From positions 806,001 through 870,000 of the forward strand of contig NC_088302.1 in the NCBI RefSeq assembly GCF_032854445.1: a stretch of 64,000 bases of DNA. The letters run 5' to 3'. Positions 1 to 64,000 of the stretch are shown here, piece by piece. A model generated the notes under the pieces. The model had not been told where the DNA came from. It saw nothing but the letters and a program-made list of their open reading frames with translations, and did not search any database. Source of the stretch: Liolophura sinensis. Its lineage: Eukaryota; Mollusca; Polyplacophora; Chitonida; Chitonidae. The position numbers and the translations under genes are program-made. Numbering within the stretch: the stretch's first letter is position 1; each line of letters begins with the position of its first letter.

Positions 1-948
1 GTGATAGACAGTTGGTGTGAATGTGCCATTTCATGTAGGTCCAATGACAAATTTGAAATTGAAAGAAATAAGAAAACTAATTAACAATGCTATCTTTCAA
101 TGTCTGTTTCTTCTTACACTGTGCCAATTTATCATTTGCTAGGCTGAATGAAGTGTGATTAATATTTATTTGCAACTTTATAGTATTTTAAATGTTCTTG
201 TAATTACACAGCATGGCACTGGAGTAATCTGGTGTCATATTTTTCAAAAATGTAATGAGGAAAGACTGTCCATAAACTTTTATTTCAAAACTTAAAACAC
301 CAAACTTTTTCATGACGCAGTGCAATGATTGCCAAAGTCTTGATGCTGCGCTGAAAGTGGCAGAAGGAAAGGACTGTAAAATAAGCGGCCATAAAACTTT
401 CACTGACTGACACAGTACAAAAACAAAACCCACAGGCCGTGACTTGATGATAAAGTCATATCTCGCTGAATCCTTTCAAATCCCCCCCCACCACCATCCT
501 CCAAAACCTTTTGTTACTAGCGAGCAAACAGAAGGCATAAAACCATGATAAACTCGCCATTCTCATGAAACACTTGTCTTCAAAGCCCATAAATCTTACA
601 AAGTATCGATTGAATGCCCAAGGCGAAGATATCGTAAATTACTTTGTTATCGACTAACTCATCCATAACAAAGTGGGACAAATATTAAACACTAAGAACT
701 CTTCAAATCAATACATGTACTTCTGAAAGCAATGATATTAAGAGCACTCTGACATACACTGGTATAGCATGTTGTACTGAAGGTACTGGGCCTATCTACA
801 TCATAAGGCCACATCTTCACCAAACGTTTTAATATAAACACTAACATACACACACAGAATCATCAATATTGAGGACATGTTGTATGTTCAAGAAAAGACA
901 AGAAGCAACTACCAGGCAGTTAGAATACAACTCTTGACACAAGCATTT

Positions 949-1278
949 CAGTACTCACAGAGTATCTCTAACTGGATGTCATCTGTCACACCTGGGCTTG
1001 GGGTTAAATCTGTCACCACCGTAGATACTACGTTGCACATTCAACTTATCGCATGCCTCTACAAAATCAGACTATGTTTGTACTGCCGTTGATTTATCTG
1101 CCTGTTTGTCCATTAGTCTGTCTGTGGAAACATTACAGATGGATTTGGATGGATTCTTCATCAATGCCACATACATGTACCTGCCAAACACCTTTATGGA
1201 CAAATCTGATGAAGCTTTGATCACTGCTTTCTCACAAGCTCTAATCTCTGTCACTTCGGCGCTGATCAGGACCCAGTG
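949..1278 (+). other. Possible exons, strand uncertain
   Basis: Two open stretches with splice-like edges: 949-1019 (acceptor atttcag, donor gtagat) and 1138-1278 (acceptor aacattacag, ending in TGA), which together read as phase-0 plus-strand exons (second part MDLDGFFINATYMYLP...). The minus strand is also open across 1181-1281 (YHWVLISAEV...) and 997-1055 (ACDKLNVQRS...), with GT/AG edges but conflicting phases. No family is recognised. Because both strands look coding, I give no gene model. Confidence 0.2.
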
Positions 1279-2054
1279 ATACTGGTAGATATTATTGACC
1301 TGTACCAGAAGTCTGCCTCTGTAAGCAACTTAATGGAAAACAGTATGGGCAAATTTTGATAAACCTTGTGATCTTGGCACAATCACCAATCTGTACATTT
1401 TAATGGTGTCCCCTCATGCAACAGTAATTCTGGTTCATCTAAAGTGTAACTGGCATTCTAAACTGAACTGCAAACTGAAACGCCGTTCTCTTCACTGGAC
1501 CTGTGATGATGTCCAGAAATCAGACTTTACAGGCTGAGAAAATTATGTTTTATGGGCACTTCTGCCAGAGTATGTCTCACGGGTTTGACCACAGACGTGT
1601 CTAACATGCAAACCCATAAAACTCCCATCAAATATTAGGCATACCTACCGACAAATGTGTCTAACATGCAAACCCACTGCACTTCCTTCAAACATCACAG
1701 ACACCTTCACAAAGAGGTGTACCATAAATATAATTACAAAGTGTTAGATGAAATCTAAGGCAATCAACAGTCAGTAACAGCTAAACACCAATAACACTCC
1801 TAGGGTACAAAGTGGCGAAGACATTACATACTGGCCGTTAATTTGGTGGGGAGGATGAGGGGAGGACGAGGGGTGGAAGAGAGATGGATGCCCATGGTAT
1901 GGAATGTGATTCTGAGATCATGAATAGACTAATTATTATACAGAAGCCAGATTTGTAGGCAGAAAACATGAAGTAGAGTCAGGAGAAAAAAACCAGTCTT
2001 CCACAATTATATTTTAATATTTACAAATAAATTTATATTTATTTGCCTTTCGGG

Positions 2055-2291
2055 TATTTAGTTATTTATTTCATTGGTGTTTCACATTTTGCTCAATAAT
2101 ATTTCACGACGGTGGCTAGTATTATGGTGGGAGGAAACCTGACAGAGTCCAGGGGAAACCGCTGACAGACCTTCCCACATAGGGCTGGAGAGGAACCCAG
2201 CATGAGCTGGTCTTAAACTCACAGCGACCACTTTGGTGAGAGGCTCCTGGGTCATTGCGCTGTGCTGACGTGCTAACCCCCTCAGCCATGA
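2055..2291 (-). mobile_element. tRNA-headed SINE, diverged copy
   Basis: Reading the minus strand: a degenerate tRNA-like head (gcaatgacccaggagcctctcacc...), then a central body (cctcccaccataatactagcc), then an AT tail (aataaataact). It is clearly related to the better copies at 17921 and 52133 but has many substitutions, so it is an old insertion. Confidence 0.75.
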
Positions 2292-3214
2292 AATCAAAAG
2301 TTTTAATTATTAAAGAATAACAATTGATGTACAAACACAGTATAAATGTATATATCTGCTTTCTGCATGAACACGCAAACTGTAGCTTTTGTTTGTGTTT
2401 TATTGCCACCTGGGCTGGTGAGTTTCCATAAGCACCTGGCCACAGAATTTCACACCTGCCAGGTACCTTTGTGTTGGTCCACCCTCTCAGGTCAGCCGGT
2501 CCAACCTTAAGTAACCTTCATGCAAACAGACATCAAATGCCTGAGCAAAAATGACAGACAGACATACAATGGCAACAATCAGTTCACCATGCCCGTGCCT
2601 CAATTTTCTACTTCTTCGAGGTTGTTTTTCAAACTGTGCAGTTACAAAAAGAATCATGACAATGGCAACGCGCAGGCATTTCCACTACTGACTAGTGTGG
2701 AAGGTGCGGACTGCTTTGATAGTTACAACAATGTAATGCTAAGTGCACTTTGCCTAGTTCATTTCATGCGTAGACCCTAATGTACATATGGTTAAACTGT
2801 TTAAAATGCACTGGTTCATGAGTGTTCACAATGATAAATCATGTTCATCTGAAATCTGAAAGATAAATTACCAAGTCCTCAAGCATTATCATGCCATCCA
2901 TGAGACTAATTCATTTAAAAATACACCTCAAATACTTCATAAAAGTTGAGTTTCTTTATACTACTTAACTACCCCATTATTTTTAAAACTGATATCCTAT
3001 TAACCTAGGTTAATTGAAAGCGACAAGTTAGAACTGTATAGGGTATCTGAGGCTGGGAGGCCTCTCTGGACATTCACACAGATCAATGACAAATGATGGA
3101 ATGTTTCCATTCATCCCATTAATACCTGCACAATCAGTCCCAATCAATGAGCATACTAGTGATGTCACCATGGAAGAGGGAGCTTGTGGCTACACAAGCG
3201 CTTCCTTCAGCCAT

Positions 3215-4185
3215 CTGAGCACTAACCATACAGTACCGGAGTAACAGATCTGTGTTACACTGAGCACTAATAATGCAGTACAGCCGTAACAAACCTGTGT
3301 TATACTGAGCACTAATCACACAGTACGACTGTTACAAATCTGGGTTACACTTAGCAATAACCATACAGTAAGACTGTCACAGATTTGTGCTACACTGAGC
3401 ACAAACCATACAGTACCGGTGTAACAGATCTGTGTTACACTGAGCACTAATAATGCAGTACAGCCGTAACAAACCTGTGTTATACTGAGCACTAATCACA
3501 CAGTACGACTGTTACAAATCTGGGTTACACTTAGCAATAACCATACAGTAAGACTGTCACAGATTTGTGCTATACTGATCACAAACCAAACAGTATGGCT
3601 GTAACAAACCTGTGCTATACTGAGCACTAATCACACAGTACGACTGTAACAAACCTGTGTTACGCTTAGTACTAATCATACAGTATGGCTGGAACAAATC
3701 TGTGTTATACTGAGCACTAATCACACAGTACGGCTGTTATAAATCTGTGTTACACTTAGCACTAACTGTACAGTAAGACTGTCACAGATTTGTGCTACAC
3801 TGAGCACTAATCATACACTATGGCTGTAACAAATCTTTGTTATACTGAGCACTAATCACACAGTACAACTGTTACAAATCTGTGTTACGCTTAGCACTAA
3901 CCATACAGTATGGCTGTAACAGATCTGTGTTACACCAAGCATTCATCAGACAGCACAGCTCCAAAACAGATCTGTTCTACACTGAGCACTAATCATACAG
4001 AACAGCTGTACTCATACAGTATAGCTGTAATAGGTCTGTGTTACACTGAGCACTGATCATAAAGTACTTCTTTAACACATCTGTTTTACACTGAGCACTA
4101 AACATACAGTAGGGTTGTAACAGATTTGTGTTACACTGAGTACAAATCATACAGTAGCTCTGTAACAGGTCTGTGTTACACTCAA
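3215..4185. repeat. 45-bp minisatellite, about 21 copies
   Basis: The unit resembles actgagcactaatcatacag followed by tatggctgtaacaaatctgtgttac. Positions 3235-3410 recur at about 3415-3590, a 180-bp higher-order block (four units). Copies diverge toward the right end. Short open frames in it are by-products of a period divisible by three. Confidence 0.9.
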
Positions 4186-5205
4186 CCTGTGCAGCCCGCT
4201 GCTGCAAAGATGAGCAGTCAAAAACTGGCAAATGTTAAAATTAATATTGTATATAATTCTATAACAATTACGAACCTATTTGTACTACAAATATATGTAC
4301 ATATGTTACGTCTCTTCGATGTGTATGAAACGATCCAGACAAAAACCTGATGTTTCCAACGCATAGAAAACACCCAAACTCTTCACACAGAAGTGCTATT
4401 AAAATAAATGATATTGCATGTCTTCAAGTCATTTTGGTTTGACATTTAGGAGAAAAGACTGATGCTTTAATAGCGTTAGAAAAAGAGCTCAGGCAAATCA
4501 AGCACGGAGGTACAGAAATAAAGTTATAGTGAAATTCACTTAAAGGAAACAGAATTTTCACACAAAAATAATGTTTTCAATATTTGCAATGATCTCTACA
4601 TCACAGCTAAAAGAGCTTCTGGGAATTCCATGCTTTCAACGATGCAGGATTAAACATTCACCACTTTCCCAGCGTTTTAATAATTTTCAAAACAATTGTG
4701 AGACTAGGCATCCATGGATACATCAGAGAATGGCAGAAAGACGAATCAGTCAGTCCAGTGCCAACTTAATTGATATGCGACAGCCTGGGGTCATTTTCCT
4801 GAAACTTCATTATGCAATGTTATCTTGAGTTCTGTACCATGAGACAGGAAAGGGGAAAAATATGCAATTAAATTTTGTGAAAGTGGATGTTCTGAGTTGC
4901 TGTTCATGATCAAATAACTGCATAATCAAATGGCAAAAATGGTAATACTCATGTAGCTTATTTCATAATGTGGAAGATGTATTTCCCAAAATTGAATAAG
5001 AGATCAGATGGCAGTGTAGAAGATTTTACTGAGAAATATAAAAGATTTTACTTGGCAGTGTAAAAGACTTTAATACAGGTTTTGCACAAGATTTGAATCA
5101 GCACTGTATAAGATTCTATTTGGCAGTGGCCAAAATTTCCTTTGATAGAGTACAAGATATAACTGCAGACAATAGCCTGGAGGTCCTCACAGGTCCTCTG
5201 GTCCC
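4186..5205. other. Non-repetitive downstream flank of gene A
   Basis: About 1 kb with no recognisable gene. A plus-strand open frame at 4571-4828 has no splice or homology support. Around 4990-5160 there is a loose repetition of 'ggcagtgtaaaagattttact'-like words (read in parts), too degenerate to call an array. Confidence 0.4.
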
Positions 5206-5317
5206 TCAACCTGGTTCCTGTTTAACAGTTCTGCTGTCAGGGTTTACCATGTCATCAACACAATGATCCTGATCAAGATATTCAAGAATGGGGTCACTCA
5301 GCCATGGCCGGCCACCA
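5206..5317 (-). CDS. Gene A exon 5, terminal
   Basis: Acceptor ...cacttgttttgaccag, phase 2 start, stop TGA at 5208-5206. It encodes GGRPWLSDPILEYLDQDHC..., an acidic, one-Cys C-terminus ending KQEPG. A gtaaac inside it (after DDM) could serve as a donor if the gene goes further left. I find no phase-matched exon there. Confidence 0.55.
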
Positions 5318-8300
5318 CTGGTCAAAACAAGTGATCAACCAGAGGTGGGAAATTAAATCCAATATACAGCGAAGTTTGTGTGTGGTTACAATCAGGCCAC
5401 TTATCTTTGACAGTGTAGAGATAATGAAAACCTTTCTTGGCTTGTTATCCTTGTTCCGCTTACCTGCACTCTAAGTCTGAGGAACACTGCTTCTCATCAA
5501 ACCACCCCATGACCAGGCACTAGTGCTGTGAAGGTCACCTAAGGTCAACATGCCTTAACTCCTTACCCTAAAATTTCTTTGTGTCTGAAACTGTTCCCCC
5601 ATGGGCTTAACTGTGTTTAGGGTCAAATGGTCAAATACAACTTGTATAGATGTGAGGTTGAGCAGCTGATTAAACATAACCCAACCAAAATACACATGTT
5701 ACTGATGATGTACATAACACAACCAAAATACACACGTTACTGATGATGTACCAAACGTTACTGATGATGTACCAAACATTACTGGTGTACCACACGTTAC
5801 TGATAATGTACCACATGTTACTGATGATGTAGCACATGTTACTGAGAACGTACGTAACACAACCAAAATACACACGTTACTGATGATGTACCAAACGTTA
5901 CTGGTGATGTACCACACATTACTGAGGATGTACCACATGTTACTGATGATGTCCCACATGTTACTGATGATGTACCACACATTACTGATGATGTACATAA
6001 CCCAACCAAAATACACACGTTACTGATGATGTACCAAACATTCCGGATGATATACCACATGTTACTGATGATGTACCACACGTTACTGAGGATGTACCAA
6101 ATGTTACTGGTGATGTACCACACGTTACTGATAATGTACCACATGTTACTGATGATGTAGCACATGTTATTGAGAACGTACACAACACAACCAAAATACA
6201 CACGTTACTGATGATGTCCCACATGTTACTGATGATGTACCACACTTTACTGATAATGTACCACATGTTACTGATGATGTCCCACATGTTACTGATGATG
6301 TACCACACATTACTGATGATGTACATAACCCAACCAAAATACACACGTTACTGATGATGTACCACATGTTACTGATGATGTACATAACCCAACCAAAATA
6401 CGCACATTACTGATGATGTACCACATGTTACTGATGATGTACCACACATTATTGATAATGTACCAAACTGTTTCAGCACGTACAGGATTATTAACTGTTA
6501 TTGTTATCTCAAACTCTTTTTTTATGACCTCCCTATTCTTGTTTCCATGAAGTTTTGTTACCTGAAAGTGTTTACACTTCCAAGTGCATAAATAATAAAA
6601 ATTGATGAGTTTCAGATGGAAATAGAAAGCTAGTACTTTTATACCACTACACTGTTGATGAAATGCATCCACGTGTGTGGGCGATACATGTACATGTGCA
6701 CTCAGATGGAAATAGAAAGCTAGTACTTTTATACCACTACACTGTTGATGAAATCCATCCTCGTGTATGGGCGATACATAAACATAGGCACTCAGATGGA
6801 AATAGAAAGCTAGTACTTTTATACCACTACACTGTTGATGAAATCCATCCTCGTGTATGGGCGATACATGTACATGTGCACTCAGATGGAAATAGAAAGC
6901 TAGTACTTCCATACCACTTCACTGTTGATGAAATCCATGCTCGTGTATGGGCGATACATGTACATGTGCACTCAGATGGAAATAGAAAGCTAGTACTTTT
7001 ATACCACTACACTGTTGATGAAATCCATGCTCGTGTATGGGCGATACATGAACATGGGCACTCAGATGGAAATAGAAAGCTAGTACTTTTATACCACTAC
7101 ACTGTTGATGAAATCCATCCTCGTGTATGGGCGATACATGTACATGTGCACTCAGATGGAAATAGAAAGCTAGTACTTTTATACCACTACACTGTTGATG
7201 AAATCCATCCTCGTGTATGGGCGATACATGTACATGTGCACTCAGATGGAAATAGAAAGCTAGTACTTTTATACCACTACACTGTTGATGAAATCCATCC
7301 TCGTGTATGGGCAATACATGTACATGTGCACTCAGATGGAAATAGAAAGCTAGTACTTTTATACCACTACACTGTTGATGAAATCCATCCTCGTGTATGG
7401 GCGATACATGTACATGTGCACTCAGATGGAAATAGAAAGCTAGTACTTTTATACCACTACACTGTTGATGAAATCCATCCTCGTGTATGGGCAATACGTA
7501 CATGTGCACTCGGATGGAAATAGAAAGCTAGTACTTTTATACTACTACACTGTTGATGAAATCCATCCTCGTGTATGGGCGATACATGTACATGTGCACT
7601 CAGATGGAAATAGAAAGCTAGTACTTTTATACCACTACACTGTTGATGAAATCCATGCTCGTGTATGGGCGATACATGTACATGGGCACTCAGATGGAAA
7701 TAGAAAGCTAGTACTTTTATACCACTACACTGTTGATGAAATCCATCCTCGTGTATGGGCGATACATGTACATGTGCACTCAGATGGAAATAGAAAGCTA
7801 GTACTTTTATACCACTACACTGTTGATGAAATCCATGCTCGTGTATGGGCGATACATGAACATGGGCACTCAGATGGAAATAGAAAGCTAGTACTTTTAT
7901 ACCACTACACTGTTGATGAAATCCATCCTCGTGTATGGGCGATACATGTACATGTGCACTCAGATGGAAATAGAAAGCTAGTACTTTTATACCACTACAC
8001 TGTTGATGAAATCCATCCTCGTGTATGGGCGATACATGTACATGTGCACTCAGATGGAAATAGAAAGCTAGTACTTTTATACCACTACACTGTTGATGAA
8101 ATCCATCCTCATGTACGGGCAATACACACAGAATCTGTAAAGTTTTAACTTGCTCCAGATAAACAAGTCAAAGAAAGACAAAAGCAAAACCACTTGGATT
8201 TGAACCTGAGAAATTATGCCCTGATAAAACAGATCAGCTCATATAAATCTATCGGACCTTTTTTAGTGCACCATATGTACAGCCATTAAAGACAATTCTA

Positions 8301-11300
8301 GGTGGAATAATTCATAATGAATACGATTAATGGCCACCTTCTCCTCCATGGACAGAGTTCCACTGGGGCTGGTTGGGGAATTATAACCAGGTACAGGTAT
8401 GCCCCGAGAGATTGTGCAGCTCTGTTCTGTGACACGTGTATAGGCAGGGGGAAGCAAAACTAGATTGATTGCTTCGCTCACAGGAGGTATTAAATTCATC
8501 AGAGGATAACAAGCATTTACACATAGTAATTGGAAGGGAAAGAACGTCGTTTAACCCTCTGTGATGTCTCACAGCTTTTTACAACATGTCCTAACCGCAA
8601 AGCTTTGTCAACACTATTGTAATTTGTATAGTGAATGCAAAAATCATCATAGCAATACTGCCCAGAATCTGCGTGCTCATCTTGTAACCTATTTAAAACA
8701 GGCTTTTTGGAATATTAGAGAAAAAACATACAATCTCTTTTGTAAGGAAATCAATTTTAATATTGCCTTGCTTGCGTGAAGTTTTGGCGAGCATCTCTTT
8801 ACTTTCTCAAAATCTGATCACATTTTTATTGTGTTGGCCATTAAAATGCTTTGTCATATGGAAGCATTCTGACGATCACTTTTTCATAAAACTCCAATAC
8901 GCACCAAACTCATCTTGAAGATCTGGAATAGTAGTATCAACAGAAGAATAGCAATCATCCTCATTGTCACTTTTTTCAAAAAATCAGCTGCACTGATGAG
9001 ATTTAATATCAGCAGTGGTTGAGTTATGGATGGTTTCTCTGGAGAATTCAGTACCACTACTTGTCGCTGGTAGGAAACCCCCAACCTGGCAGCATCCTTA
9101 ACAAAGGATTAACTCAATAGGGTCAGGACAAGGCATCAGGCATAGCTCATAATATAATAAGAAAAGCCTCATAAGAAAATCAGAAAAGAACTCTCCAGTA
9201 ACAACTATCCTTTGTCATACAGTATACCCAACACAGAGGCTGGGTGGGTATACAGGGCTGGGTGGGTATACAGAGGCTGGGTGGGTATACTGAGGCTGGG
9301 TGGGTATACAGAAGCTGGGTGGGTATACAGGGCTGGGTGGGTATACAGAGGCTGGGTGGGTATACAGAGGCTGGGGTGGGGGTATACAGGGCTGGGTGCG
9401 TATACAGAAGCTGGGTGGGTATACAGAAACTGGGTGGGTATACAGGGCTGCGTGGGTATGCAGGGCTGGGTTGGGTATGCAGGGTTGGGTGGGTATACAG
9501 GGCTGGGTGGGTATAAACAGGAAATTTCAGTGCTATAATTTGTGCCACGTGCTGGAGGTGTGAACATATACAATCATACATTCTTCACAGAGTTCAATAT
9601 TGTTCACACGATGACTCGGAGGTTATGACTTTTTCTGACTTTTCTGTATTACATGTGTATGTATCATTTCACATGTGACTTAATGTTTTAAGTGCCACTA
9701 TGGTGAGTAAGTGTGGAAGGGGCCGGGGAGGAATGGTGTTAGAAGGGTGGGATGCTGTCAAAGAGCTGTCATTATGAAACACTCGAAACCATTGCCTCAT
9801 TATCCATGTTCATATTAGCTGAAACAAATGCAGGTCAGGATGCCAAACTAGATGTACAGTCATCAAACATTCCAAACAATTTAACATACTATGGTCCAGA
9901 AGTAAACTGTGTTTAGTCAGCAGATCTGTGGGAGGCTCTATCTGGCTGGCATTTTGAGAGTGATTTATCCCTGAGAAGTGACCTTTCCAGCATCACTGAC
10001 TTGGCATTTTAAATACTACATGTACTATCACAATGTTTATATCAGCAAGACTCATACCCAATGATCTAGCACGTGCCATTCACTTATTTCCTTCCTAAAC
10101 TAACTCATAAACTCAGTGATTTCATCACTGACACATATATCAGTCAGTTTGGTTTTTGTGTTTGCTTCTGGACACTGTAACAACCAGATCAATACTGTGT
10201 GTGCTTCTGCACACTGTAATAACCAGATCAATACTATGTGTGCTTCTGCACGCTGTAATAACCAGATCAATACTGTGTGCTTCTGCACACTGTAATAACC
10301 AGATCAATACCATGTGTGCTTCTGCACGCTGTAATAACCAGATCAATACTGTGTGCTTCAGCACACTGTAATAACCAGATCAATACTATGTGAGCTTCTG
10401 CACACTGTAATAACCAGATCAATACTGTGTGCTTCTGCACACTGTAATAACCAGATCAATACTATGTGAGCTTCTGCACACTGTAATAACCAGATCAATA
10501 CTGTGTGCTTCTGCACACTGTAATAACCAGATCAATACCGCGTGTGCTTCTGCATACTGTAATAACCAGATCAATACTATGTGAGCTTCTGCACGCTGTA
10601 ATAACCAGATCAATCCTGCGTGTGCTTCAGCACACTGTAATAACAAGATCAATACTGTGTGTGCTTTGGCTCAATGTAATAACCAGATCAATACACTACT
10701 GAAGCTTGATGCTTCATAATCAAATGACCAAAGTTCACAAATCTTGTGCAGCTTCATCAGAGAATTGCTCTCTCTCACTGACAATCAATCAATACAACAT
10801 GATCGTCATCACTACTCCAGCTTCACCAGTACTCCAGCTTCATCACCATCCCAGCTTCACCACTACCCCAGCTTCATCTCTACCCCAGCTTCACCACTAC
10901 CCCAGCTTCATCACTACCCCAGCTTCACCAGTACTCCAGCTTAATCACTACTCCAGTTTCATCACTACTCCAGCTTCATCACTACTTCAGCTTCACCACT
11001 ACTCCAGCTTCATCACTTCTCCAGCTTCATCACTACTCCAGCTTCATCACTACTCCAGCTTCATCACTACCCCAGCTTCATCACTACTCCAGCTTCATCA
11101 CTACTCCAGCTTCATCACTACTCCAGCTTCATCACTACTCCAGCTTCATCACTACCCCAGCTTCACCACTACTCCAGCTTCATCACTACTCCAGTGACAT
11201 CATTACTCGATCCAGCTTCATAACTACTCCAGCTTCATCATTACTCTATCTAGCCTCATCGTTACTACAGCTTTATCATTAGTCCAGCTTCGTCACTACT

Positions 11301-14300
11301 CCAGTGTGATCATTATTCTATCCATCTTCATCACTACTCTAGCTTCATCATTAGTCCAGCTTCATCATTCTTCCAGCATCATTTTCAGTTCAGCTTTGTT
11401 AATACCTTAGCTTCACCATTACAATGACTCTGCAACTACTCCAGCCTTCTCATTACTCTAGTATCATCACTCCAAACCACCTTTTCAATGTTATTATCAG
11501 AGATGAAAGATCATACAAGCTGACTTTGAGCTAGTCAATTGCATGTATAGATGGCCTCGCAGAACATACGAGCTGACTCTGAACTGGTCACATACATGTA
11601 TACATGGACTCACAAACATACAAGCTGACTCTGAACTGGTCACATACATGTATACATGGACTCACAAACATACAAGCTGACTCTGGGCTAGTCACATGCA
11701 TGTATATGTGGACTCACAAACATACAAGCTGACTCTGAACTGGTCACATACATGTATACGTGGACTCACAAACATACAAGCTGACTCTGGGCTAGTCACA
11801 TGCATGTATATGTGGACTCACAAACATACAAGCTGACTCTGAACTGGTCACATACATGTATATGTGGACTCACAAACATACAAGCTGACTCTGAACTGGT
11901 CACATACATGTATATGTGGACTCACAAACATACAAGCTGACTCTGGGCTAGTCACATACCTGTATACGTAAACTCACAGAACATATGAGCCGACTCTGAA
12001 CTGGTCACATACATGTATATGTGGACTCACAAACATACAAGCTGACTCTGGGCTAGTCACATGCATGTATACGTGAACTCACAGAACATATGAGCTAACT
12101 CTGAGTTAGTCACATAAATGTATAGATGGACTCACAAAACATACAAGCTGACTCTGAGAGTGTCACATACATGTACAGATGGACTCACAGAACATACAAG
12201 CTGACACTGAGCTGGTCACATTTCAACTTTTGAGACAAATCTCAGGTATGCAATGTTTACAACATGGCAGGGTGGACACCAAAACGCAAATGTCATCCTG
12301 AGCACAGCTGGACCTTCATGCTGACAGCCTCCTGACATGCTAACTGATACTGTCATTCCAGAAATGTACATCAGTTGTTTTGATAATATCAGAGTGCATT
12401 AAGATGACAAGGTTATTTCCAAATTGGAATAATCAATATACAAGATTAATGGTGTCAGCTAGTAGATCATCCACACCAGATAATGTTATGCAAATAGCTA
12501 TAGATTCTGTTATATAATGCTTTGAGGACATGTCAAATTATTACCCATTTCTGCAGATTCATAGATACAGCAAAACATTGTAATAATGGCTCAAGCTATG
12601 TTCTGATTGGCCGTAATAATGGCTCAAACTATGTTCTGATTGGCCATAATAATGGCTCAAAAGCTATGTTCTGATTGACTGTAATAATGGCTCAAGCATG
12701 GTTCTGATTGGCTGTAATAATGGCTCAAGCTATGTTCTGATTGGCTGTAATAATGGCTCAAACTATGTTACATTTAGAAAGTGGCTTACGCAACAGTGCT
12801 GTCATTATTTTGGTATAGCATATGTTCCAGTTGCTGAAAACTGGGTGTGACATCCCCTGGTTTTGAACCTGCGAACTCACGGCCATGAGGTACCTAATCA
12901 CCAGCCATCTAGACCAAGTGGGGGGGGGGGGGGGAGGGGGCAGCTAGCAGCTGACTTCTCTCTCTCCTTCAGGATACCAGTACCAAAGATTAATTTGATA
13001 ACAGACATCAGGACCACAAAGCTAAACATTCCCCACCCTCTCAGCTTCCCCTCAACCCCTGGAGATGGAGGGAGGAGGGTACTGGGTAAAAGGTTCAGTT
13101 TCAGCAGTTCTAGGTTTCTTCAGACCTAAAAATAACATAAGTGTCCCCTATGAGTCACTGTGAAGTTTTGAAGAAGGGTGTAACATTGTAGACTGGGATC
13201 TGGGTGAGACTGCCATGTGCATGTATATGCAGAAGGGAGCTGCATCAAGCTGGTCCAGCACTGCACTGATGTGGTACATGTGCACAGACTAACTTATGTC
13301 ACCTGACACATCCACCTTTCCTTCCATCGGAGAATACATGCAACACTTTACATCAAGTATATACCAAATGGTCATGTAAATAATGCTAGCATTTTATGCA
13401 CCTACAAGTCTATTACAGCACAAGTAAAGCCAGTAAAACATACATGTATATATCACACCACACACAGGTTCATCCTGCTGCTACTGTGATCCTGGACTAT
13501 ACTTGTACAAGTGTATTACAGCACAAGTAAAGCCAGTAAAACATACATGTATATATCACACCACACACAGGTTCATCCTGCTGGTACTGTGGTCCTGGAC
13601 TATACATGTACAAGTGTATTACAGCACAAGTAAAGCCAGTAAAACATACATGTATATATCACACCACACACAGGTTCATCCTGCTGGTACGGTGGTCCTG
13701 GACTATACTTGTACAAGTGTATTACAGCACAAGTAAAGCCAGTAAAACACACGTCTGTATCACACCACACACAGGTTCATCCTGCTGGTACAGTGGTCCT
13801 GGACTATACATGTACAAGTGTATTACAGCACAAGTAAAGCCAGTAAAACATACACGTCTGTATCACACCACACACAGGTTCATCCTGCTGGTACAGTGGT
13901 CCTGGACTATACATGTACAAGTGTATTACAGCACAAGTAAAGCCAGTAAAAACATACATGTATATATCACACCACACACAGGTTCATCCTGCTGGTACTG
14001 TGATCCTGGACTATACATGTACAAGTGTATTACAGCACAAGTAAAGCCAGTAAATCATAAATGTATATATCACACCACACACAGGTTCATCCTGCTGGTA
14101 TTGTGATCCTGGACTATACATGTACAAGTGTATTACAGCACAAGTAAAGCCAGTAAAACACACGTCTGTATCACACCACACACAGGTTCATCCTGCTGGT
14201 ACAGTGGTCCTGGACTATACATGCACAAGTGTATTACAGCACAAGTAAAGCCAGTAAATCATACATGTATATATCACACCACACACAGGTTCATCCTGCT

Positions 14301-17300
14301 GGTACTGTGATCCTGGACTATACATGTACAAGTGTATTACAGCACAAGTAAAGCCAGTAAAACACACGTCTGTATCACACCACACACAGGTTCATCCTGC
14401 TGGTACTGTGATCCTGGACTATACATGTACAAGTGTATTACAGCACAAGTAAAGCCAGTAAATCATACATGTATATATCACACCACACACAGGTTCATCC
14501 TGCTGGTACAGTGGTCCTGGACTATACATGTACAAGTGTATTACAGCACAAGTAAAGCCAGTAAATCATACATGTATATATCACACCACACACAGGTTCA
14601 TCCTGCTGGTACTGTGATCCTGGACTATACATGTACAAGTGTATTACAGCACAAGTAAAGCCAGTAAAACACACGTCTGTATCACACCACACACAGGTTC
14701 ATCCTGCTGGTACAGTGGTTCTGGACTATACATGGAGGTAGTTTAAACTGCTCGCTATCCAACGTGTATCCTACATGATTCCTCCATGTATACAGTGAGG
14801 TTGTAATGAAATAATAACTCATAGACTTCCTGCCCAATGTCTCTATCCCTCATGGTCATTAAATCACTGCCTAATACATCACACATACTTGCACTCTGCC
14901 TGTTCCAATCATGAGAACTACTTTGAGTTAATGATTTAAATGAGACTTATTTTCAGCATGTACATAAGACTAACATGGAATTACGAAACAATCTTTTCAA
15001 TAATTTAATGTCCTAAATGTCCTTAATAACATCCTACATGGTGCGGTGTACGTACAGTTACATGTGTAGATTCTCCCATCTTTCTGCCACATCCTACATG
15101 GTGCGGTGTATTTACAGTTACATGTGTAGATTCTCCCATCTTTCTGCCACATCCTACATGGTGCGGTGTACGTACAGTTACATGTGTAGATTCTCCCATC
15201 TTTCTGCCACATCCTACACGGTGCGGTGTATGTACAGTTACATGTGTAGATTCTCCCATCTTTCTGCCACATCCTACACGGTGCGGTGTATGTACAGTTA
15301 CATGTGTAGATTCTCCCATCTTTCTGCCACATCCTACATGGTGCGGTGTACGTACAGTTACATGTGTAGATTCTCCCATCTTTCTGCCACATCCTACATG
15401 GTGCGGTGTATGTACAGTTGCATGTGTAGATTCTCCCATCTTTCTGCCACATCCTACATGGTGCGGTGTATGTACAGTTGCATGTGTAGATTCTCCCATC
15501 TTTCTGCCACATCCTACACGGTCGGTTGTACGTACAGTTACATGTGTAGATTCTCCCATCTTTCTGCCACATCCTACATGGTGCGGTGTACGTACAGTTA
15601 CATGTGTAGATTCTCCCATCTTTCTGCCACATCCTACATGGTCGGTTGTACGTACAGTTACATGTGTAGATTCTCCCATCTTTCTGCCATATCCTACATG
15701 GTGCGGTGTATGTACAGTTACATGTGTAGATTCTCCCATCTTTCTGCCACATCCTACACGGTCAGTTGTACGTACAGTTACATGTGTAGATTCTCCCATC
15801 TTTCTGTCACATCCTACATGGTGCGGTGTATGTACAGTTACATGTGTAGATTCTCCCATCTTTCTGCCACATCCTACATGGTGCGGTGTACGTACAGTTA
15901 CATGTGTAGATTCTCCCATCTTTCAGCCACATCCTACATGGTGCGGTGTATGTACAGTTACATGTGTAGATTCTCCCATCTTTCTGCCACATCCTACATG
16001 GTGCGGTGTACGTACAGTTACATGTGTAGATTCTCCCATCTTTCTGCCACATCCTACACGGTCGGTTGTACGTACAGTTACATGTGTAGATTCTCCCATC
16101 TTTCTGCCACATCCTACATGGTGCGGTGTATGTACAGTTACATGTGTAGATTCTCCCATCTTTCTGCCACATCCTACACGGTGCGGTGTACGTACAGTTA
16201 CATGTGTAGATTCTCCCATCTTTCTGTCACATCCTACATGGTGCGGTGTATGTACAGTTACATGTGTAGATTCTCCCATCTTTCTGTCACATCCTACATG
16301 GTGCGGTGTACGTACAGTTACATGTGTAGATTCTCCCATCTTTCTGTCACATCCTACATGGTGCGGTGTACGTACAGTTACATGTGTAGATTCTCCCATC
16401 TTTCTGCCACATCCTACACGGTGCCGTGTGTGTACAGTTACATGTGTAGATTCTCCCATCTTTCTGCCACATCCTACATGGTGCAGTGTAAGTACAGTTA
16501 CATGTGTAGATTCTCCCATCTTTCTACCACATCCTACATGGTGCAGTGTAAGTACAATTACATGTGTAGATTCTCCCATCTTTCTGTCACATCCTACACG
16601 GTGCGGTGTATGTACAGTTACATGTGTAGATTCTCCCATCTTTCTGCCACATCCTACATGGTGCGGTGTAAGTACAGTTACATGTGTAGATTCTCCCATC
16701 TTTCTGCCACATCCTACACGGTGCAGTGTATGTACAGTTGCATGTGCAGATTAAGACAGCTACATGTTTTCAGGTAATGCAAACCACAGAACCTGACAAC
16801 CAGGGCCCACTTGCTTGAAGCTCTCTTAATGTTCAGAGCACGTTACTACCATGGTGATGTAATGCCTACAGTGCTGGTTGCCTTGGTAGTTACGTGCCCT
16901 TAGCGTTAAGAGGGATTTGCGCAAGTGGGCCCAGTACAGGTACATTCATGTATGTACCTATCGTACCTATGCACTGGGTAATTATCAAGCTGGTCAGAGG
17001 CAGGGGTAATCACTGAGCTGTACCACTACATCGCAAGTTCAGAGGTTCAAGCAATTACTGAGCTGTAGCGCGAAATCGTAAGTTCAGAGGTACAGGCAAT
17101 TACTGAGCTGTACCACTATAAGACTACACAGCAAGTTCAGAGGTACAGGTAATTACTGAGCTGTACCACTATAACACAACACCTTAAGTTCAGGGAACAT
17201 ATACATTGTTATTACTGAGCTGTACCAATATAGCAAGACACTGTAAGAAAAATCAGAGGTACATTTTATTACTGAGCTGTACCACTATACCACTACACAG

Positions 17301-19057
17301 TAAGTTCAGAGGTACATGTAATTATTGAGCTGTACCACTATAACACTGCACAGCAAGTTCAAAGGTACAGGTAATTACTGAGCTGTACCACTATAACACT
17401 ATATGCCAAATTCTGAGGTACAGGTGATTACTGAGCTGTACCATGACATATCAAGTTTAGAGGTACAGGTATTAAAGTGTGTGGCTGTGATCAGGCCCAC
17501 AAATAAGCTTGTCAGGCACCACTTAGTTTGGACCGGGCCAAATGGGATTTGATACCTGACATGTCCAACTGTGCCATCAGGGTTGCTAGTTGGAGTGAGT
17601 GAGTGAGTGAGTGAGCGCTTGGGGTTTAATGTCGTACTCAGCCATGATGGCATGTAAGCCGCCCTGCCCGAGCCATTATACTGATAGGGGTCAACCAGCC
17701 ATTGCACTATCCCCTTCATGCTGAACGCCAAGCGAGGAAGTTACACCTTCCTCTTTTAAAGTCTTAGGTGCGACTCGATCCAGGATTGATCCCAGATCTA
17801 CCGCTCCTGAAGCGGACCTGGTAGATGGACACATGTATATGTTGGTGAAAACAGCCACATGTTTTCAGCCAATAATATAACTCTGGAGTAATCCAGAGTC
17901 AGTTTTGAATAATACTACATTATTTATTTATTTATTTATTTGATTGGTGTTTTACGCCGTACTCAAGAATATTTCACTTATACGACGGCGGCCAGCATTA
18001 TGGTGGGAGGAAACCGGGCAGACCCGGGGGAAACCCACGACCATCCGCAGGTTGCTGGAAGACCTTCTCACTTACGGCCGGAGAGGAAGCCAGCACGAGC
18101 TGGACTTGAACTCACAGTGACCGCATTGGTGAGAGACTCCTGGGTCATTACGCTGCGCTAGCGCGCTAACCGACTGAGCCACGGAGGCCCCTTAATACTA
18201 CATTATGGCACTAGTTTCACATATCATAAGCATACTGAAGTCTGTATTGCGAGAGTACATCCAGGGTACAGTTACTGATCAGCCTGTTGAAAATAGCTCT
18301 TTTTTACATCTTTGTATTTCTTTTATTGTTGTTTTACACGGTACTCCAGAACATTTCACATGACAGCCAACATGGTGGGAGGATATATCTGGCTTTAATA
18401 AGTGAATGAAATAAACAATGGAAGTCATTCCCTAATTCTTACCTGTACCGCTATCTATAAACAGACATGGGTAGTATATATAAGCATTACAGTTGGGCAC
18501 ACTGTCTAGCCTACAGTATTGTGACTGCTCTTCCTTCAATTGATAAATGACTCCAGTTATTTACACCAGTAATGAAAAAAAAATTGAGAAATATGAAGAA
18601 TGCACGCATAAATTAATTGAGAAAGTTTGCTTCATCCACTCATCTGTGTATAAAGGGAAAGATTTTCCCCTAGCAAGCAATTTAAACATATCCACCGGTA
18701 TTACGAGCCACATTTTGGTTTGTCTAAGTGCACTGTAGCTGACATACTAGGCTAACCAAAAATGTCAAATTTGTCCACTAAATGTCACTTCATTCATTCT
18801 CTAACTGATGGGAGAAGACAAAGGGGTGTGCTGGTAGAGATAGGGGGGTGCAGCCCCACTGACAGGGACTAGGGATAGTAGGGGGGAGATGGCCGCACAA
18901 AACACTCATCAGCAGACGGGCAGCCTGCTGGCCAGTCGTCTTCACTGACGTTTCATTTCACAGATTTACCAAATTCCGCTCTCTATTTACCTGTTTGCGC
19001 TCCATCCACCACCCAGATTGTCGCGGCCAACAGAAGAACACCTCTCCCGAACAGCAT
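5206..19057 (-). CDS. Unrecognised secreted Cys-containing protein, five exons (gene A)
   Basis: Spliced model, complement of 18991-19057, 18443-18505, 12261-12331, 8338-8426 and 5206-5317; 402 nt, 133 residues plus stop. Every junction has GT/AG and the phases agree (1, 1, 0, 2), which is strong support because each exon was found independently. The first 20 or so residues (MLFGRGVLLLAATIWVVDGA) form a signal peptide, so the product should enter the secretory pathway. The mature part is about 110 residues with seven cysteines, motifs such as YYPC, WCPPC and ELCPW, and no further membrane segment. I recognise no family and propose no function. The introns (about 0.5, 6.1, 3.8 and 3.0 kb) are packed with minisatellites, and the gene diverges from the CAP gene starting at 21784. 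Extra phase-neutral exons could have been missed, and the first two exons are the surest. Confidence 0.66.
5690..6460. repeat. 21-bp minisatellite with higher-order units
   Basis: The unit is gttactgatgatgtaccacac. A variant block (acccaaccaaaatacacac) interrupts at about 5680, 5865, 6005, 6190, 6330 and 6390, giving a 140-185 bp higher-order pattern. It lies between exons 4 and 5 of gene A. Valine/serine/threonine-rich minus-strand frames here are repeat artefacts. Confidence 0.9.
6612..8127. repeat. 90-bp minisatellite, about 17 copies
   Basis: Highly homogeneous 90-bp unit (cagatggaaatagaaagcta ... gaaatccatcctcgtgtatg). The period is 30 codons and both strands lack stops, so long frames appear on both (plus-strand motif VWAIHVHVHSDGNRKLVLLY). 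It sits in an intron of gene A. Copies differ at a few positions (tccatcc/tccatgc, gtacatgtg/gaacatggg), which form a mosaic. Confidence 0.93.
8338..8426 (-). CDS. Gene A exon 4
   Basis: Acceptor with a good pyrimidine tract (cttccccctgcctatacacgtgtcacag), donor gtggcc, phase 0 to 2, 89 nt. The chosen frame gives NRAAQSLGAYLYLV... and VELCPWRR. A second frame is also open here (TEQSCTISRG...); I prefer the first because it joins exons 3 and 5 in phase. Confidence 0.55.
8884..9110. other. Single-copy intron segment with open minus frames
   Basis: In intron 3 of gene A. The minus strand is open in two frames: one gives a hydrophobic run (MRMIAILLLILLFQIF), the other an acidic one (NEDDCYSSVDTTIPDLQDEF). 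A donor-like gtgcgt follows, but no convincing acceptor precedes. I do not call an exon. Confidence 0.2.
9236..9517. repeat. 18-19 bp G-rich minisatellite
   Basis: Unit ctgggtgggtatacagagg, about 15 copies, strongly strand-asymmetric (G on plus). Repeated GGG runs make G-quadruplex formation plausible. The Tyr/Pro/Ile-rich frames on both strands are artefacts of the repeat. Confidence 0.9.
9520..10150. other. Single-copy intron sequence of gene A
   Basis: No exon with matching phase was found on the minus strand, and no SINE or array is visible. Confidence 0.4.
10155..10696. repeat. 35-39 bp minisatellite, about 15 copies
   Basis: Unit gtgtgcttctgcacactgta plus ataaccagatcaatact. The gtgtgcttctgcacac word is an imperfect palindrome, so each unit can form a small hairpin. 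Length alternates between units by loss of a GT. Confidence 0.9.
10805..11480. repeat. 17-bp minisatellite (ccagcttcatcactact)
   Basis: Clean 17-bp units to about 11195, then degenerate copies interrupted by ccagtgacatcattactcga-like variants. The pyrimidine-rich strand is plus. Confidence 0.9.
11515..12225. repeat. 52-bp minisatellite, about 13 copies
   Basis: Unit gctgactctgaactggtcac plus atacatgtatacgtggactcacaaacatacaa. Two unit types (gaactggtc and gggctagtc) alternate in the centre. It ends about 35 bp from gene A exon 3 and does not include exon sequence. Confidence 0.9.
12261..12331 (-). CDS. Gene A exon 3
   Basis: Acceptor ...gcatgtcag, donor gtaaac, phase 1 to 0, 71 nt. It encodes a Cys-containing segment (GCQHEGP..., WCPPCHV). 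It is flanked by minisatellites on both sides (11515-12225 and 12580-12772), neither of which copies the exon edge. Confidence 0.6.
12580..12772. repeat. 32-bp minisatellite, six copies
   Basis: Unit gtaataatggctcaagctat plus gttctgattggc. Short array just upstream (in gene A sense) of exon 3. Confidence 0.85.
12920..12940. other. Long G homopolymer
   Basis: A run of about 14 G, interrupted once by A, then more G. It is prone to slippage and sequencing error and could form a G-quadruplex. It lies in intron 2 of gene A. Confidence 0.8.
13404..14736. repeat. 103-bp minisatellite, about 13 copies
   Basis: Exact 103-bp period (for example 13506 to 13609). The unit includes tacaagtgtattacagcaca and ggttcatcctgctggtac. 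Two alleles of the centre (acatacatgtatatatcac and cacacgtctgtatcac) are shuffled between copies, as expected from unequal exchange or conversion. Confidence 0.93.
15031..16752. repeat. 60-bp minisatellite, about 29 copies
   Basis: Very homogeneous unit (cagttacatgtgtagattct, cccatctttctgccacatcc). The 60-bp period leaves open frames on both strands, giving an apparent 586-residue plus frame of SYMVRCTYSYMCRFSHLSAT repeats with no splice or start support. It lies within intron 2 of gene A. Variant gtcggttgta units are scattered among gtgcggtgta units. Confidence 0.95.
16803..16932. mobile_element. Foldback (MITE-like) element
   Basis: Two arms of about 62 bp in inverted orientation, starting gggcccacttgc at 16803 and ending gcaagtgggccc at 16932. 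Internal words also match in inverse (ctctcttaa with ttaagaggg, cacgttactacc with ggtagttacgtg). There is almost no spacer. No coding capacity, so it would be non-autonomous. Confidence 0.75.
16975..17470. repeat. About 55-bp degenerate minisatellite
   Basis: Unit ttactgagctgtaccactat plus aacactacacagcaagttcagaggtacaggtaa, about nine copies with indels. Older looking than the 60-bp array next to it. Confidence 0.85.
17590..17830 (+). mobile_element. Second SINE type with GAGT repeat end
   Basis: Begins with gtgagtgagtgagtgagcgc, then ttggggtttaatgtcgtact, a body containing gccattatactgataggggt, and ends gattgatcccagatctaccg. I recognise it as a lophotrochozoan SINE-like repeat from memory, not from a search. 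Orientation is tentative. Confidence 0.6.
17921..18192 (-). mobile_element. tRNA-headed SINE, best-preserved copy
   Basis: On the minus strand: tRNA-like head with A-box region (gtggctcagtcggttagcgc) and B-box region (gagttcaagtcc), body (cctcccaccataatgctggc, gccgtcgtataagtgaaata), then ttcttgagtacggcgtaaaa and a TAAATAAATA tail. It lies in intron 2 of gene A. Confidence 0.88.
18325..18400 (-). mobile_element. SINE body fragment
   Basis: Matches the tail-proximal part of the 17921 element (gttttacacggtactccaga, acatggtgggagg). Head missing; diverged. Confidence 0.6.
18443..18505 (-). CDS. Gene A exon 2
   Basis: Acceptor ...ctgtaggctag, donor gtaaga, phase 1 to 1, 63 nt. It encodes a stretch beginning D-SVPNC and containing YIYYPC, with two cysteines. 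It is open only in the frame dictated by exon 1. Confidence 0.7.
18991..19057 (-). CDS. Gene A exon 1, signal peptide
   Basis: ATG at 19057 (minus), then 22 codons and one base before the donor gtaaat. It encodes an N-region with one Arg, a hydrophobic core (GVLLLAATIWVV) and a DGA cleavage-like end. It ends in phase 1, the usual phase after a signal peptide. Confidence 0.75.
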
Positions 19058-21783
19058 GGTAGAAAATCACGACATTCCAAGATCTTCTGGAGCTACGGCA
19101 GCTGCAAAAATCCAACCCTAGCGAAACTCAACACTACCCTTCCATTCGTTTCTTGCCATTATGTTTAGTTACTCTCCACGACCCCAGCACTCTCCACTTT
19201 GCGGTATTTTGCCTCGTATTTTGCGGGATTTCCCACGGTCTAAGGAAGGGACATAACTCTTCCGCTGATAGAGCATTAAACTCTGCGTGGCGAAGTTGTA
19301 TGATGTGCTCAGTTGGCTTTGTTTGCTCCAAGTACTTGACTTACACAATTTAAAACTATAGATGTTAGGTTATTTCATGAATCCTGACTGTGTTTCCGTA
19401 TGGTTTTGCACTTATATTGTAGCGGTGAGGTTTGGTAAATGCTGACTTAAATTGGCAGTCAGAAAACAGCGAGAGCTGAATTCAAGCAAGCAAACCCGTG
19501 GGGTCCAAAGGTCAAACATGTTGAGCGGTACATGGCAGTGATATGTAGCGACCGCAGAGGACAGCGAATGCTCCACTAAGGGTGAAGGCCTAACAGGACT
19601 GTCTAGGCCTATATAGACCGTAACTTCACATGGCCTAGCTGAAGGCCTATGCAATCTATTTACCACCTAGGCCCCCATATCGCGAGCTCATTAGTTGTCC
19701 TTCACACTAACTTGTATGATTACATGTGTATAATATAATAATAATAGCCTAATGTATAATATATAATAATTATATATAATTATAATATAAGATTACAGCA
19801 CACACAGTAAGACCAGAGCAGCGACGACAGTATGATAGCTGGCAAATGGTCATACATAACCGGTGAAATACAACCTCTGTTCAATATTCCTCAGTCTGGG
19901 TTTCATTCTAGCTCTTCATGTAAATGCATAAATAGCAGCAAATTACACACCCCCTGGCATCATGGCTTAAGTAGAATTACGTAAAAAAAATGCAGTGATA
20001 TTAACTGCAATTTATAAAAAGTCACTAGTCTAGAATTAATCAAAACGTAGTGTTGCCATCACCTTTAACATATATTCACATTAAAACAGCCTACCTGCTA
20101 GATGTCTGCGAGCTAGTAGCCTACTTGTTGTGTGAGGCTATGTCATATTAGAAGAACAGAGAGAAGGATCGGTGTTGATCAGACAGTAGATTTCAAGTTA
20201 AGATCAATATGCTCCCAAGTCACCAAGCGAAGAAATAGTAATTGTCACGAAAATAATCAGTAACATGTCACGCGCTGGTAATCATTCTCTAGACCACGCC
20301 CCAACTGATCTAAGCAGTCATCATTTTAAGTGGTATAAGCTCATGTAAAATTATTTTAAAATGTCCTGATAAGGTTTAATTGAGCAAATTTATTTTGATA
20401 GAATCTCTGTTCAGGAGGACTCAAGAGGACATTTTTATGTTTCTGGTGAGAACACGAAATAATATTGCCGATAATATGCAGGCCTAATACAGACAAATTT
20501 AGACTGACCTGTGGTGTTGAAAGTAATGCTTAATAACACTTTATTAAAATAATTTCCTTTTGTCTGATGTCTGATTACAAAACGGTCCAACTGAACTATA
20601 TTATCTGTTATATATTGAAAATGGCGTTAAGTAACATTTAATAAAAGACATATACTGTATTTGTTATATGCATTTGGTGCCTATATATAGACCTAAATTG
20701 TATACACATCTGTTAACTCAACATTGAATCTGTGTGACAAAAGCAAAGCAGATGGTATACAAAACAATGAAAATCACAAAAAAGAGATTTAAAAAATGCG
20801 AATGCACATACAAAAGCAATGTAGACCGGAAACACGGAGAAAAGATAGACTAAGGCGCTATACAGCCGTTGACTCTGACCACCGGCTTGTCTTTGCGCAT
20901 ATTGTAAGCAGACCGGCGTGTAGACATCAAGCTCTATGCTGACCCTTTGGTTTGCACACCGATGTACAGGACAACCAATACTGTGTGACGCAGTCCAAAA
21001 TGTCCTATAAGTTCGGGAATGTATACACTTGTATGAAATTATCAACCAATCATGGTCACTGTGTATTTGAAGTCTATTGAATTAAATGTTGTATAGAAGA
21101 ACTTTTGTCGAGACACTCCGGTTTCTTCCACCCAATGACTGACATCGTACAAGTGAAAAAAAAATCTTGAGAATGGCGTTAAAGAACAATGAAATAAATA
21201 AATGAATGAATAAATAACTAAACTCCTCATAGATACAAACTTTAACTGATGTTCGTAGATAATACACATGATTGAGGACATATATAGTACATTGTCCCTT
21301 ATGGTAACCTGGTTAAAGTCTTCTGTGTCAAAACAAAGCCTGAAATAGAGGGAAAAATGAGTACAGCAGTATCAGGTGTCGAAGATAACTGGAACAGACG
21401 TAGTATATATGTATCAGGAATCCTCCGGAGTTAACAGAGACAGTACAATTTTGTGGTTCCCGAAATGTTTCCAGAGAATGACATGTATATACGATCCCGA
21501 CACAATACGCATTGGGAAACGTACCGTAATATCATAAATCATTGTAAATGATTTATTACAAATGCAGATATCAATTTTAGTTGCAAAAATTCAAACCTAA
21601 CCTACAACACCCATAACTAAGTAACTTATTGCTTAGATGCAAATACAAACATGATCTCTTTTCAGGGGCCGTGTTATTTTTTGGGGAGGGGGGGTATATA
21701 TTTCTCTAAGAAAAAATTCAAACAACGTGCTGGATACCATACGGTTCCAAGATGTTTATTACCGGTGTCTTATATAGTTCAAA
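19058..21783. promoter_or_regulatory. Divergent intergenic region between gene A and the CAP gene
   Basis: About 2.7 kb between the start codons at 19057 (minus) and 21784 (plus), presumably holding both promoters and 5' UTRs. I see no TATA box I can assign. It contains an AT-only stretch (about 19730-19795) and a decayed SINE tail at 21135. No array and no convincing gene. Confidence 0.5.
21135..21217 (+). mobile_element. Decayed SINE 3' end
   Basis: acatcgtacaagtgaaa, tcttgagaatggcgttaaag and a tail of AAATAAATGAATGAATAAATAA match the 3' end of the SINE family in plus orientation. Confidence 0.55.
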
Positions 21784-21877
21784 ATGGCGGCTTCAAGCGA
21801 ATGGATGTTAACGTCTGTGGTGGTGATTTTGTTTCTGATGATGATGGTGATAAGAGGAAAACAACTGCCAGAATCAG
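21784..21877 (+). CDS. CAP copy 1 exon 1, signal peptide
   Basis: ATG in a strong AAAATGG context. After MAASSEWM comes a hydrophobic core (LTSVVVILFLMMMVI), ending phase 1 at donor gtaagt. It fixes the N-terminus and makes the product secreted. Confidence 0.82.
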
Positions 21878-24800
21878 GTAAGTGGTCGTGTGAAACCATC
21901 GAGTAAATTGCATTTGAAGCTATTTAGTTATGACACGGTTTGCCTTGGTATATAATTGTTTAACCGTCACCCTGTCGGTATACACAGGCCGGCAATATTC
22001 CTTCCTGGAACCCTTGTGCGCCTACTTGTGTCTGTAATTTATAAGTGTTCTCAGTATGGTTCAAATTAGTATATATGTGTCGTACGTTGGAAGGTCTGAC
22101 AGCAACCTGCGGGTGGTTGTGGGTTTCCACCTGGCTCTGCCCAGTTTCCTCCCACCATAATGCCGGCCGCCGTCGTATATGTTAAATATTATTGAGTACT
22201 GCGTAAAACACTAATCACTAATCACTAATCACTAATAATATAAAAAATAGTATATATGTGGGTATGAGAAGGCTCACGATGATGTATAGAAATAAACATA
22301 CATCAATTTCAAGATAAACGGTTAGATTTATGTTTGGAACATACATCGTAAACTTCAGGTGATGCCATATTGTCACCCTTGAAAATTACAAAAAAAGGAA
22401 ATGAAAAACAGGGGTGGGGTGGGGTGGGGGGTGGTCTGCGAAGATGTAGTAAATAATGTTATGATTCTTTTTTAGGAAAACTGGTATATTTATTTGAATG
22501 CTGTTTAACACTCTACACAATAATTATTGATGTCATCTTTGTGGGTGGAGGAAACCGTAGAGCCAGGGATAAACCACAAAGTTTTGGCAAGTTAATGGCC
22601 AACTGTTTCACGTATTGGAATGTTCTGTGATGTCCTGTGAAACAGCATGCACTTTGTGACAGAACATTCCTACAAATCCCATTACCGTGGGTTGTATATA
22701 TTGTGGAAAAGATCGACCTTTGAATCCTGAATTAAAAGGCAGCTGAAATAAATATATATGATCTTCATAGCACAAACATATTTCATTTTATTTCAGATGC
22801 CAACGATAAAGCCTTCTCGAAGAACAGTCAATCGGTAAATATTCATTCAAGCGTTTGAATCTACCAACAATCTTTACATTATACAAAAGAACGGATTCTC
22901 CCAAAAAGTTAAAAATACGTCTCCAAAGAAGAAGACAAACAAAGATTGCATACATATTACCATATATAGCATGCAAGTTAGTGATGACGATAATTGCATT
23001 TGCGAATGCTCCGCAGGGGTCACCTTAGAGCAGGGGTGGAATTTATCTCACGTGACCAATTAAAGCCCCTCATTAACTCGGGTTAAGCGGAAGCCGATCA
23101 AAGGGTCGCTGGGAAACACTTTCGACATTATTTGTTGTATTCTGCTTTGTATGGCATATGGATGCGGCCATTCGACTTTACGCCGAACCAAAACCCACCA
23201 AGACGAGGCGACAACCCGAGGTGTCGAGGTGAAAAGTCGAGTCACCGCAATCGTATTCCATAGCTTTGGTCTCTGTATCTATAAGTGACAGCAGTCCGTG
23301 TATATTTTCTGTCGTGTTACAACGGTGTAGGATTCCACAGCACTGAATACTAATTATATTGATAACTACTTCATTCGGATTTTTCTTTTTGATCAAATAA
23401 GAAATAATCTCTCTCGTTTGCTTTAAAACTGTATATATTTTACCTTTTTAATTTGCATTAATATATATTGTTTCTGCCAATATCGACATAAACAAAGAAC
23501 TGACGATTCTTCACACTCTCTACGGATCGATTATGCCTGACGCGATTAAGTTAGTCCAGGGATAAACAGATGGTACAAGATAATTGAGGCTGCTTTAGTT
23601 AGTTTAGTGCTAAGCAAATGAAACAATATAACCCCAGGCGCACGGGTTAGTCCAGAGCTAAGCAGATGGTACAAGATAATCTGAGGCTGCTTAAGTTAGT
23701 CCAGAGCTGAGCAGATGGTACAAGATAATCTGAGGCTGCTTTAGTTAGTCCAGAGCTGAGCAGATGGTACAAGATAATCTGAGGCTGCTTTAGTTAGTCC
23801 AGAGCTAAGCAGATGGTACAAGACAATCTGAGGCTGCTTTAGTTAGTCCAGAGCTAAGCAGATGGTACAAGATAATCTGAGGATGCTTAAGTTAGTCCAG
23901 AGCTGAGCAGATGGTACAAGATAACCTGACGCTGCTTAATTTAGTCCAGAGCTGAGCAGATGGTACAAGATAATCTGAGGCTGCTTAAGTTAGTCCAGAG
24001 CTAAGCAGATGGTACAAGATAATCTGAGGCTGCTTAAGTTAGTCCAGAGCTAAGCAGATGGTACAAGATAATCTGAGGCTGCTTAAGTTAGTCCAGAGCT
24101 GAGCAGATGGTACAAGATAATCTGAGGCTGCTTAAGATGAGGTTGCAAAATGTAGATACTATTACCTCTCCTAAAATTTTTACATCCCAGATTTATTTAT
24201 TTGTGTATTAATAGTCTTCTTGTTGTTTTGTGCCATACTTCAGTGTTACGACCCTGATTAGATTTCTTGTGGGATGGAAATAAGCAGTCTTGCTGAGACT
24301 CGCTGGGGTATTACCCTCTGCTCGGTACCTGACTTCTCTCATGACGTAAATCCACCGATATATACATAAACTCGACCGCACTTTTCTCTACAATTATGTT
24401 TTTGTATATCACTGTTATCAATTTATCAGATCAGATTGCCGGAATCCTGCCGACCGGAATTCCGGAGTTTGCCGAACCACACGATGTGCCTGTTTGATAG
24501 TCCGGATGTGGTCGATGCCGGCATCTCCATGGTGACACGTAACTACATCATCGGTGAACATAACCGAATTCGAGGAACGGTTATCCCCCCTGCCACGGAT
24601 CTGACTTATTTGGTAACTACGGAAACACGCCTTCTTTTGTCTTCATCGCACGGCATTATATCACGGAAAAGTTCTCCTTAGGAAATCAGCTTTAGTACAA
24701 GAAAGTATTCAGTCCCAGGTTACAAACAGGTCATATAGGTCTATAGACGGTTAGTCTGCAGTAACTGTACGTACGATGCAAAATGATGCACATCGGACAA

Positions 24801-27800
24801 CTTTTAGACATAAAGCTGCCACTCCTAGACTTATGTCAGACTTGTTCTAACTTATCATTCCTGAAATTTAAAATGACATGGAAGAACAGTAGAAAAGAGA
24901 GAGAGAGACAGAGAGTTTTAATTTTTTTCAGGCATAGTCAATCATTCAAGCAACCAATTAATAAATCTGCCCGTATCATACTGAAGCTGACTCTCATTCG
25001 TTCATTCACGTGTTCAGGTATGGGACGACAGGCTGGCAGCGTTAGCAGAGAAGTGGGCTAAGCAGTGTCAGCAACTGTCTGATGACAGCCGACAACTCCC
25101 AAGTGAGTAGCTCATTATAGTTAGCAACTGTCAGACGACATTCGACAACTACAAAGTGGGTAGTCCATGTTAATCAGCAACAGTCAGATGACAGTCGACA
25201 ACTACTAAGTGGGTAGTTCATGTTAATCAGCAACTGTCAGACGACAACCGACAACCACTAAGTGGGTAGTTCATGTTAATCAGCAACTGTCAGACGACAT
25301 TCGACAACTACTAAGTGGGTAGTTCATGTTAATCAGCAACTGTCAGGCGACAACCGACAACTACTAAGTGGGTAGTTCATGTTAATCAGCAACTGTCAGG
25401 CGACAACCGACAACTACAAAGTGGGTAGTCCATGTTAATCAGCAACAGTCAGATGACAGCCGACAACTACTAAGTGGGTAGTTCATGTTAATCAGCAACT
25501 GTCAGGCGACATTCGACAACTACTAAGTGGGTAGTTCATGTTAATCAGCAACTGTCAGACGACAGTCGACAACTACTAAGTGGGTAGTTCATGTTAATCA
25601 GCAACTGTCAGACGACAGTCGACAACTACTAAGTGGGTAGTTCATGTTAATCAGCAACTGTCAGACGACAGTCGACAACTACTAAGTGGGTAGTTCATGT
25701 TAATCAGCAACTGTCAGATGACAGTCGACAACTACTAAGTGGGTAGTTCATGTTAATCAGCAACTGTCAGATGACATTCGACAACTACTAAGTGGGTAGT
25801 TCATGTTAATCAGCAACTGTCAGATGACAGTCGACAACTACTAAGTGGGTAGTTCATGTTAATCAGCAACTGTCAGACGACAGTCGACAACTACTAAGTG
25901 GGTAGTTCATGTTAATCAGCAACTGTCAGGCGACAACCGACAACTACGAAGTGAGTATCTCATGTCAGTTGTTCTCATGCGTATTAACATAATCAATAAA
26001 CTCATTGCCTTTAGAGATAAACAAAAAGATTAAGCAACAGTATTTCACAATGCATGTATAGACACCTGCACGAATCTATTAATTTTGGATAATAGGACAA
26101 CGAAAGAGCCTTCCTGCATTTTACCTGATGACAGCTTATTGCAAATGAGTGTTTTAATGAGCTTATAATGATAGTCATTCTGGAAATTTGGAACTCTTGT
26201 TTTAACCTCAAAGTCAACTTATTCGCTCTATCTGGCTAATTGACCACTGTAAATGCTTCATACAACAGTTGCTATATAAAGCTCAAACTGGGACTTGACC
26301 AGCGTATAGTACAATAACTCAGGATAAACTCAAGTAAGGTCATTTTATCAGATAAATATTCTGGCCACCATCTCTGTAATATGAGAGTTATTCTGAGCAG
26401 ATTACGGGGCGACCATAGGTCAGAATGGCGCTTGGGGCTACCAAGACTGGAAGGGTGCCCTAGGGGCGTGGTCAGGCGAGGCGGAAATATACCGGTTTGG
26501 TCGGGATCCCGAGAGCTACCTCCCCGTGGGCCACACCTGGCAAGACATTGGGCATTATACGCAGGTGAGTCTACCATTCACTCTGTGTAACGTGCTGAGG
26601 CCAGTTTTACAATTATGTCGTAACACTATGACAAGCGCATTCGCCATATCTTGTCATAAAGGTTACGCCAGGCGCAGTCTTCGAATGGTTCGTAAAGCAG
26701 GCCCGAGGGGTGTTGCCGGGCAGAAATCAGAACATAAGTCTGAAGGCAAACAAAATACTCTTTTGATTTCAGACAGTGTCTTTTTTTTTGCCATAGAGAT
26801 TGCTTTCACGCCTATATAATTAAGTCAAAACAGCTACAAGGTCGGGAAAGTGGGTTAATAATCGGAGATTATGTAGCAATTTAGGGTCACACAGAGAAGG
26901 ACTTATACACCTGTTACTGTTTACTTATTTGATTGATGTTTTACGCCGTACTCAAGAATTTCACTTACAAGACGGTGTCCAACATTATGGTGGCAGGAAA
27001 CTGGACACAGACCGGGGGATATCTATGTTTACAAGTCACAGCGCGCGGAGAAGACAGATAAGCAACTCATGAAAAAACAGATAGCTTGAGAATATCTTCC
27101 TCATGTTTGTTTTTTAAGGTCAAAAGAAGAAAAGAAAACATGAAAGCCGCTTATAAAGTTTTGTGAGTGTTTTTGCTTGACATTTACAAGCATGCACAAG
27201 AAAATTATGATTTTCCATCTTTACACTCCAGGGTTAATAAACGCGTCTATGACGGGATATAACACCCATTCTTTCTACCCCGTCAGTGATCAGTATGCCC
27301 TAGGTTGTACTCAGAACAGCATGTGAGTTCTGCAAAAACACCTAGACTATCTGGGAAGCGGAAAATTACATAAATCCAACGAATACACTATCGCCGACAT
27401 CGATTTAAAAATAGACATTTTCCTGAACAACATTTTGCAGGACGAATTTCTTCACCCACTGTGTTTGAAACCAGGGAAATCTAGCTTCCGGGTTGTCTTA
27501 TAGAATAGCGTATAATTTCACACAATCATCTGTTGGTGTCGGGAGTCATACTTTTCCATGTATGTGAAGAAACTAATAGCGGCGGGCGATTTGACCATAA
27601 CCCAGTTACGCAATAGGCCTACTACACATACAGCTGAGTAGATCCACGCTAAGCTGTGGCAGAATTCAGGCTACGGTCGTGATGCTCTGTGAGGAAAATA
27701 ATCCAGAGAATCAACTCAGATGAATGGTTGCGTGGAAGGGCAGAAAAACAAACATTTGCTGCAACGAATGTAGAGCCTATAATAGTCCCGCAATTGCCAA

Positions 27801-30800
27801 TTAACCCCTATTGTTGTTGTTGTTGCAGATGGTTTACAATACGACTGTAAGAATAGGCTGTGGATTCGCCAAGTGCCGCGAGGTCGAGGCTCAGAAATAC
27901 ATAAGCTTTTATTTCTGTAACTATGCCTCCGGGTGAGATTGTCTAGTATTTGTATGTATAGGTCTATATCAAAAAACGGATTGTTAGGCAACTGAGTGCT
28001 ATTAAAAAATCCAGTAACTCTTGAAATACCATTTAAACGAAGATATAATATGCTATTGTAAGAAGAGAGAGATAAACATTTCAACCAAATGCCTTTATCA
28101 TTAACTTAGCTTCGGTCAATGCATAACCTGGTGAAGTCTGATCACGTTCTCTACCTGGAACTTTTTGACTTCTGTACGACAATAATATTTCACCGCTAAA
28201 ACGTATACGGTAAATCATAATGGAGCATATGGATAGATAGTACAGGATGGAGTGAAGTAACGATAACACTCGTACCGATAAGCCACACCCAAAGTTCACT
28301 GGCGTCCCACCATGGATCGAGAAAAAACATACGCAGTGCCAAAACCGAATCTTACTTTTTCGTAAGTTAGAATGAAACATGAGGCACTTTATGACTGAGA
28401 CATCTATGCAAAACATTTTTAACCTATTTTTTGGAAAGCACCATTGTTTTGTTCACAGTCAGAGTTATCGTCAGGCTTTTCCGTACACGAACGGAAGTCG
28501 GTGCAGCGCATGTCCCGGAAGTTGTGTTAAAGGCGTTTGTAGTAAGTAATTTACCTTTGCTCTTAGCTTTGATTTATCACATCTGTGAGAATTTCACAGG
28601 ATGGTAGACATTTTGGCGCATAAATAAGTGTTTCTCATGTACGGTGTAACGACCTCCGGTATAGTAATGATTTTCAAAAGATCTGACTTGATAAATGTAG
28701 CGAAATCACAGTCAAACTCATGACAAACTCTGAATAATTGTAGCGAAATCACAGTCAAAGTCATGGCAAGCCCTGAATAAATGTGGTGAAATCACAGTCA
28801 AAGTCATGACAAGCTCTAAATAAATGTAGCGAAATCACAGTCAAACCCACGACAAACTCTGAATAAATGTAGCGAAATCATAGTCAAACTCATGACAAAC
28901 TCTGAATAAATGTAGCGAAATCATAGTCAAACTCATGACAAACTCGGAAATAGTTCACCAATGGGAACATTCGGCCGACATAAATGTGTAGACAGTGTTA
29001 CGTAGAGAAGGTTGTGTAGACATAGTGTTACGTAGAGAAGGTTGTGTAGACATAATGTTACGTAGAGAAGGTTGTGTGAACATTCGGCCGACATAAATGT
29101 GTAGACATAGTGTTACGTAGAGAAGGTTGTGTAGACATAATGTTACGTAGAGAAGGTTGTGTGAACATTCGGCCGACATAAATGTGTAGACATACTGTAA
29201 CGTAGAGAAGGTTGTGTGAACATTCGGCCGAAACAAATGTGTAGACATAGTGTTACGTAGAGAAGGTTGTGTAGACATAATGTTACGTAGAGAAGGTTGT
29301 GTGAACATTCGGCCGACATAAATGTGTAGACATAGTGTTACGTAGAGAAGGTTGTGTGAACATTCGGCCGACATAAATGTGTAGACATAGTGTTACATTG
29401 TGTGAATTTAGAACAGTTCAGGTAATTCATAAATAATGCTTAATCCAATGATTATTATTATAATGCAGTAAGGTGGATATTCAATGTTTCCCATCACTAT
29501 TACTGGTATCTTTCCATCGCTGTTTTCCTGTATATTTGTCACCAGTGGTATTATTTTCTCTTCACAGTGTGCGGCGGAAGGATTTGCGTCAATGGCGGTC
29601 ATTTGAACCTGGCCACGTGCACCTGCGAATGTCCCACATTATACAGCGGCATCAACTGTAAGAAGGGTAACTCACTTTTGGCAGTTTATTTCCACGATTA
29701 TCGGTTATGTAAAGAAGGCTTTCTGCTGTAACATTATTTTCCTGTCACATGCATATATTTTCCCAAAACTGAAGCTTACATACACGTAAATGAATGAATG
29801 TCGTTAGGCACCCATGTAGTATATTACACTGAATGAATGTCGTTAGGCACCCATGTAGTATATTACACTGAATGAATGTCGTTAGGCACCCATGTAGTAT
29901 ATTACACTGAATGAATGTCGTTAGGCACCCATGTAGTATATTACACACAAGAAACTAAATTAGTCCCAGTGGATTTTGTGTTTTAGGGAAAGGAAGATTT
30001 TATAACGAATAAAGTATATCAGTTCAGTGTGTATCTTAAGAGAAACATGCAAGGTTGCCTTCTCTGAAAACAGACACAATCCAATTGAACTGATTTACTA
30101 TTTTGCGTGTTTTACAAACGTCTTGATTGATTTGCCCTACAAAGGATGCGGTGTATTGTGTGTTTCATAAACGTCCTCTTGTTCTGTTTGATTTCAGTGG
30201 TTTGCCCTCCAAAAGACGAGGTGTTTTGTGGGAGGGAATGGCAGCCAAACATGTGCCAACTGTTCTCCAACGTCCCAGAAAAATGTCCATTCATGTGTGG
30301 AATATGCCCTGGTGAGATTAACATCAACTTCAATCTGTATTTTAAAATCTGACTAGATTTTAGTAATGATTCGTTGAGTAATTTAACAGGTCAAAAACAC
30401 GTCCCATCTTCATTTTGAATGCTAAGTTTAATACAATGAATAATTCTAATATTCTCACTGAATTTTGTTTGCAATAGTATGGATGTCCACCATTTATGTA
30501 TGTAGAGTTGTGCAGTTACGTTTCACTGACAAAAGGCAAGTTTGCTGATAACTGTGAGCGTTTTTACTGAAATCTGAACACAGGCGACTAACCTCATGAC
30601 GTGCGCTAATGGAGTATACAAGGTACAGGTGTTGTGCACACGACACCATTAGTATGACCTCGTATCACTGGAGATCTGCATGTCATGGATTTACCCCTGA
30701 ACATTCCACTCAGATAAGACAAACTGAAAATCCGCTGCTCTCTTAAAACTGAAAAGTTATATGTAAATTTGACAGTGTTAAAGAAAAGATGTTGGCAGTG

Positions 30801-33527
30801 CTGGAAGCGAGAAAAAATTATTATGTTAAGGTAACACTTTCTAAAGCATAAGAAAATAAACACTTTACAAAGTGTTTAGAAAATGTTGAAGACCTAACCT
30901 ACCACTATCTTACGTGAAATGTTTAGTTTTAGTCAGATAGTTTTGGGTGCTGTGTTATAAACATTAGAAATATTGTGGTATAACATTATGTTACAACCTA
31001 CAAACAATTATGACGCGATGTGGCACTCACATGTCACAACCTGTACCCACAAACAATCATGACGCGATGTGACACTCACATTTCACAATTTGTACCTACA
31101 AACAATTATGACGCGATGTGGCACTCACATTTCACAATTTGTACCTACAAACAATCATGACGCCATGTGGCACTCACCTGTCACAGCTTGTACCTACAAA
31201 CAATCATCACGCGATGTGACACTCACATTTCACAATTTGTACCTACAAACAATCATGACGCGATGTGGCACTCACATGTCACAGCCTGTACCCACAAACA
31301 ATCATGTCACGATGTGACACTCACATGCCACAGCCTTTACCTACAAACAATCATAACGATGTGGCACTCACATGTCATAGGCTGTACCTACAAACAACCA
31401 TGATGCTCTGTGGCATTCACATTTTACCATTTAACGTGGTATGTTAGTTTAAGACTAACAATAAATGTTGACAAGTCAGTATTTGCGTTTAAAGGGAGTA
31501 TTTGCTATGACCACTTTCTTTTGTCTCCTGCGCCGCTGTGACCGTGTAGTGCCCGTGGAGGAAGGTCGCCAGAAGCCCCCCAACACCAGCTCCTCCAACA
31601 CAAGGCCCCCCATTACCAGCTCCCCCGACCCCCAGGAATATGTGTCTGACTTCGGCTGTAAATACACGGGCAAAAGACCAAGTCCAGGTATGTAGCGCGC
31701 GACGATTAAACTTCATTAGATATGAATGTAATTCACAAGACTTCTGTAGGGGCCTATAATTTGTGTTGTCTTTTGTGGTAGGATTCAAGTTCAAATAAAT
31801 TGTTTTTCAAAATCATCTGGGAAACTACTTTTATAACATAATGGTATATAACTTTGAAACAGATGAAAAATATCTGAATAAATTCTTCAAATCAGCCAAT
31901 GGAACTTACTGTAAAGGAATAAGCAATTAGTTAATAATGTATACGGTTCTTTTGTGTTTGGCTACAACCAATTAGAATATGTCAAACCATGAATCTCTTC
32001 TTTCTTTATACCTGGCGTCAGAGGAGTGTTTAAAGCTCGGGGACGGGGGTCGGGACACAGCCGTCTGTGAGAGTCAGGGGGGCACCGAGCGGTGTAAAGA
32101 CTGTTATAATCTGCCTGAGACCCGCGATGCCTGCCCCGTCATGTGCGCAGTATGTCCGGGTAAGTCGCCTTCACTGTCTGTTTGAGATCACGAACACTGG
32201 GTAGTGTTCAGGACGTCGTTTCACTCTTCATACTCTCCAAAATTACGACTTCCCGTCAGGAGTTACTGCTTGTAACGATGTGAAAGGAGAGTCTTCAGGA
32301 GAGTCGGAATTGGGAGAGCTAAGCTGGCCCCGTGTTTTAACGTTTATTCCAAATATTCCCGAACACTGAGGGATTATATGCACTAAACAGAGTGGTTATT
32401 AAGAATTAGAAAACAGAAAAATTAAATCTTTTATTCTTTTTCTGGCATATCGTTCTTTGTTTTCCTGAAAAACAGATTCTCTTATACTACCTTTTCATGC
32501 ATCCTTTAAGCGCACTACCCTTTCCCAGGCCTAACCTCAGCAGATATAAGATGATTTTCGTGTTTTAACTGAACACCACTCAGATTTTTTTTTTGAAACA
32601 AGATTTAATATTATTGATTACCCAAGATTTGTAAATATTGTGTGGACAACTCATCCAACCCATTCTTTCATATATTAACACTTATATCATTCGTCGGTTT
32701 GGCTTACATTTCTAGGTAGGAATGTGATTTGAGCATATTGAGCATGATTAATAAAATTAGTGTCACAAACTCTTACAATTATTCGAATTTATATTGGTAT
32801 TTGTAACGGAATATAGTTATATAGAAGTGGAAGTGCGCTCATGCAGAAGTCTTCAGTGATGTGGGAAAGACATACGACTGTAATAACCGAGGAGTTATAT
32901 TTCTGTTATAACATGATATACAAAATATCATGTTATAAATGAAGATAGTAAAAGTATACAGGTATCTCAGTGGCGCTTTTATTTCAGCTTTTATTTAATT
33001 CAGTAGTTGCTGAATGGTGTAGCAGTACTTGTAGCTTTTGTCATGTTCTCAAACCGTTATCCCAGACTTGTGTCCCTGTATCCGCTGACTACAGATCCAT
33101 AGAAACACAACAGCGAGAGCAGGAACAAGTCTGATTTCTGTGCACTGAGTGCTGACTATGGTGGTCAGTATATTCGCTTTGTTAGGAGATAATGTGAATT
33201 CATTTGTAAGATGCATATTTGTAACACGACACGTACAGTGTACGTTTTCCGATGGCGGTATATCCATATATAATATCTCCATGGTTTACAACAGTTTGGA
33301 GGTCTGTCGTTGTGCGGATTATGACGTGCAGCGTTCCTGTACGTGTGTGAAGCATTTAAGCTGGTATACTATTGTTTGAGTTATGTGAACACCACTCAGA
33401 TTGCACTCTCTCCCTCCGTCTCTTCCACGTAGGGAGGAGAGGAACGGTCATCAATGGCGTGAAGCTGCCATCTGTGAGGACGGATGGAGTTCGTTGCCCG
33501 CTTCGCGCTCAGGAGAGAGTGCTTTAG
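21784..33527 (+). CDS. Secreted CAP-EGF-ShKT multidomain protein, copy 1
   Basis: Eleven exons with consistent GT/AG and phases (21784-21877, 22797-22834, 24430-24612, 25018-25102, 26401-26564, 27829-27932, 28459-28541, 29568-29666, 30198-30311, 31550-31687, 32022-32159) plus a candidate terminal exon 33400-33527. Total 1368 nt, 455 residues. Order: signal peptide, short linker, CAP domain (about 170 residues, with EHNRIRG, IGQNGAWG, GHYTQ/MVYNTT and CNYA motifs), Cys hinge, six-Cys EGF, six-Cys ShKT, PST linker, second ShKT with seven Cys. CAP proteins are secreted and many bind sterols or lipids; ShKT and EGF modules mediate protein contacts. The Glu of the usual GEN motif is Gln here. Exon sizes match copy 2 at 37025. 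The exact 3' end is uncertain, and fusion to copy 2 is possible in phase. Confidence 0.82.
22095..22232 (+). mobile_element. SINE 3' half
   Basis: Plus orientation, in intron 1 of CAP copy 1: gacagcaacctgcgggtggt, cctcccaccataatgccggc, then a diverged tail with a (taatcac) repeat. The tRNA-like head is absent. Confidence 0.75.
22410..22436 (+). other. G-quadruplex-like run
   Basis: ggggtggggtggggtggggg: four or more runs of at least four G separated by single T, on the coding strand of intron 1 of CAP copy 1, so the nascent transcript could fold into a G-quadruplex. Confidence 0.7.
22603..22670. other. Two interleaved perfect inverted repeats
   Basis: ctgtttcac (22603-22611) pairs with gtgaaacag (22637-22645); ggaatgttctgt (22617-22628) pairs with acagaacattcc (22659-22670). 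The interleaving would give an H-type pseudoknot rather than nested hairpins. In intron 1 of CAP copy 1. Confidence 0.6.
22797..22834 (+). CDS. CAP copy 1 exon 2, short linker
   Basis: Acceptor tttatttcag, donor gtaaat, phase 1 to 0, 38 nt. Encodes DANDKAFSKNSQS, a polar linker between signal peptide and CAP domain. Same phases as 37025-37083. Confidence 0.7.
23570..24135. repeat. 49-bp minisatellite, about 11 copies
   Basis: Unit agttagtccagagctaagca plus gatggtacaagataatctgaggctgctta. In intron 2 of CAP copy 1; not related to an exon edge. Confidence 0.9.
24430..24612 (+). CDS. CAP copy 1 exon 3, N-terminal CAP region
   Basis: 61 codons, phase 0 to 0. Encodes two Cys (LPESC, HTMC) and the first CAP helix with EHNRIRG, whose His is one of the conserved CAP cavity residues. 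A second AG five bases downstream would be out of frame. Aligns with 39756-39935. Confidence 0.9.
25018..25102 (+). CDS. CAP copy 1 exon 4
   Basis: 85 nt, phase 0 to 1; encodes VWDDRLAALAEKWAKQC..., the second CAP helix. The last about 35 nt and the donor are the seed of the minisatellite that follows directly. Confidence 0.9.
25103..25965. repeat. 53-bp array copied from the exon 4 donor junction
   Basis: About 16 copies of cagcaactgtcagacgacag plus tcgacaactactaagtgggtagttcatgttaat. The real exon end reads cagcaactgtctgatgacag, ccgacaactcccaa, then gtgagtagctcattatagtt, so the unit spans exon end, donor and the first intron bases. Most copies have GTGGGT where the real donor has GTGAGT; the last copy (near 25950) again reads GTGAGT. 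Confidence 0.92.
26401..26564 (+). CDS. CAP copy 1 exon 5, GQN and HYTQ motifs
   Basis: 164 nt, phase 1 to 0. Encodes YGATIGQNGAWG, a Trp/Glu stretch (GAWSGEAEIYRFG) and GHYTQ at the exon end. GQN replaces the common GEN; a Glu in WSGE and the His of HYTQ are kept. Donor gtgagt. Confidence 0.9.
26922..27020 (-). mobile_element. SINE fragment
   Basis: Minus orientation: ttgatgttttacgccgtact, then caacattatggtggcaggaa; head missing. In the intron after the HYTQ exon of copy 1. Confidence 0.7.
27829..27932 (+). CDS. CAP copy 1 exon 6, CAP1/CAP2 signature
   Basis: 104 nt, phase 0 to 2. Continues the CAP signature started by HYTQ: MVYNTTVRIGCGFAKC, then FYFCNYASG. The signature is split by the intron exactly after HYTQ, as in copy 2. 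Confidence 0.9.
28459..28541 (+). CDS. CAP copy 1 exon 7, Cys hinge
   Basis: 83 nt, phase 2 to 1. Encodes QSYRQAFPYTNGSRCSAC then PGSCVKGVC, a four-Cys hinge closing the CAP domain. The copy 2 exon is one base longer. Confidence 0.85.
28685..28945. repeat. 43-bp minisatellite, six copies
   Basis: Unit tgaataaatgtagcgaaatc plus acagtcaaactcatgacaaactc. In the intron between hinge and EGF exons of copy 1. Confidence 0.88.
28960..29400. repeat. Composite minisatellite (two nested units)
   Basis: A core gtgttacgtagagaaggttg is repeated alone or joined to gaacattcggccgacataaa, giving irregular higher-order units of about 32 and 60 bp. Confidence 0.88.
29568..29666 (+). CDS. CAP copy 1 exon 8, EGF-like module
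   Basis: 99 nt, phase 1 to 1. Six Cys in C-x4-C-x10-C-x-C-x-C-x8-C order (MCGGRICVNGG..., TCTCECPTLYSGINC). A symmetric 1-1 exon, so it can be duplicated or skipped without breaking the frame. Confidence 0.88.
29785..29946. repeat. 39-bp repeat, four near-identical copies
   Basis: Unit tgaatgaatgtcgttaggca plus cccatgtagtatattacac. The copies are nearly identical, so the array is young. In the intron after the EGF exon. Confidence 0.9.
30198..30311 (+). CDS. CAP copy 1 exon 9, first ShKT-like module
   Basis: 114 nt, phase 1 to 1. Six Cys, beginning VVCPPKDEVFCG and ending CPFMCGICP, the typical C-x3-C-x2-C end of ShKT domains. Same length as 56831-56944. Confidence 0.88.
31000..31405. repeat. 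About 48-bp minisatellite, eight copies
   Basis: Unit tacctacaaacaatcatgac plus gcgatgtggcactcacatgtcacaacttg, in the intron before the PST linker exon of copy 1. Confidence 0.9.
31550..31687 (+). CDS. CAP copy 1 exon 10, Pro/Ser/Thr linker with one Cys
   Basis: 138 nt, phase 1 to 1. PST-rich (NTSSSNTRPPITSSPD) then DFGCKYTGKRPSPG. The terminal C-x-Y-x-G-K pattern recurs in the linker exons at 58842, 61440 and 63171. Confidence 0.82.
32022..32159 (+). CDS. CAP copy 1 exon 11, second ShKT-like module
   Basis: 138 nt, phase 1 to 1. Seven Cys, starting EECLKLGDGGRDTAVC and ending CPVMCAVCPG. The odd Cys can pair with the single Cys of the preceding linker exon. Homologous to 59413 and 62037. 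Confidence 0.85.
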
Positions 33528-33675
33528 CTCCTCATCGTGGTGGTGAGGTTTGTCAGTTTTACCTGACGTTCCCTGGATGCATACTATAGAAATGATCCCT
33601 AAAAGTATGATCTTACCACAGCAATTGCGAGAAAAATTGACTACCTCATTGATGCCCCTGTTTAGGTAGTGGGCC
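32590..33675. repeat. 1.1 kb duplication, left copy
   Basis: Matches 34180-35255 over about 1085 bp. The outer parts differ by scattered substitutions and small indels (for example tataacatgatatacaaa against tatacaaa), but about 33360-33614 is identical to its partner except for one base near 33360. Contains the candidate terminal exon. Confidence 0.92.
33400..33527 (+). CDS. Candidate terminal exon of CAP copy 1
   Basis: After the phase-1 donor at 32159, the acceptor accactcag at 33399 or the pyrimidine-rich tctcttccacgtag at 33432 both open the same frame, ending GVRCPLRAQERVL and TAG at 33527. An identical copy lies at 34983-35110. There is no homology support, and the minus strand is also open (KIILLGIISIVCIQG..., no ATG), so this is tentative. 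Confidence 0.35.
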
Positions 33676-34179
33676 CTAACAAGTTTCAAGGCCTAAATAA
33701 GGTACTTATGTGTAGCTGAATGTAGCTTAAAATAAAAAAAGTTTAATTTCACGTTTAAATTAAGAAATCTAATGGATGGCTTTGTGAGTAGGGGAGAAAT
33801 TATGCCACACGCGGTGGTGACCTGTTATTCTAGCTGAATGAAAACACAGATGACAGAGGTGGAATGGAGAGCATGGAAAACGAGTTCCGAAAATAAATTG
33901 GCAGTGGAAATAAGTGATGAAAGTCATTATGGCGAAAAAACAAAAAACAAAAAAAAAACAGGATTTGGTAAATATTTATCTTTAAACAAGGTGTTTATTT
34001 GTAGATTTTTATGTAGGTTGTACATATTTAAGTCGATGTAACGTGGGCAATTCTAACTACTCATTCACAAGGCTCGGGGAGGAAGATGCAAAATAAAAGT
34101 CTTTTACGACTGGTATGGGAATATTAGAGAGTAATGGAAAAAATGATTTTTTATTTTTTTTTTATTTTTGTTTGTTTAT

Positions 34180-35255
34180 CTGTTTTGAAACAGGATTTAA
34201 TATTATTGATTACCCAAGATTTGTAGATATTGTGTGGGCAACTCATCCAACCCATTCTTTCATATATTAACACTTATATCGTTCGTCGGTTTGGCTTACA
34301 TTTCTAGGTAGGAATGTGATTTGAGCATATTGAGCATGATTAATAAAATTAGTGTCACAAACTCTTACAATTATTTGAATTTATATTGGTATTTGTAACG
34401 GAACATGGTTATATAGAAGTGGAAGTACACGCATGCAGAAGTCTTCAGTGATGTGGGAAAGACATACGACTGTAATAACCGAGGAGTTATATTTCTGTTA
34501 TACAAAATATCATGTTATAAATGAAGATAGTAAAAGTATACAGGTATCTCAGTGGCGCTTTTATTTCAGCTTTTATTTAATTCAGTAGTTGCTGAATGGT
34601 GTAGCAGTACTTGTAGCTTTTGTCATGTTCTCAAACCGTTATCCCAGACTTGTGTCCCTGTATCCGCTGACTACAGATCCATAGAAACACAACAGCGAGA
34701 GCAGGAACAAGTCTGATTTCTGTGCACTGAGTGCTGACTATGGTGGTCAGTATATTCGCTTTGTTAGGAGATAACGTGAATTCATTTGTAAGATGTATAT
34801 TTATAACACGACACGTACCAGTGTACGTTTTCCGATGGCGGTATATCCATATAAATTACCTCCATGGTTTACAACAGTTTGGAGATCTGTCGTTGTGCGG
34901 ATTATGACGTGCAGCGTCCCTGTACGTGTGTGAAGCATTTATGCTGGTATACTATTGTTTGAGTTATGTGAACACCACTCAGATTGCACTCTCTCCCTCC
35001 GTCTCTTCCACGTAGGGAGGAGAGGAACGGTCATCAATGGCGTGAAGCTGCCATCTGTGAGGACGGATGGAGTTCGTTGCCCGCTTCGCGCTCAGGAGAG
35101 AGTGCTTTAGCTCCTCATCGTGGTGGTGAGGTTTGTCAGTTTTACCTGACGTTCCCTGGATGCATACTATAGAAATGATCCCTAAAAGTATGATCTTAAC
35201 ACAGTCATGGCGGGAAAAATTGACTACCTAATTCATGCCCTTGTTTAGGTAGTGG
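34180..35255. repeat. 1.1 kb duplication, right copy
   Basis: Partner of 32590-33675, offset about 1583 bp at the candidate exon, separated by about 500 bp of single-copy sequence that includes a T-rich tract. Confidence 0.92.
34983..35110 (+). CDS. Second copy of the candidate terminal exon
   Basis: Same sequence as 33400-33527, with the same acceptors and TAG at 35110. Could be an alternative last exon of CAP copy 1, or a passenger of the duplication. Confidence 0.25.
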
Positions 35256-37024
35256 GGCTTAAGATGTTGTAACGGTAAGCGAAAACACCTGGTTTTAGCT
35301 TTTGTCTCGTAATAGTGGGAATATTGTTAATTATTCAGGTGTATAGTAGAATAGTCAAAATTATTACGATAAAATAGGTGATGAAATTTGTTTATATGCT
35401 GTGCTTTTGACATATATTGAGTAACTTTAGAACTGCCGGTGCAATATTGACGTTAACATGCTGTTTGCCTGGAGGAGTTATCTGCCCTTCGTGGTGTGCC
35501 ACGTGGGCGAAGAGGCCTATCCCTTTATCTTACACTTAGTATTGTGTAGACATGTTCGTGATGCAAAATGATCCCGTTTAAATTATATTGCCGACACTAA
35601 AACAGGATAATGATATCTCAGATCAAATGAGAAAAAATATTTTTGGACCACACTGAAATTCGAGATGCTGTCAGTTCATGTAGGCCTAGAAAGGTGTATT
35701 TATTGTCAGAGACAAAGAGGCTTATCTCACACCTTTGTGTCTGACGTTTTCAGCTAAATAGTAGACTATGGACAGGTTTTGGTGTGTCTCGCTAGCCCCG
35801 GCCCTCTGCGCCCTCTGATGACTGGGTTGCTGCGTGCATCTACAAAACTGTACAGAACATTGATATTATATGAAGTGTGAAGCCAGAACATTCTCTTGGA
35901 TACCGTGTTCACATTGGCCTGCTCAGTCAAGTCAGCATCAGAACATTTTCTTGGATACCGTGTTCACATTGGCCTGCTCAGTCAAGTCAGCACCAGAACA
36001 TTCTCTTGGATACCGTGTTCACATTGGCCTGCTCAGTCAAGTCAGCACCAGAACATTCTCTTGGATACCGTGTTCACATTGGCCTGCTCAGTCAAGTCAG
36101 CACCTTCAGATCTGTTACTGGGTCCATTATGACAATACAACATTACAACTTTACCAGTATTTTATAGTTGTTTTTAGGCCTTAAAAATCATTTAGATCTT
36201 CAGAAATCATTTCATCGGTTTATAACGGTATTTATAGTTTTGAAAATTGTGGTGATGTTTTCAAAAAATCATTTTCAAACTAAGCTTTAAAATAAGTTTC
36301 ATGCCTTTATGATATATTTTTGCAAAGGTATAAAATTGATTTTTGAAGCTTTAAAATGATTTTTATATTTAAAACTTTCGAAAATAGCCTTTGTTTTCAA
36401 ACTTTAAAAATTATTTTCATGCGAAAGTGTTAAGAATATCTCACAGCTGATGTTAGCATCAGCTCTATAAACATGCTGACAAAGTATCAATAGTGCCCAG
36501 GGAGTTCTTACAAAGCCTTTACCGTAATTTTAACTTTATCTTTTCCACTTTGGGTAGGCTTATTCTACAAGAGTCTTCTTTGCGTCACACTTTTAAGGTT
36601 TTATAACTGATTTTCAAAGCTTAAAAAAAACGCTATTTTGAATATTTTGAAAATCAGATTTCAAGGAATGAAAATGATTTCTTAAGGTTTAAAAGTACGA
36701 AATAAATAGCACAATGGCAACCCCATGAATAAGTTTATTTTTTAAACATTTATTCGTTTATTGTTTATAGAAATGTTATCACATAATGTGAATTTAAACA
36801 TCATTGTTATAATCCAGGTATAGAGCAAGCCCCTTGCGTGGGGTTTTAATACGTTCAGTCCTCTGTTTTATGGTAAACCGGCAAATAACCACTTTTTTCT
36901 TTTTAGCACCGGTAAATATCATTTATTCTTTGTATCTGCAATCTATATGTAAACTGGTAAAACAAAACGAATTTGAAAATGGAGTATGTGTACATAATAC
37001 GCTGTTGGGGTTGTGTATTTACAG
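35256..37024. other. Region where a signal-peptide exon for copy 2 would be expected
   Basis: I checked the ATGs for a phase-1 signal-peptide exon and found none that is convincing. It contains a four-copy 55-bp repeat and, at about 36180-36720, AT-rich sequence with many degenerate variants of tttaaaaatcattttcaaac in both orientations. Confidence 0.4.
35885..36105. repeat. 55-bp repeat, four copies
   Basis: Unit agaacattctcttggatacc plus gtgttcacattggcctgctcagtcaagtcagcacc; nearly identical copies. Confidence 0.9.
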
Positions 37025-37083
37025 ACAGAAAGAAGACTACCAGTTCTGCTCCCACAGAAATGTCACTTGCTGATACAGCACAG
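37025..37083 (+). CDS. CAP copy 2 first visible exon, S/T linker
   Basis: Acceptor gtgtatttacag, donor gtatgg, phase 1 to 0, 59 nt, encoding DRKKTTSSAPTEMSLADTAQ. Same phase pair as copy 1 exon 2 and at the same place before the CAP exon. No homology beyond that. Confidence 0.5.
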
Positions 37084-40000
37084 GTATGGCAGTCTCTTAT
37101 CTTACCTGTGTCAATACTGCTGTGTCAAACTTAAGTGAAGTTAAGTTCATCTGTTTTATTGGAGGCCGGAGTCACTCACCCGTGTATTTCACTGAAAATG
37201 GACAACAGGGTATTCCCCGTGCAATGTCGACCCGGGTCAAGGCTGTTACTGACCATTGTTCTGTTGTTCTGCATGATTGTAAAACGTCAATAGTTTGTCC
37301 AGAAAACGTCATTGCAAAGGCAGTAATAAACAACAGACTTCACAGCTTGCACCCGAATTACTATAGGCGCGAAAGGCCCCTCATTTCACGACGTATATGC
37401 CTTGAAGAGAGCAGAAAAAGAAACTAAAATGATCACATTTCATACTTAGCCAGTCTGATCATTTGTCTACCTTTGTCACCGCAATGGCTATTGGGGTTCA
37501 AGCTGGGTTAACAATTTTGTTTTTGTAAAACCTGATAGCTTAATATCTTACCAGTTAGTACACAAGATGGCCATGGATATGAACAGACATGAACACCAGA
37601 CAACGCACCTATGGCCCATATGACTTCATGTTCACAAGGTTGTAATCGCTATGAACAGACATGGACACCAGACTATGCACCTATGGCCCATATGACTTAT
37701 TGTCCTCAAGATTGCCATGGCTATGAACAGACATGAACACCAGACAACGCACCTATGGCCCACATGACTTTATGTCCACAAGATCGTCATCGCTATGAAC
37801 AGACATGGATACCAGACTATGCGCCTATGGTCTATATGACTTCATGTCCACAAGGTTGTCACCGATATGAACAGACATTAACGCCAGATCATGCATCTAT
37901 GGCCCACATGACTTTATGTCCACAAGGTCGTCATCGCTATGAACAGACATGAACACCAGACTACGCGCCTATGGTCCACATGACTTTATGTTCACACGAT
38001 CGTCATCACTGTGAACAGACATGAACACCAGACAACGCACCTATGGCCCACATGACTTTATGTTCACAAGGTCGTCATCACTATGAACAGACATGAACAC
38101 CAGGCTATGCACCTATGGTCTATATGACTTTATGTTCACAAGGTTGTAATCGCTATGAACAGACATGAACACCAGGCTATGCACCTATGGCCCACATGAC
38201 TTATTGTCCTCAAGATTGTCGTAGCTATGAACAGACATGAACGCCGGACAACGCACCTATGGTCTATATGTCTTCATGTTCACAAGGTTATAATCGCTAT
38301 GAACAGACATGGACACCAGACTATGCACCTATGGCCCATATGACTTATTGTCCTCAAGATTGCCATGGCTATGAACAGACATGAACACCAGACAACGCAC
38401 CTATGGCCCACATGACTTTATGTCCACAAGATCGTCATCGCTATGAACAGACATGGATACCAGACTATGCGCCTATGGTCTATATGACTTCATGTCCACA
38501 AGGTTGTCACCGATATGAACAGACATTAACGCCAGATCATGCATCTATGGCCCACATGGCTTTATGTCCACAAGGTCGTCATCGCTATGAACAGACATGA
38601 ACACCAGACTACGCGCCTATGGTCCACATGACTTTATGTTCACACGATCGTCATCACTATGAACAGACATGAACACCAAACAACGCACCTATGGCCCACA
38701 TGACTTTATGTTCACAAGGTCGTCATCACTATGAACAGACATGAACACCAGGCTATGCACCTATGGCCCACATGACTTATTTTCCTCAAGATTGCCGTAG
38801 CTATGAACAGACATGAACACCAGACAACGCACCTATGGTCTATATGACTTTATGTTCACAAGGTTGTAATCGCTATGAACAGACATGGACACCAGACTAT
38901 GCACCTATGGCCCACATGACTTTATGTCCACAAAATCGCCATGGCTATGAACAGACATTAACACCAGACAACACACCTATGGCCCATATGACTTTATGTC
39001 CTCGAGATCGTCATCGCCATGAACAGACATGGATACCAGACTATGCGCTTATGGTCTATATGACTTCATGTCCACAAGGTTGTCACCGATATGAACAAAC
39101 ATTAACGCCAGACCATGCATCTATAGCCCACATGGCTTTATGTTCACACGATCGTCATCACTATGAACAAACATGAACACCAGACAACGCACCTATGGCC
39201 CACATGACTTTATGTTCACAAGGTCGTCATCACTATGAACAGACATGAACACCAGGCTATGCACCTATGGCCCACATGACTTATTTTCCTCAAGATTGCC
39301 GTAGCTATGAACAGACATGAACACCAGACAACGCACCTATGGTCTATATGACTTTATGTCCACAAGGTCGTCATCGCTATGAACAGACATTAACACCAAG
39401 CTACGCCCCTATGGTCCACATGATTTATGTTCACACGATCGTCATCACTATGAACAGACATGAACACCAGACAACACACCTATGGCCCACATGACTTTAT
39501 GTTCACAAGGTCGTCATCGCTATGAACAGATATAAACACCAGACTACCTATGACCCACATGACTACACGGGGACGGTTCTCCATTCTTTGCATTCTGCTT
39601 ATATGACCAGAGATCACCCCTTCAAGGTTCTGCAGCGACGGTGAAACAACCCTTGACATGCTGAAGGTGTATTTTTCTATTTCAAATAATAATCCAAGAC
39701 AAACAGGGCATATACGGGTTGTAGTGTTGAATGATCCATGCATTCATTTTGGAAGCAACCATCGGAAACCTGTGCCGAAGAGTTTCGGGATATTCCCGGC
39801 CACACCATGTGTCTCCATGACAATCCTGACGTCATAGAATCAGATATGACGGAATCAGACATAGACGTCATCATTCGAGCACACAACAGGATACGTGGTA
39901 ACGTGGACCCACCAGCCACGGACCTTCCGAATTTGGTTAGTTCAAATTGTTTCCCTTTTGTGAAATTTACTGATGTACACTTAATGCTAATCAATACATT

Positions 40001-43000
40001 TCTTAATTTAAGTTAATGTCGTGGAGAACATATATTTTCTGATTTAGTTTGATGTTCTTTCAGCCGAGTTTTCAAAACTCAGAGCAAACATTTGTGACTA
40101 TAAAAAAAGACTTGTAAGATACAATGTGCTAAGAGAGTAGAGATCCGATGTGTTCAGATGAAGTATAAAATGTTAACACTGTGTGGTGTACAAAAGAATC
40201 AAATTTGTTTTGAGGATAAATTCTGAGTCTTTATATTTTACCTTGTTAATTTGTCATTAACACGTCAGACCCCTTCGCTGACTAATTAAACCTTCATGAA
40301 CGACGAATCAAATAAGTTGTCCACATATCATCAGATCTACCCATCATCAATTAAAATGGTCCGGATTCAGTGCAGATTTTAGATCAGCCACTCAATCAGC
40401 CAACGTCATTGTTTCCAGGTATGGGACAGTGAGCTGGCCCGGGTAGCCGGGAAGTGGGCCCGCCAGTGTAAGAACTACCATGACAAGGTGAGGAATATAC
40501 CCAGTAAGTATTCATCGGCTCCTCATCTCCCTGTCAGATAAGTACTTCACATCCGTAACTTTGTTCATGCATGAATGAAATATGTCGTAGCATATATCTT
40601 TGTTCGTGTCTGAATGAAATACTGTCATAGAATATAACTTTGTTCGTGTCTGAATGAAATGCGTCATAGCAAATAACTTTATTCCTGTCTGACTGAAATA
40701 CATCACAGCGTGTAACTTTGTGCGTGGCTGAATGAAATATATCACAGTGTGTAACTTTGTACGTGTCTGAATGAATTACGTCACAGCGTGTAACTTTTTA
40801 CGTTTCTGATGAATTAGGTCATAGCGTGTAATTTTGTCCGTTTTTAACTCAAATACGTCACAACGTGTAACTCTATACGTGTCTGAATGAAATACGTCAC
40901 AGCGTGTAACTTTGTTTGTGTCTAACTGAACAACGTCACAGCGTGTAACTTTTTACGTTTCTGATGAAGTACGTCATAGCGTGTAACTTTGTCCGTGTCT
41001 AAATGAAATACGTCACAACGTGTAACTTTGTACGTGTCTGAATGAAATACATCACAGCATGTAACTTTGTTCGTATCTGACTGAAATACGTAACGGCGTG
41101 TAGCTTTGTTCGTGTCTGACTGAACTACGTCGCGTCGTGTAACTTTGTACGTGTCTGACTGAACTATCTCACAGCGTGTAACTTTGTACGTGTCTGACTG
41201 AAATACGTCACAGCGTGTAACTTTGTTCGTGTCTGACTGAACTATGTCACAGTGTGTAGCTTTGTACGTGTCTGACTGAACTACGTCACAGCGTGTAACT
41301 GTGTATGTGTCTGAATGAAACACGTCACACCATGTAACTTTGTACGTGTCTGACTGAAACACGTCACACCATGTAACTTTGTACGTGTCTGAATGAAACA
41401 CGTCACAGCGTGTAACTTTGTGCGTATCTGACTGAAATACATCACAACATATAACTAATCAAGGAATTAATTTTTTAACTTACATGTTTACTTCACTGAA
41501 CACAGCAATGGTTAGCTCACTTCATTATGAGTCTCCATAAGCCGTACGTCTACATACGCTACAACAGTGGGTAGCTCACATCACTGTGGTTCTCCATAAG
41601 GCGTACGTCTACATACGCTACAATAGTGGTTAGCTCACTTCACTGTGAGTCTTCATATGCCGTACGTCCACAGACGCTACAGCAATGGTTAGCTCACTTC
41701 ATTGTGAGTTTCCATAAGCCGTACGTCTACATACGCTACAGCAGTGGGTAGCTCACATCACTGTGGGTCTCCATAAGGCGTACGTCTACATACGCTACAA
41801 TAGTGGTTAGCTCGCTTCACTGTGAGTCTTCATATGCCGTACGTCCACAGACGCTACAGCAATGGTTAGCTCACTTCATTGTGAGTTTCCGTAAGCCGTA
41901 CGTCTACATACGCTACAGCAGTGGGTAGCTCACATCACTGTGGGTCTCCATAAGGCGTACGTCTACATACGCTACAATAGTGGTTAGCTCACTTCACTGT
42001 GAGTCTTCATATGCCGTACGTCCACAGACGCTACAGCAATGGTTAGCTCACTTCATTGTGAGTTTCCATAAGCCGTACGTCTACATACGCTACAGCAATG
42101 GGAAGGTCACATCACTGTGGGTCTCCATAAGGCGTACGTCTACATACGCTACAATAGTGGTTAGCTCACTTCACTGTGAGTCTTCATATGCCGTACGTCC
42201 ACAGACGCTACAGCAATGGTTAGCTCACTTCATTGTGAGTTTCCATAAGCCGTACGTCTACATACGCTACAGCAATGGGAAGGTCACATCACTGTGGGTC
42301 TCCATAAGGCGTACGTCTACATACGCTACAATAGTGGTTAGCTCACTTCACTGTGAGTCTTCATATGCCGTACGTCCACAGACGCTACAGCAGTGGGTAG
42401 CTCACTTCATTGTGAGTCTCCATAAGTCGTGCGTTCACATACGTTACTGCTGTTAACGGAACTACTTTCAAGTTGCCATGCTGCATTCGCATTCGGGTGG
42501 ATCTGCACTCACTGCATGGCTACGGAAGGACCTACTACATATACAAATATTGTACGAGTAAATCTGGGAATTAGGGACGGGATCTCATGCTTACTTAGAT
42601 TTTAAGATTATGTACATTTTATGCGTGTTAAATTGCTTTGTCTTCAACCTAAAAACATAATTTACCACCCTTCTGTCCTAGAATTTGATGTTAATTAAAA
42701 AAAAAACTCTAACCACAATGTTTCCAAGTCCTATCAATGTTTTCTTCACCCAGATTATGGGTGTAGCGATCAGACAGAACGGTGCCTGAGGTATGTGTTT
42801 GTAGTGAGGATATGACCACACTGTTTCCCTTCCCACTGATTCTGCTCTCTCCATCATTTCTTCACCCAGGTTACAAGTTAGCGATTGGACAGAACACTTT
42901 CTAGGGTGTGCGTTTGTAGTGAGGATATGACCACACTGTTTCTCTTCTTACTGATTCTGCTCTCTCCATCATTTCTTCACCCAGGTTACAAGTTAGCGAT

Positions 43001-46000
43001 TGGACAGAACACTTTCTAGGGTGTGCGTTTGTAGTGAGGATATGACCACACTGTTTCTATTGCCACTGATTCTGGTCTCTCCATCATTTCTTCACCCAGG
43101 TTACAAGTTAGCGATTGGACAGAACACTTTCTAGGGTGTGTGTTTGTAGTGAGGATATGACCACACTGTTTCTCTTCTTACTGATTCTGGTCTCTCCATC
43201 TTTTCTTCACCCAGGTTACGGGTTAGCGATTGGACAGAACACTTTCTAGGGTGTGCGTTTGTAGTGAGGATATGACCACACTGTTTCTCTTCTTACTGAT
43301 TCTGGTCTCTCCATCTTTTCTTCACCCAGGTTACGGGTTAGCGATTGGACAGAACACTTTCTAGGGTGTGCGTTTGTAGTGAGGATATGACCACACTGTT
43401 TCTCTTCTTACTGATTCTGCTCTCTCCATCTTTTCTTCACCCAGGTTACGGGTTAGCGATTGGACAGAACACTTTCTAGGGTGTGCGTTTGTAGTGAGGA
43501 TATGACCACACTGTTTCTCTTCCCACTGATTCTGGTCTCTCCATCTTTTCTTCACCCAGGTTACGGGTTAGCGATTGGACAGAACACTTTCTAGGGTGTG
43601 CGTTTGTAGTGAGGATATGACCACACTGTTTCCATTCCCACTGATTCTGGTCTCTCCATCTTTTCTTCACCCAGGTTACGGGTTAGCGATTGGACAGAAC
43701 ACTTTCTAGGGTGTGCGTTTGTAGTGAGGATATGACCACACTGTTTCTCTTCTTACTGATTCTGGTCTCTCCATCTTTTCTTCACGCAGGTTACGGGTTA
43801 GCGATTGGACAGAACACTTTCTAGGGTGTGCGTTTGTAGTGAGGATATGACCACACTGTTTCTCTTCTTACTGATTCTCCATCTTTTCTTCACGCAGGTT
43901 ACGGGTTAGCGATTGGACAGAACACTTTCTAGGGTGTGCGTTTGTAGTGAGGATATGACCACACTGTTTCTCTTCTTACTGATTCTGGTCTCTCCATCTT
44001 TTCTTCACCCAGGTTACGGGTTAGCGATTGGACAGAACACTTTCTAGGGTGTGCGTTTGTAGTGAGGATATGACCACACTGTTTCTCTTCTTACTGATTC
44101 TGGTCTCTCCATCTTTTCTTCACGCAGGTTACGGGTTAGCGATTGGACAGAACACTTTCTAGGGTGTGCGTTTGTAGTGAGGATATGACCACACTGTTTC
44201 CATTCCCACTGATTCTGGTCTCTCCATCATTTCTTCACCCAGGTTACGGGTTAGCGATTGGACAGAACACTTTCTAGGGTGTGCGTTTGTAGTGAGGATA
44301 TGACCACACTGTTTCTCTTCTTACTGATTCTGGTCTCTCCATCTTTTCTTCACGCAGGTTACGGGTTAGCGATTGGACAGAACACTTTCTAGGGTGTGCG
44401 TTTGTAGTGAGGATATCACCACACTGTTTCTCTTCCTACTGATTCTGCTCTCTCCATCATTTCTTCACGCAGGTTACGGGTTAGCGATTGGACAGAACAC
44501 TTTCTAGGGTGTGCGTTTGTAGTGAGGATATGACCACACTGTTTCTCTTCTTACTGATTCTGGTCTCTCCATCTTTTCTTCACGCAGGTTACGGGTTAGC
44601 GATTGGACAGAACACTTTCTAGGGTGTGCGTTTGTAGTGAGGATATCACCACACTGTTTCTCTTCTTACTGATTCTGGTCTCTCCATCTTTTCTTCACGC
44701 AGGTTACGGGTTAGCGATTGGACAGAACACTTTCTAGGGTGTGCGTTTGTAGTGAGGATATGACCACACTGTTTCTCTTCTTACTGATTCTGGTCTCTCC
44801 ATCTTTTCTTCACGCAGGTTACGGGTTAGCGATTGGACAGAACACTTTCTAGGGTGTGCGTTTGTAGTGAGGATATGACCACACTGTTTCTCTTCTTACT
44901 GATTCTGGTCTCTCCATCTTTTCTTCACGCAGGTTACGGGTTAGCGATTGGACAGAACACTTTCTAGGGTGTGTGTTTGTAGTGAGGATATGACCACACT
45001 GTTTCTCTTCTTACTGATTCTGGTCTCTCCATCTTTTCTTCACCCAGGTTACGGGTTAGCGATTGGACAGAACACTTTCTAGGGTGTGCGTTTGTAGTGA
45101 GGATATGACCACACTGTTTCCATTCCCACTGATTCTGGTCTCTCCATCATTTCTTCACCCAGGTTACGGGTTAGCGATTGGACAGAACACTTTCTAGGGT
45201 GTGCGTTTGTAGTGAGGATATGACCACACTGTTTCTCTTCCTACTGATTCTGGTCTCTCCATCTTTTCTTCACCCAGGTTACGGGTTAGCGATTGGACAG
45301 AACACTTTCTAGGGTGTGCGTTTGTAGTGAGGATATGACCACACTGTTTCTCTTCCTACTGATTCTGGTCTCTCCATCTTTTCTTCACGCAGGTTACGGG
45401 TTAGCGATTGGACAGAACGCTGCCTGGGGTGCTGTGAGCTGGAAGGAAGCCATCAATATCTGGTATGAGGAGGTAAAGAAGTACCGATTCGGTGAGAATC
45501 CAGACGACTATCTGCCTGAGGGTTACCTGGAGATCGGCCATTACACACAGGTGTGTTCTCTGATAAATCCTACAACCCTAGTTGTTTTTAAGTAGCACTG
45601 GTCGTTGTGCACAGGTGGTGTCTCCTTATATACAGTCACACCTGTCGAACTTAGAGCGGTTTATAAATCAGGGGTTATTCCTCATGTACACAGGTAGTGC
45701 ATTCAAATACACAGTCACACCTGTTGAACTCAGAGTGGTCACAAATCACGGGTAATTCCTCTTTTACGTAGGTAGTGCCCCCTAATACACAGTCAAATCC
45801 GTCGATTTTAGAGCGGTCATAAATAACGTATTATTCCTCATGTACGCAGGTAGTGCCTCCCTAACATAACGTCACACCTATCGAACTCGGTCGACCGTTG
45901 ATGTCAGTTCCAGGCAATGTCCGTATAGACCATGTATATAAGCGTTGTAGATGCCGTATTGTCGGTCCATGGTCCCAGCTGGAATGTCTGTATGGATCAT

Positions 46001-49000
46001 AAAAGTGAGTGTAGAAGTTACATTGTCGGTCTATGGTCCCACCTGCAATGTCCGTATAGATAGTGATGTATGTGAGACAGAGTGTAGAAGTTACATTGTC
46101 GGTCTATGGTCCCATCTGCAATGTCCGTATAGATAATGATGATGTGAATGTAGAAGTTACATTGTCGGTCTGTGGTCCCATCTGCAATGTCCGTATAGAT
46201 AATGATGTATGTGAGACAGAGTGTAGAAGTTACATTGTCGGTCTATGGTCCCATCTGCAATGTCCGTATAGATCATGATGTATGTGAATGTAGAAGTTAC
46301 ATTGTCGGTCTGTGGTCCCATCTGCAATGTCCGTATAGATCATAATGTATGTGAATGTAGAAGTTACATTGTCTGTCTGTGGTCCAAGCTGCAATGTCCG
46401 TATAGATAATGATGTATGTGATGGTCGAAAAGACATTGTCGGTCTATGATCCCAGCTGCAATGTCCGTATAGATAATAATGTATGTGAATGTAGAAGTTA
46501 CATTGTCGGTCTATGATCCCAGCTGCAATGTCCGTATAGATCATGATGTATGTGAATGTAGAAGTTACATTGTCGATGTATGATCCCATCTGCAATGTCC
46601 GTATAAATCATGATGTATGTGAGACAGAGTGTAGATCTTACATTGTCGATCTGTCATCTCATCTGCAATGTCCGTATAGATAATGATGTATGTGAGACAG
46701 AGTGTAAAAGTTACATTGTCGGTCTATGGTCCCATCTGCAATGTCTGTATAGATAATGATGTATGTGAATGTGGAAGCTACATTGTCGGTCTATGGTCCC
46801 AGCTGCAATGTCCGTATAGAAAATGATGTTTGTGAATGTAGAAGTTACATTGTCGGTCTATGGTCCCATCTGCAATGTCCGTATAGATCATGATGTATGT
46901 GAATGTAGAAGTTACATTGTCGGTTTATGATCCCATCTGCTATGTCCGTATAGATCATGATGTATGTGAATGTAGAAGTTACATTGTCGGTCTGTGGTCC
47001 CATCTGCAATGTCCGTATAGATCATGATGTATATGAATGTAGAAGTTACATTGTCGGTCTGTGGTCCCATCTGCAATGTCCGTATAGATCATGATGTATG
47101 TGAATGTAGAAGTTACATTGTCGGTTTATGATCCCATCTGCAATGTCCGTATAGATCATGATGTATGTGAATGTAGAAGTTACATTGTCGGTCTATGATC
47201 CCATCTGTAATGTCCGTATAGATCACGATGTATGTGAATGTAGAAGTTACATTGTCGATCTATGATCCCAGCTGCAATGTCCGTATAAATCATGGTGTAT
47301 GTGAGACAGAGTGTAGATCTTACATTGTCGATCTGTGATCTCATCTGCAATGTCCGTATAGATAATGATGTATGTGAGACAGAGTGTAGAAGTTACATTG
47401 TCGGTCTATGGTCCCATCTGCAATGTCTGTATAGATAATGATGTATGTGAATGTGGAAGTTACATTGTCGGTCTATGGTCCCAGCTGCAATGTCCGTATA
47501 GAAAATGATGTTTGTGAATGTAGAAGTTACATTGTCGGTCTATGATCCCATCTGCAATGTCCGTATAGATCATGATGTATGTGAATGTAGAAGTTACATT
47601 GTCGGTCTATGATCCCATCTGCAATGTCCGTATAGATCACGATGTATGTGAATGTAGAAGTTACATTGTCGGTCTGTTGTTTCAGTTGTGATGTCCGTAT
47701 AGATCATGATGTATGTGAATGTAGAAGTTACATTGTCGGTCTGTGGTCCCATCTGCAATGTCCGTATAGATCATGATGTATGTGAATGTAGAAGTTACAT
47801 TGTCGGTCCATGATCCCATCTGCAATGTCCGTATAGATCATGATGTATGTGAATGTAGAAGTTACATTGTCGGTCTGTGGTCCCATCTGCAATGTCCGTA
47901 TAGATCATGATGTATGTGAATGTAGAAGTTACATTGTCGGTCTGTGGTCCCATCTGCAATGTCCGTATAGATCATGATGTATGTGAATGTAGAAGTTACA
48001 TTGTCGGTCTGTGGTCCCATCTGCAATGTCCGTATAGATCATGATGTATGTGAATGTAGAAGTTACATTGTCGGTCTATGGTCCCATCTGCAATGTCCGT
48101 ATAGATCATGATGTATGTGAATGTAGAAGTTACATTGTCGGTCTGTGGTCCCATCTGCAATGTCCGTATAGATCATGATGTATGTGAATGTAGAAGTTAC
48201 ATTGTCGGTCTGTGGTCCCATCTGCAATGTCCGTATAGATCATGATGTATGTGAATGTAGAAGTTACATTGTCGGTCTGTGGTCCCATCTGCAATGTCCG
48301 TATAGATCATGATGTATGTGAATGTAGAAGTTACATTGTCGGTCTATGGTCCCATCTGCAATGTCCGTATAGATCATGATGTATGTGAATGTAGAAGTTA
48401 CATTGTCGGTCTATGATCCCATCTGCAATGTCCGTATAGATAATGATGTATGTGAATGTGGAAGTTACATTGTCGGTTTATGGTCCCATCTGCAATGTCC
48501 GTATATATCATGAATGTGAGTGTTGTAGAAGTTATATTGTCGGTCTGTGGTTCCAGTTGTGATGTCCGTATAGATCATGAATGGTGAGTGTTGTAGAAGT
48601 TATAGTGTCGGTCTGTGGTTCCAGTTGTGATGTCCGTATAGATAATGAATGTGAGTGTTGTAGATGTGGTATTGTCGGTCTGTGGTTTCAGTTGTGATGT
48701 CCGTATAGATCATGAATGTGAGTGTTGTAGATGTGGTATTGTCGTTCTGTGGTTCCAGTTGTGATGTGCGTATAGATCATGAATGTGAGTGTTGTATATG
48801 TGGTATTGTCGGTCTGTGGTTCCAGTTGTGATGTGCGTATAGATCATGAATGTGAGTGTTGTAGATGTGGTATTGTCGGTCTGTGGTTCCAGTTGTGATG
48901 TGCGTATAGATCATGAATGTGAGTGTTGTAGATGTGGTATTGTCGGTCTGTGGTTCCAGTTGTGATGTCCGTATAGATCATGAATGTGAGTGTTGTAGAT

Positions 49001-52000
49001 GTGGCATTGTCGGTCTGTGGTTCCAGTTGTGATGTGCGTATAGATCATGAATGTGAGTGTTGTAGAAGCTATATTGTCGGTCTGTGGTTCCAGTTGTGAT
49101 GTGCGTATAGATCATGAATGTGAGTGTTGTAGATGTGGTATTGTCGGTCTGTGGTTCCAGTTGTGATGTGCGTATAGATCATGAATATGAGTGTTGTAGA
49201 TGTGGTATTGTCGGTCTGTGGTTCCAGTTGTGATGTCCGTATAGATCATGAATGTGAGTGTTGTAGATGTGGTATTGTCGGTCTGTGGTTCCAGTTGTGA
49301 TGTCCGTATAGATCATGAATGTGAGTGTTGTAGATGTGGTATTGTCGTTCTGTGGTTCCAGTTGTGATGTGCGTATAGATCATGAATGTGAGTGTTGTAG
49401 AAGTTATATTGTCGGTCTATGGTTCCAGTTGTGATGTGCGTATAGATCATGAATGTGAGTGTTGTAGAAGCTATATTGTCGGTCTGTGGTTCCAGTTGTG
49501 ATGTGCGTATAGATCATGAATGTGAGTGTTGTAGATGTGGTATTGTCGGTCTGTGGTTCCAGTTGTGATGTGCGTATAGATCATGAATGTGAGTGTTGTA
49601 GATGTGGTATTGTCGGTCTGTGGTTCCAGTTGTGATGTCCGTATAGATCATGAATGTGAGTGTTGTAGAAGCTATATTGTCGGTCTGTGGTTCCAGTTGT
49701 GATGTCCGTATAGATCATGAATGTGAGTGTTGTAGATGTGGTATTGTCGGTCTGTGGTTCCAGTTGTGATGTGCGTATAGATCATGAATGTGAGTGTTGT
49801 AGATGTGGTATTGTCGGTCTGTGGTTCCAGTTGTGATGTCCGTATAGATCATGAATGTGAGTGTTGTAGATGTGGTATTGTCGGTCTGTGGTTCCAGTTG
49901 TGATGTGCGTATAGATCATGAATGTGAGTGTTGTAGATGTGGTATTGTCGGTCTGTGGTTCCAGTTGTGATGTCCGTATAGATCATGAATGTGAGTGTTG
50001 TAGAAGTTATATTGTCGGTCTGTGGTTCCAGTTGTGATGTGCGTATAGATCATGAATGTGAGTGTTGTAGATGTGGTATTTGTCGGTCTGTGGTTCCAGT
50101 TGTGATGTCCGTATAGATCATGAATGTGAGTGTTGTAGATGTGGTATTGTCGGTCTGTGGTTCCAGTTGTGATGTCCGTATAGATCATGAATGTGAGTGT
50201 TGTAGATGTGGTATTGTCGGTCTGTGGTTCCAGTTGTGATGTGCGTATAGATCATGAATGTGAGTGTTGTAGATGTGGTATTGTCGGTCTGTGGTTCCAG
50301 TTGTGATGTGCGTATAGATAATGAATGTGAGTGTTGTAGATGTGGTATTGTCGGGAAAGCTTCCATGAGGAGATTTATAATAATGTGATTACTTTCACTT
50401 AGACTGGACGTTCCGGTTTCGGATCAAAGAGCTCAATGCCTCTCAATGTCGCACATATGGCAAATGCCTGTAAAGACAGGCATTTGCTATATGTGCGACA
50501 TTGATTCGAGTCATGGCATCAACAGCTAGGGTTTTTAAGTTCTGGTGTCCGCCTTTTCAGGAATTTCCACACTATTTTTATGGTATGGACTTTCATGCAC
50601 TCATACCAAATCTACACAGACAAAGATCAGAGCTTGACCATACCGTTATCTTTAAAAAACGTTCTGCGGAACGTTAGCTGCGAAAACTTTGGGAATATGT
50701 GCTGCCCTTTCTTCGGTTACTCTGTCATTCTGGGGTTTATGGAATTGCCGTTAACCTTACTGCATTGTTTCTGTACTTACTGCTGCATAGACCGTGGATT
50801 GCTACTATAAATTTCCAGATTACTGACATGTATCTGACTTTGAATGGACTAAGAAATGTTTAGTTTTATCAGGGGTTTATGAGCACTCAAGTGGATATAT
50901 TTCGAGACATGGCTGAGGATTGATTTGTTTGGCTGGATTAGGCGTACCCACCCTTGTAGTGTAGACAACGAGAGATGTTTAACAAACTTGAAATGTCAGA
51001 CATGGTGTTGTGTTGTAATTATGCGCCCTTCCATGTAACTTCAGTTCTGTCGTACAGATTCGTTGGGAATTACGAATACTTTATACTTCATGGCGATAGA
51101 AATGCAGATCGTATTTGGTAGACTATTAATTCGCTTTCAGCACACAAAGTTGTTGTTTTACCCGGAAGCTTTCCAGCTGTGTTAATCTGTACGTACATTC
51201 CGTGTTTACTTTTTTCAGCTGGTATACAACACGACTGTGCGAGTTGGATGTGGATATGCTAAATGCAAGATTTCTGAGTACTTGGAAATGCCATTTTACT
51301 TCTGCAATTACGCCCCTGGGTAAGGATTCGTCATTCGTTTTTCTTGAAAACAATTTTCATCCACGTAATGCTAAAAGTGCGAACATTCTAAACAGTAGGT
51401 TACGATCACAAATAGTAATTTGGCAGTGAGAGATGTGATAGAGGAGTTTGCTACGATAAGAATTTTACTGGCGTTCGGAAACATGACAAATGTAGTTTGA
51501 GAAGATGAAAAGAATTTCAGATTTTGCCTTAACATGCTATTGCATGGTATGAGTTAGGAATTTGTCGGTCTTTGCAGATTTTGGAATCTGTTATAACTTG
51601 GCCTTGTTTGTTGAATGTACTTTTGATGTGAAGTGCTCGACTTTTGTTCATTTTTCAGTCAAGGCTTGAGATCGGACTACCCTTATATTCAATGGTACAC
51701 AGTGTAGCGCCTGTCCGGATAACTGTGAAAAGGGCGTCTGTCGTAAGTCTCTTATAAAGGACAATGACGACAAATACTACAGATTGCTGTATTGACTAAC
51801 CTAGTATGCGATGGACAAAATGATTGATGAAGTATGGTATATCGGATAAACAGAGCGTGGATAAAAAGACACTTTTACCAAACACTGACCGAAGTGTTCT
51901 CAGCGTCACATTAAGAGTGGGCACTTTTTCATAACTCTCACCAAAGTTTGTCCTTCAAAGACTTGAAGCCGATTTGCTGCACCGACGACTTTGACTAGTC

Positions 52001-55000
52001 GAATGAAAATGAATTACCAATATTTCATAAAATGTGTAGAACTCGGCATATGATAAATCACACAGTAGGACCTGAGCTTTCATATATCAGTCACCAGTGA
52101 CGGCAGTTCTCTCAACACCCTGTTTATTGTTTAATTTATTCATTTTTATTGGTGTTTTACTCCGTACTCAAGAATATTTCATTTATACGACGGCGGCCAG
52201 CATTATGGTGAGAGGAAACCGTGCAGAGCCCGGCAGAACCCGCGAGCATCCGCAGGTTGCTGGCAAGACCTTCCCACTTAAGGCCGGAGAGGAAGCCAGC
52301 ATGAGCTGGACTTGAACTCACATTCATCGCATTGGTGAGAGGCACCTGAGTCATTACATTGCGCTAGCGTGTTAACCAACTGAGCCACGGAGGCCCCCCT
52401 GTTCATTGCTTCAGCAAACGCGTATCTTTGTGTATAGGTTTACGACTAGCCCTACTTTAAAGGGGTTCTGTAAGGAAGTGTGATGTTTTAAAACCAAAAA
52501 CTAACGTGTTGTCTGAGTTGATGTCACAAACCGTAGATTGTGGACGCTTACTATATAATGGGCCGATACCACGGTCTTAAACATTCAAACATTTAGTCAG
52601 GGCCTAACATATCTCGCTTCAGCAGCACTATCATCCTACACTTCTGGTATTATCCCTTTGTCATTGTTAATCCGGAATATATGATAAATAAAAAGACTTA
52701 TTGCATCTGAAAAGGTTCAGATTATAGAGGACAATTATCCATCCGGAATCATCTCAGTGACGTCACACAGCTGAGTTCTGTAAGATGGATTTAGTAAAAC
52801 TCTTAGGTAAACAAAAATCTTAAAAATCACCACACATTCTTGGCGTGGATACATTTTGGTATCCGATGAATTTTTCACACTGCGTGTTTTTCAGAATGTA
52901 ATGGCAAACTTTGCCGCAACCACGGAACTCTTAACGTGACGACATGCCAGTGTGAATGTCAACCAGTGTATGGCGGGGAAGAGTGTGAACAGGGTGAGTA
53001 CAGCATGAAACCTTTGATGTCACGACATGTCAGTGTGAATGTGAACAGGGTGAGTACAGCACAGAACACTTAACGTCATGACATGTCTGTGAATGTCAAC
53101 CAGTGTATGGCGGGGTGTACTGTGGAGAGGGTGAGTACAGCACAGAGCCCTCAACGTCATGACATGTCTGTGAATGTCAACCAGTGTATGGCGGGAAGGA
53201 GTGTGAACAGGGTGAGTACAGCATGGAACCCTTAACGTCATGCCATGTCAGTGTGAATGTCAACCAGTGTATGGCGGGAAGAGTGTGAACAGGGTGAGTA
53301 CAGCATGGAACCCTTAACGTCATGACATGCCAATGTAAATGTCAACCAGTGTATGGTGGGGAAGAGTGTAAACAGGGTGAGTACAGCATGGAACCCTTAA
53401 CGTCATGACATGTCAGTGTGAATGTCAACCAGTGTTTGGCGGGGAGAGTGTGAACAGAGTGAGTACAGCACAGAACACTTAAGGTCATGACATGTCTGTG
53501 AATGTCAACCAGTGTTTGGCGGGGAAGAGTGTGAACAGGGTGAGTACAGCACAGAACCCTCAACGTCATGACATGTCTGTGAATGTCGACCAGTGTTTCG
53601 CAGGGAGGAGTGTGAACAGGGTGAGTACAGCACAGAACACTTAACGTCATGTCATGTCAGTGTGAATGTCAACCAGTGTTTGGCGGGGAAGAGTGTGAAC
53701 AGAGTGAGTACAGCATGGAACCCTTAACGTCATGACATGTCTGTGAATGTCAACCAGTGTTTCGCAGGGAGGAGTGTGAACAGTGTGAGTACAGCACAGA
53801 ACCCATAACGTCATGTCATGTCAGTGTGAATGTCAACCAGTGTAAGGTGGGGAAGAGTGTGAACAGGGTGAGTACAGCATGGAACCCTTAACGTCATGAC
53901 ATGTCAGTGTGAATGTCAACCAGTGTTTGGCGGGGAGGAGTGTGAACAGGGTGAGTACAGCACAGAACCCTCAACGTCATGACATGTCTGTGAATGTCAG
54001 CCAGTGTATGGCAGGGAGGAGTGTGAACAGGGTGAGTACAGCACAGAACCCATAACGTCATGTCATGTCAGTGTGAATGTCAACCAGTGTAAGGTGGGGA
54101 AGAGTGTGAACAGGGTGAGTACAGCATGGAACCCTTAACGTCATGACATGTCTGTGTGAATGTCAACCAGTGTTTGGCGGGGAGGAGTGTGAACAGAGTG
54201 AGTACAGCATGGAACCCTTAACGTCATGACATGTCTGTGAATGTGAACCAGCGTTTGGCGGGGAAGAGTGTGAACAGGCTGAGTACAGCATGGAACCCTT
54301 AACGTCATGACATGTCTGTGAATGTCAACCAGTGTTTGGCGGGAAGAGTGTGAACAGTGTGAGTACAGCATGGAAACCTTAACGTCATGACATGTCTGTG
54401 AATGTCAACCAGTGTTTGGCGGGGAAGAGTGTGAACAGGCTGAGTACAGCACGGAACCCTTAACGTCATGACATGTCTGTGAATGTCAACCAGTGTATGG
54501 TGGGGAGGAGTGTGAACAGTGTGAGTACAGCACGGAACACTTAAGGTCATGACATGTCTGTGAATGTCAACCAGTGTTTGACGGGGAAGAGTGTGAACAG
54601 GGTGAGTACAGCACAGAACCCTTAACGTCATGACATGTCAGTGTGAATGTCAACCAGTGTATGGCGGGGAGGAGTGTGAACAGGGTGAGTACAGCATGGA
54701 ACCCTTAACGTCATGACATGTCTGTGTGAATGTCAACCAGTGTATGGCGGGGAAGAGTGTGAACAGGGTGAGTACAGCATGGAACCCTTAACGTCATAAC
54801 ATGTCTGTGTGAATGTCAACCAGTGTATGGCGGGGAGGAGTGTGAACAGGGTGAGTACAGCACAGAACACTTAACGTAATGACATGTCCATTAACGTCAA
54901 CCAGTGTATGGTGGGGAAGAGTGTGAACAGGCTGAGTACAGCACAGAACACTTAACGTCATGACATGTCTGTGAATGTCAACCAGTGTATGGCGGGGAGG

Positions 55001-58000
55001 AGTGTGAATAGGGTGAGTACAGCACAGAACACTTAACGTCATGTCATGTCAGTGTGAATGTCGACCAGTGTTTGGCGGGAAATAGTGTGAACAGGGTGAG
55101 TACAGCATGGGACCCTTAACGTCATGACATGTCTGTGAATGTCAACCAGTGTATGGCGGGGAGGAGTGTGAACAGGATGAGTACAGCACAGAACACTTAA
55201 CGTCATGACATGTCTGTGAATGTCGAGCAGTGTTTGGCGGGGAGGAGTGTGAACAGTGTGAGTACAGCACAGAACACTTAACGTAATGACATGTCCATTA
55301 ACGTCAACCAGTGTATGGTGGGGAAGAGTGTGAACAGTGTGAGTACAGCACAGAACCCTTAACGTCATGACACGTCTGTGAATGTCAACCAGTGTTTGGC
55401 GGGGAGGAGTGTGAACAGTGTGAGTACAGCACAGAACACTTAACGTAATGACATGTCCATTAACATCAACCAGTGTTTGGCGGGGAGGAGTGTGAACAGG
55501 GTGAACTAGAACCGTTAGAATCTAACCCTAAATGAGGTAAACTGAGCCAGATTTGTTAACCATCAGACTGGTGGTAGCAGACTGAGACTTTCGTTGCATT
55601 ATCTGGTGGTTACCACTTGATACTTGCTCAGTTACATCTTGATATTTTCTCAGTTACAGCTTGATACTTTCTCAGTTACAGCTTGATGCTTGCTCAGTTA
55701 CAGCTTGATGCTTTCTTAGTTACAGCTTGATATTTGCACATTTACAGCTTGATACTTGCTCAGTTACAGCTTGATACTTTGTCAGTTACAGCTTAATGTT
55801 TGCTCAGTTACATCTTGATACTTGCTCAATTACAGCTTGATACTTGCTCAGTTACAGCTTGAGTCTTTCTCAGTTACGGCTTGATGGTTGTTTAGTTACA
55901 GCTTGATGCTTGGTCAGTTACAGCTTAATGCTTGCTCAATTACAGCTTAATGCTTGCTCAGTTACATCTTGATACTTGCTTAATTACAGCTGGATACTTG
56001 CACAGTTACAACTTGATACTTGCTCAGCTACAGTTTGATACTTGCACAGTTACAACGTAATGCTTGCTCAGTTACAGCTTGATACTTGCTCAGTTACAGT
56101 TTGATGCTTGCTCAATTACAGCTTGATGCTTGCTCAGTGGCAGCTTGATACCTGCTCAATTACAGCCTGATGTTTGCTCAGTTACAGCCTGATGCTTGCT
56201 CGGTTACAGCTTGATACTTGCTCAGTTACAGCTTGATACTTGCTCAATTACCGCTTGATACTTGCTCAGTTACAGCTTGAGTCTTTCTCAGTTACGGCTT
56301 GATGCTTGCTCAGTTACAGTTTGATGCTTGCTCAATTACAGCTTGATGCTTGCTCAGTGGCAGCTTGATACCTGCTCAATTACAGCCTGATGTTTGCTCA
56401 GTTACAGCTTGATGCTTGCTCAGTTACAGCTTGATGTTTTCTCAGTTACAGCTTGATACTTGCTCAATTACAGTTTGATGTTTGCTCGGTTACAGCTTGA
56501 TACTTGCTCAGTTACAGCTTGATGCTTGCTCAGTTACAACTTGATGCTTGGTCAGTTCCAGCCTGATACTTGCTCAGTTACACCTTGATGCTTGGTCAGT
56601 TACAGCTTGATACTAGCTCAGTGACAGCTTGGTTTAGGTCGGTTGATAACCATTTATGTTTTACTGTAATCATGAATGCAAATTGGTGACTAATAAAAGA
56701 GTTCTACGTTGGAAGATACCAATCTGCTCCATTTGGTAACTGATTGGTTACCAAGTACTTACACTTTAATTTTCAACTTGATAAAACATGTAAACCAGTG
56801 TGTGACAGTCTATTTTATTGTATTTTGCAGTGTTTTGTCCCCCGGAAGACGCTTGGTTTTGCGGTTCCTCATGGCTCCAGTCTTCCTGTAGCGAGTACGC
56901 CAACGCCCCGTCCCTCTGCCCGTACCTATGTGGACTGTGTCCAGGTAATCAACTATCCTCTTCCTCTCAACAACCCGTCCCTCTGTCCTGTGTGGACAGT
57001 GTCCAGGTAATCAACTATCCTCTTCCTCTCAACAACCCGTCTCTCTGTCCTGCGTGGACAGTGTCCAGGTAATCAACTCTCCTCTTCTCCCGTCCCTCTG
57101 TCCGTATTTATGTGTACTGTGTCCAGGTAATCATCTCTTCTCTTCCTCTCAACAACCCGTCCCTCTGCCCGTACCTATGTGGACTTTGTCCAGGTAATCA
57201 GCTCTCCTCTTCCCCTCAACGCCCCGTCCCTCTGCCCGTACCTGTGTGGACTGTGCCCAGGTAATCAGCTCTCCTCTTCCTCTCAACGTCCCGTCCCTCT
57301 GTCCTGTGTGGACACTGTCCAGGTAATCAACTCTCCTCTTCCTCCCAACGCCCCATCCGTCTGTCCTTACCTGTGCGGACTGTGTGTCCAGGTAATCAGT
57401 ATGTTTCACCGTCGTCGTTACATAAACTTTGGTCCTTTTTTCCTTTTTATGTCAGCCTTCTTTGACAGGATGTCTCAGTGAGTCAGTTTTAAGGCTGTCA
57501 CAATAAAAACCTGGTTGACAACAAACGTAATGTTGAAAAACGATAATTAATCCAAATTAGTATACAAGCCGTCAGTCGACATTCTTTGGCTGTGTTAAGT
57601 AGTAAATTTTTAATACACATAGTAACCATAAATTAAACAGGGTTTAATTTGGGATTCTAGTCTTGTGTGTGGTCACTACAAGAGCAACTGACAGGTGTGT
57701 AGATGGGACGTTTCTTGTACATATAACCTCAGATACCTTCACACAATACGGTAAGATCAGCAATTGTGGATTTGCCCTTGGCAGTGCTTGACTATATATG
57801 TCTGCAACAGCAGCATCTCAAATAGACCCATTTTAGGGAATACTAACTCAAGCCCATCTTACCTTATGCATAAGACTTTGAAATTAGTAACCTTGGTGCT
57901 TCTCTGGCATTGTACTGAGAATAATTGGATGAGACAAGAACTGGTCAGCAGCTAGGTTATGTCTAACATGTTCAAGTATATCCATAAGAACAATTTTTGT

Positions 58001-61000
58001 CTCATGTATTCGGCATCACGTTCCATACATAATGCATTGAACGTGCCTGCGAAAGGGTGATCGTCATAAGACAGAAACATTCCGCAAGTCTTTAAACTTT
58101 GTAATTCTTCATTCTGTTTAACAGTGAATGGTTCAGACGCCAACTTCACCACAACAGCTGATGTGGCGTCAACGGAACTCGCTCCGGATGTTATGTCATC
58201 TATAGAAGTCAGTTCGGCAGAAGTTACAAAATCTATGACTTCATTACCTACAACCTTCAGAAGCACGTTGCCAACATCAGACACAAAGTCCACACAGACA
58301 ACAACATCAACACCTATAGTCGAAACAACGCTAGTTATCACAACAACAACAACAGAAGAGACAACAACAACGATACAGCTTCCTGTGACGACATCCTCGC
58401 AAACTGCGTCGACGGTAGCCATCACGGACGCGATGTCTGTAGGTTCAACATTATCAGAGGCGCCATCAGAAACTGTCATATCTGGAACTACGTCGACACT
58501 GGAGGACAAAGGTACGATGTCTAAAACAACACCACCACCAGGTGAGCTTTATACGCCTGTTTTCACCAAATGAATGCACGTGATCTCTTACACATGCTCG
58601 TACCACTTTGTTTAATCTTGGATCATATACTTTTTCGACAAAGGTAACGGAAATTAAAAACAGACCTAAGGAAATGAAATGTCACAAAAGCGATGGATTC
58701 ATTGGCGGAGCTAAATAGGTTCAGTTCAACTTGCACTGCAAGTAGCCTACACCAGTGTGCTCGTTTGTTCTTCTCAGGTGTTACTTGTCACAAAGAAATA
58801 CCTTTCGGTTTGTTACCCAGTAATTTTAAATACTCTTTCAGATTCAACAAACCCCACGGCAACTGTTTCGCCAGGTATTCCAGAAGTGACGGCTACAAAA
58901 TCAACAGCACAGCCAATTATCACTACCACCGAGAGAGAGGTGACGATTTGCCACTATTCCGGGAAGAAACATGACTCGGGTACTGTGTGTAGCCCTTTAC
59001 GTCGAGATGGAGATTGAAGAATTCGCAGGAATGGGAAATATTAGCATCATACTGATAAAATGTTACAAACGTTTTACCTAACTGACATGGTTTGGTGTGG
59101 CAAAATCTTTCTGAAACTGTCTTTTTATCATAAATATTTCTCACCCACCATCAATGGCGTTTTGGTAAAAAATTTTTTCTGAAGTCCAACATTCCTGCCC
59201 AATCATGTCGCGTGTCCCAGTGTGACGTCATTGCCGGAAGTTCGTCACTGGCCATGCGCGTTGTGGAATGTTTCCCTAGTCCAAGCTCTTTCATCTTTAA
59301 CGTGATCTCACATTTAAGCTTAATGCATAAAATAAATAAATCGTACATAAATAATTTTACGTTCAGGATATCCCCACATTCATCAGAGATGTATATTGTG
59401 TTTCTAAACCAGACACGTGTTTGGGGTTCGGGACCTGGGGTCAGGATCGTGGAGATTGCTTATCACGTGGTGGACCGTGGGGGTGCGAACAGTGTGTTGC
59501 AGACCCGGAGTTTGCCAGGGGATTCTGCCCTGTGATGTGCGGAATCTGTGATCGTGAGTATCAAGCCACGGAAGGTCTTTGGGAACAGGGTTGGCTTACT
59601 GGTGTCCAGCAAAGATCGAAGTTTCGGGGTGTTGTTCAACAAAGCGATCGTAACTACGAAAGGCAACGTATATGTATCGTAACAACCATAGGCCCGCTAG
59701 TTACAATAAACAACCAACAATCAGCCATCCAATGGGGGCTGTGTGGCCGATGTGGTTAGCGCGCCAGCTTGGCGCAATGACACAGGAACCTCTCACCAAT
59801 GCGGTCGCTTTGAGTTCAAGTCCAGTTCATGCTTTCTTCCTCTCCGGCCGTACGTCGGAAGGCCTGTTAGCATTCTTGGGATGGTCGTGGGTGTTCTCAT
59901 GGCTCTGCAGAGTTTCCTCACAACATAATGCTGGCCGTCGTCGCATAAGTGAGACATTCTAGAGCTCGGAGAAAATACGAATCAAATAGATAAATAAATA
60001 AATCATACAATCAACAAGGCCTGCAATCAGTCACACAATCAACACCACTTACAATCAGTTGTACAATCAACGCGGCTTAAAATCAGTCGTAGGGCCTACA
60101 ATCAGTAATACAATTAACACGGCTTACAATCAGCCATACGTCTTACAATCAGTTATACAATCAACTCGGGTTACAACCAGTCTTATGGCTTACAATCAGT
60201 TGTACAATCAGCATGGGTTACAATCAATCATACGGCTTAAAATCCGTTATACAATCAGCACGGCTTACAATAAAGCATACGGCTTACAATCAGTTGTACA
60301 ATCAACACGGCTTTCAATCAATCATACAGGCTTACAATCCGTTAACACAACTTACAATTAACCATACGGCCTACAGTCAGTTATACAATCAACACGGGCT
60401 ACCACCAATCATACGGCTTACAATCCGTTATACAATCGAAACAATTTACAACCAATCATACGGCTTATACAATCAACACGAGTTACAATTAATCAGACAA
60501 TCAACAAGGTCTACAGTCAAATATTTTGTGAGAAATGAATCCAGATTTGCTTATCTCTCCCTATTGGAACATGCTGCAAGATTAAGACCTAGGAACTTCT
60601 GGGGTCGTAGTGTGCGTGTTGTATTTTTTGTTGCAGCTATGTCAAAAATCTTGTGGAATACAACTCAGTTATCCTAAAGATGTAACTGATGTTATTGTAG
60701 CCCAGTGTGACGGGTTGATGTGCGAACATGGCGGCACGCTGAACATAGACGAATGTGAGTGTATCTGCCCGAGGTATTTTAGCGGAGACCGATGTCAGAC
60801 AGGTATGTAAAACATTATCATAACGGCATACAGACTAGAATCGCTTATCACACTTACACTGTGTGCACGGGTTTTCTTAGATGAAATAACTGTAATGTCT
60901 ATTGATGGGTTAGGTGTAGACGAAGCTGACAAATGTGTAAGTTGTGAACCTGTTTTTGTATTCACATGAATTATTACAACCAATTATACGGCTTACAATC

Positions 61001-63308
61001 AGTTGTACAATCAGCATGGGTTACAACCAGTCTTACGGCTTACAATCAGTTGTACAATCAGCATGGGTTACAATCAATCATACGGCTTAAAATCGTTAAA
61101 TACATTCATGTGACCTGCCTTAGAAAAGGGGTGTAAATATATTCCGGTTCAGACGCAGACTCTGATAATAATGTCGTGGGTTCGAATCCAGCTGTCACGT
61201 CGTTTTTACAAACTCAGCGTACTTTCTCATACATTCTCTCTTTGTCTAATCTCGGAAGGTATATTAAATACATAAGTGCTTTATCGATGGGGAGGGTAAA
61301 TAGTAACTAAAGTCATAAATCTAATGACGTGCCTTTGAAGTAAAGCACTTGTTGAGGGAGAGATATAAATTCGTCTGCGCTACTGCGGTACATACAAATG
61401 CCGCTTTCGAATTGATGGACTTGCGGAATGCGGTTTCAGATTCCAGATCAACAGTCTCCGCAGGTGAGAAAAAAGTGACAACAACAAGAGCAGCACAAAC
61501 AACTACCCAGACAACAACACAGGCAACAACAGAGACAACAGTACAGGCAACACCCCAGACAGCAGCACAGGCAACAACCCAGACAACAGCAAAGGCAACA
61601 ACCGATATAATGACTACCATCACAGAAAGAGAGGTGACGATTTGTCCCTATGCCGGGGAGAAACATGACTCAGGTACTGTATGTAGTCGTTCACGCAATC
61701 AGTCATAATATCAGTATTGATCCCATACTGATGGTATTTACTATAATTGCATCTGTTTGACTTGGACTGGTGAGCTATAAACATTAAGTTTACAAACTTA
61801 AGCCCAATGAGGTAGCTTGTTCCAACCTAGCGTTTATTTCCGGAAGTTTGTGGGTTGTCTTGTGCTTGGAGGTTTGCCCGGTCCACGCTCCAAAACATGA
61901 AGTCCATCATAGGAATAAAATCCACTTCGGCACATCGTAAAACATGAAAAGATAAATACATGAATAAAGATAAGCAGATTCACTTTCAGAATACCCCCGC
62001 ATTTATCAGAGATGTATACTGTATTTTCCAAACCAGACACGTGTTTGGGGTTCGGGACCTGGGGTCAGGATCGTGGAGACTGCTTATCACGTGGTGGCCC
62101 GTGGGGGTGCGAACAGTGTGCTGCAGACCCGGAGTTTGCCCGAGGCTTCTGTCCTGTTATGTGTGGAATCTGTGATCGTGAGTCTCGGGACCCGATTGTT
62201 CATTTGTGTATTACCTAATAAACGTCTTAAATTACATTATAGATGAAATATTTTATCGGAACTCAGCAGCCAGTGCGTTTGTCCAACGCCTAAGTGTAAC
62301 AAGTGTAGATTTAGTTCATGTTTAAATGTAAAGCTCTTTGTTCATAGTGGTACTGGTAGTTTAAACATGTAACTGATGTCATTGTAGCCCAGTGTGACGG
62401 GTTGATGTGCGAACATGGCGGGACGCTGAACATAGACGAGTGTGAGTGTATCTGCCCGAGGTATTTTAGCGGAGACCGATGTCAGACAGGTATATACAAC
62501 ATTATCATAACCCGTTCGGACTAAACTAACGGTTACCACTCCGATACTGTGTATTGGGGTTTACCGGAAATTACTTAGATCGATGTACCTGGAAGCACAT
62601 TGTACACAATGACGTGAGCGTTTTCTAACATTTTACACCGACGATAAAGTCCAAATATTCGGGGTATTCTTTTCTTAGCGGGGTATGAAGCCTTACTGTT
62701 CGGACATGAGGTTAAGTGTTCAAAGACTCTCCCCGTTGAACCGTGCACAGCTCTCATTTTCATAGCAAAGGCTCCCTTTAACGTTCTTACACAGGAAGAT
62801 CTTCCACCAACGTGCGGATATCCTCCCACCATTATGCTGACCGTCCTACAATATGTGAAATATAAGTACGACGTAAAGCACCAATCAAATAAATAAATAA
62901 ATAAGTAAATATCGAATCAAATAAAGAAAAAAAGTTGTCACTGGAGGAAATGTTTACCTCCAACAGCCACATTATCAGGTGATCTCTGGTCACGGGCGGT
63001 TTTACAGAAAGAGGATGCTTTCTCACTTTGTTTGATCTGGAAAAGCATGCTAATTTAAGTTTCAAATCTGAATTTTTTGCTTGACATAATACGGAAGAAA
63101 AGCACAAGAGTCATCACGACACATAAATATCATCCGGTTTTCGATTAAGTGATCTGGAATGCGGTTTCAGACACAAGAGCCACTATTTCGTCAGGTATTC
63201 CAGAAGTGACCACTATAACAACAGCCCAGACAACAACCCAGGCAAGGGCTACAACCATCGCGAGAGAGGTGACGATTTGCCCCTATTCCGGGGAGAAACT
63301 TGACACAG
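37025..63308 (+). CDS. CAP-EGF-ShKT multidomain protein, copy 2 (broken frame, 3' incomplete)
   Basis: Exons 37025-37083, 39756-39935, 40419-40503, 45393-45550, 51219-51319, 51659-51742, 52895-52993, 56831-56944, 58125-58541, 58842-58979, 59413-59553, 60701-60802, 61440-61673, 62037-62177, 62388-62489 and 63171-63308, continuing past the window. Domains: linker, CAP, Cys hinge, EGF, ShKT, mucin-like linker, then [PST linker, ShKT, EGF] twice, then another linker. CAP motifs are AHNRIRG, IGQNAAWG, GHYTQ/LVYNTT and FCNYAPG. Exons match copy 1 in size and phase except the hinge exon (84 against 83 nt), whose extra base shifts the frame. No signal-peptide exon was found; the first exon is in phase with the end of copy 1 exon 11, so it may be an internal part of one large gene. 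Introns are full of arrays, five of them copied from splice junctions. Confidence 0.75.
37575..39560. repeat. 72-bp minisatellite with 648-bp higher-order unit
   Basis: About 27 units of the type catgactttatgtccacaag plus gtcgtcatcgctatgaacag, acatgaacaccagac..., all in the intron before the copy 2 CAP exon. A nine-unit block recurs: 37755-37952 is repeated at 38403-38600 almost unchanged, an offset of 648 bp (9 x 72). Confidence 0.93.
39756..39935 (+). CDS. CAP copy 2, N-terminal CAP exon
   Basis: 180 nt, phase 0 to 0; QPSETCAEEFRDIPGHTMC..., then IIRAHNRIRGNVDPPATDL, aligned with 24430-24612. Weak acceptor (cattttggaag) and the donor gttagt. Confidence 0.85.
40419..40503 (+). CDS. CAP copy 2, second CAP exon
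   Basis: 85 nt, phase 0 to 1, encoding VWDSELARVAGKWARQC...; same length as 25018-25102. Donor gtaagt. Unlike copy 1, its donor was not amplified. Confidence 0.9.
40530..41455. repeat. About 39-bp minisatellite, about 23 copies
   Basis: Unit gaaatacgtcacagcgtgta plus actttgtacgtgtctgact, with frequent substitutions. The Thr/Asp/Val-rich minus frame is a by-product. Confidence 0.9.
41500..42450. repeat. 57-bp minisatellite in a 171-bp higher-order repeat
   Basis: Three unit types (cttcattatgag/ttccataagcc, catcactgtggg/ctccataaggc, cttcactgtgag/cttcatatgcc) follow one another in fixed order about five times. The motif cgtacgtctacatacgctac is shared. Confidence 0.92.
42740..45392. repeat. About 115-bp array copied from the acceptor of the next exon
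   Basis: About 23 units, each with a branch-point-like tactgat, a pyrimidine tract (tctctccatcttttcttcac), cag, and the first bases of the exon (gttacgggttagcgattgga, cagaac), followed by actttctagggtgtgc instead of the real gctgcctggggtgctg. In the exon's frame nearly all copies hit TAG at the same spot. The last unit abuts the true exon at 45393. Confidence 0.95.
45393..45550 (+). CDS. CAP copy 2, GQN/HYTQ exon
   Basis: 158 nt, phase 1 to 0; YGLAIGQNAAWGAVSW..., IWYEEVKKYRFGE, ending GHYTQ before gtgtgt. The only full-length member behind the long array of acceptor copies. Confidence 0.9.
45551..45880. repeat. Degenerate copies of the HYTQ exon donor
   Basis: Four diverged units of about 77 bp, each with tacacag or a variant followed by gtggtgtctcc, gtagtgcattc, gtagtgcccc or gtagtgcctcc. 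They resemble the real junction tacacacag|gtgtgttctct. Old and only partly preserved. Confidence 0.65.
45930..48530. repeat. 67-bp minisatellite, subfamily 1, about 38 copies
   Basis: Unit gatgtatgtgaatgtagaag plus ttacattgtcggtctgtggt, cccatctgcaatgtccgtatagatcat. Copies near 47700-48350 are almost identical. In the intron after the HYTQ exon of copy 2. Confidence 0.94.
48530..50355. repeat. 67-bp minisatellite, subfamily 2, about 27 copies
   Basis: Same period and frame as subfamily 1, but the unit reads gaatgtgagtgttgtagatg, tggtattgtcggtctgtggt, tccagttgtgatgtgcgtat. The switch is abrupt at about 48530, with one hybrid unit at about 47680. Confidence 0.94.
50444..50503. other. 28-bp near-perfect hairpin with 4-nt loop
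   Basis: Left arm 50444-50471 (caatgtcgcacatatggcaa...) and right arm 50476-50503 (...gctatatgtgcgacattg) are complementary at 27 of 28 positions, with the exception a G-T pair; the loop is aaag. Just beyond the 67-bp array and upstream of the exon at 51219. Could be a foldback element, a small-RNA hairpin, or the scar of an inverted duplication. Confidence 0.8.
51219..51319 (+). CDS. CAP copy 2, CAP signature exon
   Basis: 101 nt, phase 0 to 2; LVYNTTVRVGCGYAKC..., MPFYFCNYAPG. Three bases shorter than copy 1. Acceptor tacttttttcag, donor gtaagg. Confidence 0.9.
51659..51742 (+). pseudogene. CAP copy 2 hinge exon with one-base frameshift
   Basis: 84 nt against 83 in copy 1. The upstream part reads in frame (QGLRSDYPYI), and the downstream part encodes the expected Cys hinge (QCSACPDNC, KGVC) only in the next frame. 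The extra base is placed by alignment at about 51690. Without correction a TAG follows a few codons later. No alternative AG or GT near either end restores phase. It may be a real lesion or a sequence error. Confidence 0.75.
52133..52398 (-). mobile_element. tRNA-headed SINE, nearly full length
   Basis: Minus orientation: head ggcctccgtggctcagttgg, B-box region gagttcaagtcc, body cctctcaccataatgctggc, tail end in aataaat. In the intron between hinge and EGF exons of copy 2. Confidence 0.88.
52895..52993 (+). CDS. CAP copy 2, EGF-like exon
   Basis: 99 nt, phase 1 to 1; six Cys (CNGKLCRNHGTLN..., TCQCECQPVYGGEEC). Same length as copy 1. Its 3' half plus donor gtgagt seeds the following array. 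Confidence 0.9.
52994..55505. repeat. 83-bp array copied from the EGF exon donor junction
   Basis: About 30 units. Each carries about 65 bp of the exon's 3' half (aacgtcatgacatgtcagtg, tgaatgtcaaccagtgtatg, gcggggaagagtgtgaacag), then gtgagtacagcatggaaccc. Most copies keep GTGAGT; a few have ctgagt. No copy has an acceptor, so these are exon stubs with usable donors only. Confidence 0.95.
55610..56630. repeat. 22-bp minisatellite, about 46 copies
   Basis: Unit cttgctcagttacagcttga plus ta or tg, with scattered variants. Directly follows the exon-derived array but is unrelated to it. Confidence 0.92.
56831..56944 (+). CDS. CAP copy 2, first ShKT-like exon
   Basis: 114 nt, phase 1 to 1; VFCPPEDAWFCG..., six Cys, ending LCPYLCGLCPG. 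Acceptor tgtattttgcag, donor gtaatc. Confidence 0.9.
56945..57410. repeat. About 60-70 bp array copied from the ShKT exon donor junction
   Basis: Seven copies of the exon end (ccgtccctctgcccgtacct, atgtggactgtgtccag) plus gtaatc and cttcctctcaac. All seven keep CAG|GTAATC (donors at about 57007, 57069, 57127, 57194, 57261, 57323 and 57392). Spacing varies from about 58 to 69 bp. Confidence 0.94.
57411..58124. other. Single-copy intron before the mucin-like exon
   Basis: No exon, array or SINE recognised in this 0.7 kb. The acceptor tgtttaacag at its end is good. Confidence 0.5.
58125..58541 (+). CDS. CAP copy 2, mucin-like exon
   Basis: 417 nt, phase 1 to 1, 138 codons rich in Thr and Ser (STQTTTSTPIVETT, ITTTTTEETTTT), low in Cys. 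Likely an O-glycosylated stalk. Copy 1 has no equivalent at this point. The minus strand is also open (Val/Asp-rich), a by-product of the codon bias. Confidence 0.8.
58842..58979 (+). CDS. Cassette 1 linker exon
   Basis: 138 nt, phase 1 to 1. T-rich, with SPGIPEVTATKS, then EREVTICHYSGKKHDSG. Homologous to 31550 and to 61440 and 63171. Donor gtactg. Confidence 0.85.
59413..59553 (+). CDS. Cassette 1 ShKT-like exon
   Basis: 141 nt, phase 1 to 1; DTCLGFGTWGQDRGDC..., GCEQC, GFCPVMCGICD; seven Cys. Together with the linker's single Cys it has an even number. Nearly identical to 62037-62177. Confidence 0.88.
59728..60003 (+). mobile_element. tRNA-headed SINE, plus orientation
   Basis: Head gtgtggccgatgtggttagc and gagttcaagtcc, body ctttcttcctctccggccgt and acaacataatgctggc, tail gaatcaaatagataaataaa. 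In the intron between ShKT and EGF exons of cassette 1. Confidence 0.85.
60005..60520. repeat. About 25-30 bp irregular minisatellite
   Basis: Words such as acaatcagttgtacaatca, acacggctt and atcatacggcttacaatc recur in variable order. A further block of the same words is at 60970-61100, on the other side of the EGF exon. Confidence 0.85.
60701..60802 (+). CDS. Cassette 1 EGF-like exon
   Basis: 102 nt, phase 1 to 1; QCDGLMCEHGGTLN, then DECECICPRYFSGDRC. Six Cys. Acceptor gttattgtag, donor gtatgt. Protein identical to the 62388 exon. Confidence 0.88.
60970..61100. repeat. Detached block of the 60005 minisatellite
   Basis: Contains the same 'cagttgtacaatcagcatgg' and 'aatcaatcatacggcttaaa' words as the array 0.5-0.8 kb upstream. 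Confidence 0.75.
61440..61673 (+). CDS. Cassette 2 linker exon, mucin-like
   Basis: 234 nt, phase 1 to 1. An internal run of TTQ/TTA repeats (AAQTTTQTTTQATTETT) makes it longer than its relatives, then EREVTICPYAGEKHDSG. The expansion is in-frame and probably came from trinucleotide or hexanucleotide slippage. Confidence 0.87.
62037..62177 (+). CDS. Cassette 2 ShKT-like exon
   Basis: 141 nt; same protein as 59413 apart from one Val to Ala change, although about nine bases differ. Flanking intron ends are similar too (tcagagatgtatactgtatt against tcagagatgtatattgtgtt). Confidence 0.88.
62388..62489 (+). CDS. Cassette 2 EGF-like exon
   Basis: 102 nt; same protein as 60701 with two silent differences. 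Acceptor tcattgtag, donor gtatat. Confidence 0.88.
62786..62913 (+). mobile_element. SINE 3' half
   Basis: Plus orientation: atcctcccaccattatgctg, then acgtaaagcaccaatcaaat and a TAAATAAATA tail. Head missing or very diverged. Between cassette 2 EGF and the next linker. Confidence 0.78.
63171..63308 (+). CDS. Cassette 3 linker exon
   Basis: 138 nt, phase 1 to 1; SSGIPEVTTITTAQ, then AREVTICPYSGEKLDTG. The exon end and donor gtactg are the seed of the array that fills the rest of the window. Cassette 3 ShKT and EGF exons are expected beyond 64000. Confidence 0.85.
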
Positions 63309-64000
63309 GTACTGTATATGCCGGGGGAAAAACATGCCCATGTAATGCATGTGCTGGGGCGAAAACATGACCCAGGCACTGTATATGCCAGGGAGAAACA
63401 CGACCGAGGTACTGCATATGCCGGGGAGAAACATGACTCAGGTACTGTACATGCTGGGGAGAAACATGACTCAGGCACTGTATATGGCGGGAGAAATATG
63501 ACTCAGGTAGTGCATATGCCGGTCAGAAAAATGACTCAGGTACTACATATGCCGGGGAGAAACATGACCCAGGTACTGGATATGCCGGCGAGAAACAAGA
63601 CTCAGATACTGTATATGCCGGGAAGAAACATGACTCAGGTATTGTATACGCCAGACAGAAACATGACTCAGGTACTGCATATGCCGGGAAGAAACATGAT
63701 ACAACCACTGTATATGTCAGGGAGAAACATGAAGCAGGTACTGTATATGCCAGCGAGAAACTTGACTCACGTATTGTATATACTGGGGAGAAACATGATT
63801 CAGGCACTGTATATGCCGGGGAGAAACATGATTCAGGACTGAATATGCCGGGAAGAAACATAACTCAAGTACTGTATATGCCGGGAGAAACATGACCAAG
63901 GTTCTGCATATGACGGGGAGAAACATGACTCAGGTACTGTATATGCATGGGAGAAGCATGACTCGGGCACTGTATATGCCGGGGAGAAACATGACTCAAG
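63309..64000. repeat. 33-bp array copied from the linker exon donor junction
   Basis: About 21 copies of gtactgtatatgccggggag plus aaacatgactcag, i.e. exon end (GEKHDSG codons) and donor. Most copies keep CAG|GTACTG. The period is 11 codons, so the array stays open in several frames on both strands. It runs off the edge. Confidence 0.94.

Follow-up and report, generated by a model that had tools for sequence, protein, structure and literature searches.

In amphioxus, tandem repeats whose units straddle a splice junction are called "mirages", a term credited to Canestro et al. 2002 (Nucleic Acids Res 30:2871). In the accounts available to us, amphioxus mirages are minisatellite-like tandem repeats that run across an exon-intron boundary in Adh3, BflGb6, BflGb9, troponin C and PGBD5; they involve either the donor or the acceptor, have units of 10-160 bp, and are reported to be spliced regularly (PMC3087553, PMC3902484). 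Single cases of a similar kind are described in humans. The VNTR in intron 18 of ABCA7 is a 25-bp repeat at an exon end with a donor in every unit, but the unit begins at the donor GT with no exon portion copied, and it concerns a single locus (PMC5954066). CBS carries a 31-bp VNTR (c.1444_1467+7) with a unit that, read from the notation, comprises 24 exonic and 7 intronic bases, and a 68-bp duplication of intron 7/exon 8 in which the acceptor junction is duplicated and splicing is normal. Both are single loci in one gene, with no genome-scale count (PMC2630376). The Rogers model of intron gain by tandem duplication of a proto-splice site likewise involves duplicated sequence that carries splice signals (cited in PMC3087553). 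Intron minisatellites have also been described in earthworms, with no mention of junction copies in the part of that description available.

The arrays described here from a chiton are, like mirages, tandem units spanning a donor or acceptor junction, in several unrelated genes. Mirages are known from lancelets, whereas the chiton is a mollusc with a measured donor excess; splicing and length instability were tested in amphioxus, whereas the chiton arrays are known from the sequence of a single assembly. In contrast to the intron-gain model, the chiton arrays lie in existing introns, and no new intron was detected. By titles and abstracts we recognised no molluscan mirage in the literature searched; most subscription papers were outside our reach, so that this absence is unproved. 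The chiton arrays are genuine, they recur, and their kind is already known; as far as our searches show, the phylum is new for it, as is the combination of a mollusc, unrelated genes and a measured donor bias. A preliminary description of this DNA had known of no named class of repeat to which the arrays might belong; the mirages of amphioxus, together with the single human cases in ABCA7 and CBS, fill that place.

Junction-copying arrays in two tandem CAP genes

The window, by which we mean the whole 64,000-nucleotide stretch of DNA that was analysed (contig C8, positions 806001-870000), is part of a 609-Mb, 632-contig chiton genome, the assembly of which is described as built with PacBio HiFi and Omni-C. 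It contains two tandem paralogous genes, A and B, both on the plus strand. Joining exons A1-A4 (24430-27932) yields a CAP domain with E 1.6e-19 and joining exons B1-B4 (39766-51319) one with E 2.8e-21, and in both genes the frame is kept through the domain when the outermost splice sites are joined. The translations of five further exons gave sub-threshold EGF-type matches in Pfam in two cases and no match in three. Exon B5 (51659-51742) has a stop in the frame continuing from exon B4; gene B may be disrupted there, the exon edges may be wrong, or a base may be miscalled.

We placed 40 exon edges in the window (22 donors and 18 acceptors). Four donors (25103, 52994, 56945 and 63309) and one acceptor (45393) lie inside tandem arrays. 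These same five edges, and none of the other 35, are repeated at least twice more as near-copies in the 1 kb on their intron side, a near-copy being defined by at most four mismatches in a 20-mer of 8 exon and 12 intron bases. The exons and arrays concerned are:

25018..25102, plus strand: exon A2 of CAP gene A; array 1 derives from the exon end and the GTGAGT donor (25103)
25068..25965, plus strand: array 1; 53-bp unit, about 17 copies; 35 nt of the end of exon A2, donor and intron start
42740..45418, plus strand: array 2; 115-bp unit, about 23 copies; intron end with CAG acceptor and start of exon B3
45393..45550, plus strand: exon B3 of CAP gene B; acceptor 45393 is the last copy of array 2, donor 45551 is uncaptured
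52895..52993, plus strand: exon B6; donor 52994; EGF-like, weak Pfam match
52984..55504, plus strand: array 3; 81-bp unit, about 30 copies; up to 73 nt of the end of exon B6 and GTGAGT donor
56831..56944, plus strand: exon B7; donor 56945; ShK-like by eye, no Pfam match
56925..57399, plus strand: array 4; 62-67-bp unit, about 7 copies; up to 44 nt of the end of exon B7 and CAG|GTAATC donor
63195..63308, plus strand: exon B15; donor 63309
63284..64000, plus strand: array 5; 33-bp unit, about 22 copies in the window; about 25 nt of the end of exon B15 and CAG|GTACTG donor

In all five, as in seven further arrays at myosin loci (below), the unit spans the exon-intron boundary and adjoins an authentic junction of a coding exon, the coding status being given by the CAP domain of the joined exons in the window and by profile matches for the myosin-head exons. 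The exonic portion of the unit ranges from about 25 nt in array 5 (TRF start to donor) up to 73 nt in array 3, and in each of the five window arrays the authentic splice site is the outermost copy. Within 1 kb, array 1 holds 13 near-copies of its junction. The GT is kept in 16/16 copies of array 1, 26/30 of array 3, 6/6 of array 4 and 12/18 of array 5, and the AG in 22/22 copies of array 2. Array 5 runs on for about 0.5 kb beyond the end of the window (L003:1-499); the frame continuing from exon B15 stops about 60 nt after the donor, and we therefore rejected a coding repeat and treat this array as intronic.

Six junction-copying arrays, five with donors and one with an acceptor, had been put forward in the preliminary description. 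The five starting at 25068, 42740, 52984, 56925 and 63284 hold up, and with them four donor copies and the acceptor copy. The sixth, taken as a degenerate copy of the donor at 45551, falls away: the 78-bp array that follows (45628..45887, plus strand) begins, according to TRF, 77 bp past the exon edge, and the best downstream matches of this donor have 8, 8 and 9 mismatches in 20, the same as for uncaptured donors. The independent origin proposed for the arrays is borne out, and is supported for all five by paralogous edges that lie in no array: the acceptor of A3, the donors of A6, A7 and B2, and, for B15, the donors of B9 and B12. Each array thus either postdates the duplication of the genes or has disappeared from the sister copy. 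For the five arrays of the window, no new intron was found inside a former exon; the exon boundaries concerned are common to both tandem genes.

Tandem arrays make up 28,992 of the 64,000 bases of the window (45%), which lies about 0.8 Mb from the contig start. The largest, a 67-bp unit in about 66 copies over 4.4 kb (45914-50354), occupies the intron after exon B3, is not junction-derived and has a GC skew of up to 0.455. Array cover (periods of at least 10 bp) is 26-51% in six flanking 10-kb stretches and 0-29% in 14 arbitrary stretches, 12 of which are below 15%. Near three contig starts (C8 at 0.79-0.91 Mb, C10 at 0.72-0.73 Mb, C12 at 0.68-0.69 Mb) cover reaches 26-62%, far above most interior stretches, which suggests a subtelomeric enrichment of minisatellites.

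Captures in myosin genes and the donor excess

A profile search of the whole genome for myosin-head exons (PF00063) gave 81 matches, 46 of which, in 11 stretches chosen for closely spaced exons (L021-L031, 93.9 kb), formed our sample. Applied to their 92 ends, a simple score gave 44 donors and 45 acceptors. A further 24 myosin exons, counted after four array copies in L029 had been dropped, were found by tblastn; 23 of their donors were read by eye and tested, and their acceptors were left out. An edge was scored as captured by the criterion used for the window, with a minimum of two additional near-copies in the 1 kb on its intron side. Captures were found at five of the profile-defined donors (L026 twice, L024, L029 and L021), at one acceptor (L025) and at one of the further donors (L030). 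Three of these have a short exon portion: 12 nt in L021, and about 8 nt in each of L024 and L025. The arrays at L027:970, L028:4383 and L022:893 lie near a junction but do not copy one, and were rejected; a marginal array at L031:6172 was excluded from the count. The seven captures are spread over contigs C1, C2, C3, C8 (at 10.6 Mb), C11 and C12, so that the phenomenon extends beyond both the CAP genes and the contig ends, and the single gene family to which it had been assigned proves too narrow.

Several observations were made alongside. On the minus strand of L026, the array 8218-8742 has a 66-bp unit in which a T-rich stretch is followed by an AG, about 38 nt upstream of the donor; in principle, every unit might thus pass for a very small exon. 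Three exons in L021 (2195-2299, 2688-2783 and 3291-3386) match the same part of the myosin profile, and two of the peptides are 96.9% alike, as would be expected of mutually exclusive exons. A CAP paralog at 47.42 Mb on C1 (L032) has, about 90 bp downstream of a donor near base 866, one degenerate copy of exon end and donor, by eye perhaps a two-copy relic. Kinesin exons (132 matches in the genome) and TCP-1 exons (50 matches) are in no capture count; in a 2-kb TCP-1 stretch with three exons (L033), likewise uncounted, TRF found only a T-rich tract.

As control we took the share of intron points that fall in the first or last unit of an array. For random intron points these shares are 3.4% and 3.5% in the window (n=1252) and 1.9% and 1.1% at the myosin loci (n=1137). 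In the window 4/22 donors and 1/18 acceptors are captured, and at the myosin loci 5/44 scored donors, 1/23 donors read by eye and 1/45 acceptors. Donors taken together are captured in 10/89 cases, versus 15/778 for control points that lie 130-800 bp inside the intron (Fisher test, P 7e-5; control points inside one intron are not independent of each other). The excess is seen separately in the window (4/22 versus 6/197, P 0.011) and at the myosin loci (6/67 versus 9/581, P 0.002), each against its own controls. Among the 89 donors, the third-best match has either 0-4 or at least 7 mismatches, and the donor result is therefore independent of the mismatch limit. Acceptors show no excess (2/63 versus 15/550 control points, i.e. 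7/162 and 8/388). The difference between donors and acceptors (10/89 versus 2/63) is not significant (P 0.12), and the asymmetry itself is thus not proved. A bias at junctions, as had been suggested, accordingly holds for donors, which are above background, and not for acceptors, which are at background.

The captures belong to a broader pattern in the position of arrays (68 merged TRF arrays). Array starts per 50 bp number 0.031 over the 126 bp that precede the donor region, 0.052 in the first 50 bp of the intron, 0.045 in the second, 0.023 between 100 and 200 bp, and farther in 0.011 and then 0.018 (overall 0.022); the counts, for the same bins in order, are small (7, 5, 4, 4, 4 and 13). Within the first 100 bp of an intron, starts are thus about twice as frequent, and junction capture is the exon-overlapping edge of a wider cluster near donors. 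Array ends do not rise in number near acceptors (counts 2, 1, 2, 4, 8 and 10).

Origin of the arrays

We consider it likely that the arrays are minisatellites of the mirage type, duplicated at a splice junction and amplified in the intron, with inner copies that are mostly passengers and with a donor excess that stems from array starts near the 5´ ends of introns. If a tandem duplication had its two breakpoints on either side of a splice junction, one exonic and one intronic, the junction would be copied with it, and ordinary minisatellite turnover could then amplify the junction-bearing unit inside the intron. The outermost, authentic copy, i.e. the first donor or the last acceptor, is predicted from the sequence to still join the exons, and the inner copies would therefore be mostly tolerated passengers. 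The wealth of minisatellites in the introns of this chiton would account for the frequency of captures, and a preference of arrays for starting around intron 5´ ends would account for donors above background. Acceptor capture stays at background, perhaps through selection against acceptor copies, since a copy upstream of the authentic site would be transcribed earlier and be the first to be used.

The preliminary description had offered a mutational bias at junctions, selection for decoy sites and an ascertainment effect as explanations, and a bias near donors, in where arrays arise or survive, fits best as the probable cause of the donor excess. One possible, though by no means favoured, form of such a bias is a mutational process tied to transcription or splicing (e.g. 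pausing or R-loops) that produces more tandem duplications at 5´ splice sites. It agrees with an excess at donors and in the next 100 bp and none at acceptors. Seeding driven by GC content was rejected as an alternative, as units are 40.8% GC versus 38.8% outside arrays, too small a difference for the donor excess, and composition alone thus explains little. The process itself is hypothetical, and differential survival, with selection removing acceptor arrays, could add to the asymmetry. Chance overlap combined with ascertainment would require only that dense minisatellites must cross some exon edges and that a reader noticed a window with several such cases. Cover of 45% of the window and acceptors at background level speak for it. 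Placing one unit per array at random in 24300-64000 gives 0.87 expected matches and P(>=5) = 0.0017, a post hoc value for a window picked for its arrays. Donors nevertheless exceed local controls in the window, and they do so in myosin genes that were not used to form the hypothesis, which makes pure ascertainment unlikely; we regard this explanation as improbable.

That selection retains the copies as spare or decoy splice sites is more doubtful still. In its favour, GT or AG is kept in every copy in 9/12 capturing arrays, but across 152 copies the splice dinucleotides match the array consensus at 292/304 positions (96.1%) versus 4007/4256 (94.1%) for neighbouring sites, only slightly and not significantly better (P 0.2). 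The 6/18 copies of array 5 that lost their GT point the same way, as do unit-consensus donors that are weaker than the authentic ones in array 1 (GTGGGT for GTGAGT) and in L026 (GTCAGT for GTGAGT). Selection for working decoy sites thus finds no clear support. An assembly error might be suspected from a coverage of only 14x HiFi with a mean read of 8.3 kb, the values given for the assembly, but it is scarcely credible: the capturing arrays of the window are at most 2.7 kb long, the copies within them are not identical (79-96% matches), and 12 arrays, spread over 7 places, show the pattern.

One tentative reading that goes further is that the 5´ splice-site region, in the chiton and perhaps in other minisatellite-rich animals, is a birth hot spot where a mechanism linked to transcription or splicing gives rise to minisatellites. 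The sampled proportion is about one donor in nine, in a small set of exon-dense genes. Were it to apply to the whole genome, introns by the thousand would open with tandem copies of their own exon ends and constitute a standing supply of spare splice sites and proto-exons. In the accounts available, mirages have so far been a lancelet oddity beside single human repeats; a mollusc with captures in unrelated genes and a donor excess would make them a countable by-product of minisatellite birth. With many near-identical donors in a row, they may serve as natural experiments in splice-site choice and as a testable source of new exons and introns.

Repeats of other kinds are also present in the window. 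A dispersed element ending in a tRNA-like stretch, with copies at 52130-52400, 26925-27000 and other places, resembles what we take to be a SINE common in molluscs. The segments 33360-33524 and 34934-35107, about 1.6 kb apart, are near-identical, share the same open-frame translation and form a dispersed direct repeat. Finally, 50445-50501 is a near-perfect palindrome with arms of about 26 bp and a 4-bp loop.
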